In this document: piece after piece, positions 1 through 64,000 of the stretch
Layout of the letters: every line of letters begins with the position of its first letter
How positions within the stretch are numbered: position 1 is the stretch's first letter
Source: Comamonadaceae bacterium ALPHA2B
Lineage (GTDB): Bacteria > Pseudomonadota > Gammaproteobacteria > Burkholderiales > Burkholderiaceae_C
Reading direction: 5' to 3'
Assembly (NCBI GenBank): GCA_005503065.1
Contig: SCOE01000030.1
Location: 1-64,000 of the forward strand
DNA: 64,000 nucleotides
Program-made: the position numbers and the translations under genes
The notes under the pieces: model-generated
What the model saw: the letters and a program-made list of their open reading frames with translations, nothing else
Databases searched by the model: none
What the model was told of the DNA's origin: nothing

Positions 1-13
1 ATCACTCTTCGAA

Positions 14-39
14 CCCCGCTGCTTAAATAAACAGCAGGG
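14..39. other. imperfect hairpin downstream of broken protease gene
   Basis: An inverted repeat pairs CCCCGCTGCTT (14-24) with the complementary arm at 29-39, with two mismatches and an AT-rich loop. It lies just beyond the stop of the truncated ietS-like gene. There is no run of T on either side, so it is only a weak terminator candidate. Confidence 0.2.
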
Positions 40-62
40 TAGGTTGAACACCTGGCTCACTT

Positions 63-554
63 TTACTTCGGTACTACCCGCATAACTGGCTCAATTTCCG
101 GTCGGCGCCAACAGTCGCGTGGGCGTCCAGCCGAATCAGTGCGCTGCTCTTCGTAGGCTGTCAGCAGCTTCTCGAAGTGCTCGAGCTTGCCCGGCGGCAC
201 GAAGACGGTTGCCATCACCCGGTCGTCGTATGCACGGACATTCATCAGTTCAATGCCCTGCTGGTCTCTCGCGAGACTCTCTGCGGCAAGCTCAACACCG
301 GCCTGGCTCTCAAACTCGATCTGAACGCCTACCGCCAACTGCACCGCTGCTGCTTGCTGCTGCGCGACGAGTTGCACTTGTGCATCGGCGACATGCGCCA
401 GTTGTGCTCGCAGACCCTGAGCGTGCTCCACGCGTGGAAGGGCGGGAATGTTGGGTTGACCTCCCCCTCCGGCACCTTTTGCCGTATAGCCTTCGGTAGT
501 GCGGGTCTCGTTTGGAAAGAGGTGAGGGCGCCTTTGTGGTTCTTGTGTGGCCAT
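63..554 (-). pseudogene. ietS: truncated S8 (subtilisin-like) anti-phage peptidase, N-terminal part only (IetS-like)
   Basis: This 163-residue product matches, from memory of the family, only the N-terminal pro-region of the S8 peptidase partner in two-gene IetAS-type defence modules: an opening RPHLFPNETR, a glycine-rich stretch near residues 27-31, then QGIELMNVR and ATVFVPPGKLEHF near residues 100-125. Family members go on for several hundred residues with the Asp-His-Ser protease domain. Here the frame runs into unrelated residues after about position 145 and stops, so no catalytic triad is present. It starts 14 bases after the AAA ATPase stop, as expected for this pair. The module is therefore probably dead, unless the short product keeps a regulatory role. 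Loss by frameshift or deletion is inferred. Confidence 0.6.
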
Positions 555-568
555 TCAACTCAGATAGG

Positions 569-1567
569 TCATTTCACGGGAGCCGCCGCGGAGCGTTGTC
601 GGACGTTTTGCCTCGAAAGGAGGAGCGCCCCAAGCATGTCGGGCGACACCTCATCCAAGTCATGCATGACCGTCTCTTTGATCGCATCGTTCATCGCGCG
701 TGCGATCTCCGCATGACTCAGGCCATCGGCCGCAGCGGCCAATTCTCTGATGGATTTGGACGACTTTAGGTAGGGCGCCAGTCGCATGCGAAGGAGCGCC
801 TGGATCTCTTTTGGATTCGGTACGTGGTATTCAATGACATCGTCGAAGCGACGAAACAAGGCATCGTCCAGTATCCCGGGGTGATTGGTCGCGGCAACAA
901 TCAAGCTATTCGACTCGTCCTGCTCAATCATCAGCAGGAAGCTGTTCAAGATTCGTCGAATCTCGCCAACGTCGTTTGCGGTTCCGCGATGGCTGCCAAT
1001 CGCATCGAATTCATCGAAGAAATAGACGCCTCGAGTAGAGGAGGCAGCGTCGAACACTTGGCGAAGCTTCGCCGCCGTTTCGCCCATGAACTTCGTGATC
1101 AACGCATCGAGTCGAACGACAAACAATGGAATCCCGAGCTCCCCCGCCAAGGCCGACGCCGTCATGGTCTTGCCGGTGCCAGAAGGCCCCACCAACAAGA
1201 GCTTGCGTCTTGGATGCAACCCGTGGCTGCGCAATTTGGACAGATGGCGTTGCTCCTTGAGTACGCGCTGCAGGCTTTCCTCAACCGGCTGCGCCAGCAC
1301 CATGTCGGTCAGCTTTCGGGTGGGATAGGACGCCGTCAACAAGCCGGCGAGTTCGCCGCGCGGGCGAGCGATTGGGATGGCGCCGCCGCCCGGTGTCACT
1401 TGGCGTTCCTTGGCAGCGTCGATCAACTCCCGCAGTTCTTCCGCGAGCTTGCCGTGACCCTGCTTCGCTTCGCGGGCGGCCATTTGCATCGCCACCGAAT
1501 AGAAATGGCGATCGTCACCCTGCGCATGGGAGCGCACGAGAGCCTTGAGTTGGTCACCAGTTGCCAT
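569..1567 (-). CDS. ietA: AAA family ATPase (IetA-like, defence module)
   Basis: A single AAA+ ATPase of about 332 residues. Walker A GPSGTGKT is near residue 127, Walker B FFDEFD near 183, sensor-1 Asn in AATNH near 228, and the arginine-finger pair in ALFRRFDD near 239. An N-terminal helical domain of about 120 residues precedes the ATPase core. The layout fits the ATPase that partners an S8 peptidase in IetAS-type anti-phage modules, and the gene lies directly upstream of such a peptidase remnant. The start is taken as ATG at 1567 because MATGDQLK resembles family N-termini; another ATG lies 9 bases upstream. No clear Shine-Dalgarno sequence is visible for either. The ATPase looks intact although its partner is broken. 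Confidence 0.75.
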   Translation of the reverse strand: MATGDQLKALVRSHAQGDDRHFYSVAMQMAAREAKQGHGKLAEELRELIDAAKERQVTPGGGAIPIARPRGELAGLLTASYPTRKLTDMVLAQPVEESLQRVLKEQRHLSKLRSHGLHPRRKLLLVGPSGTGKTMTASALAGELGIPLFVVRLDALITKFMGETAAKLRQVFDAASSTRGVYFFDEFDAIGSHRGTANDVGEIRRILNSFLLMIEQDESNSLIVAATNHPGILDDALFRRFDDVIEYHVPNPKEIQALLRMRLAPYLKSSKSIRELAAAADGLSHAEIARAMNDAIKETVMHDLDEVSPDMLGALLLSRQNVRQRSAAAPVK

Positions 1568-1646
1568 AGAGCACATTGTGGCTCAGTCTGCCGCCACGGG
1601 CCGCAGTGAGCATTCCAGCCATTGACGATTCTTTCGCCGCCCCGTC

Positions 1647-2924
1647 TTAGGAGTCAGCCACCGGGTCGACATCGAGCATCCGGCTCGCCTCCCGATTCAG
1701 CGGATCCTCGGCCCGGTAGTACCCCATGAAGGTCTCGAAGTTGCGGTGCCCGGTCATGGCCATGGCGTCGGCCGTGTCCATGCGCCGGCGGCCGGCCTCG
1801 GTGACGAAGCCGGACCTCAGCGAATGCGCCGAGAAGTCCCCCGACAGCCCCGCCTGCAGGCAGCGCTGCTGCACGATCTTGCGCACCGCCGTCGGATCCA
1901 GGCCATCTTCCAGGATGCGCCCGCCTTTGAGGATGCGCCTAAAGATCGGCCCCTCGGTGATGCCGCTGAGCTCCAGCCACTGTGCGAGCGCGGCCGCCGC
2001 CATGCCCGCGATCGGCTTGTCGTCCTCGGCCCGCAGCTCGCCTTCCTGGTTGGTCTTGGAGTGCCCCAGCGTGTAGAGGTAGCCGCGCGCGCCGGCGCTA
2101 CGCAGGTTCTCCATGGTGGCCCCGGCGATCTCCGAGCGCCGGCGCCCGCCGCTGGCCCAGCCAAAGAGGAGGAGGGCGCGATCGCGCAGGCCGCGCGGCG
2201 AGTCGTCGCAGGTGGCCAGCACCGCCTGCAGCGGCTCCTTGGTGAGAGCGTCCTTCTTGTCGGGCTTGACGCCGCGCTTGGCATGGCCGCTGCGCACGCT
2301 TTTCATCAGCTCGCGCACCTGGGTGTGGTTGCACGGGTTGTCCACATTGAGGTTCTGGTGCGCCTTGGACAGCACCGCCACGCGGTGCTCCAGGGTGGCC
2401 AGGGCGTAGGCGCCGCATTTGCCCTTGTAGCCCTGGGCGACCAGCAGCGCGTCGATCTCGGGCGGCAGGTCGAACACCAGCGCCGCGGATTTCCTTGGCG
2501 CTTTCTTGAGCGCTTTCGCGACGGACCTCTTGTGGGCCTTCGTGCCGTCAACACCGGCGTGCGCATCAGCGGCCGCGGACCCGACCTCCGCCCGGGCGGC
2601 TCCAGGCTCGTCCACCTCGGCCACCTCGACGGCCTCGCGCGCCGCGTGATCGACAATGAACTGCACCACGACCGGCACCGGCACGGGCAGCGCGAGGGCT
2701 TGGCCGTAGCGCGCCGCAAACCACGCGGCCCAGTAGCGCATGGCGGCCTGGTAGGACGCGCGGGTGTTGGCCGATTCGCCCTGGCGGATGAGCTCGCGCG
2801 CCGAGTCTTGCGTGAGCGCGGACAGCACGGCCGGATCGAGCACCGGGCGCAGCACGGGCACCACCGCGACTTGGGCCGCGACCGCCGCTGGACTCATAGC
2901 TGAAGACGAAGATTGCGAGGCCAT
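1647..2924 (-). CDS. site-specific tyrosine recombinase / integrase
   Basis: A tyrosine recombinase of about 425 residues. The catalytic set is visible: Arg in GGRRRSE (about 263), Lys in GHSKT (290), His-x-x-Arg in AHSLRSG (367/370), His in TGHRN (393), and Tyr in FMGYYR (402/403). The N-terminal half holds a core-binding SAM-like region (about 45-95) and an alanine-rich linker. The open frame extends to a TTG at 2969, but ATG at 2924 (MASQSS) is preferred as the start. The gene is divergent from the KfrA-like gene across an AT-rich region. Such pairs are common on betaproteobacterial plasmids and islands, so this gene probably mobilised the accessory segment. Its target site was not identified. 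Confidence 0.85.
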   Translation of the reverse strand: MASQSSSSAMSPAAVAAQVAVVPVLRPVLDPAVLSALTQDSARELIRQGESANTRASYQAAMRYWAAWFAARYGQALALPVPVPVVVQFIVDHAAREAVEVAEVDEPGAARAEVGSAAADAHAGVDGTKAHKRSVAKALKKAPRKSAALVFDLPPEIDALLVAQGYKGKCGAYALATLEHRVAVLSKAHQNLNVDNPCNHTQVRELMKSVRSGHAKRGVKPDKKDALTKEPLQAVLATCDDSPRGLRDRALLLFGWASGGRRRSEIAGATMENLRSAGARGYLYTLGHSKTNQEGELRAEDDKPIAGMAAAALAQWLELSGITEGPIFRRILKGGRILEDGLDPTAVRKIVQQRCLQAGLSGDFSAHSLRSGFVTEAGRRRMDTADAMAMTGHRNFETFMGYYRAEDPLNREASRMLDVDPVADS

Positions 2925-3068
2925 GATTTTCTGAATGTTTATTATCTTGTTATGTATGATATTAGCCAATAACTCGGTATTAGAGTCTCATAAATTGCCT
3001 TATCGTATCTAAAATCAGGCTCGCCATTAGCCTCCCTGCGCGCCATGCACACAGCACCCACGACCCAG

Positions 3069-3112
3069 GTGACATGAATTTCCAACATTCGTGACGTGAA
3101 CCTTCAACATCC
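3069..3112. repeat. two tandem 22-base iteron-like repeats
   Basis: Copies at 3069-3090 and 3091-3112 abut without spacer and match at 17 of 22 positions, all differences being transitions. Both begin GTGAC and carry CAACAT near the end. A partial third copy lies inverted at about 3135-3156. They could be KfrA operators or the multiple terminal repeats of an IS21-like end. Confidence 0.6.
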
Positions 3113-3142
3113 GGCGAATCCGGCCAGGTCGGCAGAAATGTT

Positions 3143-3156
3143 GGTCACTTGTGACC
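3143..3156. promoter_or_regulatory. perfect dyad GGTCAC-TT-GTGACC, putative KfrA operator
   Basis: A 6+2+6 perfect inverted repeat lies about 70 bases upstream of the kfrA-like start. It reuses the GTGAC core of the neighbouring tandem repeats. KfrA proteins of IncP plasmids bind and repress their own promoter, which makes autoregulation plausible here. Confidence 0.45.
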
Positions 3157-3226
3157 CAGATGCGCGTTCGCAACGGCGTGTCGCCACTGCGCCAGCCGTA
3201 AGCAACACCGACTCAAGGACCACGCA

Positions 3227-4330
3227 TTGATCGATCACGTCCCCACAGCCAATCCCGCCGCGCGGCGCGGGCGCCCCGGCATCCAGTTGGAGGATGTCTG
3301 CGCTGCCGCTGACGCGCTGATCGCGCAAGGCCTGAAGCCCACCATCGAGCGCGTGCGCCTGCACATGGGCGGCGGCTCGCCCAACACCGTGAGCCGGCTG
3401 CTGGACGAATGGTTCGCACGGTTACCGCAGCGCCTGGTCGGCGTCACGGCGCCGGAATCACGCGCGCCAGTCGACGGCCCGCCGCTGGCCGTGGTCCAGG
3501 CCGCCGAGCAGTTCTGGGCCGTGGCGCGGCGCGAGGCCGAACTGGCGCAGCGTCAAGCGACCGAAGCCGAGCGGCGCACGCTCGAACTCGAGCGCGCCGC
3601 CCTGGTCGAGCAGCAAGCCGAGCTTCAGCAGCGTGAGATTTCGTTCGAGCAGACCCGCGCGAAGCTCGACGAGGCGCTTGTCGCCGCTAAACAGGCCCTC
3701 ACAACCATGCAGGAGCAGCTGCACGCTCAGCAGCAGGATGCCGCGCGGCGCTTGGCCGACACCGAGGCCGAGGTGCGGCGCCTGCGCAAGGCGCTCGAGG
3801 ACGCCATGGGCAGCAAGGAGGCGCTGCGCGAGACCATGGGGATGGCGCTCGCTCAGCAGCAGCGCGCGGCCGAGGACGCCGAGAAGCGGCAGCGCGTGCA
3901 CGAGCAGCGGCTGCTGACCGAGGTCGACCGCGAGCGCATGGCCACGGCCAAGGTGGCGGCCGAATTGGCCAAGGCCCAGAAAGCGCATGCGGCCGACGCA
4001 GAAGCCGCGCGCACCTCCTTCCTCGCGGCGCAGCAGGCGCTGCATCAGGAGCAAGGCATTCGCCGCGAGGTGGAATCCGCGGCTGCGCAGCAGGCACAGG
4101 CCCTGCAGATCGAACTAGCCACCTGGCGCGAGCGGGCCGCCGGCGCGGACGGGCGCGCGCAGGACCTGGCCGCGCAACTGCAGCGTCAGGGCGAACAGGC
4201 CGAGCGCGCGATCACGCAACTGCGCGAGCACCAGGCAGCGACGGCCGCGGCCCTGCGCCAACTGGAAGCCCGACAGACGACCAGCGCCGGCGCACCGAAA
4301 AATCCACGCGCGAAGAAACCTGCTACGTAG
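3227..4330 (+). CDS. KfrA-like DNA-binding protein with long coiled coil
   Basis: A 367-residue protein. The N-terminal region (about 12-75) fits the KfrA_N helix-turn-helix family seen in plasmid proteins, with GRPGIQLEDV and SPNTVSRLLDEW. From about residue 90 to 345 it is an alanine-, glutamate- and glutamine-rich heptad coiled coil, as in KfrA proteins thought to organise the nucleoid of large plasmids. A basic tail (KNPRAKKP) ends it. The TTG start at 3227 is chosen for an AAGGA at the right spacing. It is divergent from a recombinase and probably part of an integrated plasmid or island backbone. The exact DNA target is not known from sequence. Confidence 0.75.
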   Translation: MIDHVPTANPAARRGRPGIQLEDVCAAADALIAQGLKPTIERVRLHMGGGSPNTVSRLLDEWFARLPQRLVGVTAPESRAPVDGPPLAVVQAAEQFWAVARREAELAQRQATEAERRTLELERAALVEQQAELQQREISFEQTRAKLDEALVAAKQALTTMQEQLHAQQQDAARRLADTEAEVRRLRKALEDAMGSKEALRETMGMALAQQQRAAEDAEKRQRVHEQRLLTEVDRERMATAKVAAELAKAQKAHAADAEAARTSFLAAQQALHQEQGIRREVESAAAQQAQALQIELATWRERAAGADGRAQDLAAQLQRQGEQAERAITQLREHQAATAAALRQLEARQTTSAGAPKNPRAKKPAT

Positions 4331-4488
4331 GCGATCAGCGACAGGCGGCGCGGCCTGGTCGTCAATAAATCCTTTTGAATCAAAGGCTTACGATATACAA
4401 GGATAATTATGTCAACTCTGGTCGACACATTCAGTAGTTTGAGATCGCTATCTACCTCTTTCTCTTTCGGGCGCACGTCTACCTCACT
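4331..4488. other. AT-rich junction segment, no gene recognised
   Basis: This stretch follows the kfrA-like stop and is much richer in A+T than the flanks. A quasi-palindrome CCTTTTGAATCAAAGG lies at 4371-4386 and could be a weak terminator or part of a recombination site. It separates the accessory module from the panC remnant and is a plausible island boundary. Confidence 0.3.
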
Positions 4489-4689
4489 CTACAAGGCTGC
4501 CGTGCCTCCCTCCATGTTGTCGATCAATCGTGTCGAGCCCATTCGGGCAGCGGCAAGGACAACGACCGGCGCGCCGACCGCACGATCCTGCGATGTCGGC
4601 ACCACCAGATCCGACTGTCGCCGGATGCTCACGTAGTCCGGCACCCAGCCGCCGTTCCGGAGCTCCGCCACGGCGGACGCCTTGAGACC
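4489..4689 (-). pseudogene. panC: C-terminal remnant of pantothenate synthetase (panC)
   Basis: About 66 codons read as the end of pantothenate synthetase: WVPDYVSIRRQSDL followed by VVVLAAARMGSTRLIDN and a natural stop. In PanC this C-terminal segment forms the lid domain. The nucleotide-binding Rossmann part with its HIGH-like motif, about 220 residues, is missing, so the fragment cannot be an enzyme. It lies between the mobile module and the truncated end of the catabolic operon, and probably marks a deletion or insertion junction. A full panC presumably exists elsewhere in the genome; that is inference. Confidence 0.65.
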
Positions 4690-4750
4690 CTGCGCGTGCC
4701 GCCGGGGGGCACGATCCGGATGGTGGACAGGGAGCCGCTCTCGTTCATGG
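4629..4750 (-). pseudogene. start of a lost operon gene, truncated after about 18 codons
   Basis: Nine bases after the stop of the citrate-synthase-like gene, an AGAGG lies six bases before an ATG (4750), with the coding start MNESGSLSTIRIVPPGGT. The frame then turns arginine-rich and overlaps the panC remnant in another frame. It looks like the true beginning of a sixth operon gene whose remainder was removed at the island junction. The identity of the lost gene cannot be told from 18 residues. Confidence 0.3.
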
Positions 4751-4759
4751 CCGACCTCT

Positions 4760-5548
4760 TCAACGCGCGCCGGGGCGGATGTGCGCCGTGGCCTCGTCCT
4801 CGACGCGCTGCCAGATCTCCACGGCCATCGGGCTGTTGCTTTCCTCGAGGATGTGGCCAACGAGCCCGATCGCGCGGGCGAACACGCCCACGCCGCGCAC
4901 GATCTTCCACGGCAGGCCGAGCTCGCAGCAGATCGCGCCGATGGCGCCGGTGGCATTGACGGGCAGCATCTTGCCGGTGGTTCGCTCGGCCTCGGCGCAG
5001 ATCAGCTGCTCGAGCCGCACGTAGTCGCGCGAAAAACCGTTGTCCGCGGCGATGCGGAACAGCCGCGGCGCACGCGGGTCGACCGGCTTGTGCAGCGGGT
5101 GGCCGAGGCCGGGCACGATCTGCCCGCGCTCGCGGTAGCCGGCCACCACATCGCGCGCGATCTTTTCCAGGTCGGCGCCCTGGGTGCCGGGCGGCAGCGC
5201 CTCGTAGAGCATCTTCGCGGTGCCCTCGGTCGAGCCGACGAACACCGAGCCAAGCCCGCACAGGCCCGCGGCGACGGCGGCCTGCAGCGACTCGGGCGCC
5301 CCGGCGTAGGTGATGCGCGCCGCCAGCGCGCTCGGCGTGATGCCGTGCTCCACCAGCGTGACCGCGATGGCGTTGAACACGGTCGACTCCTGCGGCGTCG
5401 GCATGCGGCCGACGAGCAGCAGCCAGGCCATGTCGCCGAGGCTGATGTTGCCCAGCAGGTCGTCGGGCAGGCTGCGGCCGCGCACCTCGATGCGGTCGGG
5501 CGTGCTCCAGGCGATGTCGGAGCGGATCGGCTTGGTCTTGCGGGGCAT
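4760..5548 (-). CDS. citryl-CoA lyase-like protein (short citrate-synthase fold)
   Basis: A 262-residue protein of the citrate synthase superfamily, much shorter than a true citrate synthase of about 430 residues. The active-site region reads PGLGHPLHK near residues 146-154, and a small-domain helix region GAIGAICCELGLPW lies near 205-218. Short members of this type are annotated as citryl-CoA lyases or citrate-synthase-like proteins. It is the last intact gene of a five-gene minus-strand operon and follows the CitE-like gene by 45 bases. Together they suggest aldol-type cleavage or formation of a branched citramalyl- or citryl-type CoA thioester. The substrate is unknown. Confidence 0.7.
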   Translation of the reverse strand: MPRKTKPIRSDIAWSTPDRIEVRGRSLPDDLLGNISLGDMAWLLLVGRMPTPQESTVFNAIAVTLVEHGITPSALAARITYAGAPESLQAAVAAGLCGLGSVFVGSTEGTAKMLYEALPPGTQGADLEKIARDVVAGYRERGQIVPGLGHPLHKPVDPRAPRLFRIAADNGFSRDYVRLEQLICAEAERTTGKMLPVNATGAIGAICCELGLPWKIVRGVGVFARAIGLVGHILEESNSPMAVEIWQRVEDEATAHIRPGAR

Positions 5549-5593
5549 GGGAAGTCCTCGGTGAATCGAAGAAGGAAGAATGGAGGGAAGAAC

Positions 5594-6421
5594 TCAGCCC
5601 GCCAGCCCGGCGCTGCGCAGCACTGCCCGGGCGCGCTCGACGACGGGCACGTCGATCATCTGGCCGTCCACGGCGACCGCCGCGCCGCCGGAGGCGGCGA
5701 ACGCGGCGCAGACGCGCTGCGCCCAGGCCACGCGCGCGGGCTCGGGCGTGAACGCGGTCTGCACGACGGCGATCTGCCGGGGGTGGATGCACAGCTTGGC
5801 GCCGAATCCCATGCGGCGCGCGCGCTCGACATCGGCCTGCAGGCGCGCGGCGTCGTCGAGCGCGATGCTCACGCCGTCGGCCGGGGCAGCCAGGCCGCCG
5901 AGCCGCGATGCCAGCACCACCTGCGCGCGGTACGGCTGCAGTTCGGCTTCCGCGCCGTCGGGCGCGCAGTCGATGCCCAGGTCGACGGCGAGATCGATGC
6001 TGCCGAACGCGAGCCGGGTCACGCCGGGCACGCGAGCGATCGCACGGGCCTCCTCGATGCCGCGGGCCGACTCGATGATGGGCAGCACGTCCTTGAACGA
6101 GGTCTCGAACGCGTGGCACACGGCGTCGATCCCGTCGGCCTTGGGCAGCATCACGGCGGAGACGCCGGGATGGCGGCACAGCTCGAGGTCGTCGTCGAAC
6201 CACGGCGTGCCCGCCGCGTTGACGCGCACGATCAACGGAGCGGCCTTGTCGAGCGCCGCCGCGAGCGCGTCGCGGGCGCGCGGCTTTGCGTCGGGCGCGA
6301 CCGCGTCCTCGAGGTCGACGATCACCGCATCGGCACCCGAAGCGCGCGCCTTGGCGAAGCGCTCGGGCCGGTCGGCCGGCACGAACAGGTAGGCGCGCGG
6401 CGCCGCTGCCGCGGCCGTCAT
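5594..6421 (-). CDS. CitE/HpcH-type CoA ester lyase
   Basis: A 275-residue protein of the HpcH/HpaI aldolase-citrate lyase beta family. RAYLFVPADRPERF opens the TIM barrel, VDLEDAV near residues 35-41 and VMLPKAD near 89-95 carry metal and CoA contacts, and a conserved Glu lies in LPIIESARG near 112-120. GAKLCIHPRQI follows near 200. The length fits CitE-like citramalyl- or malyl-CoA lyases. Its ATG overlaps the upstream PrpD-family stop as ATGA, so the two are translationally coupled. Likely role: Mg2+-dependent cleavage of a beta-hydroxyacyl-CoA to acetyl-CoA or a related product plus a keto acid. Confidence 0.8.
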   Translation of the reverse strand: MTAAAAAPRAYLFVPADRPERFAKARASGADAVIVDLEDAVAPDAKPRARDALAAALDKAAPLIVRVNAAGTPWFDDDLELCRHPGVSAVMLPKADGIDAVCHAFETSFKDVLPIIESARGIEEARAIARVPGVTRLAFGSIDLAVDLGIDCAPDGAEAELQPYRAQVVLASRLGGLAAPADGVSIALDDAARLQADVERARRMGFGAKLCIHPRQIAVVQTAFTPEPARVAWAQRVCAAFAASGGAAVAVDGQMIDVPVVERARAVLRSAGLAG

Positions 6422-7788
6422 GGCAGCAGGCGACCGAGGCGCGGCGTGTCGGCCAGCCCCCAGGTCCGGGCGATCAAGCCGTCCATTTCCGCCGGCGTGG
6501 CGGCATCGCCGTAGGCAGCCAGGCGGCGTGCCTTGTCCTCCAGCTCGGCGCGGCTCAGCGTGTTGCCGGGGTCGCCCTTGGGCTCGTCCACACGTGCGTG
6601 CAGCAGGCGCCCGTCGGTGGTGCGCACCTCGACCTTGCCGATCCACCGCTGCGGATAGGCGCCGTCGACCTCGGCGTCCAGCCGCATCGCCACGCGGTCG
6701 CGGAAGGCGGCCACGCGCGGGGCGAGGAAGTGGCGGTCGAACTCGTCGAGGCCGGCTTGGCCGAACTCGGCCACCAGGCCGAGCACGGTCCCCATCGAGA
6801 ACTTGCCCTGGTGCACGGTGGCCGGCACGACGACGCGGCCCAGCACGTCGATCGCACCCTGGTGCACCAGCGTCGTCACCGCGGCGATGTCGTCGGCGGC
6901 GAGGCGCTCGCGCCGCATCAGCGCCTGCAAGGCGTCGGCGCTCGGGTGGGTGTGGCGGCACGAGGCGTGGTACTTGAAGGAGGTCTCGGCGGTGGCCCAG
7001 CGCTGCCCGAGTCCCGCGACCAGCCGCGCCGGGTCGGCGTCGCTCGACATGCCGGCGCCCAGGCCCTGCTCGCCCTCCAGGATGCGGCGCGCGCCGGTGA
7101 AGCCGTCCTTGGCCAGCCAGGCCGAGGCCAGGCCCGCCGAGGCCGCATGGGCGCAGTGCAGCTGCTTGGAATCGGCCGCGTCGCGCAGGAACTCCCACAG
7201 GCCAGCGGCCTGCGTGCCCGCGCTGCCGAACGCGTGCAGCATCGTCGTGGCGTCGAGGCCGAGCAGCCGGCCGGTGGCCGCAGCGGCGGCCAGCGTGCCG
7301 GCGGTAGCGGTGGTGTGGAAGATGCGGTAGTGCGAGCGGCCGAGGAACTCGCCGACGCGGATGCCGACTTCGTAGCCGGCGACCGACGCCGCTAGCAGCT
7401 CGCGCCCGCTGCAGCCGATGGCCTGCGCCGTGGCGAGCGCCGCCGGAAAGACCACCGCGGCCGGATGGAACACCGAGCCGTTGTGCACGTCGTCCTGCTC
7501 GACGACGTGCGAGGCCGCGGCGTTCACCATCGCGGCGAAGTGCGGCGACGTGAGGCGGCGCGAGATCAGCACCTCGGCCCCGCCCTCGTCGCCGGCACGC
7601 AGCGCGGGCCCCATCGCCAGCGCGTAGCGCTCGATGGCCTGCACGGCACGGGCACTCTTGCCCGCAAGCGTGGAGCCCAACCAGTCGAGGAACAAGTCCT
7701 CAGTGCGGCGCACCACCGGCGCCGGGATATCCTGCACGCGCAGCGTGGCGGCGAAGGCGGCCAGCGTGGCCGACGGGTGGTCGTTCAT
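6418..7788 (-). CDS. MmgE/PrpD family protein
   Basis: A 456-residue member of the MmgE/PrpD family, whose characterised members dehydrate 2-methylcitrate or isomerise related di- and tricarboxylates. HVVEQDDVHNGSVFHPA near residue 90 is the family's conserved His/Asp-rich segment, and KYHASCRHTHPSADAL near 290 is the second. The start is ATG 7788, preceded by GGAGA. It lies between a CaiB CoA-transferase and a CitE-like lyase, so it may hydrate or dehydrate the acid or acyl-CoA those enzymes handle. It is only distantly similar to the second PrpD protein of this window (50722-52125). Confidence 0.8.
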   Translation of the reverse strand: MNDHPSATLAAFAATLRVQDIPAPVVRRTEDLFLDWLGSTLAGKSARAVQAIERYALAMGPALRAGDEGGAEVLISRRLTSPHFAAMVNAAASHVVEQDDVHNGSVFHPAAVVFPAALATAQAIGCSGRELLAASVAGYEVGIRVGEFLGRSHYRIFHTTATAGTLAAAAATGRLLGLDATTMLHAFGSAGTQAAGLWEFLRDAADSKQLHCAHAASAGLASAWLAKDGFTGARRILEGEQGLGAGMSSDADPARLVAGLGQRWATAETSFKYHASCRHTHPSADALQALMRRERLAADDIAAVTTLVHQGAIDVLGRVVVPATVHQGKFSMGTVLGLVAEFGQAGLDEFDRHFLAPRVAAFRDRVAMRLDAEVDGAYPQRWIGKVEVRTTDGRLLHARVDEPKGDPGNTLSRAELEDKARRLAAYGDAATPAEMDGLIARTWGLADTPRLGRLLP

Positions 7789-7828
7789 GTCGTTCTCCGC
7801 TTGCGCCGCTGCGCGTTCGATCCCGCGT

Positions 7829-9004
7829 TCAAACGGCGCGCTCAGCCCGCAGCCGTGCGATCTCGTCGGCAGAGCGCCCGAGCTCGGCCAGGATGGCGTC
7901 GGTATGCGCGCCCAGTGCCGGCACCGACCCCATCGGCGGCGGGGCCTCGCCGGCCACGTGGTGCGGTGGGTAGAGCGCCGGCACCGGGCCGCCGGGGGTG
8001 CCGATCTCGGTCCAACGCGCACGGGCGCGGAGCTGCGCGTGCTGCCACAGATCGGCCATCTCGTTGAGGCGACCGTACGCGATCTGCGCATCCTCCAGTC
8101 GTTCGACGAGCTGTTCGCCGGTGAGGCCCGCGCACACCTGCTCGATGACCTCGCGCAGCGTCTCGCGCTCGGCCAGGCGCTTGGCATTGCCCTTGTACTG
8201 CCCGGCCAGCTCCGGCCGGTGCAGCACCTTGTCGCAGAAGGTGGCCCATTCGCGGTCGTGCTGCACCGCGAGCACGACCTTGCGCCCGTCGCCGCAGGCA
8301 AACGGGCCGTAGGGGTAGATCGCCGCGTGCGAGGCGCCGGCGCGCGGCGGCGGAGGCTGGCCGTCGAGCGTGTAGTAGAGCGGGAAGCCCATCCACTCGG
8401 ACATCGCCTCCAGCATCGATATCTCGAGCCGCTTGCCGCGGCCGGTGCGGCCGCGCTCGAGCAGCGCCGCCAGCACGCTGCTGTAGGCGTACATGCCGGC
8501 GGCGATGTCGGCGATCGACAGGCCCGCTTTGGACGGCTGCTCCGGCGTGCCGGTCACCGACACGAAGCCCGATTCGCTCTGGATCAGCAGGTCGTAGGCC
8601 TTCTTCTCGGTGAACGGCCCGCCGTCGCCGTAGCCCGAGATGTCGCAGACCACGAGCTTCGGATTGCGCGGCGCGAGGCTGGCGTGGTCCAGGCCCATGC
8701 GCGCCGCAGCGCCCGGCGCCAGGTTCTGCACCAGCACGTCGGCGCGTTCCACCAGTTCCTGGAGCACTGCACGCGAGGCGGCATGCTTGAGGTTGAGCGT
8801 CAGACTCTCCTTGCCGCGGTTGCACCACACGAAGTGCGAGGCCGAGCCTTTCGCACGCGTGTCGTAGGCGCGCGCGAAGTCCCCTTCGCCGGGGCGCTCG
8901 ACCTTGATCACGCGCGCCCCCAGGTCGGCGAGCTGGCGGGTGCAGAACGGGGCGGCGATGGCGTGCTCGAGGGTGACGACGAGCATCCCTTGCAACGGAA
9001 GCAT
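7829..9004 (-). CDS. CaiB/BaiF family CoA-transferase
   Basis: A 391-residue class III CoA-transferase. The N-terminus LEHAIAAPFCTRQLADLGARV is the family's Rossmann entry, VERPGEGDFAR follows, and DISGYGDGGPFTEKKAYDLL carries the conserved catalytic Asp near residue 165. The family moves CoA between acyl donors and carboxylic acids through an aspartyl-CoA intermediate. The start is the ATG at 9004, eleven bases after the ACAD stop, which gives full family length. In the operon it would activate an acid, or recycle CoA from the cleavage product, for the adjoining ACAD, PrpD and lyase proteins. Confidence 0.85.
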   Translation of the reverse strand: MLPLQGMLVVTLEHAIAAPFCTRQLADLGARVIKVERPGEGDFARAYDTRAKGSASHFVWCNRGKESLTLNLKHAASRAVLQELVERADVLVQNLAPGAAARMGLDHASLAPRNPKLVVCDISGYGDGGPFTEKKAYDLLIQSESGFVSVTGTPEQPSKAGLSIADIAAGMYAYSSVLAALLERGRTGRGKRLEISMLEAMSEWMGFPLYYTLDGQPPPPRAGASHAAIYPYGPFACGDGRKVVLAVQHDREWATFCDKVLHRPELAGQYKGNAKRLAERETLREVIEQVCAGLTGEQLVERLEDAQIAYGRLNEMADLWQHAQLRARARWTEIGTPGGPVPALYPPHHVAGEAPPPMGSVPALGAHTDAILAELGRSADEIARLRAERAV

Positions 9005-9015
9005 GGTGCAGGCCT

Positions 9016-10176
9016 TCAGAACGAGCGCGGCAGCCCGAGCACATGCTCGGCCACGTACGACAGGATAAGGTTGGTCGAGATCGGCGCCACCTGGTACAGC
9101 CGCGTCTCGCGGAACTTGCGCTCCACGTCGTATTCGCAGGCGAAGCCGAAGCCGCCGTGCGTCTGGATGGCCACGTTGGCGGCCTCGAACGACGCCTTGG
9201 CGGCGAGGTACTTGGCCATGTTGGCCTCGGCGCCGCAGGGCTGCTTGGCGTCGAAGAGGTCGCAGGCCCGCCAGCGCATCAGGTCGGCGGCCTCGGTCTC
9301 GATGTGATTCTCGGCGATCGGGAACTGCACGCCCTGGTTCTGGCCGATCGGGCGGTCGAACACGCGCCGCTCGCGCGCATAGGCCGCGCTGCGCGCGACG
9401 AACCAGCGCGCGTCGCCGATGCACTCGGCCGCGATCAGCGTGCGCTCGGCGTTGAGCCCGTCGAGGATGTACTTGAAGCCCTTGCCCTCCTCGCCGATCA
9501 GGTTCTCGGCCGGGATCTCCAGGTTCTCGAAGAACAGCTCGTTGGTCTCGTGGTTGACCATGTTCGGGATCGGGCGCACCGTCAGGCCCTTGCCGACGGC
9601 CTCGCGCAGGTCGACGAGGAAGATCGACATGCCCTCGGACTTGCGCTTCACATCGCCCAGCGGCGTGGTGCGCGCGAGCAGGATCATCAGATCGCTGTGC
9701 TGGATGCGAGAGATCCACACCTTCTGCCCGTTGACCACGTAGCGGTCGCCCTTGCGGACGGCGGTGGTCTTGAGCTGCGTCGTGTCGGTGCCGGTGGTCG
9801 GCTCGGTGACGCCCATGCTCTGCAGCCGCAGCTTGCCGCTCGCGATGCCCGGCAGGTACAGCCGCTTCTGCTCGGCCGAGCCGTGGCGCAGCAGCGTGCC
9901 CATGTTGTACATCTGGCCGTGGCAGGCGCCCGCGTTGCCGCCGCAGCGATTGACTTCCTCCATCACGACCGAGGCTTCGGCCAGGCCGAGCCCGGCGCCG
10001 CCGAACTCCTCGGGGATCATTACCGCCAGCCAGCCGGCGCCGGTGAGCGCATCGACGAATTCCTCCGGGTAGCCGCGTGCCGCGTCGACGCGGCGGAAAT
10101 ACTCGTCGGGAAAACGCTTGAACAGGTCGCGCAGCGCGGCGCGCAGTTCGGGGTGGCGTTCGGTCGGGGAGGTCAT
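9016..10176 (-). CDS. acyl-CoA dehydrogenase (GLPRSF-tail subfamily)
   Basis: A 386-residue flavoprotein. The middle domain has SMGVTEPTTGTDT and a WISRIQHSD strand; the helix carrying the probable catalytic base reads DGLNAERTLIA, with Glu at the position used by isovaleryl- and long-chain-type ACADs. The C-terminus VAEHVLGLPRSF is shared with three paralogues here (29722, 42172, 47568). ATG 10176 is chosen over an upstream in-frame codon because MTSPTERHPEL begins the family N-terminus. First gene of the minus operon; a half operator and A-tract lie just upstream. Electrons would pass to the EtfAB encoded next door. Confidence 0.85.
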   Translation of the reverse strand: MTSPTERHPELRAALRDLFKRFPDEYFRRVDAARGYPEEFVDALTGAGWLAVMIPEEFGGAGLGLAEASVVMEEVNRCGGNAGACHGQMYNMGTLLRHGSAEQKRLYLPGIASGKLRLQSMGVTEPTTGTDTTQLKTTAVRKGDRYVVNGQKVWISRIQHSDLMILLARTTPLGDVKRKSEGMSIFLVDLREAVGKGLTVRPIPNMVNHETNELFFENLEIPAENLIGEEGKGFKYILDGLNAERTLIAAECIGDARWFVARSAAYARERRVFDRPIGQNQGVQFPIAENHIETEAADLMRWRACDLFDAKQPCGAEANMAKYLAAKASFEAANVAIQTHGGFGFACEYDVERKFRETRLYQVAPISTNLILSYVAEHVLGLPRSF

Positions 10177-10215
10177 GCTGGGGCAGCCGGGGCGCGGTGG
10201 GGTCGACAGTCCAAA

Positions 10216-10230
10216 AAAATAAACGTTAGG
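10216..10230. promoter_or_regulatory. half-site of the island operator (AACGTTAGG) with A-tract
   Basis: The 102-base gap between etfA and the ACAD contains AACGTTAGG, matching the right half of the recurring CTAAC-N4-GTTAG dyad. The left half is replaced by an A-tract. It may mark a second, weakly controlled promoter inside the leftward transcript. Confidence 0.3.
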
Positions 10231-10278
10231 CCGGTCGTGGCGGACCCGGCGCATCGCTGCGCGGCGCCGGGTTGGGCC

Positions 10279-11220
10279 TCAGATCGCGGCGGTAAGCTCG
10301 GGCACCGCGACGAACAGGTCGGCCACCAGTCCGTAGTCGGCCACCTGAAAGATCGGCGCCTCGGCATCCTTGTTGATCGCCACGATCACCTTGCTGTCCT
10401 TCATGCCGGCGAGGTGCTGGATCGCACCCGAGATGCCCACCGCCACGTAGAGCTGCGGCGCGACGATCTTCCCCGTCTGGCCGACCTGGTAGTCGTTCGG
10501 CGCGTAGCCGGCGTCCACCGCCGCGCGCGACGCGCCGAGCGCCGCGCCGAGCTTGTCGGCCAGCGGCTCGAGCACCGCATGGAACTTGTCCGCGGCGCCG
10601 AGGCCGCGCCCCCCGGAGACGATGATCGAGGCCGCCGTCAGCTCGGGGCGCTCGAGCTTGACGACCTCGCGGCCTACCAGTTCGGTGAGCCCGAGGTCAG
10701 GCCCTGCGGGCAAGCTCTGCACGGCCGCGCTGCCGCCGCTGGCGGCCACCGCATCGAAGGCCGTGGTGCGAACACTCAGCACCTTCACCTTGTCCTTGGA
10801 CTGCACGAGCGCGATGGCGTTGCCGGCATAGAAGGGCCGGCGAAAGGTGTCCGGCGACTCGATGGCGATGACGTCGGAGATCTGCGAGCTGTCCAGCAGC
10901 GCCGCCACGCGCGGCAGCACGTTTCGGCCGAACGGCGTGGCCGGCGCGAGCACGTGCGTGTACCCGGCATCGGCCTGGATGAAGCCCTCCACGAGCGCCG
11001 CGAGGTTCTCGGCGCCCTGGTCGCCGTAGTGCGCGGCATCGGCGTGCAGCACCTTGGCCACGCCGGACGCGGCCGCCGCCGTTTTCGCGGCAGCGCCGCA
11101 GTCGTGGCCGGCCACCAGGACGTGGACGTCGCCGCCCAGGCGCTGGGCCGCGGCCACGGTGTTGAGCGTCGCGGCCTTCAGCGCGGCGCCGTCGTGTTCG
11201 GCAATGATGAGGATAGTCAT
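10279..11220 (-). CDS. etfA: electron transfer flavoprotein alpha subunit
   Basis: A 313-residue ETF alpha subunit. The C-terminal FAD domain shows [12 protein letters not shown] near residues 200-211, [29 protein letters not shown] near 255-283, and [12 protein letters not shown] near 289-300, all hallmark FAD-binding segments. The N-terminal domain carries the ETF adenosine-loop-like region. It forms a heterodimer with EtfB, accepts electrons from acyl-CoA dehydrogenases in the cytoplasm and passes them to ETF:quinone oxidoreductase, which is not encoded in this window. It follows etfB after two bases. A dedicated ETF suits an island with eleven ACAD-fold proteins. Confidence 0.95.
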
Positions 11221-11222
11221 GT

Positions 11223-11972
11223 TCAGATCACCTTCGCTTCTTCCTTGAGCCGCTTGACCAGGTCGGCCACGTCGGCCACCTTGATACCGGCCTTGCGCGC
11301 CGCAGGTTCCTCCACGCGCAGCGTGCTCGTGCGCGGCTCGATGTCGATGCCCAGCGCCGCGGCGTCGATCACCTCGAGCGGCTTCTTCTTGGCCTTCATG
11401 ATGTTCGGCAGCGTGATGAAGCGCGGCTCGTTCAGGCGCAGGTCGGTGGTCACCACCACGGGCAGCTTCATGCGCAGCTTCTCGAGGCCGCCGTCGATCT
11501 CGCGCGTGACCGACGCGGTGCCATCGGCAATGCTCACCTTGGATGCGAAGGTGGCCTGCGCCCAGCCCATGAGCGCGGCGAACATCTGGCCCGCCTGCCC
11601 GGCGTCGTCGTCGATCGCCTGCTTGCCGAAGATGGCTAGCTGCACGCCTTCCCTCTGCGCCACGTGGCGTATCAGCTTGGCCACGGCCAGCGGCTCCAGC
11701 GGCGCGTCGGTCTGCACCAGCACGGCGCGGTCGGCGCCGATGGCCATCGCGCTGCGCAGCGTCTCCTGGCAGCCGGCGGAGCCGCAGGAGACGGCGATCA
11801 CCTCGGTGACGGCACCGGCCTCCTTCAGGCGCACCGCCTCCTCGCAGGCGATCTCGTCGAAGGGGTTCATCGACAACTTCTGGTTCGCGAGGTCGACGCC
11901 CGAACCGTCGGACTTCACGCGGGCCTTGACGTTGTAGTCGAGCACACGCTTCACGGCGACAAGCACTTTCAC
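11223..11972 (-). CDS. etfB: electron transfer flavoprotein beta subunit
   Basis: A 249-residue ETF beta subunit, exactly the usual length. It opens [29 protein letters not shown] near residues 36-51 and the AMP-site [15 protein letters not shown] near 118-132 are family signatures, and the loop [13 protein letters not shown] near 190 is the ACAD-docking recognition loop. The start is GTG at 11972, with GGAGA about eight bases upstream. This GTG overlaps the TetR stop codon (GTGA), so etfB is translationally coupled to the regulator gene. Confidence 0.95.
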
Positions 11973-12640
11973 TTTGCAATCTCTCCTTCTGGGGATCGGA
12001 CTTCGCAGCGTTCCGCTCCGGTCGGAACGACGGCTTGGACAGCAGCCTCTTCGTCCAACAGCACGAAGAGGCGGGGAAAGAGCATCTCGAACATGCGCAG
12101 CGCCAGCTCGTCCACCTGCAAACGGCGGTCGGAGCGGTACCACTGCCCGGTCCAATTCAGGGCGCCGAGCACGGTCTGACGGACCAGCACGGTGTCGGAA
12201 TCGACCCAACGCCAAGCCGCGGCGGCGGACAGTTCGCGGTCCCAGAGATCCTCGTAGCGATTGCGCCACTCCAGCACGCGCCGCATCGCCGGGGCCGAGA
12301 GGCTGCGCCACTCGTACACCAGCACCATCAAGGCGTCGAGGTTGGGGCCGAGCAGGCCAGCCAGGTGGCATCGCACCATCGCCAGCAGCCTCCGCGGCAG
12401 CTCGCGCTCTTTGGCCACGCCCAGCTGAACCGCGCCGAACACGTCGCGGATGCCCTCTTCCATCACCGCCACCAGGATCTCTTCCTTCGAGGCGAAGTGA
12501 TAGAAGAGCGAGCCCGACTTGATGCCCAGCGCGTCGGCGATCTGGCGCACCGACGTACGCTCGTAGCCGCGGTGCCTGAACAGGCCCGCCGCGACATGCA
12601 GGATGTCGCGCCGACGATGGCTTTCTGACTTTTCCGCCAT
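11969..12640 (-). CDS. TetR family transcriptional regulator, likely repressor of the island
   Basis: A 223-residue TetR protein. The DNA-binding helices occupy residues 10-57 ([16 protein letters not shown], then [21 protein letters not shown]), followed by a helical ligand domain. The [16 protein letters not shown] style is typical of TetR regulators of acyl-CoA catabolism, whose ligands are often CoA thioesters; that is family knowledge. ATG 12640 is preferred to a TTG 24 bases upstream because that TTG lies inside the operator dyad at 12658-12671. The dyad sits between this gene and the divergent ACAD and recurs through the window, so the protein probably represses itself and many operons here. 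Confidence 0.85.
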
Positions 12641-12657
12641 GGCGTACACTGTAGCAG

Positions 12658-12671
12658 CTAACAAGCGTTAG
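12658..12671. promoter_or_regulatory. operator dyad CTAAC-AAGC-GTTAG (TetR/ACAD divergent promoter)
   Basis: A perfect 5+4+5 inverted repeat stands between the TetR gene (start 12640) and the ACAD gene (start 12722). It is the best copy, with the one at 56433, of a dyad found at promoters across the window. Position and symmetry fit a TetR dimer site controlling both directions. Confidence 0.65.
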
Positions 12672-12721
12672 GTCGATAAATTGTCGGCCGGCGCCTTTCT
12701 TCAGTCGCCCAAGTTGATGCC

Positions 12722-13858
12722 ATGCTGCAACGCCCGCTCTTCACCGCCGAGCACGACCTCTTCCGCGAGCAGGTCAGGCGCTTCTTCGACCGCGAGGTCA
12801 CGCCCCACCACGCGCGCTGGGAGGCCGAGGGCATCGTGCCGCGAGCCGTCTGGCGCGCGGCCGGCGAGGCCGGGCTGCTCTGCCCTGCCATCCCCGAGGC
12901 CTATGGCGGCGGCGGCGGCAGCCGGCTGCACAGCGCGGTGCTGATCGAGGAGGTGGCCCGCGCCGGCGCCAGCGGCATCGGCTTCGGGCTGCACTCGGAC
13001 ATCGTCGCCCCTTACATCCTGGCCTACGGCAACGAGGAGCAGAAGCGGCGCTGGCTGCCGCCGATGGCGCGTGGCGAGGTCATCGGCGCCATCGCGATGA
13101 CCGAGCCCGGCGCCGGCAGCGACCTGCAGGCGGTGCACACCACCGCGCTGCGAGACGGCGATGACTACCTCGTCAACGGCCAGAAGACCTTCATCACCAA
13201 CGGCCAGAACGCCGACCTCGTGATCGTGGTCGCCAAGACCGACCCGTCCGTCGGCGCCAAGGGCACCTCGCTGGTGCTGGTGGAGACCGACCGGGCCGGC
13301 TTCAAGCGCGGCCGCAACCTCGAGAAGATCGGCATGAAGGCGCAGGACACGTCGGAGCTGTTCTTCGACGGCGTGCGCGTGCCGGCCGCCAACATCCTCG
13401 GCGGCGAAGGCAAGGGCTTCGTCCTGCTGATGCAGGAGCTGGCCTGGGAGCGCATGCAGATCGCCATCGGCGCAGCCGCCGGCGCCGAGGCCGCGCTGCA
13501 GTGGACGCTGGACTACACCAAGGAGCGCAGGGCCTTCGGCCAGCGCATCATCGACTTCCAGCACAACCGTTTCCGCCTGGCCGAATGGAAGACGCAGGTG
13601 CAGGTGATGCGCGTCTTCGTCGATCGGCTGATGGACGAACTGCTGCACGGACAGCTCGACGCCGCGACCGCCGCCATGGCCAAGTACTGGACCACCGACC
13701 TGCACTGCCGGCTGCTCGACGACTGCCTGCAGATGTTCGGCGGCTTCGGCTACATGTGGGAGTACCCGATCGCGCGCGCCTATGCCGACGCCCGCGTCTC
13801 CCGCATCTACGGCGGCACGAACGAGATCATGAAGGAGATCGTCGGCCGCACGCTGTGA
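12722..13858 (+). CDS. acyl-CoA dehydrogenase, long-chain/isovaleryl type
   Basis: A 378-residue ACAD. The FAD loops read [14 protein letters not shown] near 121-134 and [10 protein letters not shown] near 160-169; the likely catalytic base is Glu243 in ELAWERM, placed as in isovaleryl- and long-chain-ACADs. [13 protein letters not shown] and [15 protein letters not shown] close the protein, with Gly rather than Glu at the medium-chain position, which supports the alternative base. It is the first gene of the rightward operon, about 50 bases after the island operator. Likely role: alpha,beta-dehydrogenation of an acyl-CoA with electrons passed to EtfAB. Confidence 0.9.
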
Positions 13859-13921
13859 CGCGCCGCGCGGCCGAAGCGCCGGTGGGCCGTCGTCCCACCC
13901 TCACCCCAACCCCATCAGCCC

Positions 13922-15130
13922 ATGACCGAAGCATTCATCTACGACGCCGTGCGCACCCCGCGCGGCAAGGGCCGCGCCTCCGGCGCGCTGCACGGCAGCA
14001 CGCCGATCCACCTGGCCGTCACCGCGCTGCAGGCGCTGCGCGATCGCAACCGGCTCGACACCGCGCTGGTCGACGACGTGATCCTCGGCTGTGTGGAGCC
14101 GGTCGGCGAACAGGGCGCCAACATCGCCCGCGTCGCGGCGCTGGTGGCCGGCTACGACGAGTCGGCGCCGGGGGTGCAGATCAACCGCTACTGCGCCTCG
14201 GGCCTGGAGGCCTGTAACATGGCCACGGCCAAGGTGATGTCGGGCCAGTCGCCGCTGGCCGTCGGCGGCGGCGTCGAGAGCATGAGCCGCGTGCCCATGG
14301 GCACCGGCGGCGGCGCCTGGCCGGCCGACCCGGCGGTGGCGCTGCCCACCTACTTCGTGCCGCAGGGCATCTCCGCCGACCTGATCGCGTCGCTGTACGG
14401 GCATTCGCGCGCCGATGTCGACGCCTATGCGCTGGAAAGCCAGCGCCGCGCCGCCGCCGCGTGGGCCGAGGGCCGCTTCGCGCGCTCGATCGTCCCGGTG
14501 TGCGACGTCAACGGCCTGGTGGTGCTGGACCGCGACGAACACATGCGCCCCGAGACCACGATCGAATCGCTGGCCAAGCTCGAACCCTCGTTCAAGCTCC
14601 AGGGCGAGCGTGCCGGCTTCGACGCGGTGGCGCTGCAGCGCTACCCGCAGCTCGAACGCATCGAACACGTGCACCACGCCGGCAACTCCTCGGGCATCGT
14701 CGACGGCGCTGCCGCCGTGCTGATCGGCAACGCCGAGGTCGGCCAGCGGCTGGGCCTGGAGCCGCGCGCGCGCATCCGCTCGTTCGCCTCCGTCGGCAGC
14801 GAGCCGACCATCATGCTCACCGGCCCGTCGTTCTCGGCCGAGAAGGCGCTCAAGCTCGCCGGCATGTCCTGCTCCGACATCGATCTGTTCGAGCTCAACG
14901 AGGCCTTCGCATCGGTGGTGCTGCGCTTCATGGAGGTGATGAACGTGCCGCACGCGCGCATGAACGTCAACGGCGGTGCCATCGCGATGGGCCATCCGCT
15001 GGGTGCCACCGGGGCCATGATCCTCGGCACCCTGCTCGACGAGCTCGAGCGCCGCAACCTTGCCACCGGGCTGGCCACGCTGTGCGTGGGCGCCGGCATG
15101 GGCACCGCCACCATCATCGAGCGCGTCTGA
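13922..15130 (+). CDS. acetyl-CoA C-acyltransferase (thiolase, FadA-type)
   Basis: A 402-residue degradative thiolase. The nucleophile Cys91 lies in [17 protein letters not shown] near 323 holds the active-site His region, [15 protein letters not shown] near 348-362 the second His, and CVGAGMG near 386 the proton-donor Cys. All catalytic residues are present, unlike the thiolase homologue at 34712-35884. It follows the first ACAD by 63 bases and precedes the FadB-type gene by 25, so together they make a complete beta-oxidation spiral: dehydrogenase, hydratase plus 3-hydroxyacyl-CoA dehydrogenase, thiolase. It should release acetyl-CoA (or propionyl-CoA) from 3-ketoacyl-CoA. Confidence 0.92.
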
Positions 15131-15155
15131 ACCGCGCCGATCGGGAATCCTCACC

Positions 15156-17291
15156 ATGAGCATCGACTACCAAGCAGGCGCCGACGGCATCGCCACATTG
15201 ACGTGGCAGATGAGCGATGCGCCGATGAACGTCCTCAACGCGGCCTCGATGGCCGCCTATGCGGCCGCGGTGCGGCGCGCCATCGCCGATCCCGCCGTCA
15301 AGGGCGTGATCGTCACCTCGGCCAAGCCGGAGTTCATCGCCGGCGGCGACCTGAACATGCTGCTGGCCTTCAGCGACGCGCAGGCCATGACCCGCTTCAC
15401 CGAAGAGCTGCACGCCCTGATGCGCGGCATCGAGAAGAGCGGCAAGCCCTTCGTCGCGGCGCTCAACGGCAGCGCGCTGGGCGGCGGCTACGAGGTGGCG
15501 CTGAGCTGCCACCGCCGCATCGCCGCCGACAACCCGAAGGCGCAGATCGGCCTGCCCGAGGTGGGCCTGGGCCTGCTGCCCGGCGGCGGCGGCACGCAGC
15601 GTCTGCCGCGGCTGATCGGCATCCGGCCCGCCCTGCCCTACCTGCTGGAAGGCAAGAAGGTCTCGCCGGCGCAGGCGTTGAAGGCCGGCATGGTGGACGA
15701 GGTCGTGCCGCCGGCCGAGCTGCTGGCGCGCGCACGCGCCTGGCTACTGGCGGCGAAGCCCGAGGACGCGGTGCAGCCCTGGGACCGCAAGGGATTCAAG
15801 CTTCCCGGCGGTCCGGTGCAAAGCCCCGCCGGATACGAGACCTTCACCGCCGGCAATGCGCTGCTGCGCGCCAGGACCTTCGGCAACTACCAGGCGCCCG
15901 AAGCGATCATGAGCTGCGTCTACAACGGCTGCCAGGTCGACATCGACACCGCCCTGAAGATCGAGGGGCGCGAGTTCGTCAAGCTCACCGTCGGCCCGGT
16001 GTCGAAGAACATGATCCGTACGCTGTTCTTCGGCATCGGCGAAGCCAACAAGCTCGCCGCCCGGCCCAAGGGCGTGCCGCCGGCCAGCTACCGCCGCGTC
16101 GGCATCCTCGGCGCCGGCATGATGGGTGCCGGCATCGCCTGCGCGGCGGCCGAGGCCGGGCTCGATGTGGTGCTGCTGGATACCACGTCCGAGCTCGCGG
16201 CGCGCGGCAAGGCCTATGGCGAGGCGCGCTGGGCCAAGCAGGCCGAGCAGGGCCGCCTGAGCGCCGAGAAATGCGCCGCGCTGGCGGCCCGCATTTGCCC
16301 CACGGCCGACTTCGCGGCGCTGGACGGCTGCGACATCGTGGTCGAGGCCGTGTTCGAGGACCGCGCCCTGAAGGCCGACGTGACCCGCAAGGCCGAGGCC
16401 CAGCTCGCGCCCGACGCCATCTTCGCCAGCAACACCTCGACGCTTCCCATCAGCGGCCTGGCGCAGGCCTCGGCGCGGCCGGCCAACTTCATCGGCCTGC
16501 ACTTCTTCTCGCCGGCCGAGAAGATGCCGCTGGTCGAGGTCATCGTCGGCAAGGCGACGAGCGAATCCTGCCTGGCCCGCGCGCTCGACTTCGTGAAGGC
16601 GCTGCACAAGACGCCCATCGTCGTGAACGACAGCCGAGGCTTCTACACCAGCCGCGTGTTCTCCACCTATGTCGGCGAAGGCCTGACGCTGCTGGCCGAA
16701 GGCGTGGCGCCGGCCTTGATCGAGAACGCCGGCCGCATGGCCGGCATGCCGGTGGGGCCGCTGGCCCTGGCCGACGAGGTCTCACTCGAACTGATGGCCC
16801 GCATCCGCCGCCAGACCGCCGCCGACCTGGGCTCGGCCTACCAGCGCAGCGCCATCGACGAGGTCTGCGAGCGCATGGTCGACAGCGCCCTCGGCCGCCT
16901 TGGCAAGAAGGCCGGCAAGGGCTTCTACGAGTATCCGCAGGGTGCCACCAAGCACCTGTGGTCCGGCCTGGCCGGCCTGTGGAAGCCGGCGTCGGTGCAG
17001 CCGGGCGTGGCCGAGGTCAAGCAGCGGCTGATGGCGATCCAGTCCATCGAAACCGTGCGCTGCCTCGAGGAAGCTGTGCTGCGAGCGCCGATCGACGCCG
17101 ACGTCGGCGCCATCCTCGGCTGGGGTTTCCCGGCCTACCTTGGCGGCCCGATCGGACAGATCCACAGCCGCGGCGTTGCTGCCTTCGTGGCCGACTGCGA
17201 CGAGTTGGCACGCCGCCACGGCCCGCGCTTCGAGCCGCCGAAGAGCCTGCGCGCGATGGCCGCCGAAGGCAAGACCTTCTTCGCGCGCTGA
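15156..17291 (+). CDS. bifunctional enoyl-CoA hydratase / 3-hydroxyacyl-CoA dehydrogenase (FadB/FadJ type)
   Basis: A 711-residue two-domain enzyme. The N-terminal crotonase domain (about 1-190) shows GSALGGGYEVALSCHRRIA and the Glu-bearing GLPEVGLGLLPGGGGTQRL, with both catalytic Glu present. The C-terminal dehydrogenase begins near residue 312 with VGILGAGMMGAG (NAD site) and continues with NTSTLPIS and FIGLHFFSPAEKMPLVEVI, the latter holding the catalytic His. The second half of the dehydrogenase follows (GKKAGKGFYEYP). ATG 15156 is chosen because MSIDYQ begins the family N-terminus. It hydrates 2-enoyl-CoA and oxidises the resulting L-3-hydroxyacyl-CoA, supplying the adjoining thiolase. 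Confidence 0.93.
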   Translation: MSIDYQAGADGIATLTWQMSDAPMNVLNAASMAAYAAAVRRAIADPAVKGVIVTSAKPEFIAGGDLNMLLAFSDAQAMTRFTEELHALMRGIEKSGKPFVAALNGSALGGGYEVALSCHRRIAADNPKAQIGLPEVGLGLLPGGGGTQRLPRLIGIRPALPYLLEGKKVSPAQALKAGMVDEVVPPAELLARARAWLLAAKPEDAVQPWDRKGFKLPGGPVQSPAGYETFTAGNALLRARTFGNYQAPEAIMSCVYNGCQVDIDTALKIEGREFVKLTVGPVSKNMIRTLFFGIGEANKLAARPKGVPPASYRRVGILGAGMMGAGIACAAAEAGLDVVLLDTTSELAARGKAYGEARWAKQAEQGRLSAEKCAALAARICPTADFAALDGCDIVVEAVFEDRALKADVTRKAEAQLAPDAIFASNTSTLPISGLAQASARPANFIGLHFFSPAEKMPLVEVIVGKATSESCLARALDFVKALHKTPIVVNDSRGFYTSRVFSTYVGEGLTLLAEGVAPALIENAGRMAGMPVGPLALADEVSLELMARIRRQTAADLGSAYQRSAIDEVCERMVDSALGRLGKKAGKGFYEYPQGATKHLWSGLAGLWKPASVQPGVAEVKQRLMAIQSIETVRCLEEAVLRAPIDADVGAILGWGFPAYLGGPIGQIHSRGVAAFVADCDELARRHGPRFEPPKSLRAMAAEGKTFFAR

Positions 17292-17346
17292 GGGCCCCAT
17301 CCGCGCGCTGTCCGCCCAACGCCCTCTTCGAGAAAACCAAGACCGC

Positions 17347-18966
17347 ATGTCCACCATCGAGTCCGCCATCGACCGGCAGTCCGAAGCCTTCCAGGCACAG
17401 CGCCAGCAGATGCTGGCCTTGATCGACAACTTCCGCGACCTGGAAGGTCGCGTGCGCGACACCTCCAACGCGATGGAGTCGCGCTTTCGCGAGCGCCGGC
17501 AACTGCTGCCGCGCGAACGCGTGTCGCTGCTGCTGGACCGCGGCTCGCCGTGGCTGGAGCTGTCCACGCTGGCCGGCCTGCGCCTGCACGACGACGACGG
17601 CGAGAAGAACGTGCTCGGCGGGGCGCTGATCACCGGCATCGGCATCGTCTCGGGCATCCGCTGCATGGTCATCGCCTCCGACAGCGCCATCAAGGGCGGC
17701 ACCATCACGCCGATGGGCATGCGCAAGAGCCTGCGCGCCGAGGCCATCGCGCTGGAGAACCGCCTGCCGGTGGTGCGGCTGGTCGAATCGGGAGGCGCCA
17801 ATCTGATGCACGTGGGCGAGGTGTTCATCGAAGGCGGCCGCGGCTTCGCCAACCAGGCGCGGCTGTCGGCCGCCGGCATTCCGCAGGTCACCGTGATGCA
17901 CGGCCACTCCACTGCCGGCGGCGCGTATCTGCCGGGCATGTCCGACTACGTGATCATGGTGCGCGGCCGCGCCAAGGCCTTCCTGGCCGGCCCACCGCTG
18001 CTGAAGGCGGCCACGGGCGAGATTGCCGGTGACGAGGAACTGGGCGGCGCCGAGATGCACACCCGGGTCTCCGGCGTGGCCGAGTACCTGGCCGAGGACG
18101 ATGCCGACGGCATCCGCATCGCGCGCGACGTGCTCGCGCGCATGCCGTGGAACGACAAGCCCGGCCAGGGCACCGGGCGCGGCTGGAAGCCGCCGCGCTA
18201 CGCCGCCGAGGAGATTGCCGGCCTGGTGCCGCCGGATTACCGCCAGCCCTACGACGTGCGCGAGTTGCTCGCGCGCCTGATCGATGATTCGGACTTCCTC
18301 GACTTCAAGCCCGAGTTCGGCGCCGCCACCGTGTGCGGACACGGCGCCATCGAGGGCCAGCCCTGCGGCTTCATCGGCAACAACGGCCCGATCGACCCGC
18401 AGGGCGCGAACAAGGCCACGCAGTTCATGCAGCTGTGCGAGCAGTCCGGCACGCCGCTGATCTACCTGCAGAACACCACCGGTTTCATGGTCGGCAAGGA
18501 GGTCGAGCAGGTCGGCATGATCAAGCACGGCGCGAAGATGATCCAGGCCGTCACCAACTGCAAGGTGCCGCGCATCACGCTGATGATCGGCGCCTCCTTT
18601 GGTGCCGGCAACTACGGCATGTGCGGGCGCGCCTACGACCCGCAGTTCGTCTTCGCGTGGCCCAACGCGCGCGTGGCGGTGATGGGCGGCGAGCAGGCGG
18701 CGATGGTGATGCGCATCGTCACCGAGGAGAAGATGGCGCGCGCCGGCAAGGCGCCGCCCGAGGACCTGCTCGAGGGCATGCGCTCCGAGATCCTGAAGCG
18801 CTTCGACATGGAGTCGCACTCGCTGTTCGCCACCGCGCGGCTGTGGGACGACGGCATCATCGACCCGCGCGACACGCGCGCCGTGCTGTCGCTGGCGCTG
18901 GCCGCGTGCCGCGAGGGCCGTGCCCGCAGCGTGCGGCCCAACAGCTTCGGCGTGGCGCGGATGTGA
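17347..18966 (+). CDS. acyl-CoA carboxylase, carboxyltransferase (beta) subunit
   Basis: A 539-residue carboxyltransferase of the methylcrotonyl/geranyl-CoA carboxylase group. ESGGANL near 148-154 and HSTAGGAYLPGM near 190-201 form the N-terminal acyl-CoA site; NTTGFMVG near 378-385 and GASFGAGNYGMCGRAYDP near 418-435 form the C-terminal carboxybiotin site. That last motif is typical of enzymes carboxylating beta-methyl-branched enoyl-CoAs. It pairs with the biotin-carrying alpha subunit starting 11 bases later. With an AtuA-family gene in the same operon, a geranyl-CoA-like substrate is possible, but the sequence alone cannot separate methylcrotonyl- from geranyl- or other branched enoyl-CoA specificity. 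Confidence 0.88.
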   Translation: MSTIESAIDRQSEAFQAQRQQMLALIDNFRDLEGRVRDTSNAMESRFRERRQLLPRERVSLLLDRGSPWLELSTLAGLRLHDDDGEKNVLGGALITGIGIVSGIRCMVIASDSAIKGGTITPMGMRKSLRAEAIALENRLPVVRLVESGGANLMHVGEVFIEGGRGFANQARLSAAGIPQVTVMHGHSTAGGAYLPGMSDYVIMVRGRAKAFLAGPPLLKAATGEIAGDEELGGAEMHTRVSGVAEYLAEDDADGIRIARDVLARMPWNDKPGQGTGRGWKPPRYAAEEIAGLVPPDYRQPYDVRELLARLIDDSDFLDFKPEFGAATVCGHGAIEGQPCGFIGNNGPIDPQGANKATQFMQLCEQSGTPLIYLQNTTGFMVGKEVEQVGMIKHGAKMIQAVTNCKVPRITLMIGASFGAGNYGMCGRAYDPQFVFAWPNARVAVMGGEQAAMVMRIVTEEKMARAGKAPPEDLLEGMRSEILKRFDMESHSLFATARLWDDGIIDPRDTRAVLSLALAACREGRARSVRPNSFGVARM

Positions 18967-18977
18967 GGGCGACGGAA

Positions 18978-20948
18978 ATGCGAACCTCCTTCCACAAGAT
19001 CCTCATCGCCAACCGCGGCGAGATCGCCTGCCGCGTCATGCGCACCGCCCGCGCGCAGGGTTACCGCACGGTGGCGGTGTACAGCGAGGCCGATGCCGGC
19101 GCGCTGCACGTTCAGCAGGCCGACGAGGCGCTGTGCATCGGCCCGGCGCCGGTGCGCGAGAGCTACCTCAGCATCGACGTCGTGCTGCGCGCCGCGGCCG
19201 CCAGCGGTGCCGACGCCATCCATCCCGGCTACGGCTTCCTGTCCGAAAACGCCGAGTTCGCGCGCGCCGTGCAGGCTGCCGGCCTGGTGTTCATCGGCCC
19301 CGATCCGCACTCGATCGAACAGATGGGCAACAAGGCCGCCGCCAAGCGGCTGATGCTCGCCGCCGGTGTGCCCTGCGTGCCGGGCTACCAGGGCAGCGAT
19401 CAGTCCGACGCCAACCTGCTGCGCCAGGCGCGCGAGATCGGCGCGCCGATCATGGTGAAGGCGGCGGCCGGCGGCGGCGGCCGCGGCATGCGGCTGGTGC
19501 ACGACCTGGCCGACCTGCCCGATGCGCTGGCACGCGCCCGCTCGGAGGCCGCGAACGCTTTCGGCTCTGACGAACTGATTCTGGAGCGCGCGGTGATCGA
19601 GCCGCGCCACGTCGAGGTGCAGGTCTTCGGCGACCGCCACGGCCACGTCATCCACCTCGGCGAGCGCGACTGCTCCGTGCAGCGGCGCCACCAGAAGGTG
19701 TTCGAGGAAGCGCCCTCACCGGCCGTCGATGCCGCGCTGCGCGAACGCATGGGCGCGGCGGCCGTCACCGCGGCGCGCGCAGTGGACTACGTCGGCGCCG
19801 GCACGGTGGAGTTCCTGCTCGACCGCGACGGCAACTTCTACTTCCTGGAGATGAACACGCGGCTGCAGGTCGAGCACCCGGTGACGGAATGCATCACCGG
19901 GCTCGACCTCGTGGCCTGGCAGCTCGCCGTGGCGCGCGGCGAGGCGCTGCCGCTGACGCAGGACGAGGTTCACCTCACCGGCCACGCCATCGAAGTGCGC
20001 CTGTATGCCGAAGACCCGGCCAGCGACTTCCTGCCGCAAAGCGGCGAGGTGGCGCTGTGGCAGCCGCCTGCGGGCAGCGGCGTGCGCGTCGACCACGGCC
20101 TGGCGCAGGGGCAGGCGGTCAGCCCCTTCTACGACCCGATGGTCGCCAAGATCATCGCCCACGGCGCCACGCGCGATGAAGCGCGGCGGCGCCTGGTCGG
20201 AGCGCTGGGCAACACCTGCGTGCTGGGCCTGCCCACCAACCTGCGCTTCCTCGCGGACGCGGCGGCGCACCCCGAGTTCGTGGCCGGCCAGGCGACCACC
20301 GCCTTCATCGGCAGGAACTTTCCCCCGGAGCGGCTGCGCGCAGCCGAGGCGAATTCGCGGGCGCTGGCGGTCGCCGCCGCCCTGTGGTTCGACGCCAGCG
20401 CGTACCGAGGCGCGCAGTTCGGCTTCCGCTCCAACGGGCCGGCGCGCTGGCCACTGGTGCTGGGCGCGGACGGGGACCGTGTCAACGCCCACGTCACCGT
20501 GCTCGGTGCCGGGCGGTTCCGCGTCGAGTGCCCCGCGGGTGCCGCACACGACATCGCCCTTCTCGGGCGCGACGCTGCCCACCATCGGCTGGCCATCGAC
20601 GGGCTGCACACGCAGGCCACGGCGGTGTTCGCCGGCGGCCGCCTGCATCTGGCGCTGGACGGCCAGACACGCAGTTTCGATGACCTCACCTACGCTCCGC
20701 CCCAGCGCGACGACGCCGCCGGCGAATCGAGCGTGCTGGCACCGATGAACGGCCGCCTGCTCGCCGTGTTGGTGTCGGCGGGCGACAGGGTGGTGAAGGG
20801 CCAGCGCGTCGCGGTCCTCGAGGCCATGAAGATGGAACACCAACTGCTGGCGCGTCGCGACGGCGTCGTCGAGCGTGTCGGTGCCGCGGTGGGCGAACAG
20901 CTGGCCACGCGCGCGCTGGTCGTGAAGCTGATCGAGGAAGCCGCTTGA
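18978..20948 (+). CDS. acyl-CoA carboxylase, biotin carboxylase/BCCP (alpha) subunit
   Basis: A 656-residue subunit. The biotin carboxylase begins KILIANRGEIACRVMRTA; the ATP-grasp region has KAAAGGGGRGMRLV near 160-173 and ERDCSVQRRHQKVFEEAPS near 230-248, and EMNTRLQVEHPVTE near 291-304 is the catalytic core. A linker domain follows, then a C-terminal biotinyl domain with the biotin Lys618 in EAMKMEH. The order BC-BT-BCCP and the length match MccA/AtuF-type alpha subunits. ATG 18978 sits a few bases after a GA-rich ribosome-binding stretch. It carboxylates its own biotin with ATP and bicarbonate and hands CO2 to the beta subunit. Confidence 0.92.
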   Translation: MRTSFHKILIANRGEIACRVMRTARAQGYRTVAVYSEADAGALHVQQADEALCIGPAPVRESYLSIDVVLRAAAASGADAIHPGYGFLSENAEFARAVQAAGLVFIGPDPHSIEQMGNKAAAKRLMLAAGVPCVPGYQGSDQSDANLLRQAREIGAPIMVKAAAGGGGRGMRLVHDLADLPDALARARSEAANAFGSDELILERAVIEPRHVEVQVFGDRHGHVIHLGERDCSVQRRHQKVFEEAPSPAVDAALRERMGAAAVTAARAVDYVGAGTVEFLLDRDGNFYFLEMNTRLQVEHPVTECITGLDLVAWQLAVARGEALPLTQDEVHLTGHAIEVRLYAEDPASDFLPQSGEVALWQPPAGSGVRVDHGLAQGQAVSPFYDPMVAKIIAHGATRDEARRRLVGALGNTCVLGLPTNLRFLADAAAHPEFVAGQATTAFIGRNFPPERLRAAEANSRALAVAAALWFDASAYRGAQFGFRSNGPARWPLVLGADGDRVNAHVTVLGAGRFRVECPAGAAHDIALLGRDAAHHRLAIDGLHTQATAVFAGGRLHLALDGQTRSFDDLTYAPPQRDDAAGESSVLAPMNGRLLAVLVSAGDRVVKGQRVAVLEAMKMEHQLLARRDGVVERVGAAVGEQLATRALVVKLIEEAA

Positions 20949-20985
20949 ACAGACTGAATTACCCGCATTGGCCCGGAGACCCACG

Positions 20986-22134
20986 ATGAGCCGATCCAGC
21001 CCCTTCTACACCGCCGAGCACGAGGCCTTCCGGGCCGCCGTGCGGCGTTTCGTCGCGCGCGAAATCACGCCGAACGTCGAGACCTGGGAGAACCAGGCGA
21101 GCTTCCCGCGCGAGCTGTACCGACAGGCCGCCGAACTCGGGCTGCTGGGCCTGGGCTTTCCCGAGGCGTACGGCGGCAACGATGGCGACCTTTTCATGAC
21201 CATCATCGCCGCCCAGGAGCTCGCACGCTGCGGCGGCGGCGGTGTGCTGGCCAGCCTGCTGTCGCACACCATCGGCTGCCCGCCGATCGTCAACGCCGGC
21301 AGCGAGGCGCTCAAACGCAAGGTGCTGCCACCGGTGATGCGGGGCGAGAAGATCAGCGCGCTGGGCATCACCGAGCCCTCGGGCGGCTCCGACGTCGCCA
21401 ACCTGAAGACCACCGCCCGGCGCGACGGCGACCACTACGTCGTCAACGGTTCCAAGACCTTCATCACCTCGGGCATCCGCGCCGACTTCTACACCGTGGC
21501 CGTGCGCACCGGCGGCCAGGGTCCGGCCGGCGTGTCGCTGCTGCTCATCGAGAAGGGCATGCCGGGCTTCACTCAGACGCCGCTGTCCAAGATGGGCTGG
21601 CTGTGCTCGGACACCGCCACGCTGCACTTCGACAACGTGCGCGTGCCGGTGGACAACCTCGTGGGCACCGAGAACCAGGGTTTCAAGGCCATCATGCAGA
21701 ACTTCAACCGCGAGCGCATCTTCCTGGCTGCGGGTGCGAACGGCTTCGCGCAGGTGTGCCTGGACGAAGCGCTGGCCTGGGCGAAGCAGCGCGAGATGTT
21801 CGGCGGCAAGCTGATCGACCAGCAGGTCACGCGCCACAAGCTGGCCGACATGGCGATGCGCATCGAAGCCACGCAGGCCATGCTCGAGACGCTGGCCTGG
21901 CGCGTCGAGCACGGCGACGCGCCGGTGGGCGAGATCTGCCTGCTGAAGAACCAGGCCACGCAGACCATGGCCTTCTGCGCCAACGAGGCGGTGCAGATGC
22001 ACGGCGGCGCGGGCTTCATCCGCGGCGTGACGGTGGAGCGCATTTACCGCGAGGTGAAGGTCAACGCCATCGGCGGTGGGGCCGAGGAGGTGATGCGCGA
22101 CCTGGCGGCGCGGCAGCTGGGGTTCCACGCATGA
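20986..22134 (+). CDS. acyl-CoA dehydrogenase, AtuD/citronellyl-CoA dehydrogenase-like
   Basis: A 382-residue ACAD. SALGITEPSGGSDVANLK near 118-135 and TFITSGIRADFY are the FAD/substrate loops; QNFNRERIFLAAG carries Glu at the long-chain/isovaleryl position. The end, VNAIGGGAEEVMRDLAARQLGF, is a tail recalled from AtuD-type enzymes and differs from the other ACADs here. A GGAG precedes ATG 20986. Placed right after the carboxylase genes, it is a good candidate for the dehydrogenase that makes the branched enoyl-CoA that is then carboxylated. Its stop overlaps the next gene, an aberrant ACAD, as ATGA. Confidence 0.85.
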   Translation: MSRSSPFYTAEHEAFRAAVRRFVAREITPNVETWENQASFPRELYRQAAELGLLGLGFPEAYGGNDGDLFMTIIAAQELARCGGGGVLASLLSHTIGCPPIVNAGSEALKRKVLPPVMRGEKISALGITEPSGGSDVANLKTTARRDGDHYVVNGSKTFITSGIRADFYTVAVRTGGQGPAGVSLLLIEKGMPGFTQTPLSKMGWLCSDTATLHFDNVRVPVDNLVGTENQGFKAIMQNFNRERIFLAAGANGFAQVCLDEALAWAKQREMFGGKLIDQQVTRHKLADMAMRIEATQAMLETLAWRVEHGDAPVGEICLLKNQATQTMAFCANEAVQMHGGAGFIRGVTVERIYREVKVNAIGGGAEEVMRDLAARQLGFHA

Positions 22135-23321
22135 AGACCTCGCCAGCTGCCGAGCTCCCGCCGGCCGAGGGCCTGGTGCGGGCGCTGCGCCAGGCGTTGC
22201 GTGGTGCGCCCGCGGTGGCGCGCGAAGCCGGCTTTCCGCGCACCTGGTGGCGCCACCTGGGTGAGCAGGGCCTGCTGGGCCTGTCGTTCGATCTCGACGG
22301 GCGCGGCCCACGTGCCGACTGGCCCACCATCGCCCGGCTTGCCGGCGGCATGGCGCGCGAGACCGGCAGCCTCGGCCTCACGCTCGGCTGGATGCTCAAC
22401 GAGATGCTGGGGCGCTGCGTCATCGGCGGCGCGGGGATCGAATCGGAACGGGTGCGCGCACTGCTGCGGCGCATGGCCGCCGGCCAGGCCATCGTGGGCC
22501 TGGCCGTCTCCGAGCCCGACGCCGGCGCGCACCCGAAACGCCTGCGCTGCAGCGCCCGCCGAGAACAGGACGCGCAGGGCGAGCGCTGGCTGCTCGACGG
22601 CAGCAAGTCGCACGTCAGCAATGGCCCGGCGGCCGATGTCTTCGTGGTGCTGGCGGTCACGGCGGATGACGGCCTGCGCAAGGCCTTCGACGCCTTCTTG
22701 GTCGAAGCCGGCACGCCGGGCCTTGCGCTTCAGCCTTCGGCTGGCGCCGGCTCTGGCCCGATCAGCGCACCCGCTGCCGCGGTGCTGGCGCCCTTGCAGC
22801 ACGCCGGCCTGCAATTCGAAGCCTGCGCCGTGCCCGCCGGCTCCCGGCTCGGCCCGGGTGGCACCGCCTTCGACCGCATCGCCAGGCCCGTGCGCGTGGT
22901 CGAGGACGCGCTGCTCACGAGCGCGGTGGTCGGCGCGATGCGCGCCGAGCTTGACGCACTGGCGCGCTGGTTGCGCCCGACCCAGCCCGCGCCGGCACTG
23001 CTGCGCCGGCTGGGCGCGTTGCGGCTCGAGCTCGATGCCCTGCAGGCGGTGGCCGACCAGGCGGCCCGCCGCCTCGAAGCCGAAGGCCCGGGCACAGGCC
23101 TGGCGCAGTTCAACGCCGGCAGCCGGCGCCTGCTGGAACGCTGGCAGGCCGAGTTCGAATCTCTCGCCGCAACGCTCGACGATCTGGGCGACGCCATCGC
23201 GTCTCTGAGCCGCGACATCCGTTGCGTGCTGGGCATCGCCCGCAGCGTCGGCGAGACGCGCCAGCTCGAAGCCGGCCAACGCATGCTGCTCACAGAGGAG
23301 TCCGATGAAGTCCCTGCATGA
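22131..23321 (+). CDS. divergent acyl-CoA dehydrogenase-fold protein, possible non-catalytic partner
   Basis: A 396-residue protein with a weak ACAD pattern: PRTWWRHLGEQGLLGLSF near 35-52, IVGLAVSEPDAGAHP near 121-135, and WLLDGSKSHVSNGPAADVFVVLAV near 152-175, matching the usual FAD-domain strands. The second half is divergent: the normal helix with an N-x-Glu-Arg base is replaced by VRVVEDALLTSAV, the C-terminal GGxG signature is missing, and the tail is charged and helical. It is translationally coupled (ATGA) to the intact ACAD before it, which suggests a subunit of a mixed complex. It could equally be an ACAD with a changed reaction. Confidence 0.7.
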   Translation: MKTSPAAELPPAEGLVRALRQALRGAPAVAREAGFPRTWWRHLGEQGLLGLSFDLDGRGPRADWPTIARLAGGMARETGSLGLTLGWMLNEMLGRCVIGGAGIESERVRALLRRMAAGQAIVGLAVSEPDAGAHPKRLRCSARREQDAQGERWLLDGSKSHVSNGPAADVFVVLAVTADDGLRKAFDAFLVEAGTPGLALQPSAGAGSGPISAPAAAVLAPLQHAGLQFEACAVPAGSRLGPGGTAFDRIARPVRVVEDALLTSAVVGAMRAELDALARWLRPTQPAPALLRRLGALRLELDALQAVADQAARRLEAEGPGTGLAQFNAGSRRLLERWQAEFESLAATLDDLGDAIASLSRDIRCVLGIARSVGETRQLEAGQRMLLTEESDEVPA

Positions 23322-24273
23322 CACCCACTTCGCGAGCGTGGACGTGGTTTCGTCTCGCCTGGCGGACGCCGACTACATCGCCAGCCGGCAACTCGCCACT
23401 GCGGTCTACCTGGCCTTCAACCTCGAGAAGCCCGTGCTGGTCGAAGGCCCGGCCGGGGTCGGCAAGACCGAGCTGGCCAAGACCATGGCCGGCATCCTCG
23501 ACGTGCCGCTGATTCGCATGCAGTGCTACGAGGGCCTGGACGAATCGAAGGCGCTGTACGAATGGAAGTACGGCAAGCAACTGCTGTACACGCAGCTGCT
23601 GAAGGACAAGCTGGCCGAGCTGATGCAGGGCGCAGTGGGGCTGGCGGCCTCGATCGAGAAGCTGCACGCGCACGACGACCTGTTCTTCTCCGAGCACTTC
23701 CTTGAGCCGCGGCCGCTGTACCAGGCGCTGCACCAGGAGCGCGGCTGCGTGCTGCTGATCGACGAGGTCGACAAGTCCGATCCCGAGTTCGAGGCCTTCC
23801 TGCTCGAGGTGCTGTCGGACTTCCAGGTCTCGGTGCCCGAGCTCGGCACCATCGCGGCCAAGGTCAAGCCGCTGGTCTTCCTCACCAGCAACAACACGCG
23901 AGAGATGAGCGATGCGCTCAAGCGCCGCTGCCTGCACCTGCACATCCCCTTCCCCGACGCCGCCATCGAGCGCCGCATCCTCGAGCGGCGGGTGCCGGGG
24001 CTGAGCAGCAAGCTCAACCGCGATCTCGTCGCCTTCGTGCAGGCGGTGCGCGAGCTGGAGCTGAAGAAGCAGCCCTCGGTCAGCGAGACGATCGACTGGG
24101 CCAGGACGCTGCTGCTGCTGAACTCCGAGCACCTGAGCCTGGACCTGGTGCGCGACACGCTCAACGTGTTCCTGAAGTTCGAGCAGGACATTGCCACCGC
24201 CGCCGAACAGTTGCCCACCTTGATGGACAAGGCGCGCAAGAACGCGGAGTTCCCTCATGCAAGCCACGCTTGA
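23305..24273 (+). CDS. MoxR-family AAA+ ATPase
   Basis: A 322-residue MoxR-type ATPase. Walker A EGPAGVGKT is at 47-55, Walker B CVLLIDEVDKS at 148-158, sensor-1 FLTSNNTREMSDALKRRC near 191-208 with the arginine finger, and a C-terminal lid domain. The N-terminus overlaps the preceding ACAD-like gene by 17 bases, with AGGAG before ATG 23305. It overlaps the VWA gene behind it by 17 bases as well. MoxR/VWA pairs act as chaperones that insert cofactors or remodel enzyme complexes (for example CoxD/CoxE for CO dehydrogenase). None of those clients is here, so the target may be an enzyme of this operon. Confidence 0.88.
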   Translation: MKSLHDTHFASVDVVSSRLADADYIASRQLATAVYLAFNLEKPVLVEGPAGVGKTELAKTMAGILDVPLIRMQCYEGLDESKALYEWKYGKQLLYTQLLKDKLAELMQGAVGLAASIEKLHAHDDLFFSEHFLEPRPLYQALHQERGCVLLIDEVDKSDPEFEAFLLEVLSDFQVSVPELGTIAAKVKPLVFLTSNNTREMSDALKRRCLHLHIPFPDAAIERRILERRVPGLSSKLNRDLVAFVQAVRELELKKQPSVSETIDWARTLLLLNSEHLSLDLVRDTLNVFLKFEQDIATAAEQLPTLMDKARKNAEFPHASHA

Positions 24274-25663
24274 GGACTTCTTCAAGGCGCTGCGCGGCAG
24301 CGACCTCGACGTGAGCCTGAACGCGCAGATCGACGCAGCGCGCGCCACCGCGCTGGTGGGCTGGGGCGAGCGCGAGCTGCTCAAGTCGGCGCTGGGCGCG
24401 ACGCTGGCCAAGACGCTGCCCGACCGCGCCATCTTCGACGAGACCTTCGATCGCTTCTTCCACTTCGATTCCTTCGGCACCACCGCCGCATCGGCTGGCC
24501 CGCCGGCCGTCGACGCCTCGCAGCCGCAGACGCAGACGCCGACACGCGAAAGCAGTGGCCAGGGCAGCGGTGGCCCCGGCGGCTGCCACGGCAGCGCCGG
24601 GCAGGCCTTGTCCCAGCTGCTGATGTCGGGCGACTCGGCGGCACTGTCGCGCCGCATGCAGCAGGCGGCGCGCGAGGTCGGCCTGACCGACATCTGGTTC
24701 TTCACCCAGAAGGGCCACTACACGCAGAAGATCCAGCAGGCCATGGGGCTGGAGCTGCTGGACCGCGAGATCAGCGAGGCGCGCCGCCAGACGCTGGCTC
24801 CCCAGCGCCACGCCGACCTGGAGCTGGCGCGCAAGCGGCTCTTCAACGAGGTGCGCAACTTCGTCGAGCGCAAGCTCGCGATGTACGGCACCGCGGCCAC
24901 CCGCGAGCTGCACGACGAATTCCTGCAGTCGCAGAAGCTGTCCACCATCGATCGCCGCGACTTCGCGCGGATGCACGAGATCGTGCGCAAGATCGCGCGT
25001 CGGCTGGCGGAGCGCCACGCCCGGCGCAAGCGCCGCGAGCAGCGCGGCCAGCTCGACTTCCGCCGCACCATGCGCGCCAATGCGGCCTATGGCGGCGTGA
25101 TGTTCGAGACCCACTGGCGCAGCACGCGCGTCGAGCGACCCAAGGTGGTGGCCATCTGCGACGTGAGCGGTTCGGTGCGCCAGTACGCGCGCTTCCTTCT
25201 GCTGTTCCTGTACAGCCTGGACGAGTTGCTGTCGGACGTGCAGTCCTACGCGTTCACGAACCACCTGGTCGACGTCAGCGCCACGTTCGAGTCGCTGTCG
25301 GTGGAGCAGGCCGTGGACAGGGTCATGCAGGCCGTGGGCGGCTCGGGCACCGACTACGGCCAGATGCTGCTCGACCTGGACGCGCAGCTGATGCACCGCA
25401 TCGATCACCGCACGACCGTGCTCGTGCTCGGCGATGCGCGCAACAACCGCGGCCATCCGCGCAGCGAGATCATGAAGACGCTGCATGGCCGCGCGCGGCG
25501 CGTCATCTGGCTCAATCCCGAGCCGCGCTCGTTCTGGGGCCTGGGCGATTCGGAGATGAAGCGCTACGCGCCCTACTGCCACATCGCGCGCGAGTGCAAC
25601 TCGCTGCGGCACCTGGAGCGCACTCTCGACGAGCTGCTTCGTTCGAACAGCGCGAGCGCCTGA
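24257..25663 (+). CDS. VWA domain-containing CoxE-like protein
   Basis: A 468-residue partner of the MoxR ATPase. The first half is helical with a low-complexity Gly/Ser/Gln linker near residues 75-118. The C-terminal von Willebrand A domain has an intact metal site: Asp302-x-Ser-x-Ser in CDVSGSV, Thr in GGSGTDYGQ near 368, and Asp in VLGDARNN near 395. A basic stretch RRLAERHARRKRREQRG lies near 253-269. The layout matches CoxE-like VWA proteins that work with MoxR ATPases. It overlaps the moxR-like gene by 17 bases and the following Nudix-MBL gene comes 13 bases later, so all are one transcript. Confidence 0.85.
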   Translation: MQATLEDFFKALRGSDLDVSLNAQIDAARATALVGWGERELLKSALGATLAKTLPDRAIFDETFDRFFHFDSFGTTAASAGPPAVDASQPQTQTPTRESSGQGSGGPGGCHGSAGQALSQLLMSGDSAALSRRMQQAAREVGLTDIWFFTQKGHYTQKIQQAMGLELLDREISEARRQTLAPQRHADLELARKRLFNEVRNFVERKLAMYGTAATRELHDEFLQSQKLSTIDRRDFARMHEIVRKIARRLAERHARRKRREQRGQLDFRRTMRANAAYGGVMFETHWRSTRVERPKVVAICDVSGSVRQYARFLLLFLYSLDELLSDVQSYAFTNHLVDVSATFESLSVEQAVDRVMQAVGGSGTDYGQMLLDLDAQLMHRIDHRTTVLVLGDARNNRGHPRSEIMKTLHGRARRVIWLNPEPRSFWGLGDSEMKRYAPYCHIARECNSLRHLERTLDELLRSNSASA

Positions 25664-25676
25664 AGGCCGTTGAGTC

Positions 25677-27326
25677 ATGGTCCGCGCCGCCACCCAGCTC
25701 CATCCACCGCGCACGCCCGTCGCGCCGCGGCCGGCAGCCACGCTGATGTGGCTGCGCGACACGGCCTCCGGCCCCGAAGTACTGCTGACGCGGCGCTCGC
25801 CGAGCGCCAGCTTCCTGCCCGGCGTGTTCGTGTTCCCGGGTGGCCGCGTCGACGATGCCGATGCGGCGGTGGCCGACCTCGCAGGCGCGGCCGCAGCCGC
25901 GCTGCCCCACCTGCCCGCCGCGATGGCCGCGCTCCGCGAGAGCTTCGAGGAACTCGGCGTGCTGCATGCGCACGACGCGGATGGCCGCCCGCTGACCGCG
26001 CAGGATCTGGCCACGCTGGAGCGCCGGGAGCCGCTGTACCCGCAGCTGCGCACACGCGGCCTGCGCCTGGCCGCCGACGCGCTGCGCGTCGCCGTGCGCT
26101 GGACCACCGACCGCGACGTGCAGCCGCGCCGCTTCGACACGCTGTTCCTGATCGGCCGCATGCCCGAAGCCCAGACGCCGGTGGCCGACGACAGCGAGCA
26201 GTTCGAGCCGGTGTGGCTGCGCGCCACTGACGCGCTGGCGCACCACGAGGCGGGCACGCTGCCGATGATCTTCCCGACCCTGCGCACGCTGCGCTGGCTG
26301 GCGGGCTTTGCCAGCGTCGACGCCGCGCTGGCCGCCTGCGCCAGCAACCGGCCGCACTGGGAGTCGTGCCCGCGCGGTGCGCTCGTCGGCGGCAAGCCGC
26401 AGCGCTACATGGAGAGCGACCTGCCGTTCGGCGAGCTCGAACTCGTCTGCCCCGACGGGCAACTGCTGCATGTACTCGACTGGCAGAGCGAACGTCCGGT
26501 GCAGCTGCTGCGGCACCTGTGGCGCTTCACCGCGCCCAACCCGGGCGTGATGACGGGGCCGGGGACGAATGCGTACATCCTGGGCAGCGCGGCGGCAGGC
26601 TTCATTGTCATCGACCCCGGGCCCCCGGACGACGCCCACGTCACACGCCTGCTCGAATTCACCGGCGGCAAGGTGCAGACCATCGTCTGCACGCACTCGC
26701 ACCCCGACCATTCGCCCGCCGCGCGGCCGCTGGCGCAGGCGTGCGAAGCCGCTACCGGGCACCGCCCGCCGATCCTCGGCCTGCCGTCGGAGGCCACGGC
26801 GCGTGCGCATTCCGAATTCACGCCCGACCGCGTGCTCGCCGATGGTGAACGCGTCGTGCTCGACGCCCCGGAGCAACGCGTCACGCTGCGCGCGGCGCAC
26901 ACGCCCGGCCATGCCGCCAACCACGTGTGCCTGGTGCTCGAGGAGGATGGGCTGCTGTTCTCCGGCGACCACGTGCTCAACGGCAGCACGACGGTGATCG
27001 ACCCGCCCGACGGCAACATGGCCGCCTACATCGACTCGCTCGACCGGCTGCTGCGCGAATGCGCGCAGCACGACATCCGCTTCATCCTGCCGGCGCACGG
27101 CCACGTCGTCGGCTCGGCGCCGCAGGCCATCGCGTGGCTGAAGGCGCACCGGCTGGCGCGCGAGGCGAAGGTGCTCGCCGCGATGCGCCAGCGTCCCGAC
27201 GGTGACCCGGAAGACTGGGTTCCGATCGCCTATGCCGACACGCCCAGGCAGCTCTGGCCGGTGGCCAAGCGCTCGCTGATCGCGCATGTCGAGCGCATCG
27301 AGGCGCTCGGACTCGCGCGCCCTTGA
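25677..27326 (+). CDS. Nudix hydrolase - metallo-beta-lactamase fusion protein
   Basis: A 549-residue fusion. Residues about 20-200 form a Nudix domain of the NUDT19/CoA-diphosphatase style: PGGRVDD at 54-60 and RESFEELGVL at 87-96 make a Nudix box stretched by an Ala-rich insertion. Residues about 275-500 form a metallo-beta-lactamase fold: THSHPDH at 339-345, HTPGHAANH near 407, GDHVL near 430, and AHGHVV near 474 supply the metal ligands. MBL proteins of this kind resemble LACTB2-like and thioesterase-like hydrolases. In an acyl-CoA operon, removal of dead-end CoA species or thioester hydrolysis is a fair guess; the activity is unproven. Confidence 0.85.
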   Translation: MVRAATQLHPPRTPVAPRPAATLMWLRDTASGPEVLLTRRSPSASFLPGVFVFPGGRVDDADAAVADLAGAAAAALPHLPAAMAALRESFEELGVLHAHDADGRPLTAQDLATLERREPLYPQLRTRGLRLAADALRVAVRWTTDRDVQPRRFDTLFLIGRMPEAQTPVADDSEQFEPVWLRATDALAHHEAGTLPMIFPTLRTLRWLAGFASVDAALAACASNRPHWESCPRGALVGGKPQRYMESDLPFGELELVCPDGQLLHVLDWQSERPVQLLRHLWRFTAPNPGVMTGPGTNAYILGSAAAGFIVIDPGPPDDAHVTRLLEFTGGKVQTIVCTHSHPDHSPAARPLAQACEAATGHRPPILGLPSEATARAHSEFTPDRVLADGERVVLDAPEQRVTLRAAHTPGHAANHVCLVLEEDGLLFSGDHVLNGSTTVIDPPDGNMAAYIDSLDRLLRECAQHDIRFILPAHGHVVGSAPQAIAWLKAHRLAREAKVLAAMRQRPDGDPEDWVPIAYADTPRQLWPVAKRSLIAHVERIEALGLARP

Positions 27327-27360
27327 CGTCCAAGTCACTCTCTGCAACAGGAACCCGACC

Positions 27361-27852
27361 TTGACCGATCAGCCCCCCCTTCCCCCCGCCGTCGTCGACG
27401 CCTTCTGGCAGCGCTGGGGCAGCAACACCTTCCTCAGCGCGCAGGGCCTGGAGCTGGAACTCGCCGGCGTGGGGCGTGCCGTCGTGCACCTGCGCAAGCC
27501 CACCGTGATGCAGCGCGGCGGCGGCGGCTCGGCCGACGTGATCAACGGCGGCGTCATCGCCTACATGTTCGACGCCGCGCTCGGCTGCGCCATCGCCTCG
27601 GCCAACCTGGCACGGCCCGAGATGCGCAGCATCGCGCCACACGAACTGCGCCAGTCGACCATCAACCTCGACATCACCTACGTCGATGCCGCCACCGGCC
27701 CGCGCTTCGAAGCCCATGGCCGGGTGGTGCGCTCGGGGCGCAGCGTGGCCTTTGCCGAAGGCGAGCTGCGCGACGGCCAGGGTCGCGTCTGCGCCACCGC
27801 CAAGGGCATCTGGCGCGTCATGTGGCCGCAACCGGACGGCGCCGGCCGCTGA
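27361..27852 (+). CDS. PaaI/hotdog-fold thioesterase
   Basis: A 163-residue single hotdog domain. VINGGVIAYMFDAALGCAI near residues 61-79 is the hotdog central helix (HGG-type motif with Asn in place of His), and STINLDITYVDAATG forms the core strands. Members hydrolyse acyl-CoA thioesters as a release valve for stalled CoA intermediates. The start is TTG at 27361, supported by AGGA eight bases upstream; the open frame extends 25 codons further but lacks family similarity there. It lies between the Nudix-MBL gene and the AtuA-like gene with short gaps. Confidence 0.78.
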   Translation: MTDQPPLPPAVVDAFWQRWGSNTFLSAQGLELELAGVGRAVVHLRKPTVMQRGGGGSADVINGGVIAYMFDAALGCAIASANLARPEMRSIAPHELRQSTINLDITYVDAATGPRFEAHGRVVRSGRSVAFAEGELRDGQGRVCATAKGIWRVMWPQPDGAGR

Positions 27853-27901
27853 AACGGCTGCGCACGCCCTCCAACAACCGCTCGCGAAAGGACCTATCGG
27901 C

Positions 27902-29683
27902 ATGAGCAAGGACACCCTGCGCATCGGCTGCGCCTCCGGCTTCTGGGGCGACACCGAGTTTTCCGCTGCACAACTGGTCGAGCACGGCGACATTGACGTG
28001 CTGGTCTTCGACTACCTGGCCGAGATCACGATGTCTCTGCTGATCCGCGCCCGTGCGAAAGATCCGGCGCAGGGCTACGCGCCGGACTTCGTCGCCACCA
28101 TGAAGCCCCTGATGAAGCAGTTGAAGGCGCGCGGCATCCAGGTGGTGGCCAATGCCGGCGGGGTGAACCCGTCGGCCTGCCGCGATGCGCTCGTCGCTGC
28201 GGCCGCGGCCGAGGGCGTGGACCTGAAGATCGCCGCCGTCCTCGGCGACGACCTGATGCCGCAAGTCGAGGCGCTGCGCGCGGCCGGCACGAAGGAGATG
28301 TTCTCCGGCGCAACTTTCCCCGCCAAGGTCATGAGCGCCAACGCCTACCTGGGCGCCTTCCCCATCGCCGCAGCGCTGTCCGCGGGCGCCGACATCGTGG
28401 TCACCGGACGCTGCGTGGACAGCGCGGTGACGCTGGCTCCGCTGATCGCGCGCTTCGGTTGGACCGCCGACGACCTGGACAAGCTGGCGCAAGGCAGCCT
28501 CGCCGGCCACCTGATCGAATGCGGCACGCAGGCCACCGGCGGCAACTACACCGATTGGGCCAGCGTGCCCGGCTGGGACGACATGGGCTTCCCGATCGCC
28601 GAGTGCAGCGCCGAAGGCGGCTTCGTCATCACCAAGCCGCCGGGCACCGGCGGGCTGGTGTGCCCCTCCACCGTGGGCGAGCAGATGCTCTACGAGATCG
28701 GCGACCCGCGCGCCTACATCCTGCCCGACGTGGTGTGCGACTTCACCGACGTCACGCTCACGCAGGTGGGGCCCGACCGCGTGGAAGTGCGCGGCGCGCG
28801 CGGGCTGCCGCCCACCGACCAGGCGAAGGTGAGCGTCACCTGTGCCGACGGCTTCCGCGCGATGAGCCTTTTCATGATCGGCGGCATCGACGCCGGCGCC
28901 AAGGCGCGCCGTGTCGGCGCTTCGATGCTGGCGCGCATGCGGCGCAAGTTCGCCGAGCGTGGCTGGCCCGACTTCACCGAGGCCTGCGTCGAAGCCATCG
29001 GCGCCGAGGATACCTACGGCCCTCATGGCCGAGTGTCCGCGCGCGAGGTGATGCTCAAGGTGGGCGTGCGCCACCCGTTGAAAGACGCGCTCGAGCTGTT
29101 CTCGCGCGAGGTCGCGCCGATGGCGCTGATGTCCGCGCCGGCGATCACCGGCTTCACCGGCGGGCGGCCGAAGGTGCAGCCCGTGGTGCGGCTCTTCTCC
29201 TGCCTCGTGCCGAAAGCGAAGCTCGCGGTGAGCATCGACATGGGTGCGCAGAAGGTCGCCGCGCCCGCGCTGGCCGGGGTGCCCTTCGACGCCGCGGCGC
29301 TGCGGGCGGTGGATGGCCCGCTGCCCGCCGCCGATGCCTTCGCCCGCGGCGCACGCAGCGTGCCGCTGGTGCAGCTGGCCTGGGGCCGCAGCGGCGACAA
29401 GGGCGACGCCGCCAACATCGGCATCATCGCCCGCAAGCCCGAATACCTGCCCTTCATCCGTGCCGCCATCACCGAGCAGGCAGTGGCGCGCTGGTTCGCG
29501 CACCTCGTGCACGGCGAGGTGCGCCGCTACGATCTGCCGGGCACGCACGCGCTCAACTTCACGCTGCAGGAAGCACTGGGCGGCGGCGGCATCGCCTCGG
29601 TGCGCATGGATCCGCAGGGCAAGGCCTATGCGCAGATGCTGCTCGACCATCCGGTGGAGATCCCCGCCGAACTTGCTCTCTGA
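27902..29683 (+). CDS. acyclic terpene utilisation AtuA-family protein
   Basis: A 593-residue protein of the AtuA family (DUF1446). The N-terminal domain (about 1-455) starts RIGCASGFWGDTE and contains VANAGGVNPSACRDAL near 80-95 and DIVVTGRCVDSAVTLAPLI near 164-182. The C-terminal domain (about 485-590) is the AtuA-like ferredoxin-fold region, with AWGRSGDKGDAANIGII near 496-512. AtuA is required for citronellol and geraniol growth in Pseudomonas but its reaction is not settled. Together with the carboxylase and AtuD-like ACAD in the same operon it argues for a terpenoid or beta-methyl-branched acid substrate. AtuG and AtuH were not seen. Confidence 0.82.
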   Translation: MSKDTLRIGCASGFWGDTEFSAAQLVEHGDIDVLVFDYLAEITMSLLIRARAKDPAQGYAPDFVATMKPLMKQLKARGIQVVANAGGVNPSACRDALVAAAAAEGVDLKIAAVLGDDLMPQVEALRAAGTKEMFSGATFPAKVMSANAYLGAFPIAAALSAGADIVVTGRCVDSAVTLAPLIARFGWTADDLDKLAQGSLAGHLIECGTQATGGNYTDWASVPGWDDMGFPIAECSAEGGFVITKPPGTGGLVCPSTVGEQMLYEIGDPRAYILPDVVCDFTDVTLTQVGPDRVEVRGARGLPPTDQAKVSVTCADGFRAMSLFMIGGIDAGAKARRVGASMLARMRRKFAERGWPDFTEACVEAIGAEDTYGPHGRVSAREVMLKVGVRHPLKDALELFSREVAPMALMSAPAITGFTGGRPKVQPVVRLFSCLVPKAKLAVSIDMGAQKVAAPALAGVPFDAAALRAVDGPLPAADAFARGARSVPLVQLAWGRSGDKGDAANIGIIARKPEYLPFIRAAITEQAVARWFAHLVHGEVRRYDLPGTHALNFTLQEALGGGGIASVRMDPQGKAYAQMLLDHPVEIPAELAL

Positions 29684-29721
29684 CCCCACCCGCCCTGCCC
29701 CGAAACCCCAAGGAGTGATCC

Positions 29722-30918
29722 ATGAACGCCCCGACCACGCCGACCGGCCGCACCACCGCCTCCTCGATCATCCAGTCGCGCATCCGCGACATTCAGGAGG
29801 CCGCGCGCGGCGTCACCAAGCAATACCCTCGCAGCTACATCCTGCAGTGCATCAAGGAAGACCGCTTCCCCGACGAGCTGTGGCGCGAGCTGGGCAAGTT
29901 CGGTCTTCTCGGGCTGTCGATCCCGGAGGAGCACGGCGGCTCCGGCGGCGGCGTGCTCGAAATCACCGCGCTCAATGAGGCGCTGGCGCTGGCCGGCGTG
30001 CCGACGCTGTTCCTCGTCGTCACCGGCCTGGCGCGGGTGCCGATCGTGCGCCACGGCACCCAGGAGCAGATCGCCCGGTACGTGACGCCCACCTGCACCG
30101 GCGAGAAGAAGATGTGCTTCGCCATCACCGAGCCCAACGCCGGCACCAACAGCTTCGCCATGTCCACGCTGGCCACCCGCAACGCCGACGGCGGCTGGAC
30201 GCTCAACGGCCAGAAGGTCTTCATCTCCGGCGCGCGCGATGCCGACTACATGCAGGTGGTGGCGCGCACCTCCAAGGTCGGCGAGGTGGCGCACCGCACC
30301 GACGGCATGTCGCTGTTCGTGCTGGACATGAAGACGCCGGGCATCAAGCTGCAGCAGCTCAACATCCAGGTCGAGACCGCCGAGCGCCAGTACATGGTGT
30401 TCTTCGACAACGTGCAGCTGCCCGCCGACGCGGTGATCGGCGAGCCCGGCAAGGGAGCCAAGCTGATGTTCGAGGGCCTGAACTCGGAGCGGCTGCTGGC
30501 CGCCGGCGCGGCGCTTGGCCTGGGGGACTACGCGCTCAGCAAGGCGGTGGCGTACTCGAAGGACCGCAAGCCCTTCGGCAAGCCCATCGGCAGCTACCAG
30601 TCGCTGCAGCACCGCATGGCCCTGGCCAAGGCCGAACTCGAAGCCGCGCGGCTGATGACCTACGACGCCGCCGACCGCTTCGACAACGGCGAGGACGCCG
30701 GCGCGCAGGCCAACATGGCCAAGCTGCTGGCCTCGCGCGCCGCGGTGGCGGCCATCGAGGCCACGCTGCAGGTGCACGGGGGCTACGGCTTCGACCGCGA
30801 CTACGACGTGGTGACGCTGTGGCCGATGACGCGCCTGCTCGAGATCGCGCCCATCAACAACGAGATGCTGATGAACTACATCGGCGAGCACGTGCTCGGC
30901 CTGCCCAAGTCGTACTGA
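29722..30918 (+). CDS. acyl-CoA dehydrogenase (GLPKSY-tail subfamily)
   Basis: A 398-residue ACAD. CFAITEPNAGTNSFAM near 133-148 and VFISGARDADY are its FAD loops; EGLNSERLLAAG carries the probable base Glu near 254. The end, EHVLGLPKSY, groups it with the ACADs at 9016, 42172 and 47568. An AAGGAG lies six bases before ATG 29722, and the gene follows the AtuA-like gene by 38 bases. The extended N-terminus (TTASSIIQSRIRDIQEAARGV) is longer than in its paralogues. Likely oxidises a later intermediate of the same pathway. Confidence 0.87.
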   Translation: MNAPTTPTGRTTASSIIQSRIRDIQEAARGVTKQYPRSYILQCIKEDRFPDELWRELGKFGLLGLSIPEEHGGSGGGVLEITALNEALALAGVPTLFLVVTGLARVPIVRHGTQEQIARYVTPTCTGEKKMCFAITEPNAGTNSFAMSTLATRNADGGWTLNGQKVFISGARDADYMQVVARTSKVGEVAHRTDGMSLFVLDMKTPGIKLQQLNIQVETAERQYMVFFDNVQLPADAVIGEPGKGAKLMFEGLNSERLLAAGAALGLGDYALSKAVAYSKDRKPFGKPIGSYQSLQHRMALAKAELEAARLMTYDAADRFDNGEDAGAQANMAKLLASRAAVAAIEATLQVHGGYGFDRDYDVVTLWPMTRLLEIAPINNEMLMNYIGEHVLGLPKSY

Positions 30919-31341
30919 GTGGCCGTGCCGAAACATCGAGCCGAGCGGGCTGGGCAGGCGCAGGCATCCGCGCCGCTGGGCATCTCCGAGGCCTGCAGGC
31001 GCGTCGGCATCACGCTGCGCGCCATCCGGCACTACGAATCGCTGGGGTTGGTGCTGCCGCAGCGAATGGGCGGTGCGCGTGTGTATGGCGCGGCCGAGCT
31101 TCGGACGCTGGAACTGCTGCAACGCTTCCAGGCCCTGGGGTTCTCTTTGCAGGAGTGCCGCATCGGACTGCATGGGTTGGGTCAGCCGACGTCCGGCCCA
31201 CCCACCGATCCCGGAACCGGGCTGCAAGCCTTCGTCGATTCGTTGCAGCACCGCCGCGACGCGGTTGGTTCGATGCTTGCGGAGCTGCGTGTCATCCGCG
31301 ATGCCGCATCGGCAGCGCTGGCGGCAGGAGAACGGTGTTGA
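30919..31341 (+). CDS. MerR-family transcriptional regulator
   Basis: A 140-residue MerR-type protein. The winged helix covers about 20-90: LGISEACRRVGITLRAIRHYESLGL, then RVYGAAELRTLELLQRFQALGFSLQEC. The C-terminal coiled helix (about 105-135) would dimerise. There is no Cys cluster of a metal sensor; the single Cys pair positions do not form a binding site. The start is GTG 30919, immediately after the ACAD stop, without an obvious Shine-Dalgarno, so translation may be coupled. MerR regulators such as LiuR control branched-chain acyl-CoA genes in proteobacteria, so a role in local control is plausible. Confidence 0.75.
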   Translation: MAVPKHRAERAGQAQASAPLGISEACRRVGITLRAIRHYESLGLVLPQRMGGARVYGAAELRTLELLQRFQALGFSLQECRIGLHGLGQPTSGPPTDPGTGLQAFVDSLQHRRDAVGSMLAELRVIRDAASAALAAGERC

Positions 31342-31355
31342 GCGAGGGGCCGCGC

Positions 31356-32144
31356 ATGGAGCAGCACCTCCTGGTTGCCGGCGGTCGCAGCCTGGCGGCG
31401 ACCGCCTGGGGCCGGATCGACAGTGAAGCGCCGGTGATCGTCATGATGCACGGGGGCCTGGACTGCACGAGCACCTGGAAGGACCTGCCCGAGGCCATTG
31501 CCCGGACGAGCGGTCTGGCCGTGCTGTCCTACGACCGCTGGGGCTACGGCGGCTCGGAGGCCTACGTCGGTCGGCGCGAACGCTCCTATCGCTTCGAGGA
31601 GTCGGGGCCTGTGTTTGCCGAGGTGCTGCGCCACTTCGGCATTCGGCACAGCGTGGTCTTCGGCCACAGCGATGGCGGCGCCATGGGCCTGCTCGCCGCC
31701 GCCGCCCACCCTGACGCGGTGCGCGGCGTTTGCGCCTGCTCGCCCACCGTGGCGCTGGACCTGCCGATGGTGCGGGCCATGGCCTCGGCGCGCCAAGCCT
31801 TCGAGCACGGCGGCCTGCGGGAGAAACTCGTTCGCCACCATGGCGACAAGACCGATGCGATGTTCTGGGCCTGGTACGAGCCCTGGGCCGACGAAGCCGC
31901 GATCGCGTGGTCCATGGCAAAACAGGTGGCCGAAGTGCGCTGCCCGGTGGCCGCGCTGTTCGGTCAGGATGACGACTACGGCTGGCGTGCGAGCGCGCGG
32001 CTGCTGGTGGACCACGGCCGCATGCCGCTGGAGTTGACGGCAATCCCTGCGGTCGGCCACGATCCGCAGCACCGGGCTCGCGCCGAAGTGCTGGCGGCGC
32101 TGGCCCGCGTCGCTAGCGCGGCGGGCATCGCCATCGAGCGCTGA
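31356..32144 (+). CDS. alpha/beta hydrolase
   Basis: A 262-residue alpha/beta hydrolase. VIVMMHGGLDCTSTW near 28-42 forms the oxyanion region, the nucleophile Ser is in FGHSDGGAMG near 104-113, the acid in LFGQDDDYG near 205-213, and His in VGHDPQH near 230. GAGGGG lies seven bases before ATG 31356; an upstream TTG is less well placed. It is the last gene of the rightward operon and faces a hairpin shared with the convergent TauD gene. It may hydrolyse an ester or lactone of the substrate; the specificity is unknown. Confidence 0.78.
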   Translation: MEQHLLVAGGRSLAATAWGRIDSEAPVIVMMHGGLDCTSTWKDLPEAIARTSGLAVLSYDRWGYGGSEAYVGRRERSYRFEESGPVFAEVLRHFGIRHSVVFGHSDGGAMGLLAAAAHPDAVRGVCACSPTVALDLPMVRAMASARQAFEHGGLREKLVRHHGDKTDAMFWAWYEPWADEAAIAWSMAKQVAEVRCPVAALFGQDDDYGWRASARLLVDHGRMPLELTAIPAVGHDPQHRARAEVLAALARVASAAGIAIER

Positions 32145-32150
32145 TGCCTC

Positions 32151-32167
32151 GCGGACCTGCGGTCCGT
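32151..32167. terminator. hairpin between convergent hydrolase and TauD genes
   Basis: CGGACC (32152-32157) pairs with GGTCCG (32161-32166) over a three-base loop, extended by one G-T pair. It lies between the converging stops at 32144 and 32167. There is no strong U-run, but its place suits a bidirectional terminator. Confidence 0.5.
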
Positions 32168-33009
32168 CAGACGGCGCGCGGCACGTCACCCGCCAGCGTG
32201 ATGCGGTGCATCACGCGGCGGAACCCGTGGTAGTCGTTGATCGGGTAATGCTGCGTGCTGCGGTTGTCCCATAGGGCCAGCGTGCCGGGCGCCCAGCGCA
32301 CGCGGCAGGTGAACTCCTCCTTGCGCTGGTGCTCGTGCAGGAAGCGCAGCAGCGGCGCGCTTTCCTCCTCGGTCAGGCCAGCGAACTGCACAGTGTGCGC
32401 CACGTTCATGTACAGCGCGCGGCGTCCCGTCTCGGGGTGCAGCCGCACCGCCGGATGTTCGGCGTCGTAGACGCGGCGTTCGCTGCGGCCGGCTTCGGCA
32501 ATACGGTCCTCGCGCGTGCGCGAGGTGTCGGCCTTGGCCGAGCTGTTGACGCAGCGCAGACCGGCCAGCAGCCGTTGCATGCCCTCGGACAGAGCTTCGT
32601 AGGCCGCCGTCTGGCTGGCGAAGAGGGTGTCGCCACCGTGTGGCGGCACCTCGCGCGCGAGCAACAGCGTGGCCATCGGCGGCTGTTCCAGGTAGGCGGT
32701 GTCGCTGTGCCAGACGCCGCCGAAGTTGACACGCTCGTGCTCGAGCTTCTTCACTTCGATGATGGTTGGCCAACCGTCGAGGCCCTTGACGAAGGGATAC
32801 TCCACCGGCGTGCCGATGGTGGCGGCGAAGGCCATGAACTCGTCGCTGCTCAGCATCTGGCCGGGCAGCACGATCACGCCGTGCTCGAGCCACACGCGCC
32901 GCAGCTCGACCGTCTGCGCCGCTGCAAGGGGCCGGCGCAGATCGAGCCCGGTCACCTCGGCGCCGATGGCTCCGGCCAGGCGCCTGATCTCCATCGCGGA
33001 TTTCCCCAT
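32167..33009 (-). CDS. TauD/TfdA-family 2-oxoglutarate-dependent dioxygenase
   Basis: A 280-residue Fe(II)/2-oxoglutarate dioxygenase. The iron ligands are His and Asp in VWHSDTAY near 99-106 and the distal His in STQHYPIND near 247-255; HGFRRVMHRITL near 257-268 carries the 2-oxoglutarate-binding Arg. GGAGG precedes ATG 33009. It ends a four-gene minus operon after an ACAD, a DUF35 protein and a thiolase homologue. Family members hydroxylate sulfonates, aryloxyacids or other small acids. Here it may hydroxylate or detach a side group from the pathway substrate; that is inference. Confidence 0.83.
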   Translation of the reverse strand: MGKSAMEIRRLAGAIGAEVTGLDLRRPLAAAQTVELRRVWLEHGVIVLPGQMLSSDEFMAFAATIGTPVEYPFVKGLDGWPTIIEVKKLEHERVNFGGVWHSDTAYLEQPPMATLLLAREVPPHGGDTLFASQTAAYEALSEGMQRLLAGLRCVNSSAKADTSRTREDRIAEAGRSERRVYDAEHPAVRLHPETGRRALYMNVAHTVQFAGLTEEESAPLLRFLHEHQRKEEFTCRVRWAPGTLALWDNRSTQHYPINDYHGFRRVMHRITLAGDVPRAV

Positions 33010-33043
33010 CGTCGCTTCGCCTCCAGAGCTCAGTATCGGCGTT

Positions 33044-34279
33044 CTACAGATCCGTTGCCCGCCCGCCCAGCAGCTGGCGCGCGATGGTGCGCCGCTGGAT
33101 CTCGGCCGTGCCGTCGGGGATGCGCATCACACGCGCGAAGCGCCAGCCCTCCTCGATGCGCAGCTCGTTGGTCAAGCCCATCGCGCCATGCACCTGGATG
33201 CTGCGATCCATCACGCGACCGAGCATCTCGGTGGCGAAGGCCTTGACCATGCTCACCTGCGCGGTGGCCGCTTCGCCTCGGTCGATGCGCCAGGCGCAGT
33301 TCTGGATCATCGACTTGGCGGCGTAGATGTCCATCGCGCTGTCGGCCAGCATGAACTGGATCGCCTGATGCTCGGCGATGGGAACGCCCTGCGTCTTGCG
33401 CACCTTGGCGTACGCGAGCGCCTGGTCCAGCGCCCAGCGCGCCAGCCCCAGGCAGGTGGCTGCCATGCCGATACGGCCGGCGTTCACGCCGTCCATCGCC
33501 ACCGCCAGGCCGCGGCCCACGGCGCCCAGCCGGTGGTCGTCGGGCACCCGCACGCCGTCGAGCACCACGACGCCGGTGTCACCGCCCAGATGGCCCATGG
33601 TGTTGATCAGGCGCGGCACCGAGAAGCCAGGCGTCTTCGTGTCGATGAAAAACCCGGTCACGCCACCTTGGTGGCGGGCCGCAGCCTCGGGGTCGGTCAG
33701 CGCGAAGATCATCGCGTGGTCGGCGTAAGGCGAGTTGGTGATCCACTGCTTGGTGCCGCTCAGCACCCAGTGGTCGCCGTCGCGCACGGCGCGCGTCTTC
33801 ATTGCGAACACGTCGGAGCCGGCATCGGGTTCGCTCAGGCCGAAGCACAGCGTCTTGTCGCCGCTGGCGATGCCCTCGCGATAGCGCGCGAAGGCGGCCG
33901 GCGTCAGCTGCCGCAGCACCGGCGACAGGCCATTGGTGAAGGGCGATGGCAGCACCACGGTCTGGATCAGCGGCCGGCCGGGTCCGAAGCGGTGGTTCAG
34001 CACCTCCTGGATGTGCGCCATCGCCTGCGCCCCCAACCCCGCACCGCCCAGCGCCTCGGCACCGAACAGGTTGTAGTAGCCCAGTTCCGCCGAGCGCATG
34101 CGGATGCGACGTCGCAACGCCAGCAGCTCGGGCACGAAGCGGCCATCGGGCTGAAACAGCGTGCGTTCGTTGGCGAGCACCGTGCGGTGCTCGTCCTCCA
34201 GTGGCAGCACTTCGCGCTCGACGAAGCGCAGCACGGCCTCGCCGATGGCCCGGGTGTCGGCGTCGACTTCGAAGTCCAT
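33044..34279 (-). CDS. acyl-CoA dehydrogenase with Asp at the medium-chain base position
   Basis: A 411-residue ACAD with a longer N-terminal helical region. LCFGLSEPDAGSDVFAM near 143-159 and QWITNSPYADHAMIF near 178-192 are the FAD loops. The isovaleryl-position Glu is absent (VNAGRIGMA), and the end reads MRIPDGTAEIQRRTIARQLL, with Asp instead of Glu in the medium-chain catalytic motif. Members with this PDGTAEI end are known among bacterial FadE-like ACADs. It is the third gene of the minus operon, 14 bases after the DUF35 gene. Confidence 0.84.
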   Translation of the reverse strand: MDFEVDADTRAIGEAVLRFVEREVLPLEDEHRTVLANERTLFQPDGRFVPELLALRRRIRMRSAELGYYNLFGAEALGGAGLGAQAMAHIQEVLNHRFGPGRPLIQTVVLPSPFTNGLSPVLRQLTPAAFARYREGIASGDKTLCFGLSEPDAGSDVFAMKTRAVRDGDHWVLSGTKQWITNSPYADHAMIFALTDPEAAARHQGGVTGFFIDTKTPGFSVPRLINTMGHLGGDTGVVVLDGVRVPDDHRLGAVGRGLAVAMDGVNAGRIGMAATCLGLARWALDQALAYAKVRKTQGVPIAEHQAIQFMLADSAMDIYAAKSMIQNCAWRIDRGEAATAQVSMVKAFATEMLGRVMDRSIQVHGAMGLTNELRIEEGWRFARVMRIPDGTAEIQRRTIARQLLGGRATDL

Positions 34280-34293
34280 GACCGTAAGCTCGT

Positions 34294-34695
34294 TCAGGCC
34301 GCCTTGAACTTGGGCAGCGTGATCTCGTCGGTGACCGCCTCGAAGGCCACCGCCACGCGCTGGCCGATGCGCACCGAATCGACGTCCTCGGTGACGATGT
34401 TGGTCATCATGCGCGCGCCTTCGTCGAGCTCGACCACCGCCACCACATAGGGCGCGTCGGCCTTAAAGGCCGGGCCGGCCGGGCGTCGCGCCACCGTGTA
34501 GCTGTAGATGCTGCCGGTGCCACGGGCGTCGGACCACTCCAGCGCGTCGCTGTGGCAGTGCGGACACAGTGCGCGCGGGTAGAAGTGGTGCCGTCCGCAG
34601 TCGCGGCAGCGCTTGAGGATCAGGCGGCGCTCCTTCAGCGCGGCCCAGTAGGGCGCGCTCTCGGGGTCGACGACGGGCAGGGGCTTCTCGTACAT
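34294..34695 (-). CDS. DUF35 OB-fold zinc-ribbon protein
   Basis: A 133-residue protein. An N-terminal helix is followed by a rubredoxin-like zinc ribbon with Cys30, Cys33, Cys44 and Cys47 (CRDC and CPHC), and then an OB fold (about 55-130) with SIYSYTVARRP. DUF35 proteins bind SCP-x-type thiolase homologues and, in the characterised Ltp2 pair, complete a retro-aldolase that clips steroid side chains. It starts 16 bases after the thiolase homologue, as expected for an obligate partner. Confidence 0.88.
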   Translation of the reverse strand: MYEKPLPVVDPESAPYWAALKERRLILKRCRDCGRHHFYPRALCPHCHSDALEWSDARGTGSIYSYTVARRPAGPAFKADAPYVVAVVELDEGARMMTNIVTEDVDSVRIGQRVAVAFEAVTDEITLPKFKAA

Positions 34696-34711
34696 GGCAG
34701 GTGGTCCGATG

Positions 34712-35884
34712 TCAGTGCGTCGAAAGAATGCAGGTGGCGCCGCTGGAGAGCGTGCCGCCGGTGCCGTGCACCAGCGCGGTGGCAGCGTCCTGCACCTGCC
34801 GCGGGCCGCACTCGCCGCGCAGTTGCCGAACGGCCTCGATCAGCAGGAAGATGCCGTACATGCCCGGGTGCGCATACGACAGTCCTCCGCCGTTGGTGTT
34901 CATCGGAAAGGCGCCGCCCGGCGCCGTGCGCTGGTTGGCCACGAAGGCTCCGCCTTCGCCCCGCTTGCAGAAGCCTAGCGCCTCGAGCGTGAGCAGCACG
35001 GTGATGGTGAAGGAGTCGTAGACCTCGACCACGTCGATGCCGTCGGGCCGTACGCCAGCCATCGCGAAGGCCTCGCGGCCGGCGATCTCGGCGGCCGCCA
35101 GGCGCGCGAGGTCGGGCATCGCGGCAATCGTCCAGTGCGTGTGCGCCTCGCCATAGCCGCGCACGTGCACCGGCTTGCGGTGACCGATGGCGCGCGCGTG
35201 CTCGGCGGTGGTCATCACGACGGCGCCGGCGCCGTCGGTGACCAGGCAGGCGTCGAGCAGGTGCAGCGGGTCCGAGATCATCGGACTGGCCAGCACGTCG
35301 TCGATCGACAGCGGCCCGCGCATCGTCGCCGCCGGGTTCAGCGCTGCCCACCTGCGTGTGGCGACGGCGATCTCGGCCAGTTGCTGGGACGTGGTGCCGT
35401 GCTCATGCATGTGCCGCATGGCCGCCAGTGCATAGCCACCCACCGGTGTGGGCATGCCCCAGGGCGTCTCGTACTGCATCGTCAGCACCGAGGGCCGCCC
35501 CGCGAGGTTGCGGCTGGCCTCGCTGCGCTGCAGGCTACCGTAGGTGATCAGCGCCACCTCGCAGCGCCCAGCCTCGAGGGCCGTGGCAGCGTGCGCCACA
35601 TGCGCCTCGAAGGCCGAGCCGCCGATGTTGGTGCCATCGACGAAGCGCGGCGCGAGGCCGAGGTACTCCGACAGCGTCACCGTGGCCAGCTGGCCCGGGC
35701 CCGGCACGCCCCACATGCCGGCGGTGAGCAGACCGTCCACCTCGCGCATGGCGATGCCCGCGTCGGCCAGCGCGTCGCGTGCGCACAGCGCCTGCGCCTG
35801 CAGCACCGACATCGGCGCCATCACCTTGCCGTCCTTCAACGGCAGGTCGGCCACGCCGACGATCACCGCCTCACGTTTGCCCAT
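34712..35884 (-). CDS. SCP-x/Ltp2-type thiolase homologue without active-site Cys (probable aldolase)
   Basis: A 390-residue thiolase-fold protein. At the nucleophile position the sequence is TNIGGSAFEAH (about 85-95), with glycines where thiolases have Cys. EVYDSFTITVLL near 297-308 and GGGLSYAHPGMYG near 335-347 are conserved in the SCP-x/Ltp family, and the tyrosines in these segments resemble those reported as essential in Ltp2 aldolase. With DUF35 encoded next, the pair may cleave a tertiary beta-hydroxyacyl-CoA by retro-aldol reaction rather than thiolysis. A GGAGA lies before the ATG at 35884, and the island operator is just upstream. Confidence 0.85.
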   Translation of the reverse strand: MGKREAVIVGVADLPLKDGKVMAPMSVLQAQALCARDALADAGIAMREVDGLLTAGMWGVPGPGQLATVTLSEYLGLAPRFVDGTNIGGSAFEAHVAHAATALEAGRCEVALITYGSLQRSEASRNLAGRPSVLTMQYETPWGMPTPVGGYALAAMRHMHEHGTTSQQLAEIAVATRRWAALNPAATMRGPLSIDDVLASPMISDPLHLLDACLVTDGAGAVVMTTAEHARAIGHRKPVHVRGYGEAHTHWTIAAMPDLARLAAAEIAGREAFAMAGVRPDGIDVVEVYDSFTITVLLTLEALGFCKRGEGGAFVANQRTAPGGAFPMNTNGGGLSYAHPGMYGIFLLIEAVRQLRGECGPRQVQDAATALVHGTGGTLSSGATCILSTH

Positions 35885-35916
35885 GACCGTGGCTCTCCTT
35901 CACAATGGCCGTCTGT

Positions 35917-35930
35917 CAAACAAATGTTAG
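35917..35930. promoter_or_regulatory. operator dyad CAAAC-AAAT-GTTAG
   Basis: One base off the full dyad, this site lies in the 56-base gap between the divergent thiolase homologue (start 35884) and SDR (start 35941). Being so close to both starts, occupancy would block either transcript. Confidence 0.5.
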
Positions 35931-35940
35931 GTTGAAGTGT

Positions 35941-36762
35941 ATGACGTCCACACCGTCCCGGCAATCGCCCCGGCCATCGCCCCCGCTCTCCGCCGCCATC
36001 GCACTGGTCACCGGCGCCACCGCCTACATCGGCCGCGCCATCGCGCTCGAGCTGGCGCGGCGCGGCGCCCACGTGGTGGTCAGCGGGCGCAACGCTGCCG
36101 CCGGTCAGGCGGTGGCCAACGAGATCGCCGCCACCGGCGGGCGCGCCGAGTTCGCTGCTGCCGACCTGACCGATCGCGCCGCCGTGCAGGCGCTGGTCGG
36201 TGGCATCGTGCAGCGCCACGGCCGGCTGGACGTGCTGGCCGCCAGCGGCGCCGGCGCCAGCAGTGATTCGCTGGCCTTCAAGCTGTTCATGGACATGAGC
36301 GGCGAGGACTTCGACACCTACATCCGCTCGCACTGGCTGGCGCGCGCACACGTCATCCAGGCGGCCGCGGCGGCCATGCGCGCCAACCAGCACGGCAAGA
36401 TCGTCGCCATCGGCACCGACGCCGGCCGCGTGGCCACGGTGGGCGAGTCGTTCATCGGTGGCGCCACCGGCGGCATGATGCAGATGTGCCGCGTGCTGGC
36501 GCGCGAACTTGGCCGCGACGGCATCCGCATCAACGCGGTGGCGATGAGCTACATCGCCGACGCCGAGCCGCGCTGGGGCGGCGCCTCGCCGGAGCTGGCG
36601 AGCCACGAGCGCGGCATGCTGCAGCAGTTGAAGAAGCGCATGCTGTTCCCGGTGCACTGCGCCGACATCGCGCAGGCGGCGGCCTTCTTTGCCGGGCCCG
36701 AGTCGGACGCGATCACCGGGCAGACGCTCAGCGTCAACGGCGGGCTGAGCACGCCGGGCTGA
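35941..36762 (+). CDS. SDR-family protein with altered active site
   Basis: A 273-residue short-chain dehydrogenase/reductase fold. The nucleotide loop is VTGATAYIGRAIA near 24-36, DLTD near 76 binds adenine, and the C-terminal SDAITGQTLSVNGGLS is normal. The catalytic Tyr-x-x-x-Lys is missing: the segment reads VGESFIGGATGGMM near 168-181, with Phe for Tyr and no Lys. The Ser position (IGTDAG) is also changed. It may use another mechanism, like some enoyl reductase-type SDRs, or be non-catalytic. It is alone on its strand with the island operator ten bases before its ATG. Confidence 0.8.
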   Translation: MTSTPSRQSPRPSPPLSAAIALVTGATAYIGRAIALELARRGAHVVVSGRNAAAGQAVANEIAATGGRAEFAAADLTDRAAVQALVGGIVQRHGRLDVLAASGAGASSDSLAFKLFMDMSGEDFDTYIRSHWLARAHVIQAAAAAMRANQHGKIVAIGTDAGRVATVGESFIGGATGGMMQMCRVLARELGRDGIRINAVAMSYIADAEPRWGGASPELASHERGMLQQLKKRMLFPVHCADIAQAAAFFAGPESDAITGQTLSVNGGLSTPG

Positions 36763-36795
36763 GCGGGGCGGGTAGCCGAGCGCCGGCAGCGTCGC

Positions 36796-38301
36796 TCAGC
36801 CGCCGTGCGCGGCCTTCACGGCTGCCCGGTCGACCGCGCCGGCGGCGGTGCGCGGCAGCCGCTCGACGAAGACCACGTGCTTGGGCTTCTTGTAGCGCGC
36901 GATGCGCTGGCCGACGAACTCGATCAGCGCCTCGCTCGCGACGCTCGTGCCCGGCCTGGCCTCGCAGACGGCCTTCACCGCCTCGCCCCACTGCGCGTCG
37001 GGCACGCCGAACACCACCGCGGCGGCCACCGCCGGGTGCTCGGCGAGGGTGCGTTCCACTTCGGCCGGGTAGACGTTCTCGCCGCCCGGCTTGATCAGTT
37101 CCTTGGCCGGCGAGCGCCCCGTGTACCAGAGGTAGCCGTCGGCATCCAGGCGCCCCATGTCGCCGGTGTGGTGCCAGCCGTTGCGCAAGGTGAACGCGTT
37201 GTCTGGATCGCGCTGCCAGTAGCCCAGGAACACCATCGGGCCGCGCACGACGATCTCGCCGGTGGCGCCAGTGGGCAAGGAATGGTCTTCGTCGTCGACG
37301 ATGGCCACGACGTGGCCGTCCGCTGGAAGCCCGGCGCTGCCCGGGCGTTCGGACAGCCGCGCCGTGGAGATCGAGCCCGAGGTCTCGGTCTGCCCGTAGC
37401 CGACCCAGAACTCGGCGTGCGGGCAAGCGGCGGCAAATCGCGCCAGCGTCTCGGGCGACTCCAGTCCGCTGACCACGCGCAGCGCCTTCAGCGCCGACCC
37501 GGCCGCCGCCGCCGCGTCCAGCACGCCGGCCAGCATGGGCGGGAACGATCCCATCACGCTGCCGCCTTCGCGCTCGATCGCCTCCACCACCGCCGTCGGG
37601 TCGAAGCGCGGCAGCACGATCGTGGAGCCGCCGGCCGCCTGCAGTGCCATCCACATCGCGATCCCGGCGATGTGGAACAGCGGCAGCACGCCCACATGCA
37701 CGTCCTGCGGCGTCAGCCCCCAGCCCTGCGCGGCGCGTGCCGCGCCCTCGAGCAGGCCGCGGTGCGACAGCAGGGCACCACGCGCCTTGCCGCCGACGGC
37801 TGCGGTGTGGACGATGAGCAGCCCGGCGGTGTCGTCGATGACGGCCGGCGGTGGCGCAGCGCCATCCCGGTACAGCGTGGCCGCTGCCGGCCAGCCGGCC
37901 GCGTCGACCCCGGCGGAAAACGTGCGCATGGCGGAGAGATCGGCGTTCGCCAACGACGCCAGGAGGTCGGGCGCCGCGATCACCACCCGGGGCGCGGTGT
38001 CGGCCAGCACATGGGCCACCTCGTCGGCCGCCAGGCGCCAGTTCACCGGCACGACGATGGCGCCCAGGCGCGCAGCGGCGCCGAACAGGTCCAGGTAGAG
38101 CGCTCCGTTGTGGGCGACGATGGCGATGCGGTCGCCTGCGGACACCCCGGCGGCGGCCAAGCCGCAGGACAGCCGTTGCACACGCTGGGCGTACTCGGCG
38201 TGCGTCACGCGGACACCGTCGGCGCTGTAGGCCGTGCGCCGCCCGTGCAGGCGGGCGTTGCGCTCGATCCGATCGAACAGGGTGAAGGAGCGAAGGCTCA
38301 C
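36796..38301 (-). CDS. AMP-dependent acyl-CoA ligase homologue with degenerate catalytic motifs
   Basis: A 501-residue member of the ANL adenylate-forming superfamily. The fold motifs are clear: GYGQTET near 315, HTGDMG near 396, and ELIKPGGENVYPAEVE near 420. Two key elements are altered. The phosphate loop at 165-175 reads HTAAVGGKARG instead of the Ser/Thr/Gly-rich consensus, and the C-terminal adenylation lysine is replaced by Ala489 in RTAAGAVDR. The acyl-AMP step should be impaired, so it may be a pseudoenzyme, a thioester-forming half enzyme or a binding protein. It starts at GTG 38301, overlapping the hydrolase stop (GTGA). Confidence 0.82.
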   Translation of the reverse strand: MSLRSFTLFDRIERNARLHGRRTAYSADGVRVTHAEYAQRVQRLSCGLAAAGVSAGDRIAIVAHNGALYLDLFGAAARLGAIVVPVNWRLAADEVAHVLADTAPRVVIAAPDLLASLANADLSAMRTFSAGVDAAGWPAAATLYRDGAAPPPAVIDDTAGLLIVHTAAVGGKARGALLSHRGLLEGAARAAQGWGLTPQDVHVGVLPLFHIAGIAMWMALQAAGGSTIVLPRFDPTAVVEAIEREGGSVMGSFPPMLAGVLDAAAAAGSALKALRVVSGLESPETLARFAAACPHAEFWVGYGQTETSGSISTARLSERPGSAGLPADGHVVAIVDDEDHSLPTGATGEIVVRGPMVFLGYWQRDPDNAFTLRNGWHHTGDMGRLDADGYLWYTGRSPAKELIKPGGENVYPAEVERTLAEHPAVAAAVVFGVPDAQWGEAVKAVCEARPGTSVASEALIEFVGQRIARYKKPKHVVFVERLPRTAAGAVDRAAVKAAHGG

Positions 38302-39221
38302 GCGGTGCTCTCCTTGGGCGTTGCAGACGCTGCCGTAGCGCCCGCGCGGGCGGCGGGCATGGCGGTGTCGAGGAAGTCGATCAGGCTCGCCGTGAACACG
38401 TCGTTGGCGTCGCCGGCCACCATGTGGCCGGCCTGGGCCAGCTCATAGAAGCGCGCGCGCGGGAACTCGGCGCAAAAGCGCGCCGCCCCGGCGGCGCTGA
38501 TGACGTCGCTGCGGCCGCCCCGCACCAGCGCCACCTGCCCGCGGTAGCGCGCGAGCGAGCGCGCGAGGTAGTCCGGGTCGTTGCGGTGGCTGTGGTTCTC
38601 GTCGTTCATGAGCCGCGGATCCCAATGCCACACCCAGCGCCCGGCGGCGTTGCGTCGCAGGTTCTTGCCCAGCCCGCGCGGATGCGCCTGCACCGGCCGG
38701 CCTCGGTAGGCCGCGATGTGTTGCGCCGCCTCTTCGAGCGAGGCGAACCCGTCGGGGTGGGCGCGCATGAAGCCGACGATGCGATCGACCCCCGCCGATT
38801 CGAGCCAGGGGCCCACGTCCACCAGCGCCAGCGCGGCAACGGCCGGTGCATCGGCGCGGCCGACCAGCGCCATGCCGATCATGCCGCCGAGCGACGCGCC
38901 GACGATGGCCAGCGGCGAACCGAGTTCACCGCACAGCCGCGCCACATCGGCCGCCAGCTTGTCGACGTGGTAGTCGCCCTGAGGCGACCACGCCGATTCG
39001 CCATGGCCCGGCAGGTCCAGCGCCACCGCGCGCCAGCCGGCCCGCGTCAGCGCCAGCGCCGTGCCCTGCCAGGCATGGCGGGTCTGGCCCCCGCCGTGCA
39101 TCAGCAGCACGGTCGGCGCCTGCTGCGGCCCGGCGACATCGGCCACCCAGGCGCCGCCGTCGAAGCCCGCAAACTCGACGCGCTGCGCCCGCGCCGCAGG
39201 CCCTTCAGTTGGCGGCGCCAG
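38298..39221 (-). CDS. alpha/beta hydrolase, probable CTG start
   Basis: An alpha/beta hydrolase of 307 residues. VLLMHGGGQTRHAW holds the oxyanion loop, LDLPGHGES follows, the nucleophile Ser is in IVGASLGGMIGM, the acid in VRGGRSDVIS, and His in QAGHMVAG. A GTG at 39146 would begin at VADVAGP, losing the first strand RVEFAGFDGGAW that homologues have. Upstream in frame, CTG 39221 lies six bases after a perfect AGGAGG, inside the end of the transglutaminase-like gene, with a 17-base overlap like other junctions here. CTG is therefore the preferred start. The product may act on an ester or thioester; 4-base overlap with the ligase homologue suggests joint use. Confidence 0.75.
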   Translation of the reverse strand: MAPPTEGPAARAQRVEFAGFDGGAWVADVAGPQQAPTVLLMHGGGQTRHAWQGTALALTRAGWRAVALDLPGHGESAWSPQGDYHVDKLAADVARLCGELGSPLAIVGASLGGMIGMALVGRADAPAVAALALVDVGPWLESAGVDRIVGFMRAHPDGFASLEEAAQHIAAYRGRPVQAHPRGLGKNLRRNAAGRWVWHWDPRLMNDENHSHRNDPDYLARSLARYRGQVALVRGGRSDVISAAGAARFCAEFPRARFYELAQAGHMVAGDANDVFTASLIDFLDTAMPAARAGATAASATPKESTA

Positions 39222-39897
39222 GGCTCACCTCCTGCTCGAAGTCGCCGCCGCCGGCATTGCTCATCCAGCTTTCGAAGGCGGGGTAGGTCTGCGCGAAGAC
39301 GGCGAGCATCTCGCGCCGGGGAATGTCGGCAAAACTGCCGCGCTCGCGGATGTATTCCATGTGGCGGCGACCCTGCGTGTCGAACTCGTGGAAGATCGAA
39401 TCGGCCGTGCCGTCGAACTCCAGCGGCTTGACGCCGGCCTTCTCGCACAAGGCCAGATTGAAGGCCGGCGTCGCCTTGACCCATTGGCCGTTGATCAGCA
39501 GTTCGGCGAAGCCGTGGAACGCGAAGACATCGGTCTTCATCATCGCCAGCAGCCGCGGGCTCGTCAGGTGGTTGCGCACGTCGGCGAAGCCCAGGCGCGC
39601 CGGAACGCCCATCGCACGCGCCGATGCCGCGAGCAGCGCCGCCTTCGGCACGCAGAAGCCGCGGCCGTTGGCGATGACGTGGCTGGCCTTGAGCCCCTGT
39701 TCCGACATGTCGAAGAAATACGGGTCGTAGCGAAAGCCGTCGCGCACCGCGTAGTACAGGCGCACGGCGATTTCGCGCGCGGGCATCGAGCTGCTCACGT
39801 GTTCGCGCGCGAAGGCCTGGACCGCGGGGTGATCGCTGTCGACGCAGCGCCCGGGCGCAAGGTAGAGGTCGGGGGAAGGGTTCGAAGCGCTGGACAT
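39205..39897 (-). CDS. transglutaminase-like (papain-fold) domain protein
   Basis: A 230-residue transglutaminase-like protein. The Cys of the triad lies in NGRGFCVPKAALL near 80-92, His in FAFHGFAELL near 128-137, and an acidic partner in KATPAFN region near 144-150 is not certain. There is no signal peptide, so it is cytoplasmic. The start ATG 39897 (MSSASNP) is chosen because upstream codons are Arg-rich and unlike the family. It heads a three-gene minus operon with the alpha/beta hydrolase and the altered CoA ligase homologue. Bacterial relatives are mostly uncharacterised; cleavage of an amide or peptide-like bond in the substrate is possible. Confidence 0.7.
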   Translation of the reverse strand: MSSASNPSPDLYLAPGRCVDSDHPAVQAFAREHVSSSMPAREIAVRLYYAVRDGFRYDPYFFDMSEQGLKASHVIANGRGFCVPKAALLAASARAMGVPARLGFADVRNHLTSPRLLAMMKTDVFAFHGFAELLINGQWVKATPAFNLALCEKAGVKPLEFDGTADSIFHEFDTQGRRHMEYIRERGSFADIPRREMLAVFAQTYPAFESWMSNAGGGDFEQEVSPGAAN

Positions 39898-40028
39898 GCG
39901 GGTGGGCGGCAAGCGGTGGAGGGAGGCGGCGCAGCGCGGCTCGGCGCTGCCTGTTCGACGCTGCGGGCAAACCCGTAGCGCATTGCAGCGACGATACCCG
40001 TCGCAAAGCGCTAGGATAGCATACCTAT

Positions 40029-40042
40029 CGAACATTCGTTAG
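40029..40042. promoter_or_regulatory. operator dyad CGAAC-ATTC-GTTAG
   Basis: One mismatch from the full dyad, located 26 bases before the oxidoreductase start at 40069 and about 130 bases before the divergent transglutaminase-like gene. It should control the rightward operon, possibly both. Confidence 0.5.
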
Positions 40043-40068
40043 TTGCCTCACAGCTCAACTGGATTGCG

Positions 40069-42153
40069 ATGCGCCCGTCGACACCCGCGTTCCCCCATCT
40101 GCTCGCCCCTCTGCAGGCCGGGCGCCACACCCTGCGCAACCGCACGCTGATGGGCTCCATGCACACCGGCCTGGAGCACCTGGATGGCAGCACGGCGCGC
40201 CTGGCCGCCTTCTACGCCGAGCGCGCGCGCGGCGGTGCCGGCCTGATCGCCACCGGCGGCTACGCCATGAACTCCGAGGCCCGGCTGGATGAACACGGAC
40301 CGATGCTGGCCACGCCCGAGCAGGCCGACGCCTTGCGCCCGATCCCCGACGCGGTGCATGCCGAGGGCGGCAAAATCGTGCTGCAGGTCCTGCATACCGG
40401 CCGCTACGGCAAGATCGGCAACCTTGTCGGCGCCTCGGGCATCCCCTCGCCCATCAACCGACGCGTGCCGCGCACGCTGGCCACGGAGGAGGTCTGGCGC
40501 ACCATCGATGACTACGTTCGCTGTGCCGAGTTGGCCGTGCACGCCGGCTTCGACGGCGTGGAGGTGATGGGCTCCGAGGGCTACCTCATCAGCCAGTTCA
40601 GCACCACGCGCTGCAACGACCGCAGCGACGAGTTCGGCGGCAGCGTCGAGAACCGCCACCGCCTGCCGGTGGAGATCGTGCGGCGCACGCGCGAGCGCCT
40701 GGGGCCGCAGGCGCTGATCATGTACCGCCTGTCGGCGCTCGACCTGGTGGACGGCGGCGCGCCGGCCGACGAGGTGATCGCGCTCGCCCGCGCCATCGAA
40801 GCCGCCGGCGCCGACCTCATCAACACCGGCTTCGGCTGGCATGAAGCCAAGGTGCCGACCATCGCCTACCTCGTGCCCCGCGCGGCCTTCCGCACCGTCG
40901 GAGCGCGCATCAAGCGCGCGCTGAAGATTCCGCTGATCCTGTCCAACCGCATCAACACGCCGGAGGTGGCCGAGGACATCATCGCGTCGGGCGACGCCGA
41001 CATGGTGTCGATGGCGCGCCCCTTCCTCGCCGACGCCGATTTCGTGCGCAAGGCCGCGGCCGGCCGGCCGCAGGCCATCAACACCTGCATCGCCTGCAAC
41101 CAGGCCTGCCTGGACTTCATCTTCACCGGCAAGCCCACGTCGTGCCTGGTGAACCCGCGCGCCGGGCGCGAGCTGGAGTTCGCCGCCATGCCCGCGCCGA
41201 AGGCGAAGCGCCGGGTGGCGGTGGTGGGCGCCGGCGCGGCCGGCCTGGCCTGCGCAGTCACGGCCGCCGAACGAGGCCACGCCGTCACCCTGTTCGAGGC
41301 CGGAGCGGCCATTGGCGGCCAGCTCAACCTGGCGCGCGCCGTTCTCGGCAAGGAAGAATTCCATGAGCTGCTGCGCTACTTCGACACGCGCGTGGCCGAG
41401 CAGGACGTGCAGCTGCGGCTGGGCGTGCGCCCGACCGCCGCCGAGATAGCCGCCGGCGGCTTCGACCGCGTTGTGGTCGCCACTGGCGTGCGTGCGCGCT
41501 GGCCCGACATCGCCGGCATCGACCACCCCAAGGTCGTCGGCTACGCCGAGCTGCTGTCGGGGCGCCGCACTGCGGGCCGACGGGTGGCCGTCATCGGCGC
41601 AGGCGGCATCGGCTTCGACGTCGCCGAATACCTGCTGCACGCCGAGTGTGATCCCGCGGCCGATCCGCAGGACCCGGGGCAGGCCCCTGAGCAGCCGGGT
41701 GGCGACGGCGCTGCGAACCAGTTCTTCGCCGACTGGGGCGTCGACCTCGCCGAGCAGAACCCGGGCGGGTTGCGCGAGCCGCATCGCCCCGCCCCCTGGC
41801 GCTCGGTGACGCTGCTGCAGCGCAAGCCCAACAAGCCCGGTGCCACGCTGGGCCTCACCACCGGCTGGGCGCTGCGCGCGCGCCTGGAGCAGCGCGGGCT
41901 GAAGGCGCTGAGCGGATGCACCTACGAGCGCATCGACGATGCCGGGCTGCACCTGCGCATCAACGGCGAGCCGCGGCTGCTGGAGGTTGACACGGTGGTC
42001 GTGTGCGCCGGCCAGGAGCCCGAGGCCGGATTGGCTGACGAGCTGCGCGAGCTCGGCGTCGAGCCGGCGGTGATCGGCGGCGCCGAGCTCGCGGCCGAAC
42101 TCGACGCGCTGCGCGCCATCGACCAGGGCACGCGCCTGGCCATGACGTTTTGA
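40069..42153 (+). CDS. NADH:flavin oxidoreductase / 2,4-dienoyl-CoA reductase (FadH-like)
   Basis: A 694-residue multidomain reductase. An OYE-type FMN barrel (about 10-345) is followed by a 4Fe-4S site with cysteines in CIACNQACLDF and SCLVNP (about 342-362), then FAD and NAD(P) domains with VAVVGAGAAGLACAV near 384-398 and VAVIGAGGIGFDVAEYLL near 506-523. The order and length fit 2,4-dienoyl-CoA reductase FadH and related enzymes that remove double bonds from conjugated enoyl-CoAs. That activity suits unsaturated terpenoid acids. It begins the operon running to 49734. Confidence 0.87.
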   Translation: MRPSTPAFPHLLAPLQAGRHTLRNRTLMGSMHTGLEHLDGSTARLAAFYAERARGGAGLIATGGYAMNSEARLDEHGPMLATPEQADALRPIPDAVHAEGGKIVLQVLHTGRYGKIGNLVGASGIPSPINRRVPRTLATEEVWRTIDDYVRCAELAVHAGFDGVEVMGSEGYLISQFSTTRCNDRSDEFGGSVENRHRLPVEIVRRTRERLGPQALIMYRLSALDLVDGGAPADEVIALARAIEAAGADLINTGFGWHEAKVPTIAYLVPRAAFRTVGARIKRALKIPLILSNRINTPEVAEDIIASGDADMVSMARPFLADADFVRKAAAGRPQAINTCIACNQACLDFIFTGKPTSCLVNPRAGRELEFAAMPAPKAKRRVAVVGAGAAGLACAVTAAERGHAVTLFEAGAAIGGQLNLARAVLGKEEFHELLRYFDTRVAEQDVQLRLGVRPTAAEIAAGGFDRVVVATGVRARWPDIAGIDHPKVVGYAELLSGRRTAGRRVAVIGAGGIGFDVAEYLLHAECDPAADPQDPGQAPEQPGGDGAANQFFADWGVDLAEQNPGGLREPHRPAPWRSVTLLQRKPNKPGATLGLTTGWALRARLEQRGLKALSGCTYERIDDAGLHLRINGEPRLLEVDTVVVCAGQEPEAGLADELRELGVEPAVIGGAELAAELDALRAIDQGTRLAMTF

Positions 42154-42171
42154 GTTTGGAGCGCCCCGACG

Positions 42172-43338
42172 ATGGACTTTACCGACAACCGCGAGCACGA
42201 GGCGATCCGCGAAGCGATCGGCAAGATCTGCGATCGTTTCGGCGACGATTACTGGCTCGCGCACGACCGCAACGGCGGCTTCCCATTCGAGCTGTACGAC
42301 GCGCTCGCCGCCGGTGGCTGGCTGGGCATCTGCATGCCGGCCGAGTACGGCGGCAGCGGCATGGGCATTTCCGAGGCCACCGTGATGATGGCCGCCATCG
42401 CGCGTTCGGGCGCGGGCCTGTCGGGCTGTTCGTCGGTGCACATGAACATCTTCGGCTTGCAGCCGGTCGTGGTGTTCGGCACCGACGAGCAGAAGCGCCG
42501 CATGCTGCCGCCGCTGATCGCCGGCCAGCACAAGGCCTGCTTCGCGGTGACCGAGCCGAACACCGGCCTCAACACCACCAAGCTCAAGACGCGCGCCGAG
42601 CGCAGCGGCGAGCACTACGTGCTGAGCGGCCAGAAGGTGTGGATTTCCACCGCGCAGGTCGCCAACAAGATGCTGATCCTGGCGCGCACGACGCCAGTGG
42701 AACAGTGCGCCAAGCCCACGCTGGGGCTGAGCCTGTTCTATACCGACCTCGACCGCCGGTTCGTCGAGGTGCGCGAGATCGAGAAGATGGGCCGCCACGC
42801 GGTGGACTCCAACCAGCTCTTCATCGACGGCCTGAAAGTGCCGGTGGAAGACCGCATCGGCGAAGAAGGCCGGGGCTTCGAGTACATCCTGCACGGCATG
42901 AATCCGGAGCGCATCCTGATCGCCGGCGAGGCGGTCGGGCTCGGGCAGGCCGCGCTCGAACGCGCCACCCGCTACGCGCGCGAGCGCATCGTCTTCGACC
43001 GCCCGATCGGCCAGAACCAGGCCATCCAGCATCCGCTGGCGCAGAGCTGGATGGAGCTGGAAGCGGCGTGGCTGATGGCGATGCGCGGGGCCTGGAAGTA
43101 CGACCAGAAGCTCGACTGCGGCGCCGATGCCAATGCCGCCAAGTACATGGCCGCGGAAGCCGGCTTCGCCGCCTGCCAGCGCGCCATGGCCACGCTGGGC
43201 GGCTTCGGCTACGCCAAGGAGTACCAGGTCGAACGTTATCTGCGCGAGATGCTGATCCCGCGCGTCGCGCCGATCAGCCCGCAGCTGATCCTGTGTTTCA
43301 TCGCCGAGAAAGTACTCGGCCTGCCCAAGTCGTATTGA
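42172..43338 (+). CDS. acyl-CoA dehydrogenase (GLPKSY-tail subfamily)
   Basis: A 388-residue ACAD. CFAVTEPNTGLNTTKLK near 123-139 and VWISTAQVANKM near 158-169 are FAD loops; HGMNPERILIAGE holds the probable base Glu near 246. It ends EKVLGLPKSY. It resembles the ACAD at 9016 most closely among the paralogues, sharing the FDRPIGQNQ helix. A GGAG is 10 bases before ATG 42172. It follows the dienoyl-CoA reductase by 18 bases. Confidence 0.87.
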   Translation: MDFTDNREHEAIREAIGKICDRFGDDYWLAHDRNGGFPFELYDALAAGGWLGICMPAEYGGSGMGISEATVMMAAIARSGAGLSGCSSVHMNIFGLQPVVVFGTDEQKRRMLPPLIAGQHKACFAVTEPNTGLNTTKLKTRAERSGEHYVLSGQKVWISTAQVANKMLILARTTPVEQCAKPTLGLSLFYTDLDRRFVEVREIEKMGRHAVDSNQLFIDGLKVPVEDRIGEEGRGFEYILHGMNPERILIAGEAVGLGQAALERATRYARERIVFDRPIGQNQAIQHPLAQSWMELEAAWLMAMRGAWKYDQKLDCGADANAAKYMAAEAGFAACQRAMATLGGFGYAKEYQVERYLREMLIPRVAPISPQLILCFIAEKVLGLPKSY

Positions 43339-43356
43339 TCGACAAGCTTTCGCCTC

Positions 43357-44565
43357 ATGACCGCTGCCACCCTGGCCTCACCGGCCGATCGATTCGAAGA
43401 ACGCGCCCTGCTGCGCGCGAGTGCCTCTGCCTTCGTCGGCAAGGAAGCTCCCGCCTCCCGTTCCCGCGCCCTGCGCGGCAAGGCCCCCGGGTTCGACCTG
43501 CGGTTCTGGGCGGCGCTGGCCCAGCAGGGCTGGACCGGGTTGCTCGCGCCGGAGTCGGCCGGTGGTTATGGTCAGGGCCTGACCGAAATGGCCGAGGTGG
43601 TCTCGGCGCTGTCGGCGCAGGCAGCGCCCGAGCCGGTGACGCCGGTCATCGTGTTCGCCGGTCGCCTGCTGGCGCGCTGCGGTGACGGCGGCCTGGCCGC
43701 GCAACTGCTGGAACGGACGGCAGCGGGGCAGTTGCTGCCTGCCGTGGCCTGGCAGGAGGACGCCGCCGGGGCCGCCAGCTTCGACCGCCATGGCCACCCC
43801 GCAGAGCCGGCCGTTGTGTGTGCGCGCCACGAGTCCGGGCTGCGACTGAGCGGCCGCAAGCTGCATGTGCGGCCCGGAGCGGGCGCGAACGGCTACATCG
43901 TCACCGCGTCGTCGTCCGACGGTCTGGCGCTGGTCTGGCTGCCGGCCGAAGCCGTGGGGTCCGGCCGCGAACTGCAGCGCCAGGCCGACGGCAGCTTCGC
44001 GGCCCGCCTCGAACTCGACAACGTGGTTCTGCCAGCCAGCCACCTGCTGGCCAGCGGCGAGCGGGCGCGTGCGGCCTTCGCCGCCGCCTGCGACGAGACT
44101 CTCGTCATGGCCGGGGTGGAACTGCTCGCCTGCGCGCGTCGGATGCTGGACATGACCCTGGACTACCTGCGCACGCGCAAGCAGTTCGGCAAGCCGATCG
44201 GCAGCTACCAGGCCCTGCAGCACCGTGCCGTCGACCTGCTCATCCAGCGCGAGCTGAGCAGCGCGCTGCTCGAGCACGCGCTGGCCGAGCTCGACCGCGG
44301 CATCACCGGCGACGAGCGCGCGCAACTGGCGGCGCGCGTGAAGGCGCGCTGCTCGGAGGGGGCGCTGACCATCGGACGCGAGGCGGTGCAGATGCACGGC
44401 GCGATCGGCGTCACCGACGAACACGACCTCGGGCTCTACCTTCAGCGCGCGCTCGTGCTGTCAGCCTGGCTCGGCAACGCCGCGCAGCAGCGGCGCCGCT
44501 ACGCCGCGCTGACACGAGACCATGGCGATGGCGGCAGCGCTGGCGCGGAGGGAACGGCACGATGA
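43357..44565 (+). CDS. acyl-CoA dehydrogenase homologue lacking a catalytic base (probable beta-type subunit)
   Basis: A 402-residue ACAD-fold protein with weak FAD-loop motifs (AVAWQEDAAGAASF near 129-142). Neither usual base is present: the isovaleryl-position helix reads ETLVMAGVELLACARRM and the C-terminus lacks the Glu-Gly-Thr motif. The C-terminal half does keep RKQFGKPIGSYQALQHR and REAVQMHGAIGVTDEHDLG, the CoA and flavin-binding segments. Its stop overlaps the next ACAD start (ATGA). Such adjacent pairs, one with and one without the base, form alpha2beta2 ACADs in steroid and dicarboxylate degradation. Confidence 0.8.
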   Translation: MTAATLASPADRFEERALLRASASAFVGKEAPASRSRALRGKAPGFDLRFWAALAQQGWTGLLAPESAGGYGQGLTEMAEVVSALSAQAAPEPVTPVIVFAGRLLARCGDGGLAAQLLERTAAGQLLPAVAWQEDAAGAASFDRHGHPAEPAVVCARHESGLRLSGRKLHVRPGAGANGYIVTASSSDGLALVWLPAEAVGSGRELQRQADGSFAARLELDNVVLPASHLLASGERARAAFAAACDETLVMAGVELLACARRMLDMTLDYLRTRKQFGKPIGSYQALQHRAVDLLIQRELSSALLEHALAELDRGITGDERAQLAARVKARCSEGALTIGREAVQMHGAIGVTDEHDLGLYLQRALVLSAWLGNAAQQRRRYAALTRDHGDGGSAGAEGTAR

Positions 44566-45728
44566 GCGCGTCGAGCATGGTCCGAGACTGGAACGCGATG
44601 GACACCGAGGCCTTCCGTGCCGAGGTGCGCGCCTTCTTCCAGCAGCACTACCCCGAACACCTGCGCTACCCCAAGCGGCGCCTGCGCTGGGACGAGATCC
44701 GCCCTTGGACGCTGAAGCTCGCCGCCCACGGCTGGCTCGCCCCGAGCTGGCCCGCGCGGCACGGCGGGATGGGGCTGGCGCCGGACAAGCTGATCGCGTT
44801 CATCGAGGAGCAGGAGCGCCACGGCGTGACCCGCGCCCCCGACATGGGCATCCAGATGGTCGGCCCGCTGCTCATCCAGCACGGCACCGACGCGCAGCGC
44901 GCCCACTACCTGCCGCGCATCCTGGCCTGCCAGGACATCTGGTGCCAGGGCTACTCGGAGCCGAACTCCGGCTCCGACCTCGCCAGCCTGCGCACCGAGG
45001 CGGTGGCCGACGGCGATGACTTCATCGTCACCGGGCAGAAGATCTGGACCACGCTGGCGCAGGACGCAACCCACATCTTCCTGCTCGTGCGCACCGACAA
45101 GGCGGCCAAGAAGCAGGAAGGCATCAGCTTCCTGCTCGCCGACATGGGCAGCCCCGGCATCACGGTGCGGCCCATCCGCAACATCGCGGGCGCTGAAGAC
45201 TTCTGCGAGGTCTTCCTCGACAAGGTGCGTGTCCCGCGCGCCAACATCGTCGGCGAGCTGAACAAGGGCTGGACGACTGCCAAGGCGCTGCTCGGCTTCG
45301 AGCGCATCTTCCTGGGCAGCCCCAAGCAGAGCCAGTACGCGCTGTCGCGCGTCGAAGAGGCCGCAGCGGCGCTGGGGCTGCTCGACGATCCGGTGTTCAG
45401 CGACCGCTTCACGCAGCTGGCGCTGGACGTGGCCGACCTGGGCACGCTCTACGCGCGCTTCGTCGAGCAGGTCAAGCGCGGCGAGGCACTTGGCCCCGAG
45501 GTCTCGATGCTCAAGATCTTCGCCACCGAAACGTACTCGCGGCTGGCCAACCTGCTGGTCGAGATCGCCGGCGCCAGCGGCGGCACGCCGGGCGACGTGC
45601 CCACCGACGGCGGCACGATCGATGTGCTCACCACCTTCTACAACGCGCGCCCGGCCACGATCTACGGCGGTAGCAACGAGGTCCAGCGCAACATCCTGGC
45701 AGGCGCGGTGCTTCAGCTTGCCAGCTGA
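44562..45728 (+). CDS. acyl-CoA dehydrogenase, catalytic (alpha-type) subunit of a likely heteromer
   Basis: A 388-residue ACAD. IWCQGYSEPNSGSDLASLRTEA near 127-148 and GQKIWTTLAQDATH near 156-169 match the large-subunit class seen in PimC- and FadE26/FadE29-like enzymes; the base Glu is in LLGFERIFLG near 246. The end is TIYGGSNEVQRNILAGAVL. It is translationally coupled (ATGA) to the base-less ACAD before it. The class often handles bulky or dicarboxylic acyl-CoAs, consistent with a branched or cyclic substrate here. Confidence 0.86.
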   Translation: MSASSMVRDWNAMDTEAFRAEVRAFFQQHYPEHLRYPKRRLRWDEIRPWTLKLAAHGWLAPSWPARHGGMGLAPDKLIAFIEEQERHGVTRAPDMGIQMVGPLLIQHGTDAQRAHYLPRILACQDIWCQGYSEPNSGSDLASLRTEAVADGDDFIVTGQKIWTTLAQDATHIFLLVRTDKAAKKQEGISFLLADMGSPGITVRPIRNIAGAEDFCEVFLDKVRVPRANIVGELNKGWTTAKALLGFERIFLGSPKQSQYALSRVEEAAAALGLLDDPVFSDRFTQLALDVADLGTLYARFVEQVKRGEALGPEVSMLKIFATETYSRLANLLVEIAGASGGTPGDVPTDGGTIDVLTTFYNARPATIYGGSNEVQRNILAGAVLQLAS

Positions 45729-45779
45729 TCGCGCGCACGCCGTCCCCCATTCGTTCATCCGCACAAAGGAAACATCGCC

Positions 45780-46700
45780 GTGCACAAAGGCAGCATGCTG
45801 AAAGACAAGGTGGCCGTGGTCACCGGATCGGGCCGGGGCATCGGCCGCGACATCGCGCTCGAGATGGCCGCCCAGGGCGCCAAGGTCGTCGTCAACGACA
45901 TCGGCGCCTCGGTCGCCGGCGAAGGCCAGGACGCGAGCCTGGGCCAGCAGGTGGTCGACGAGATCAAGGCCATGGGCGGCCACGCCGCGCTGTCCACCGA
46001 CAGCGTGTCCACCTGGGCTTCGGCCGGCCGCATCGTGCAGTGCGCGCTGGACCACTTCGGCCGCATCGACATCGTCGTCAACAACGCCGGCATCCTGCGC
46101 GACCGCTTCTTCTTCGCCATGTCGGAAGAAGAGTGGAAGGCCGTCATCGACGTGCACCTCAACGGCTGCTTCTACGTCTCGCGCGCGGCAGCCACGCACT
46201 TCAAGGCCCAGAACTCGGGCGCCTACGTGCACATGACCTCCACCTCGGGCCTGATCGGCAACTTGGGCCAGGCCAACTACGGCGCGGCCAAGCTGGGGAT
46301 CGTCGCGCTCTCGCGCTCGATCGCCGGCGACATGAAGCGCTACAACGTGCGCTCCAACTGCATCTCGCCGTTCGCGTGGAGCCGCATGATCGGCTCGATC
46401 CCGACCGACACGCCCGAGCAGCAGGCCCGCGTGGAGAAGCTCAAGAAGCTCGACACCGCGCAGATCGCGCCGATGGCCGCCTTCCTGGCCAGCGACGCTG
46501 CGGCCGAGGTCACCTCTCAGATCTTCGCCGTGCGCGGCAACGAGATCTTCCTGATGAGCCAGCCGCGGCCCGTGCGCGGCATGCACACCTCCGAGGGCTG
46601 GACGCCCGAGACGATCGCCGAGCGCGTGCTGCCCGCGATGAGGCCCAACTTCTTCCCGCTCGAGAGCTCGGCCGTCGTGTTCTCGTGGGATCCCGTCTGA
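45780..46700 (+). CDS. SDR-family (3R)-hydroxyacyl-CoA dehydrogenase-like protein
   Basis: A 306-residue SDR with all catalytic parts. VAVVTGSGRGIGRDIAL near 11-27 binds the nucleotide, NNAGIL near 101, Ser in TSTSGLIG near 151, and YGAAK near 164-168. The extended C-terminus and overall pattern resemble the dehydrogenase part of the peroxisomal multifunctional enzyme type 2, which oxidises 3-hydroxyacyl-CoAs including branched ones. GTG 45780 is preceded by AAAGGA; ATG 45795 is an alternative start. It sits between an ACAD pair and an enoyl-CoA hydratase, filling the next beta-oxidation step. Confidence 0.82.
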   Translation: MHKGSMLKDKVAVVTGSGRGIGRDIALEMAAQGAKVVVNDIGASVAGEGQDASLGQQVVDEIKAMGGHAALSTDSVSTWASAGRIVQCALDHFGRIDIVVNNAGILRDRFFFAMSEEEWKAVIDVHLNGCFYVSRAAATHFKAQNSGAYVHMTSTSGLIGNLGQANYGAAKLGIVALSRSIAGDMKRYNVRSNCISPFAWSRMIGSIPTDTPEQQARVEKLKKLDTAQIAPMAAFLASDAAAEVTSQIFAVRGNEIFLMSQPRPVRGMHTSEGWTPETIAERVLPAMRPNFFPLESSAVVFSWDPV

Positions 46701-46744
46701 ATTCGCCCCCTCCCCTTCCAGCTTCTTGCACAAGGAATGCTTCA

Positions 46745-47548
<804 letters not shown>

Positions 47549-47567
47549 GTTTCCAGGAGGCAACGCC

Positions 47568-48734
47568 ATGGACTTCGCCCTGAGCCAGGAACAGCGTATG
47601 GTCTACGAGTACGGCGACCGCGTGTCGCAGCGCTTCGACCATGCGTACTGGAAGAAGTACGCCGAGAAGAGCGAGCCGCCGGCCGAGCTGTACAAGCAGA
47701 TCACCGGCGACGGCTTCCTCGGCATCATGGTGCCCGAGGCCTACGGTGGCGCCGGCCAGGGCATGACCGAGATGCTGCTGTTCATGGAGGGCCTGGCCAA
47801 CAACGGCATCCCGCTGCTGAACCTCGTGGTCGGCCCGACGATGACCATGGGCCTGATGGCCAAGCACGCCAGCGAGGCGATGAAGCGCCGACTGCTGCCG
47901 GGCGGATGCGCCGGCGAGATCCGCTTCTGCTTCGCGATCACCGAGCCGAACGCCGGCTCGAACTCGATGGAGATCACCAGCATCGCCAAGACCGACGGCA
48001 AGGGCGGCTTCCGGCTGACCGGGCAGAAGGTCTTCATCACCGACGCCAACCACGCCGACTACGCGATGGTGGTCACCCGCACCACGCCGCGCGCCGACGT
48101 GAAGAAGAAGACCGACGGCTTCACCATCTTCATGGTCGACATGAAGAAGAAGGGCATCAGCAAGACGCTGATCCCGGTGGCCTTCCCGGTGCCCGAGACG
48201 CAGTGGCAGGTGTTCTTCGACGACGTGGCGCTGACCGAGGATGACGTGCTCGGCGAGGTCGGCAAGGGTTTCGGCATCCTGTTCGACACGCTCAACCCGG
48301 AGCGCATCATCCTGGCGGGCCTGTGCACCGGCGTCGGCCGCTTCGCGCTCAAGAAGGCGGTGGCCTATGCCAACGACCGCAAACTCTTCAACAAGACGCC
48401 GATCGGCGCCTACCAGGGCGTGCAGCATCCGCTGGCCATCGCGCGCAGCGAGATCGAGATGGCCTCGCTGATGGCGCTGAAGGCGGCCTGGGCCTTCGAC
48501 CAGGGGCTGCCGGCGGGCGAATTCGCCAACATCGCCAAGTACGCCGGTGCCGAAGCCGGCATCCACGCGGTGGACGCCACCATCCAGACCCACGGCGGCA
48601 ACGGCTTCACCAAGGAGTACGGCATCTACGACCTGTACGGCCTGGTGCGGCTGCTGCGCACCGCGCCGCTGAACCGCGAGATGGTGCTGAACTACATCGC
48701 CGAGCACGTGATGGGATTGCCACGCTCGTATTGA
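47568..48734 (+). CDS. acyl-CoA dehydrogenase (GLPRSY-tail subfamily)
   Basis: A 388-residue ACAD. CFAITEPNAGSNSMEI near 122-137 and VFITDANHADYAM near 157-169 are FAD loops; DTLNPERIILAG holds the probable base Glu near 246. The end is EHVMGLPRSY. It belongs to the same four-member subfamily as 9016, 29722 and 42172. AGGAGG lies close upstream of ATG 47568, the best ribosome-binding site of this operon. Confidence 0.87.
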   Translation: MDFALSQEQRMVYEYGDRVSQRFDHAYWKKYAEKSEPPAELYKQITGDGFLGIMVPEAYGGAGQGMTEMLLFMEGLANNGIPLLNLVVGPTMTMGLMAKHASEAMKRRLLPGGCAGEIRFCFAITEPNAGSNSMEITSIAKTDGKGGFRLTGQKVFITDANHADYAMVVTRTTPRADVKKKTDGFTIFMVDMKKKGISKTLIPVAFPVPETQWQVFFDDVALTEDDVLGEVGKGFGILFDTLNPERIILAGLCTGVGRFALKKAVAYANDRKLFNKTPIGAYQGVQHPLAIARSEIEMASLMALKAAWAFDQGLPAGEFANIAKYAGAEAGIHAVDATIQTHGGNGFTKEYGIYDLYGLVRLLRTAPLNREMVLNYIAEHVMGLPRSY

Positions 48735-48756
48735 GAGAGCTGCACGGGAGCTTCGA

Positions 48757-49734
48757 ATGGACCGTTCGCGTCGCCACTGCCTGCTCGGCGGCCTTGCCGC
48801 TGCGCTGCTGCCCCGGGCCGCTGGCGCGCAGGAAGCCGCCTATCCATCGCGCCCGCTGCGTTTCCTGGTCGGCTTCGCCCCCGGCGGGCCGGCTGACGGC
48901 GTGACGCGCCTGTTCGCGAGCCGCCTGCAGGCGCAGCTCGGCCAGACCGTCATCGTCGAGAACGTGCCGGGCGCCGGCAGCACGCTGGCCGTCGCGCGCT
49001 TGTCGAAGATGGCCGCCGACGGCTACGCGATCGGTTTTGCGCACACGGCGTCGCTCAGCATCGGGCCGAGCCTGTACAAGAGCGTCGGCTACGAACCACT
49101 CAAGGACCTCACGCCAGTGGCCAAGGTCTGCGACTACGTCAACGTGCTGGCGGTGCGCGCCGACAGCCCCTGGCGCTCGCTGGCCGACCTGCTCGCGGCC
49201 GCGCGTGCGCAGCCCGGCACGCTGAGCTACGGCTCGGCCGGCATCGGTTCGACCAACCACCTGAGCGGCGAACTGCTCGCGGCCAAGGCCGGCGTGAAGC
49301 TCACGCACGTGCCCTACCGCGGCACGGCGCTGGCGATCAACGACCTGATGGGCGGCGCCCTGCAGTTCGTCTTCGACGCGCCCAACAGCGCGGGGCCGCT
49401 GGCGGCCGCCGGCAAGCTGCGCCTGCTGGCCGCGACGGGGCGCAGCCGCCACAAACTCTACCCCGACCTGCCCGCCATCGCCGAGACCGTGCCCGAGTAT
49501 GAGTTTCGGGGCTGGATGGGCGTGGTGGCGCCGCCCGGGTTGCCGCCGGGCGTTCACCAACGGCTGACACGCGAACTGGAGTTGGCCGCCGCCGCGCCGG
49601 ACACGGGCAAGCGCCTCGCGGCGCTGGGCCTGGACGTGGCGTTCGCCGGGCCCCAGGAGATGACGCGGGTGATCGCCGCGGAGATCGCGTTGTGGGACCC
49701 GCTGACAAAGTCACTCAACCTCAGCGCGCAGTAG
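48757..49734 (+). CDS. TctC/Bug-family periplasmic solute-binding protein
   Basis: A 325-residue tripartite-tricarboxylate-transporter receptor. The N-terminus has SRRHCLLGGLAAALLPRAAG with a cleavage site after AGA near residue 24; the twin arginine hints at Tat export. The fold marker YPSRPLRFLVGFAPGGPAD near 29-47 and the later THVPYRGTALAINDLMGG near 186-203 are typical. Bug proteins bind small carboxylates and are numerous in Burkholderiales, often without a cognate TctAB membrane pair; none is seen here. It is the last gene of its operon and probably senses or captures the substrate acid. Confidence 0.87.
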   Translation: MDRSRRHCLLGGLAAALLPRAAGAQEAAYPSRPLRFLVGFAPGGPADGVTRLFASRLQAQLGQTVIVENVPGAGSTLAVARLSKMAADGYAIGFAHTASLSIGPSLYKSVGYEPLKDLTPVAKVCDYVNVLAVRADSPWRSLADLLAAARAQPGTLSYGSAGIGSTNHLSGELLAAKAGVKLTHVPYRGTALAINDLMGGALQFVFDAPNSAGPLAAAGKLRLLAATGRSRHKLYPDLPAIAETVPEYEFRGWMGVVAPPGLPPGVHQRLTRELELAAAAPDTGKRLAALGLDVAFAGPQEMTRVIAAEIALWDPLTKSLNLSAQ

Positions 49735-49744
49735 CACCGATCGT

Positions 49745-49763
49745 ATGCGTCCGCTGGGCGCAT
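49745..49763. terminator. hairpin between convergent TctC and hydratase genes
   Basis: ATGCGTCC (49745-49752) pairs with GGGCGCAT (49756-49763), with one G-T pair and a three-base loop. It lies between converging stops at 49734 and 49811. There is no long U-run, so termination is likely but unproven. Confidence 0.4.
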
Positions 49764-49810
49764 CGATGGCGGAGTCCGGAATGCGATACCTGCTGGCGCT
49801 TGCGCCGGGC

Positions 49811-50599
49811 TCAGTGCCCTTCGAAGCGCGGCACGCGGCGTTCGGCCATCGCCTTGACGCCTTCGGCGAAATCCGCGGTCTTGAAGTGCGCGTTCTGCTC
49901 GATGCTTTCGCGCGCCACCGCCAGGCGGAACTGTTCCACGAACCCGGCGCGCAGCGTCGCACGAGTGGACTGCACCGCGATCGGCGACGATACCGCGATC
50001 TCCGCGGCCAGTTCGATGGCCTTCGCGCGCACCTGCGCCTGCTCGACCAGCCTGTCGGCCAGGCCGATGCGCAACGCCTCTTCGCCGCCGATGCGCCGCC
50101 CGGTGTAGAACAGCAGCGCGGCCTGCTGCGCGCCGACAAGCCGCGGCAGCGTGAACGACAGTCCGAAGCCGGGGTGGAAACCGAGGCGGTTGAAGTTGAC
50201 CGAGAAGCGCGCCTCGGCGCAGGTGACGCGGAAGTCGGCCACCAGCGCGAGGCCCATGCCGCCGCCGATGGCCGGGCCATGCACCGCCGCCACCACCGGC
50301 TTGGCGCACGAGACGAGGCGGATCGCCTCGAAGTACAGCGGGTTCACCGCGCGCGGGCTCTTCTGCGGCGGCGTGGCGTCGCGGTTGGCGAAGTTGGCAC
50401 CGGCGCAGAACGAACTGCCCTGCGCGCACAGCACGATGGCGCGGCAGCGCGGGTCGGCGTCCAGCGCCTCGAACGCGTCGGCCAGGCCCTGGATCATCGG
50501 GATGTCGAAGAAGTTGTGCGGCGGGCGGCGGATCTCCACCAGTGCCACGTTGCCTTCGAAATCCACGCCCACGATCGGGCTGCCCGCAGTGTCGTTCAT
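49811..50599 (-). CDS. enoyl-CoA hydratase/isomerase family protein
   Basis: A 262-residue crotonase. VLCAQGSSFCAGANF near 56-70 and AVHGPAIGGGMGLALVADFRV near 103-123 form the oxyanion hole; FNRLGFHPGFGLSFTLPRLVG near 136-156 is the catalytic region, where Glu is replaced by His/Phe, so it need not be a hydratase. It is transcribed alone, convergent with the TctC gene and divergent from the PrpD gene across the operator at 50654. Confidence 0.82.
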   Translation of the reverse strand: MNDTAGSPIVGVDFEGNVALVEIRRPPHNFFDIPMIQGLADAFEALDADPRCRAIVLCAQGSSFCAGANFANRDATPPQKSPRAVNPLYFEAIRLVSCAKPVVAAVHGPAIGGGMGLALVADFRVTCAEARFSVNFNRLGFHPGFGLSFTLPRLVGAQQAALLFYTGRRIGGEEALRIGLADRLVEQAQVRAKAIELAAEIAVSSPIAVQSTRATLRAGFVEQFRLAVARESIEQNAHFKTADFAEGVKAMAERRVPRFEGH

Positions 50600-50653
50600 C
50601 GTCGCTCCTCGCTGCTGTCGATGGGGACATCGTAGCCCAAACGGCCGCGTTAC

Positions 50654-50667
50654 CTAACAACCGTTTG
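50654..50667. promoter_or_regulatory. operator dyad CTAAC-AACC-GTTTG with TATACT -10-like box
   Basis: This copy of the island dyad lies between the divergent hydratase (start 50599) and PrpD gene (start 50722). TATACT at 50670-50675 follows directly, a good -10 match for the rightward promoter, so a bound repressor would cover the RNA polymerase site. Confidence 0.55.
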
Positions 50668-50721
50668 GCTATACTGGACCACGCAACCACGGCCACTGCG
50701 GCCACTTCGAGGAGCTCGTCC

Positions 50722-52125
50722 ATGGGCAACGACCGCGTGCCGACCATCGCCGATGCGCTTGCCGACTTTGTCGCGTCGCTGCGGCCGAACGACATTCCCG
50801 AGCCCGTGCGCGAACGCGCCCGCCACCTGATCCTCGACGCCGTCGGCATCGCCCATGCGTCCACGCACTACGAGTTCGCGCACCGCTCCCTGTCGGCGGC
50901 GCAGGAACTGTCGGGCGGCGCTGGCGCCACGCCGGTGATCGCGTTGGCCGCGCGCCTGGCGCCGCGCGACGCGATGCTGATGAACGGCCTGCTGATCCAC
51001 GGCCTGGACTACGACGACACGCACGCCGCCGGCGTCATCCATGCCACCGCCAGCACGTTCCCGTGCGCGCTCGGGACCGCCGCGCTGGCCGGCGCGGACG
51101 GCGAAGCGCTCCTGGACGCCTACGTGGCCGGCATGGAGGTCGGCGCGCGGCTCGCCTCGGTGTCCAAGGGTGGCTTCCATCAGGTCGGTTTCCACCCCAC
51201 GGGCCTGGTCGGCGCGTTCGCCTGCACACTGGTTGCCGGGCGGCTGCTCGGGCTCAACGCGGCGCAGCTCGCATCGGCGCAAGGCATCGCGCTGTCGATG
51301 GGCTCGGGCAGCCTGGAGTTCCTGCAGGACGGCGCCTGGACCAAGCGCATGCACCCGGGCTGGGCGGCAGGCGCCGGGCTGACCGCGGCGACGATGGCGC
51401 GCCATGGCTTCGTCGGCCCCAGGCAGGCCTACGAGGGCCGCTTCGGCCTCTTCAACAGCCACCTCGGGCCGCTCGCGCGCGACGGCGACCTGGGCCTGGC
51501 CATCGCCGGCCTGGGCGAGGTGTGGGAACTGGCGAAGGTGAACGTCAAGCCGCTGCCGGCCTGCCACTTCACGCACGCCTGTGCCGACGCGGCGGCGATC
51601 CTGCGCGAACGCCACGGCCCGCGCCCGCAGCAGATCCGCAGCGTGCGCGCGCTCGTGCCGGCCGAGGTGGTGAAGACGGTGTGCGAGCCGGTGGCCACGA
51701 AGAAGCGCCCGCAGAACAGCTACGACGCGCAGTTCAGCATCCCCTACATCGTGGCGACGGCGCTGATCCGGGGCCGCTTCGGCCTGGCCGAGCTGGACGA
51801 ATCGGCGCTGCGCGACGAAGCCACGCTCGCGCTCGCCGCGAAGGTGGAGTACGAGGTGGACCCCGACTCGCCCTTCCCGAAGTACTACTCGGGCGAAGTG
51901 ATCGTCACGCTGGACGACGGGCGCGAACTGCGCCATCGCGAGCACGTCAACCGCGGCGGCGAGGAACGCCCGATCACGAACGCCGAGGTGGTGCGCAAGT
52001 ACGACGAGAACATGGCGCTGGTCGCGTCGCCGGCGCGTGCGGCGCAGGTGCGCGAACGGGTGCTCGCGATCGGCAAGGGCTGCGCCGCCGCCGAGCTGCA
52101 GGCTGGGCTCGCGGCGCGCGGATGA
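50722..52125 (+). CDS. MmgE/PrpD family protein (second paralogue)
   Basis: A 467-residue PrpD-family protein. LLIHGLDYDDTHAAGVIHATAST near 92-114 is the conserved His/Asp segment, and KPLPACHFTHACADAAAIL near 277-295 the second. It keeps the two-domain length of the family. GGAG lies near the ATG at 50722. Its stop overlaps the following ACAD start (ATGA). A hydratase, epimerase or isomerase role on a carboxylated CoA intermediate is possible; the substrate is unknown. Confidence 0.8.
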   Translation: MGNDRVPTIADALADFVASLRPNDIPEPVRERARHLILDAVGIAHASTHYEFAHRSLSAAQELSGGAGATPVIALAARLAPRDAMLMNGLLIHGLDYDDTHAAGVIHATASTFPCALGTAALAGADGEALLDAYVAGMEVGARLASVSKGGFHQVGFHPTGLVGAFACTLVAGRLLGLNAAQLASAQGIALSMGSGSLEFLQDGAWTKRMHPGWAAGAGLTAATMARHGFVGPRQAYEGRFGLFNSHLGPLARDGDLGLAIAGLGEVWELAKVNVKPLPACHFTHACADAAAILRERHGPRPQQIRSVRALVPAEVVKTVCEPVATKKRPQNSYDAQFSIPYIVATALIRGRFGLAELDESALRDEATLALAAKVEYEVDPDSPFPKYYSGEVIVTLDDGRELRHREHVNRGGEERPITNAEVVRKYDENMALVASPARAAQVRERVLAIGKGCAAAELQAGLAARG

Positions 52126-53285
52126 CGCGCACGATGGACGCTGGCAACGAAACCGACGGCGCGATCCTCGACGCGATCGACCGCTTCCTGCGCGTCGAGG
52201 TGCGCCCGCACGTGAAGCGGCTGGAGCAGGCCGACGAGTACCCGACGGCGATCGTCGAGGGCATGAAGGCGATGGGCCTGTTCGGCTGCATCATCCCGGT
52301 CGAGTACGGCGGCCTCGGCCTGAGCACCGCGACCTACGCGGCCGTGGTGGCGCGCATCGCGTCGGTGTGGATGTCGCTGTCGGGCATCATCAACTCGCAC
52401 CTCATCATGGCCGCCGCGGTGCTGCGTAGCGGCACCGCGGAGCAGAAGCGTGAACTGCTGCCGCGCTTCGCCAGCGGCGAGCTGCGCGGCGGCATCGGCC
52501 TGACCGAACCCGACGCCGGAACCGACCTGCAGGCCATCCGCACCCGCGCCGTGCGCGACGGCGATTACTACGTCGTCAACGGCAACAAGACCTGGATCAC
52601 CAACAGCGGCCAGGGCGGCTGCATCGCGCTGCTGGTCAAGACCGACCACGCGGCCGAGCCGCGCCACAAGGGCATGAGCCTGTTCATCGCCGAGAAGGGC
52701 CCGGGCTTCATCGTCTCGCGCAAGCTGAAGAAGCTGGGCTACCGCGGCATCGACACCTGCGAGCTGCGCTTCGACGACTACCGCGTGCCGGCCTCGCGGC
52801 TGGTCGGCGGCGTCGAGGGGCGCGGGCTGCAGCAGGTGCTGTCGGGCCTGGAACTCGGGCGCATCAACGTCGCCGCGCGCGGCCTGGGCGTGGCCACCGC
52901 GGCGCTCACCGACGCGGTGGCCTACGCGCAGCAGCGCAAGACCTTCGGCAAGCCGATCTGCGAGCACCAGGCCATCCAGTTGAAGCTCGGCGAGATGGGC
53001 ACGCGCGTGGAGGCGGCCAAGCTGCTCGTGCAGTCGGCCGCGCGCGCCTACGACCGGGGCGAGCGCTGCGACATGGAAGCCGGCATGGCCAAGTACTTCG
53101 CCACCGAGGCGGCGATGGAGAATGCGCTGGAGTGCATGCGCATCCACGGCGCCTACGGCTACTCGCCCGAGTTCGACGTCGAGCGCTACTTCCGCGACGC
53201 GCCGCTGCTGCTGATCGGCGAAGGCACCAACGAGATGCAGCGCATCATCATCGCGCGCCAACTCGTGCAGCGGAACCCGGTGTGA
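52122..53285 (+). CDS. acyl-CoA dehydrogenase, glutaryl/medium-chain type
   Basis: A 387-residue ACAD. GIGLTEPDAGTDLQAIRT near 125-142 and TWITNSGQGGCIALLV near 157-172 are FAD loops. The isovaleryl-position Glu is absent (LELGRINVA), but the C-terminus has GEGTNEMQRIIIARQL near 368-383, with Glu at the medium-chain position. Among the ACADs here only this one clearly uses that position. It is coupled by ATGA to the PrpD gene and by GTGA to the MFS gene. Confidence 0.87.
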   Translation: MTRTMDAGNETDGAILDAIDRFLRVEVRPHVKRLEQADEYPTAIVEGMKAMGLFGCIIPVEYGGLGLSTATYAAVVARIASVWMSLSGIINSHLIMAAAVLRSGTAEQKRELLPRFASGELRGGIGLTEPDAGTDLQAIRTRAVRDGDYYVVNGNKTWITNSGQGGCIALLVKTDHAAEPRHKGMSLFIAEKGPGFIVSRKLKKLGYRGIDTCELRFDDYRVPASRLVGGVEGRGLQQVLSGLELGRINVAARGLGVATAALTDAVAYAQQRKTFGKPICEHQAIQLKLGEMGTRVEAAKLLVQSAARAYDRGERCDMEAGMAKYFATEAAMENALECMRIHGAYGYSPEFDVERYFRDAPLLLIGEGTNEMQRIIIARQLVQRNPV

Positions 53286-54466
53286 CGCATCGCCCGGGCA
53301 TCGCGGCGGCCGTCATCGCCATGCTGGCGGCGCAGGCGCTGATGTCGGCCGCCACCGTGGCCCTGCCGGTGCTGGCGCCGAAGGCGGCTCCGGACCTCGG
53401 CGTGCCCGCGGCCTGGGTGGGGCTGTTCGTGGCGCTGGTGTACGGCAGCAGCATGGTGTGCGGCCTGGCCGGTGGCTCGCTGCTGCGGCGCTGGGGCGCC
53501 GTGCGGACCAGCCAGGTCAGCCTGCTGTGCGCTTGCGCCGCGCTGCTGCTGGTGGCGCTGCCCCATCCGCTGGCCACCGTGTCCGGCGCCCTGGTGCTGG
53601 GTCTCGGCTACGGTCCACTGAACCCGGCCAGTTCGCACCTGCTCGATCGCGTGGCACCACCGCAGCGGCGCGCCACGATCTTCTCGATCAAGCAGACCGG
53701 CGTGCCGCTCGGCGCGGTGCTGGCCGGCGCGCTGCTGCCCTCGCTGGCACTGGAGGCCGGCTGGCCGACGGCGGTGGCAGCGCTGGCCGCCGCCTGCGTC
53801 ATGCTCGCGGCGCTGCTGCAGCCGCTGCGCGCGGCGTTCGACGATGACCGGCAGCCGCGCGCCCCCGTGCGGCTCTCGGACCTGGCGCAACCGGCGAAGC
53901 ATGCATGGGCCGATCGCCCCGGCTGGCTGTTGGCCGCCAGTTCGTTCTGCTTCGCGGCGCTGCAATTGTGCCTGGGCACCTACCTGGTGACCTACCTCAC
54001 CAGCCAAATGGGCTACGACCTCGTGCTCGCCGGCCTGGTGCTCGCCGCAACGCAGGCCGCCGGGGTCGCCGGCCGCCTGGTGGCGGGCGCCCTGGCCGAC
54101 CGGCTGGGCGCCCGGCCCGTGATGGCGGGCATGGGCCTGTCGATGGCGGCCTGCGCGTTCGCCAGCGCAGGCGCCGCCGCGTGGCCGATGGCGGCCATGC
54201 TAGCGCTCTACATGCTGTTCGGCGCCAGCGCCATCGGCTGGAACGGCGTCTACCTGGCCGACGTGGCGCGGCGGGCACCGCCGGGCGGTGTGGGCACGGC
54301 CACGTCCGCGGCACTGGTCATCACCTTCGGCGGCGTGATGGCCGGCCCCGCGCTCTTCGGCGCACTACTCCAGCTGGGCCTCACCTATGGCACGGCCTTC
54401 ATGGTGATGGGGCTTCCCGCGCTGGTCTGCGGCCTGCGCCTTGCGCGGGCCGCGGTCAGGCGCTGA
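53282..54466 (+). CDS. MFS transporter
   Basis: A 394-residue major facilitator with about twelve hydrophobic segments. The loop between helices 2 and 3 reads GGSLLRRWGAVRTSQ, a degenerate form of the MFS signature, and the second-half equivalent is AGALADRLGARPVM. It starts at GTG 53282, overlapping the ACAD stop (GTGA), so it is coupled to the PrpD-ACAD unit and probably moves their substrate or product across the inner membrane. Its end overlaps the convergent monooxygenase gene by 11 bases. Confidence 0.85.
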   Translation: MTHRPGIAAAVIAMLAAQALMSAATVALPVLAPKAAPDLGVPAAWVGLFVALVYGSSMVCGLAGGSLLRRWGAVRTSQVSLLCACAALLLVALPHPLATVSGALVLGLGYGPLNPASSHLLDRVAPPQRRATIFSIKQTGVPLGAVLAGALLPSLALEAGWPTAVAALAAACVMLAALLQPLRAAFDDDRQPRAPVRLSDLAQPAKHAWADRPGWLLAASSFCFAALQLCLGTYLVTYLTSQMGYDLVLAGLVLAATQAAGVAGRLVAGALADRLGARPVMAGMGLSMAACAFASAGAAAWPMAAMLALYMLFGASAIGWNGVYLADVARRAPPGGVGTATSAALVITFGGVMAGPALFGALLQLGLTYGTAFMVMGLPALVCGLRLARAAVRR

Positions 54467-56375
54467 CGGGTGCCTGCCGCGTGCAGTGGAAGTCCGCCAG
54501 ATCGGCGTCGTGCGCCGCTTGCCAGTAGTCCACCAGCCGCCAGGGCAGCACCGTGAAGACACGGCCGTGGCGATTGCGGTAGTAGGTGGACATGCCGGGA
54601 TGCGACCAGATCAGCGTCTCGTGTTCGGCGTCGAAGCGGCGCTGGTAGTCGTCGAGCACCTGAGGCCGCACGTCGATCGCACCGACACCCTGCTCGGCCA
54701 TGCGCACCAGGCAGGAGGTGATGTAGCGCGCCTGGCACTCGGACTGGAAGGTGATGCTGCCGCCGTGGCCGGAGGAAGTGCCCGGCCCGATCATGCAGAA
54801 GAAGTTGGGGAATCCGGGCACCATCACGCCGAGGTAGGCGCGCAGGTCATCGTCACCCCAGGCCTGCGCCAGGCTGCGCCCGCCGCGACCGATGATGTTC
54901 AGCCGCGCCGCCATCTCGGTGAGCTTGAAGCCGGTGGCGTAGACGATCACGTCGGCCTCGCGCAGCGTTCCGTCGGCGGTTTCGATGCCGGCGCCGGCGA
55001 TGCGCCGGATCGGCTCGGTCACCAGTTCGACGCCGGGCTTCCTCAGCATGCGGTACCAGTCGTTGTCGAGCAGGATGCGCTTGCCGTAGGGCGGATAGTC
55101 CGGGATGCACTTGGCCAGCAGGTCGGGCCGGCCTTCCAATTCGGCGTGGATGAAGTCGGTCAGTTCGCGGCGGTGGCGGTCGTTGACTGCGTTGACGGCG
55201 CGCTGCGGGTGCGGCCAATCCGGGTCCTTTTTCAGCGTCTTGAGCAAACCGTCGCCGTAGCGCCAGAACATCGTGAAGCGGAACCACTCGGCGTAGTACG
55301 GCACGTGCGCCAGCAGCCACTGCGCCTCGGGCCCGATCGGATCACGATAACCGGGAATCGGGCGCGCCCATTGCGGCGAGCGCTGGTAGATGGCCAGCGA
55401 GCGCACCGTGTCGGCGATCTCCGGCGCGAGCTGCATCACGGTGGCGCCGGTGCCGATGATGGCCACGCGCCGGCCCTCGACCTTCAAGCCCTGGGGCCAG
55501 TTCGCCGAGTGGAAGCTCTCGCCCGCGAACGTGCCGGCGCCCTCGATGTGCGGCAGCTGCGGATCGCTCAGCTGGCCGATGGCGCTGACGAGGACGCGAG
55601 AGCGCAGCTCGCTGTCGCCTTCCGGCCCGCGCAGGCGCGCGACCCACTGCTGCGCCTCCTCGTCCCAGGTGGCGCCCATCAACTGGGTCGAAAGGCGGAT
55701 GTGCCATCGCAAGCCCACAGCCTCGACAACCTGCCGCAGGTACGCCAGCACTTCCTCGCGGCGCGAGAAGTGGCGCGGCCACAGGAAGCGAGGCCCGAAC
55801 GAGAATGAATAGGCGTGGTTGGGGGTATCGACCCCGCAGCCTGGATAGCGGTTGACGAACCACGCACCGCCCACGTCGCCGGCCTTCTCGACGATGGTGA
55901 ACGGCACCCCCAGCTCGATCAGGCTGGCGCCCAGGGCGATGCCACTGACGCCAGCGCCAACGATCAACACATGGTCATCTCGTCCCGCGGGGCGCGTCAC
56001 GCTCGCCGGCCAGCCGAGACGCCGCGGCACCAGCGCCATCTCTTCGCGCGTCAGGCGCGCGTACTCCGGCGGCACGCTCTCGCCCAGGCAGACGGACATC
56101 ATGCGTTGCATCAGCGTGTCGCCAGGGTCGTGGATGGCGGGCGGGGTGCCGACTGCAAGCATCTCCACCGCCGCCTGCCGGATGCGCTGCTGCACGTCCG
56201 GCGGCAGCCCCGCGGCCGGGTCAGCGACCAGGTTCACGTCGCGTCGCGGGCAGAACGGTGGTTCAAGCCAGCCCAGATCGCCGCTGGCGTGAACCAGCAC
56301 CATGAGCAGCACGCGCAGATCGGCAGCCGCCACGGCGCCTTCGAGCTGCTGATGGTCGATTCGTGCTCCGGTCAT
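54456..56375 (-). CDS. flavin-containing (Baeyer-Villiger-type) monooxygenase with N-terminal extension
   Basis: A 639-residue FAD/NADPH monooxygenase. FAD loop VGAGVSG is at 139-145, the BVMO fingerprint FAGESFHSANWP at 283-294, and the NADPH loop IIGTGATVMQ near 306-315. Its first 130 residues are a helical extension seen in some long BVMO-like proteins (such as steroid or cyclododecanone types). It may insert oxygen next to a carbonyl, turning a ketone into an ester, which the hydrolases here could open. The gene is divergent from the TctC gene across an operator at 56433. Confidence 0.87.
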   Translation of the reverse strand: MTGARIDHQQLEGAVAAADLRVLLMVLVHASGDLGWLEPPFCPRRDVNLVADPAAGLPPDVQQRIRQAAVEMLAVGTPPAIHDPGDTLMQRMMSVCLGESVPPEYARLTREEMALVPRRLGWPASVTRPAGRDDHVLIVGAGVSGIALGASLIELGVPFTIVEKAGDVGGAWFVNRYPGCGVDTPNHAYSFSFGPRFLWPRHFSRREEVLAYLRQVVEAVGLRWHIRLSTQLMGATWDEEAQQWVARLRGPEGDSELRSRVLVSAIGQLSDPQLPHIEGAGTFAGESFHSANWPQGLKVEGRRVAIIGTGATVMQLAPEIADTVRSLAIYQRSPQWARPIPGYRDPIGPEAQWLLAHVPYYAEWFRFTMFWRYGDGLLKTLKKDPDWPHPQRAVNAVNDRHRRELTDFIHAELEGRPDLLAKCIPDYPPYGKRILLDNDWYRMLRKPGVELVTEPIRRIAGAGIETADGTLREADVIVYATGFKLTEMAARLNIIGRGGRSLAQAWGDDDLRAYLGVMVPGFPNFFCMIGPGTSSGHGGSITFQSECQARYITSCLVRMAEQGVGAIDVRPQVLDDYQRRFDAEHETLIWSHPGMSTYYRNRHGRVFTVLPWRLVDYWQAAHDADLADFHCTRQAPVSA

Positions 56376-56432
56376 GGTGCTCCCAAGCCCCTTCGGTCAC
56401 GGTAGGTATGTGGCGGCACATTCTAATTCCAA

Positions 56433-56446
56433 CTAACAGCCGTTAG
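56433..56446. promoter_or_regulatory. operator dyad CTAAC-AGCC-GTTAG
   Basis: A perfect 5+4+5 dyad in the gap between the monooxygenase (start 56375) and the TctC gene (start 56541), one of the two best copies in the window. It should regulate both genes. Confidence 0.6.
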
Positions 56447-56540
56447 GACATTTCCGCATGGAGCTCCGCGCGCGCGCTCCGTACATTGCGCCGGCATGCG
56501 CCCGACGGTCGGCGCGGGTCGACTCCAGGAGCGGTCCACC

Positions 56541-57512
56541 ATGATCAGAGCCCTGCTCGCCTTCGTCGTTGCGCTGACGCTCGCCGGCCCGTCGCTCGCC
56601 CAGACGGCAGCCGTGAGCTACCCCAGCAAGCCGATCCGCTTCATCGTGCCCTACGCCCCGGGCGGCAGCACCAGCTACGTGGCGCGCCTGGTGGGCGCGA
56701 AGCTGACCGAGGCCTGGGGGCAGCAGGTGCTGATCGACAACAAGCCCGGCGCGAACACCGTCATCGGCACGGAGGCGCTGGCCAGGTCGGCGCCCGACGG
56801 CTACACCATCTCGCTGGCCGCCTCGACGCACGTGACGGTGCCGCACCTCGTGTCCAGCCTGCCCTTTGATGTGCTGCGCGACTTCACGCCGGTGGCGAAC
56901 CTGGTGACGACGCAGCTCGTGCTGGTGGTGCACCCGTCGGTGCCCGCATCCAATGTGTCGGAGTTCATCGCGCTGGCCAAGGCCAGGCCGAACGAGCTGA
57001 ACTTCGCGGCAGTGGGCACCGGCAGTTCGACCCACCTCGCCGGCGAGTACTTCAAGAGCGTGGCCGGGGTGAAGATGCAACATGTGCCGTACAAAGGTAC
57101 TGCGCCGGCTCTGACCGACCTGATCGGTGGCCAGATCCAGCTCAATTTCGACACGCCGGTGACCTCGATTCCGCACGTCAAGGCGGGGCGCCTGCGCGCC
57201 CTGGCGATCACCGGAACCAGGCGGCTTGCCACCCTGCCCGACGTGCCCACCTTCGCCGAGGCCGGGCTGCCGGCGTACGACTTCCAGCTCTGGTTCGGCG
57301 TGCTCGCGCCCGCGGGCACGCCGCGCCCGATCATCGAGAAGCTGTCGGCCGAGATCGCGCGCATCCTCGCCATGCCCGATGTGAAGCAGCAGTTGGCCGA
57401 GCAGGGCCTGGACACCGCGTACCGGCCATCGGCCGAATTCGATGCGCTGCTGCGGACCGACCACGAGCGCTTCGGCAAGCTCATCAGCTCGGCGGGCATC
57501 AAGATCGAGTAG
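56541..57512 (+). CDS. TctC/Bug-family periplasmic solute-binding protein (second)
   Basis: A 323-residue Bug receptor with a Sec signal MIRALLAFVVALTLAGPSLAQ, cleaved near residue 20. YPSKPIRFIVPYAPGGSTS near 27-45 and MQHVPYKGTAPALTDLIGG near 183-201 are the family's ligand loops. AGGAG lies about 12 bases before ATG 56541. It is a single-gene unit between the monooxygenase and the BadH/BadI operon and differs clearly from the receptor at 48757, so a different carboxylate may be bound. Confidence 0.88.
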   Translation: MIRALLAFVVALTLAGPSLAQTAAVSYPSKPIRFIVPYAPGGSTSYVARLVGAKLTEAWGQQVLIDNKPGANTVIGTEALARSAPDGYTISLAASTHVTVPHLVSSLPFDVLRDFTPVANLVTTQLVLVVHPSVPASNVSEFIALAKARPNELNFAAVGTGSSTHLAGEYFKSVAGVKMQHVPYKGTAPALTDLIGGQIQLNFDTPVTSIPHVKAGRLRALAITGTRRLATLPDVPTFAEAGLPAYDFQLWFGVLAPAGTPRPIIEKLSAEIARILAMPDVKQQLAEQGLDTAYRPSAEFDALLRTDHERFGKLISSAGIKIE

Positions 57513-57549
57513 CGCCCGGCCACTGGCCATTTCGTCAATGGACATTTCC

Positions 57550-57563
57550 CTACCAAGCGTTTG
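57550..57563. promoter_or_regulatory. operator dyad CTACC-AAGC-GTTTG with TATACT -10-like box
   Basis: This weaker copy lies 66 bases upstream of the BadH-like gene. An overlapping symmetry ACCAA-GCGT-TTGGT is centred two bases to the right. TATACT at 57569-57574 follows, mirroring the arrangement at 50654. It would control the badHI-liv operon. Confidence 0.5.
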
Positions 57564-57628
57564 GTCGATATACTTCCAGGACTGCGCCCCGCGTGCGCGG
57601 CAGAAACAAACAGCGAAAGGTTGACGAC

Positions 57629-58423
57629 ATGGATCTCGAACTCAAGGACAAGTCGGTCATCGTGACCGGCGGCGGCTCGAACATCGGCCGCGCCATCGTG
57701 CTGGCCTTCGCCGCCGAAGGCGCACATCTGACCATCGGCGACATCGACATCGCGCAGGCCGAGAAAACGGCCGAGTTCGCGAAGAAGCTCGGCGCCGCCT
57801 CGGCCCAGGTGGTGAAGACCGACGTCACGCAGCTCGATCAGGTGCAGGCGATGTTCAAGGCCGCCACCGACAAGCACGGCCGCGTCGACGTGCTGGTCAA
57901 CAACGTCGGCTGGGACAACCTGATGTTCTTCACCCAGACCACGCCCGAGTTCTGGCGCAAGGTCATCGACATCAACTACGTGGGGGTGCTGAACTGCACC
58001 AAGACCGCGCTGGACGTCATGGTCAAGCAGAACAGCGGCGCCATTGTCTCGATCAGCTCCGACGCCAGCCGCCAGGGCGAGCCGCGCGAGGCCGTCTATG
58101 GCGGCGTGAAGGCCGCGGTCAACAGCTTCATGAAGACCATCGCCAAGGAGAACGGCCGCTTCGGCATCCGCTGCAACGTGGTCTGCCCGGGCGTGACGAT
58201 CCCCTCCAGCGCCGACGAGGTGGGCGGCAGCAGCATGTGGACCAACGCCGACAGCATGTTCTCGCCCGAGCAGATCGAGAAGGCCGCCAAGGCCATGCCG
58301 CTGCGCAAGGTCGGCCGCCCGCAGGATGTGGCCAATGCCGTGGTGTTTCTCGCCTCGGGCAAGGCCGGCCACGTGACCGGCCAAGTGCTCAGCGTCTCGG
58401 GCGGTTACAGCATGATCGGCTGA
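57629..58423 (+). CDS. badH: SDR dehydrogenase, BadH-like (2-hydroxycyclohexanecarboxyl-CoA dehydrogenase)
   Basis: A 264-residue SDR. VIVTGGGSNIGRAIV near 10-24, NNVGWDN near 90-96, Ser in SISSDAS near 141, and YGGVK near 155-159 complete the active site. NNVGWD, SSDAS and the ending TGQVLSVSGGYSM are recalled from Rhodopseudomonas BadH, which oxidises 2-hydroxycyclohexanecarboxyl-CoA. The next gene looks like BadI, its partner in ring opening, which strengthens the call. AAAGG lies seven bases before ATG 57629. Other 3-hydroxyacyl-CoA substrates remain possible. Confidence 0.72.
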   Translation: MDLELKDKSVIVTGGGSNIGRAIVLAFAAEGAHLTIGDIDIAQAEKTAEFAKKLGAASAQVVKTDVTQLDQVQAMFKAATDKHGRVDVLVNNVGWDNLMFFTQTTPEFWRKVIDINYVGVLNCTKTALDVMVKQNSGAIVSISSDASRQGEPREAVYGGVKAAVNSFMKTIAKENGRFGIRCNVVCPGVTIPSSADEVGGSSMWTNADSMFSPEQIEKAAKAMPLRKVGRPQDVANAVVFLASGKAGHVTGQVLSVSGGYSMIG

Positions 58424-58437
58424 GGGGGACTGCGACG

Positions 58438-59223
58438 ATGAACTACACGGACATCCTCTACGAGGAGCGCGACCAGATCGCGACCATCGCCATCAACCGG
58501 CCCTCGGTGATGAACGCCTTCCGCGGCCAGACGATCGAGGAGATGCTGCACGCGATGATGAAGGCGGGCTGGGACAAGAAGATCGCTGCCATCGTGATCA
58601 CCGGCACCGGGGACCGCGCCTTCTGCACCGGCGGCGACCAGTCGGCGCACTCCGGCCAGTACGACGGCCGTGGCACCGCCGGCCTGCCGATCGAGGAACT
58701 GCACAGCGCCATCCGCGACGTGCCCAAGCCCGTGATCGCCCGCGTGCAGGGCTTCGCCATCGGCGGCGGCAACGTCATCGCCACGCTGTGCGACATGACC
58801 ATCGCCTCCGACAAGGCGGTGTTCGGCCAGGTCGGCCCCAAGGTCGGCTCGGTCGACCCCGGCTGGGGCACGGCCTACCTGGCCGCCGTGGTCGGCGAGA
58901 AGAAGGCGCGCGAGATCTGGTACATGTGCCGCCGCTACAGCGCGCAGGAGGCGCTGGCCATGGGCCTGTGCAACGTGGTGGTGCCGCACGAGCAGCTCGA
59001 CGCCGAAGTGGCCAGGTGGGGCCGCGAACTGGTCGAGAAGAGCCCCACCGCGATCGCCATCGCCAAGCGCTCGTTCAACGCCTCCACCGAGCACATCCGC
59101 GGCATCGGCAGCCTGGGCATGCAGGCGCTGAGCCTGTACTACGACACCGACGAGTCGAAGGAAGGCGTGCGCGCCTTCCTCGAGAAGCGCAAGCCCGACT
59201 TCCGCAAGTTCGCCGGCGGCTGA
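58438..59223 (+). CDS. badI: crotonase-family ring-opening hydrolase, BadI-like
   Basis: A 261-residue crotonase of the MenB/BadI branch. DRAFCTGGDQSAHSGQYDGRGT (as two parts, near 61-82), PKPVIARVQGFAIGGGNV near 98-115, and FGQVGPKVGSVDPGWGTA near 126-143 correspond closely to 2-ketocyclohexanecarboxyl-CoA hydrolase as remembered from R. palustris. BadI opens the ring to pimelyl-CoA. MenB itself is unlikely because no menaquinone genes are nearby. It follows the BadH-like gene by 14 bases with GAGGGG before the ATG. Confidence 0.75.
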   Translation: MNYTDILYEERDQIATIAINRPSVMNAFRGQTIEEMLHAMMKAGWDKKIAAIVITGTGDRAFCTGGDQSAHSGQYDGRGTAGLPIEELHSAIRDVPKPVIARVQGFAIGGGNVIATLCDMTIASDKAVFGQVGPKVGSVDPGWGTAYLAAVVGEKKAREIWYMCRRYSAQEALAMGLCNVVVPHEQLDAEVARWGRELVEKSPTAIAIAKRSFNASTEHIRGIGSLGMQALSLYYDTDESKEGVRAFLEKRKPDFRKFAGG

Positions 59224-59244
59224 ACTGCAACGAGTGCAAATGGC

Positions 59245-60036
59245 ATGCTCGCGCTGACCAACGTCCAGATCGTCTACGACAACACCATCGAGGCGGTGCG
59301 CGAGGTGTCGCTCACGCTCGGCAAGGGCCGCATCGTGGCGCTGCTGGGCGCCAACGGCGCCGGCAAGTCCACCACGCTGAAGGCCATCTCCGGCGTGCTC
59401 TATCCGGAAGACGGCGAAGTCAAAGCCGGGCAGATCAGCTTCGAGGGCCGCCCGCTGGCCGGCATGGCGCCAGACCGCATCGTCCGGCAGGGCATCGTGA
59501 TGGTGCCCGAGGGGCGGCGGCTGTTCGACCAGCTCACGGTCGAAGAGAACCTGCTGATGGGCGGCTACACGCGCAGCGCCGCCGACTCCCGCCGCGGCCT
59601 GGAGCGGGCCTACGCCCTGTTCCCGCGCCTGACGCAGAAGCGAACGACGATCTCGGGCTACCTGTCCGGCGGCGAGCAGCAGATGGTGGCGATCGGCCGT
59701 GCGTTGATGTCCGAGCCCAAGGTGCTGATGCTCGACGAACCCACGCTGGGCCTGGCGCCGCAGATCTGCGAGGAGATCTTCGGCATCGTCACGCAGTTGC
59801 GGCGCGACAGCGGCGTGAGCATCCTGCTGGTCGAGCAGAACGCCCAGGCCGCGCTGGCCGTGGCCGACGAGGGCTACATCATGGAAAACGGACGCATCGT
59901 GCTCGACGGCCCGGCCGACAAGCTGCTGCGCAACGAGGATGTGCGCGAGTTCTACCTCGGCTTCGCAGAAGGCGGCACACGCAAGAGCATGCGCGAGGTC
60001 AAACACTACAAGCGCCGCAAGCGCTGGCTGTCCTGA
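59245..60036 (+). CDS. livF: branched-chain amino acid-type ABC transporter ATP-binding protein LivF
   Basis: A 263-residue ABC ATPase. Walker A GANGAGKST is near 34-42, signature YLSGGEQQM near 139-147, Walker B VLMLDEPTLGLAP near 159-171. The LivF hallmarks QGIVMVPEGRRLFDQLTVEENL are present. The tail beyond residue 240 is basic and longer than usual (MREVKHYKRRKRWL). With LivG, LivH and LivM encoded next it forms an inner-membrane importer. No binding protein is seen before the window ends. In a badHI operon the cargo may be a cyclic or branched carboxylate, not an amino acid. Confidence 0.9.
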   Translation: MLALTNVQIVYDNTIEAVREVSLTLGKGRIVALLGANGAGKSTTLKAISGVLYPEDGEVKAGQISFEGRPLAGMAPDRIVRQGIVMVPEGRRLFDQLTVEENLLMGGYTRSAADSRRGLERAYALFPRLTQKRTTISGYLSGGEQQMVAIGRALMSEPKVLMLDEPTLGLAPQICEEIFGIVTQLRRDSGVSILLVEQNAQAALAVADEGYIMENGRIVLDGPADKLLRNEDVREFYLGFAEGGTRKSMREVKHYKRRKRWLS

Positions 60037-60043
60037 GGCGCGT

Positions 60044-60823
60044 ATGCGGCACGAGAGTCTGCTCAGGGTCGAAGGCCTGACCAAGCGCTTCGGCGGTGTC
60101 GAAGCGGTTTCCGGCGTGAGCTTCCATGTCGGCCGCGGCGAGATCTACTCGCTGATCGGCCCCAACGGCGCCGGCAAGACGACCACGTTCAACATGATCA
60201 GCGGCATCGTGCCCCCATCGGCCGGCACGGTCCACTACGACGGCCGCGACATCACGGGCATGCCCTCGCACCGCATGCCGCTGAGGGGCATCGGGCGCAC
60301 CTTCCAGAACCTGGCCGTGTTCAAGCACGCCAGCGTGGTGGAGAACCTGCTCGTGGGGCGCCACTGCCACATGCGCACCAACGTCTTCGACGCCGCCTGG
60401 TTCCTCGGCCGCGCGCGGCGCGAGGAGCTGGAACACCGCCGAAAGGTGGAGGAGATCATCGACTTCCTCGAGATCGAGGACATCCGCGACATGCCGGTGG
60501 GCGCGCTGTCCTACGGCATGCAAAAGCGCGTCGAACTGGGCCGTGCGCTGGCCACCGAGCCCAGGCTGCTGCTGCTGGACGAGATGGTCTCGGGCATGAA
60601 CACCGAAGAGACCGAGGACATCGCGCGCTTCGTACTCGACATCCGCGACGAACTCGGCGTCACCGTGCTGATGGTCGAGCACGACATGGGCATCGTGATG
60701 GACATCTCCGACCGCGTCTGCGTGCTGAACTTCGGCCGCAAGATCGCCGAAGGCACACCGGCGCAGGTCTCGGCCGACCCGGCCGTGATCGAGGCCTATC
60801 TGGGCGGGGCGAAGGCCGCATGA
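60044..60823 (+). CDS. livG: branched-chain amino acid-type ABC transporter ATP-binding protein LivG
   Basis: A 259-residue ABC ATPase. Walker A GPNGAGKTT is near 38-46, the LivG Q-loop region GIGRTFQNLAVF near 82-93, signature ALSYGMQKRVEL near 151-162, and Walker B LLLLDEMVSGMN near 173-184. The signature and D-loop differ slightly from consensus (SYGMQ, EMVSG), as in several Liv-like importers for aromatic acids. It starts seven bases after livF and its stop overlaps the ligase start (ATGA). Confidence 0.9.
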   Translation: MRHESLLRVEGLTKRFGGVEAVSGVSFHVGRGEIYSLIGPNGAGKTTTFNMISGIVPPSAGTVHYDGRDITGMPSHRMPLRGIGRTFQNLAVFKHASVVENLLVGRHCHMRTNVFDAAWFLGRARREELEHRRKVEEIIDFLEIEDIRDMPVGALSYGMQKRVELGRALATEPRLLLLDEMVSGMNTEETEDIARFVLDIRDELGVTVLMVEHDMGIVMDISDRVCVLNFGRKIAEGTPAQVSADPAVIEAYLGGAKAA

Positions 60824-62700
60824 GCTTCACCAGCGACAGCGGCCTGGACGCCGCGCTCAACAACGGCGAGCACACGCTGCCCAAGCTGCTGCAGCACTGG
60901 GCGCGCACGACGCCCGACGCACTGGCGCTGCGCGAGAAGGACCTCGGCATCTGGAACCGGATGACCTGGGCTGACTATCACGACGCCGCTCGGCGCTTCG
61001 CGCTCGGCCTGCTGAAGCTGGGCTTCCGGCGCGGCGAGCGCCTGGCCATCGCCAGCGAGGACACGCCGCAGTGGATGTTCGCCGACCTGGGCACACAGGC
61101 CATCGGCGGTGTGGTGGTCGGCATCTACCCCACCAACCCCTGGCCGGAGCTGCAGTACATCGTCCACCACTCCAACAGCCGCTTCGTGGTGTGCGGCGAC
61201 CAGGAGCAGGTCGACAAGGTGCTGGACGCGATGAGCAAGCACGAGGTCGGGCTGCCCGACGTGGCCAAGATCATCGCGGTGGACATGAAGGGCATGCGCG
61301 GCTATCCGCGCGACAAGCTGCTGTCCTTCGACGAGGTGCTCGAGCTGGGAGATCAATACGCCGCCGAGTCGCCGGAGCAGGCGCGTGCCTTCGATGACGG
61401 CATCGCCGCGACGCAGCCCGACGACACCTGCATGCTGGTCTATACCTCGGGCACCACCGGGCCGCCCAAGGGCGCGATGCTGTCGCACCGCAACCTGCTC
61501 GTCACGACCGACAAGCTGCGCCGCTGCTTCGGCCTGGACCGGCACAACATGGAAGTGCTGTGCTACCTGCCGCTCTGCCACGTGGCCGAGCGCGCTTTCT
61601 CGACGGTGATGCACATGATGACCGGCGGCGTGGTCAACTACGCCGAGTCGATCGACACCGTGGCCGCCAACCTGCGCGAAATCGCGCCCAAGGTGTTCCT
61701 CGGCGTGCCGCGCATCTGGGAGAAGCTGCAGCAGGGCATCCTGATGCGCATGCAGGACGCCACGCGCCTGCAGCGCTGGGCTTTCGCGCGCTGCTTCGAG
61801 TCGGGCAAGACGCTGTTCGAGCGCGTCGAGCAGCGTGGCGGGCAGCGCACGCTGGCCGACCGGCTGCAGTTCGGCCTGCTGTGGCTGCTGATGTTCCGCA
61901 ACCTGCAGAAGTTCGTCGGGCTGGACCGCATGCGCTGCGGCTTCTGTGGCGGCGCCAGCGTCTCGCCCGAGGTGCTGAAGTTCTTCCGCATCCTGGGCCT
62001 GCCGGTCTATCAGGTGTACGGCATGACGGAATCGGGCGGCGTGATCTTCCACCAGCACGCGAAGGCCGAGCGCCTGGGCGCCACCGGCACCCCGATCGAA
62101 AGCCTGAACTGGAAGATCGCCGAGGACGGCGAGCTGGTCGTCAAACACCCGGCCGTCTTCAAGGGCTACATCCACGACAACAACGCCACCGCGCTGACGG
62201 TGCAGGACGGCTGGCTGCACACCGGCGACATCGTGGCGCTGGCACCCAACCAGGAGTTGATGATCGTCGACCGCAAGAAGGCCATCATCATCACCAGCGG
62301 CGGCAAGAACATCTCGCCCTCCGAGATCGAGAACGCGCTGAAGGACAGCCTGTACATCCGCGAGGCCATCGTGCTGGGCGACGGGCGGCACTTCCTCTCG
62401 GCGCTGGTGCAGATCGACTACGACACCGTCGGCAAGTGGGCACAGGAGAAGCGCCTGGCCTTCACCACCTACCGCAGCCTGTCGCAGCTGCCCGAGGTGC
62501 GCGAGCTGGTCGACATGGAGGTGCGGCGTGTGAACAAGCTCTTCGCGCGGGTGGAGAACATCCGCAAGTTTCTCATCCTCGAGAAGGAACTCGACCACGA
62601 CGACGGCGAGCTGACCGCCACGCAGAAGGTGCGCCGCAACATCATCGGCAAGAAGTTCGCGCGAGAGATCGAAGTGATCTACGGCGGGGGCACGGCCTGA
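60820..62700 (+). CDS. AMP-dependent acyl-CoA ligase, long-chain/FadD15 type
   Basis: A 626-residue ANL ligase. The phosphate loop YTSGTTGPPKGAM is near 208-220, YGMTESGG near 399-406, WLHTGDIVAL near 466-475, and the adenylation Lys in ATQKVRRN near 606. All catalytic motifs are intact, unlike the homologue at 36796. The type with a lid and the long linker GFCGGASVSPEV is found in long-chain and aromatic-acid ligases encoded inside Liv-type transporter operons. It would activate the imported acid at the membrane. It overlaps livG by 4 bases and livH by one base. Confidence 0.87.
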   Translation: MSFTSDSGLDAALNNGEHTLPKLLQHWARTTPDALALREKDLGIWNRMTWADYHDAARRFALGLLKLGFRRGERLAIASEDTPQWMFADLGTQAIGGVVVGIYPTNPWPELQYIVHHSNSRFVVCGDQEQVDKVLDAMSKHEVGLPDVAKIIAVDMKGMRGYPRDKLLSFDEVLELGDQYAAESPEQARAFDDGIAATQPDDTCMLVYTSGTTGPPKGAMLSHRNLLVTTDKLRRCFGLDRHNMEVLCYLPLCHVAERAFSTVMHMMTGGVVNYAESIDTVAANLREIAPKVFLGVPRIWEKLQQGILMRMQDATRLQRWAFARCFESGKTLFERVEQRGGQRTLADRLQFGLLWLLMFRNLQKFVGLDRMRCGFCGGASVSPEVLKFFRILGLPVYQVYGMTESGGVIFHQHAKAERLGATGTPIESLNWKIAEDGELVVKHPAVFKGYIHDNNATALTVQDGWLHTGDIVALAPNQELMIVDRKKAIIITSGGKNISPSEIENALKDSLYIREAIVLGDGRHFLSALVQIDYDTVGKWAQEKRLAFTTYRSLSQLPEVRELVDMEVRRVNKLFARVENIRKFLILEKELDHDDGELTATQKVRRNIIGKKFAREIEVIYGGGTA

Positions 62701-63572
62701 TGGACTACTTCCTTCAACTGCTGATCTCGGGCGTGGCGGTGGGGCTGGTGTACGGCTTCATCGGCATGGGCTTCGCGATGATCTTCCGCGCCACCGGCGT
62801 CGTGAACTTCGCCCAGGGCGAATTGATGATGCTGGTGGCCTACATCGGCTTCACGCTGGTGGGCACCTTCAAGCTCGGCTTCTGGCCGCTGCTGCTGGCG
62901 TCGATCGGGGTCTCGGTGCTCATCGGCCTCTTGGTCGAGGTGCTGCTGATCCGCCCGATGCTGGGGCAGCCGGTGTTCTCCACCGTCATGGTGACGATCG
63001 GCCTGGCGGTCATCATCCGCTCGGTGGTGGTGCTGATCTGGGGCGCCGACCCGATGCCGCTGGCCACCGGCCTGTCCACCACGCCCATCCGCATCGGCCC
63101 GGCAGGGCTGTATCCGGCGCAGCTCTACGCGCTGGGCATCATGGCCTGCGTGGTCGGCGGGCTGTGGGCCTTCTTCCGCTTCTCGCGCACCGGCATCGCG
63201 ATGCGGGCCACCGCCAACCTGCAGACGACGGCGCTGCTGATGGGCATCAACGTCAAGCGCATCTTCGCGTTGTCGTGGGCGCTGTCGGCGGGTCTGGCAG
63301 CCATCGCCGGCGTGCTGGTGGGCGTGATCTACGACCTCAACCCAGGCATGTGGCTGACGGGCTTGCGCAGCTTCCCTGCCGTGATCCTCGGCGGGCTGGA
63401 CTCGGTGTTCGGCGCCGCGCTCGGCGGCGTGCTGATCGGCGTGGCCGAGAACCTCTCCGAAGGCTACATCGGCCGCGGCATGAAGGAGATCGCCGGCTTC
63501 GTGCTGATCCTGGTGGTTCTGATGGTCCGGCCCTACGGCCTGTTCGGCAAAGCCGAGATCGAGCGAGTCTGA
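62700..63572 (+). CDS. livH: branched-chain amino acid-type ABC transporter permease LivH
   Basis: A 290-residue permease with about eight membrane segments. FRATGVVNFAQGELMMLVAY near 29-48 is the LivH signature, and AAIAGVLVGVIYDLNPGM with FPAVILGGLDSVFGAALGG near 220-250 the conserved cytoplasmic loop. The ATG overlaps the ligase stop (TGATG). It pairs with LivM, which starts at the same kind of junction. Confidence 0.92.
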   Translation: MDYFLQLLISGVAVGLVYGFIGMGFAMIFRATGVVNFAQGELMMLVAYIGFTLVGTFKLGFWPLLLASIGVSVLIGLLVEVLLIRPMLGQPVFSTVMVTIGLAVIIRSVVVLIWGADPMPLATGLSTTPIRIGPAGLYPAQLYALGIMACVVGGLWAFFRFSRTGIAMRATANLQTTALLMGINVKRIFALSWALSAGLAAIAGVLVGVIYDLNPGMWLTGLRSFPAVILGGLDSVFGAALGGVLIGVAENLSEGYIGRGMKEIAGFVLILVVLMVRPYGLFGKAEIERV

Positions 63573-64000
63573 TGCGCAGCGGCAACTTCAAGGAAGACTA
63601 CCGCCAGTTGCTGGCGCTGACCGACTCGGTGCCGGTGATCGTCTGGTCACTGGTGCTGGTGGCGGCGATCGCGCTCGCGCCGCTGCTCATCGGCAAGTAC
63701 TTCGTCTCGCTGCTGCTGCTGCTGATGGTCACGGCCGTCGGCGTGCTGGGACTGAACATCCTCACCGGCACCACCGGCCTCATCTCGCTGGGCCACGCCG
63801 GCTTCCTGGCGGTGGGCGCGTATGCGGCCGGCATCGTGGCCGGACGCTACGGCTGGCCGATGCCCGCGGCGCTGCTGGCCGGTGGTGCCGCTGCCGCGGC
63901 CGCCGGCCTGGTGGTGGGCGTGCCCTCGCTGCGTCTGAAGGGCCTGTACCTCGCGATCACGACGATGGCCTTCGCGGTGATCATCAACCACCTCATCCTC
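63572..64000 (+). CDS. livM: branched-chain amino acid-type ABC transporter permease LivM (cut by window end)
   Basis: The first 143 residues of a LivM permease. Hydrophobic segments begin near residue 22, and the family signature NILTGTTGLISLGHAGFLAVGAYAAG is seen in two parts near 62-87. VPSLRLKGLYLAITTMAFA near 117-135 is the conserved loop. The ATG overlaps the livH stop (TGATG). The rest, and probably a binding-protein gene, lie beyond the right edge. Confidence 0.92.
   Translation, partial: MRSGNFKEDYRQLLALTDSVPVIVWSLVLVAAIALAPLLIGKYFVSLLLLLMVTAVGVLGLNILTGTTGLISLGHAGFLAVGAYAAGIVAGRYGWPMPAALLAGGAAAAAAGLVVGVPSLRLKGLYLAITTMAFAVIINHLIL

Follow-up and report, generated by a model that had tools for sequence, protein, structure and literature searches.

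The palindrome CNAACRNNYGTTNG recurs in many of the promoter gaps on a large gene island that Comamonadaceae bacterium ALPHA2B received by recent transfer, and it looks like the switch of two related repressors for terpene- or lipid-type degradation. Judged from sequence, it is very probably the operator of a paralogous pair of TetR-family proteins, TetR1 and TetR2, both encoded on a single mobile catabolic island that spans 240 kb or more. Several things can be read in the DNA itself: the dyad lies in promoter gaps, is clustered, and is conserved at TetR1 and less completely at TetR2, and both TetR genes are present. An eye-read motif thereby becomes a testable regulon of about 18 predicted operators on a mobile island, with two repressors and a likely substrate class.

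Dyads in the window and across the island

The window (the whole 64,000-nucleotide stretch analysed, on contig C23) had originally been predicted to hold six copies of CTAAC-N4-GTTAG. Upon re-scanning, all six are found where they were claimed, every one in a promoter gap (Table 1), with the claimed quality: perfect at 12658 and 56433, one mismatch at 35917, 40029, and 50654, and two at 57550. The half-site reported at 10222 is present but weak in the matrix scan, and a seventh match at the two-mismatch level, 49572, lies within a gene. Shuffled windows hold 3.6 such dyads on average against the seven found, and seven or more arise in 4 of 100 shuffles. The window count taken by itself is thus just mildly unusual; placement and genome-wide distribution carry the strength.

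Table 1. Genes and predicted operators discussed in the text; positions are those of the window unless prefixed by C91.
Feature	Position	Strand	Description
Weak seventh site	10216..10229	.	AATAAACGTTAG half; between etfA and acyl-CoA dehydrogenase gene 9016-10176; 13.0 bits, rank 20
etfA	10279..11220	-	ETF domain + ETF_alpha; scanned as the longer reading 10279-11979
ETF domain protein, etfB-like	11223..11972	-	4-base overlap with the tetR1 end
tetR1	11969..12640	-	TetR_N + TetR_C_24; 223 aa; recognition helix KSGSLFYHF
Operator 1 (predicted)	12658..12671	.	CTAACAAGCGTTAG; between tetR1-etfBA (-) and acyl-CoA dehydrogenase/thiolase/FadJ-like/carboxylase/AtuA run (+)
Carboxyltransferase	17347..18966	+	Closest in PDB: geranyl-CoA carboxylase beta (5ikl, 742 bits); next, methylcrotonyl-CoA carboxylase (545)
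Biotin carboxylase with biotin carrier domain	18978..20948	+	Probably the alpha subunit that pairs with 17347..18966
AtuA family protein	27902..29683	+	Scanned as the longer reading 27686-29683
Operator 2 (predicted)	35917..35930	.	CAAACAAATGTTAG; divergent gap, thiolase-like (-) / SDR (+)
Operator 3 (predicted)	40029..40042	.	CGAACATTCGTTAG; gap, three-gene run (-) / NADH:flavin oxidoreductase run (+)
Operator 4 (predicted)	50654..50667	.	CTAACAACCGTTTG; gap, enoyl-CoA hydratase (-) / MmgE-PrpD family (+)
Operator 5 (predicted)	56433..56446	.	CTAACAGCCGTTAG; gap, FMO-like (-) / TctC receptor (+)
Operator 6 (predicted)	57550..57563	.	CTACCAAGCGTTTG; ahead of SDR/enoyl-CoA hydratase/branched-chain-type ABC transporter/acyl-CoA ligase run (+)
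tetR2	C91:94399-95022		Followed by maoC and ETF-QO

CNAACRNNYGTTNG describes the motif better than CTAAC-N4-GTTAG does. Across 18 sites, chosen by matrix score and so in a way that favours invariance, C1, A3, C5, G10, T12, and G14 never change, and positions 2 and 13, not fixed as T/A, are complementary in 4 of the 18; inspection of the sites preceded the choice of the R/Y and "not CGAAC...GTTCG" filters. With a matrix trained on other genomes (leave-out) and then run over the island, operator 1 is the top match and operator 6 stands at rank 18 (13.7 bits). TATACT lies 2 bases downstream of operator 4 and 5 bases downstream of operator 6, such promoter boxes being guesses from consensus.

In a relative, C23 adjoins contig C91, and the two are therefore taken as a single island no shorter than 240 kb. 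Across the 6.0-Mb genome, CTAAC-N4-GTTAG with at most one mismatch occurs in 16 distinct places, 13 of them on C23 or C91 (binomial P 3e-16, counting the window sites that supplied the consensus); when the window is excluded as the source of that consensus, 8 of 11 places are on C91. A reversed control pattern, for which the count was the sole comparison, has 55 places genome-wide. The three off-island places lie on C4, C28, and C66; that on C28 is within a called gene, and those on C4 and C66 adjoin no called gene start.

Intergenic bases make up 6-8% of the island, and 19 of the best 20 leave-out matrix matches on it are intergenic, two of the 20 being one place in two registers. Wholly intergenic sites of at least 14 bits number 15, against a mean of 0.1 and a largest value of 2 in 300 shuffles and 300 dinucleotide-model runs. 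With genes called by a codon-usage script, sites occur in 10 of the 17 island gaps between divergent genes, 5 of the 35 between tandem genes, and none of the 8 between convergent ones. On C23, five of the six divergent gaps have one, the sixth lying at the integrase edge; C91 adds 12 further sites of at least 14 bits, reaching about 133 kb into the contig. Two of the seven divergent gaps lacking a site at 14 bits adjoin C91:3052 (16.1 bits, within the called gene) and C91:21203 (10.9 bits). The motif is not, then, equally common within genes or at unrelated promoters, matches being clustered on the island and mostly intergenic, and the original prediction of an island-wide TetR operator that places many transcription units under one motif is supported.

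In a plasmid collection that may omit records very near the window's genome, no record covered 80% of window positions 12000-36000 and none gave a TetR1 match of at least 60% identity; no tRNA genes were found in the window or in nine other pieces scanned. A 12-kb stretch of C66, intended as a core-genome yardstick, is itself not conserved in the genus, and rpoB was therefore used as the yardstick.

The two probable repressors and their distribution

TetR1 belongs to the TetR/AcrR family, with a TetR_N helix-turn-helix (PF00440, E 1e-16) and a TetR-type C-terminal domain (PF17932, E 2e-15) in Pfam. The claim that a dyad marks the TetR-etfBA promoter stands up well. The dyad is found just upstream of tetR1 in all 11 distinct orthologue loci of other genomes, its outer base 31-75 bases from the matched gene start in each, and AAC-N4-GTT rather than AAGC-N4-GCTT occurs within 300 bases upstream of the seven named orthologues (7/7). 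Extensimonas vulgaris, a cultured relative, likewise carries TetR1. The link between TetR and dyad is thus well supported, and we infer that this palindrome, lying at the repressor's own promoter as expected of TetR/AcrR regulators, is its operator.

In the original view, tetR1 was the only TetR gene of the window; the island as a whole carries a second, tetR2, on C91, and the idea of a single repressor calls for revision, TetR2 having the same kind of putative operator and being conserved alongside TetR1. TetR2 was identified by homology to TetR1 (36% identity) and by below-cut-off TetR-family NCBIfam models, not by Pfam. Its gene lies behind the same dyad type and its recognition helix, KAGSIYYHF, resembles the KSGSLFYHF of TetR1. 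Outside G000 and G005, the strict consensus is found upstream of TetR2 orthologues in five of nine loci and a variant in a sixth; for the three orthologues from genus g159, the 1.5 kb on each side holds no consensus site.

Among the 399 genomes searched, close TetR2 orthologues occur in all seven that are TetR1-positive, and two more, G094 and G330, have TetR2 with dyads clustered beside it and no TetR1 at E<=1e-55. Perfect sites are present in 7 of the 9 genomes with TetR1 or a close TetR2, as opposed to 45 of 390 others (Fisher P 1e-5); since those 45 have neither close orthologue, the pattern by itself does not single out TetR1/TetR2. Within the genus, the perfect motif is missing from 13 of 15 genomes, and the two carriers are the two with both TetRs. 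G172 and G327, which have TetR1 and TetR2, contain no perfect CTAAC-N4-GTTAG, yet have a CAAAC form at TetR1. In G235, of another genus, once CGAAC...GTTCG sites are set aside, 14 of the remaining 19 fall within a 286-kb interval that contains TetR2 and stops at the TetR1 promoter, and in G094 seven of eight fall within 75 kb around TetR2, both intervals having limits defined by the sites themselves; in G258, which has both TetRs but no dyad at its TetR2, consensus sites are dispersed, unclustered, over nine contigs.

Helix and operator appear linked more broadly: a KSGSLFYHF-like helix goes with AAC-N4-GTT, and the SGSPFYHF-like helix of a sister clade often with AAGC-N4-GCTT. Locus L072 is an exception, its homologue having the sister-clade helix SGSPFYHF, yet with the dyad present. 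Such a link may aid prediction of TetR specificity.

Known systems and alternative readings

No description of this regulon was found in the literature searched. The sites of AtuR, repressor of the Pseudomonas atu operon, AGCAAGCGCTTGG/CCAAGCGCTTGCT, are closer to the sister-clade AAGC-N4-GCTT than to AAC-N4-GTT, and no inverted repeats of the AGCAAGCGCTTGG type lie within 300 bases upstream of the seven named TetR1 orthologues. In mycobacteria, the motifs of KstR and KstR2 differ from each other. That system resembles the present one in having two TetR repressors, one large lipid-catabolic locus, and 14-bp palindromes in divergent gaps, but the KstR2 motif is AnCAAGnnCTTGnT, and TetR1 and TetR2 share one core (PMC3068626). 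BkaR, an autoregulatory mycobacterial TetR of the accA1/accD1 operon, has sites containing GTTA...TAAC, with the half-sites in reverse order, GTTA(N)T(N4)A(N)TAAC (PMC3920632). The predicted FadP and LiuQ regulons likewise involve TetR regulators of fatty-acid or branched-chain degradation, reported from Betaproteobacteria only, FadP also in Comamonadaceae (PMC5343134). The PA3973 motif, SAAGRNMTGAACG, was rejected for lack of fit to the island dyad.

A close parallel is PsrA, a Pseudomonas TetR whose site is C/GAAAC-N2-4-GTTTG/C, and with which the island shares the AAC-N4-GTT core, a site at the repressor's own promoter, and, on the island as a prediction, control of acyl-CoA dehydrogenase, etfBA, and ETF-QO (PMC13104628). 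This shared core, and PsrA control of etfBA and ETF-QO, would favour an off-island regulator (PsrA- or FadP-like, or another TetR) acting on the dyads. We consider this quite improbable, as the perfect motif is absent from most genomes of the genus, both carriers have both TetRs, and the dyad accompanies TetR1 promoters across genera. The island dyads have variable outer bases that differ from those of the PsrA site, and they are clustered on the island; with the NCBIfam Vibrio PsrA model, the sole PsrA model compared, TetR1 and TetR2 reach 36 and 40 bits where the cut-off is 300. A chance origin of the dyad, from AT-rich promoter gaps in a genome of 70% GC, would agree with the mildly high window count, but has next to no probability and is rejected on the genome-wide clustering and the shuffled and dinucleotide-modelled intergenic sequence; conservation in orthologous promoters argues against it as well.

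TetR1 alone might occupy all dyads, with TetR2 reading another sequence, and TetR1's dyad is indeed the better conserved (11/11 loci versus 5 or 6 of 9). We think this unlikely, given TetR2's own dyad in those 5 or 6 loci, the two genomes with TetR2, adjoining dyads, and no TetR1 at the above threshold, and the like helices. A version of the two-repressor explanation, rather than its exclusive alternative, would divide the sites by flank with little cross-talk, TetR1 preferring the CTAAC-GCTT-GTTAG type and TetR2 the CGAAC-NNAC-GTTAGTTAG type. TetR2-promoter sites of G000, G005, G420 (one copy), G427, and G235 share CGAACNNACGTTAGTTAG, most TetR1-promoter sites share C(A/T)AACGCTTGTTAG, and four island sites look TetR2-like (40029, with flank GTTAGTT, C91:39931, C91:89934, and C91:94303); most island sites, however, are intermediate, and the AAC-N4-GTT core is common to both types. 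We hold this division to be a real but somewhat less than even possibility. TetR1 and TetR2 offer a natural pair for studying how a single operator is shared or divided between paralogous TetR repressors.

Catabolic genes and the proposed switch

Acyclic-isoprenoid catabolism is likely because a geranyl-CoA-carboxylase-like enzyme and AtuA are both encoded in the leading gene run, a pairing that matches an Atu pathway operon, judged solely from Pfam and the nearest relative in the PDB. AtuA had no PDB or NCBIfam match; 15203-17422, 19716-20984, and 22201-23208 had no Pfam match in the first-chosen frame, and other frames were then scanned. The separate substrates originally envisaged for these units look doubtful, as geranyl-CoA-carboxylase-like and methylcrotonyl/propionyl-CoA-carboxylase-like genes, AtuA, and beta-oxidation genes would fit one branched or isoprenoid acyl-CoA programme.

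Under the two-repressor explanation, binding, repression, ligand, substrate, and the assignment of paralogue to site are what we infer. Without ligand, a repressor dimer would occupy the dyad, which at several sites lies shortly before a likely -10 box, and would block one divergent promoter or both, that of its own gene among them. Accumulation of the likely ligand class, branched or isoprenoid acyl-CoAs, would release the repressor, leading to joint induction of beta-oxidation, acyl-CoA carboxylases, ligases, transporters, and the ETF electron chain. More tentatively, the island may be a transferable, self-contained regulon in which two paralogous repressors use the same operator and probably sense different acyl-CoA intermediates, the circuit working on arrival in a new host; its promoters would therefore integrate two metabolic signals. 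TetR1 lies beside etfBA and the geranyl-CoA-carboxylase run, and TetR2 beside ETF-QO.

Distribution of the dyad

The original prediction attributed an island-wide regulon to a TetR repressor acting at the dyad CTAAC-N4-GTTAG, and the six positions that it listed (12658, 35917, 40029, 50654, 56433 and 57550) were all found in place. The count inside the window alone is mildly unusual, with seven dyads at up to two mismatches as opposed to 3.6 +/- 1.8 in shuffles (seven or more in 4 of 100); the case for the dyad rests on its genomic distribution. In the whole genome (6,000,488 bases, 91 contigs), there are 16 distinct places with at most one mismatch: five on the window's own contig (C23), eight on a second contig (C91, 174,759 bases), and a single one on each of C4, C28 and C66. 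At the same stringency, the control with the pattern reversed has 55. Because the consensus was derived from the window, the fair test is the 11 places elsewhere, of which C91 holds eight.

A matrix was trained on the TetR1 and TetR2 promoters (see below) of other genomes; four of its training 14-mers also occur on the island (C23 plus C91) and were then taken out. Over the island's first 199 kb, 19 of the 20 best matches are intergenic, where intergenic bases make up 6% (P 1e-22); over the whole 240 kb, with 7.9% intergenic, the figure is again 19 of 20. One place, read in two registers (C91:120145/120149), accounts for two of the 20, and the single “genic” match (C91:3052) overlaps the start called for an acyl-CoA ligase gene. 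All six predicted sites rank among this top 20. Wholly intergenic island sites scoring at least 14 bits number 15, as against a mean of 0.1 and a maximum of 2 in 300 mononucleotide shuffles and 300 dinucleotide-model runs, and they occupy 10 of 17 divergent, 5 of 35 tandem and 0 of 8 convergent gaps.

Across 18 sites, C1, A3, C5, G10, T12 and G14 are invariant and positions 6/9 are always R/Y, while positions 2/13 are free, being complementary in four. The form CDAACNNNNGTTHG occurs at 37 genome places, 16 of them on the island; imposing R/Y by eye leaves 24, with 15 on the island, and eight of the nine off-island places read CGAAC...GTTCG, both filters having been chosen post hoc.

Two TetR proteins

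Rather than the single repressor originally proposed, there are two putative ones: TetR1, encoded beside etfBA, and its C91 paralogue TetR2, which has a like dyad and is found in all seven TetR1 genomes. Downstream of tetR2 lie maoC and ETF-QO, with an acyl-CoA dehydrogenase gene on the opposite side.

Coordinates of the repressor genes, left-edge genes and shared island block
Feature	Position	Strand	Remarks
tetR1	window 11969-12640	minus	four-base overlap with an etfB-like gene, then etfA
tetR2	C91:94399-95022		36% identical to TetR1; CGAACAGACGTTAG upstream
Integrase, phage-type	window 1647-2969		
KfrA_N-type plasmid protein	window 3227-4330		
Island block	C23:114-65898 + C91:1-174646 vs G005:C3:53632-294083		about 240 kb, near-identical

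Scanning a contig collection with TetR1 kept 80 homologue loci, seven at 58-67% identity and 73 at 35-47%. The close seven, taken to be Burkholderiales (including Extensimonas vulgaris, Hydrogenophaga aromaticivorans and Caenimonas sedimenti), all carry C(T/A)AAC-N4-GTTAG upstream of tetR. Four distinct loci from a 399-genome search bring the tally to 11 of 11, three of the seven in that second set being taken as repeats and counted once.

Among the 399 family genomes, TetR1 (E<=1e-55) is present in seven and TetR2 (at least 73% identity) in the same seven plus G094 and G330. Perfect dyads occur in seven of these nine genomes versus 45 of the 390 others (Fisher P 1.3e-5). TetR2 retains its own dyad at five of nine orthologue loci (the present genome, G000, and its congener G005 excluded), with a variant at a sixth (G094); three genomes of genus g159 have no such dyad. 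The refined consensus was run against five of the eight remaining positive genomes, of which four (G235, G094, G330 and G258) were assessed. Setting CGAAC...GTTCG aside, 14 of 19 sites in G235, of another genus, lie within a 286-kb interval that includes TetR2 and ends at the TetR1 promoter (16 of 38 for all sites), and 7 of 8 in G094, which has TetR2 only, lie within 75 kb around TetR2 (7 of 12), the limits of both intervals being set by the sites themselves, which makes P values from them too good. On the same basis, G330 has 3 of 3 within 23 kb beside TetR2 (3 of 10 for all sites), and the 13 sites of G258 are spread across nine contigs.

Operator recognition and known systems

Recognition helix and operator tend to vary in step: AAGC-N4-GCTT goes with a (S/P)GSPFY(H/Y)F helix and AAC-N4-GTT with the (K/T)SGS(L/I)FYHF helix of the TetR1 clade. 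Within 300 bases upstream of the 73 remaining homologues, AAC-N4-GTT is found in four (the full consensus in one, L072) and AAGC-N4-GCTT in 31. The (S/P)GSPFY(H/Y)F helix is present in 51, and 30 of these have AAGC-N4-GCTT versus 1 of the 22 without it. L072 is an exception to the trend, pairing SGSPFYHF with the consensus dyad. The AAGC-N4-GCTT loci (L065, L070, L076 and 28 others; 30 of 31 with this helix) make up a sister TetR group that may be FadP or LiuQ, and their dyads resemble the AtuR site.

Behind the tetR1 dyad stands CTGCTACAGT, which could plausibly be an extended -10, and the dyads at 50654 and 57550 have TATACT close behind them; at some other sites the best promoter boxes are poor. 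With such elements directly after the dyads, a bound repressor would likely hinder the promoter sterically, as is described for AtuR, with its repeats directly ahead of the -10 (PMC9973270). The operators given for AtuR, KstR2 and BkaR each differ from the dyad here. For PsrA, the regulatory logic is alike (core AAC-N4-GTT, etfBA, ETF-QO), but TetR1 and TetR2 fall well short of the single PsrA model tried. The dyad is real and conserved and is a probable operator; the predicted regulon is larger than was claimed.

Gene content and mobility of the island

Right of 12658 runs a series of 13 genes, including acyl-CoA dehydrogenases, a thiolase, a FadJ-like protein, a biotin carboxylase, AtuA and a carboxyltransferase nearest geranyl-CoA carboxylase beta (5ikl, 742 bits, versus 545 for methylcrotonyl-CoA carboxylase). 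The operator at C91:89934 precedes a carboxyltransferase nearest AccD1 (615 bits), then methylcrotonyl-CoA carboxylase (601). Other sites neighbor acyl-CoA ligases, SDRs, enoyl-CoA hydratases, TctC receptors and branched-chain-type ABC transporters. We read the predicted program as acyclic-isoprenoid or branched acyl-CoA catabolism. Paired operators (C91:105714 and 105881, 167 bp apart) stand ahead of a branched-chain-type ABC/ligase run, and G235 also has a pair (C1:776710/776826, 116 bp apart). In the right part of the island, C91:134298-149690 holds Rieske oxygenases, an amidohydrolase, a glyoxalase-type dioxygenase and a thiolase-like gene; the matrix scan gave no site of at least 14 bits there, and this stretch may be an aromatic module of its own.

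On one contig of G005, C23 and C91 directly adjoin each other with a nine-base overlap. Over every long stretch compared (C23, and C91 outside 20.6-80.6 kb), identity is 99.98-100%, apart from a short interruption near C91:108,480. That the block is near-identical despite only 93.5% identity at the 4.7-kb rpoB locus suggests a recent interspecies transfer of at least 240 kb, by the thin yardstick of one core locus. Both TetR genes are confined to these two of 15 genus genomes, as is the perfect motif. In G420, of another genus (8% contamination), three long stretches match the island at 97.4-98.6% identity, but its pieces around tetR1/etfBA reach only 82-91%. The outer contig ends of the island, 113 bases each, have no match in G005, and the breaks at such sequence possibly reflect an insertion element. 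At the left edge (window 569-4330), an AAA ATPase accompanies the integrase and KfrA_N protein, hinting at a plasmid or integrative-element origin.
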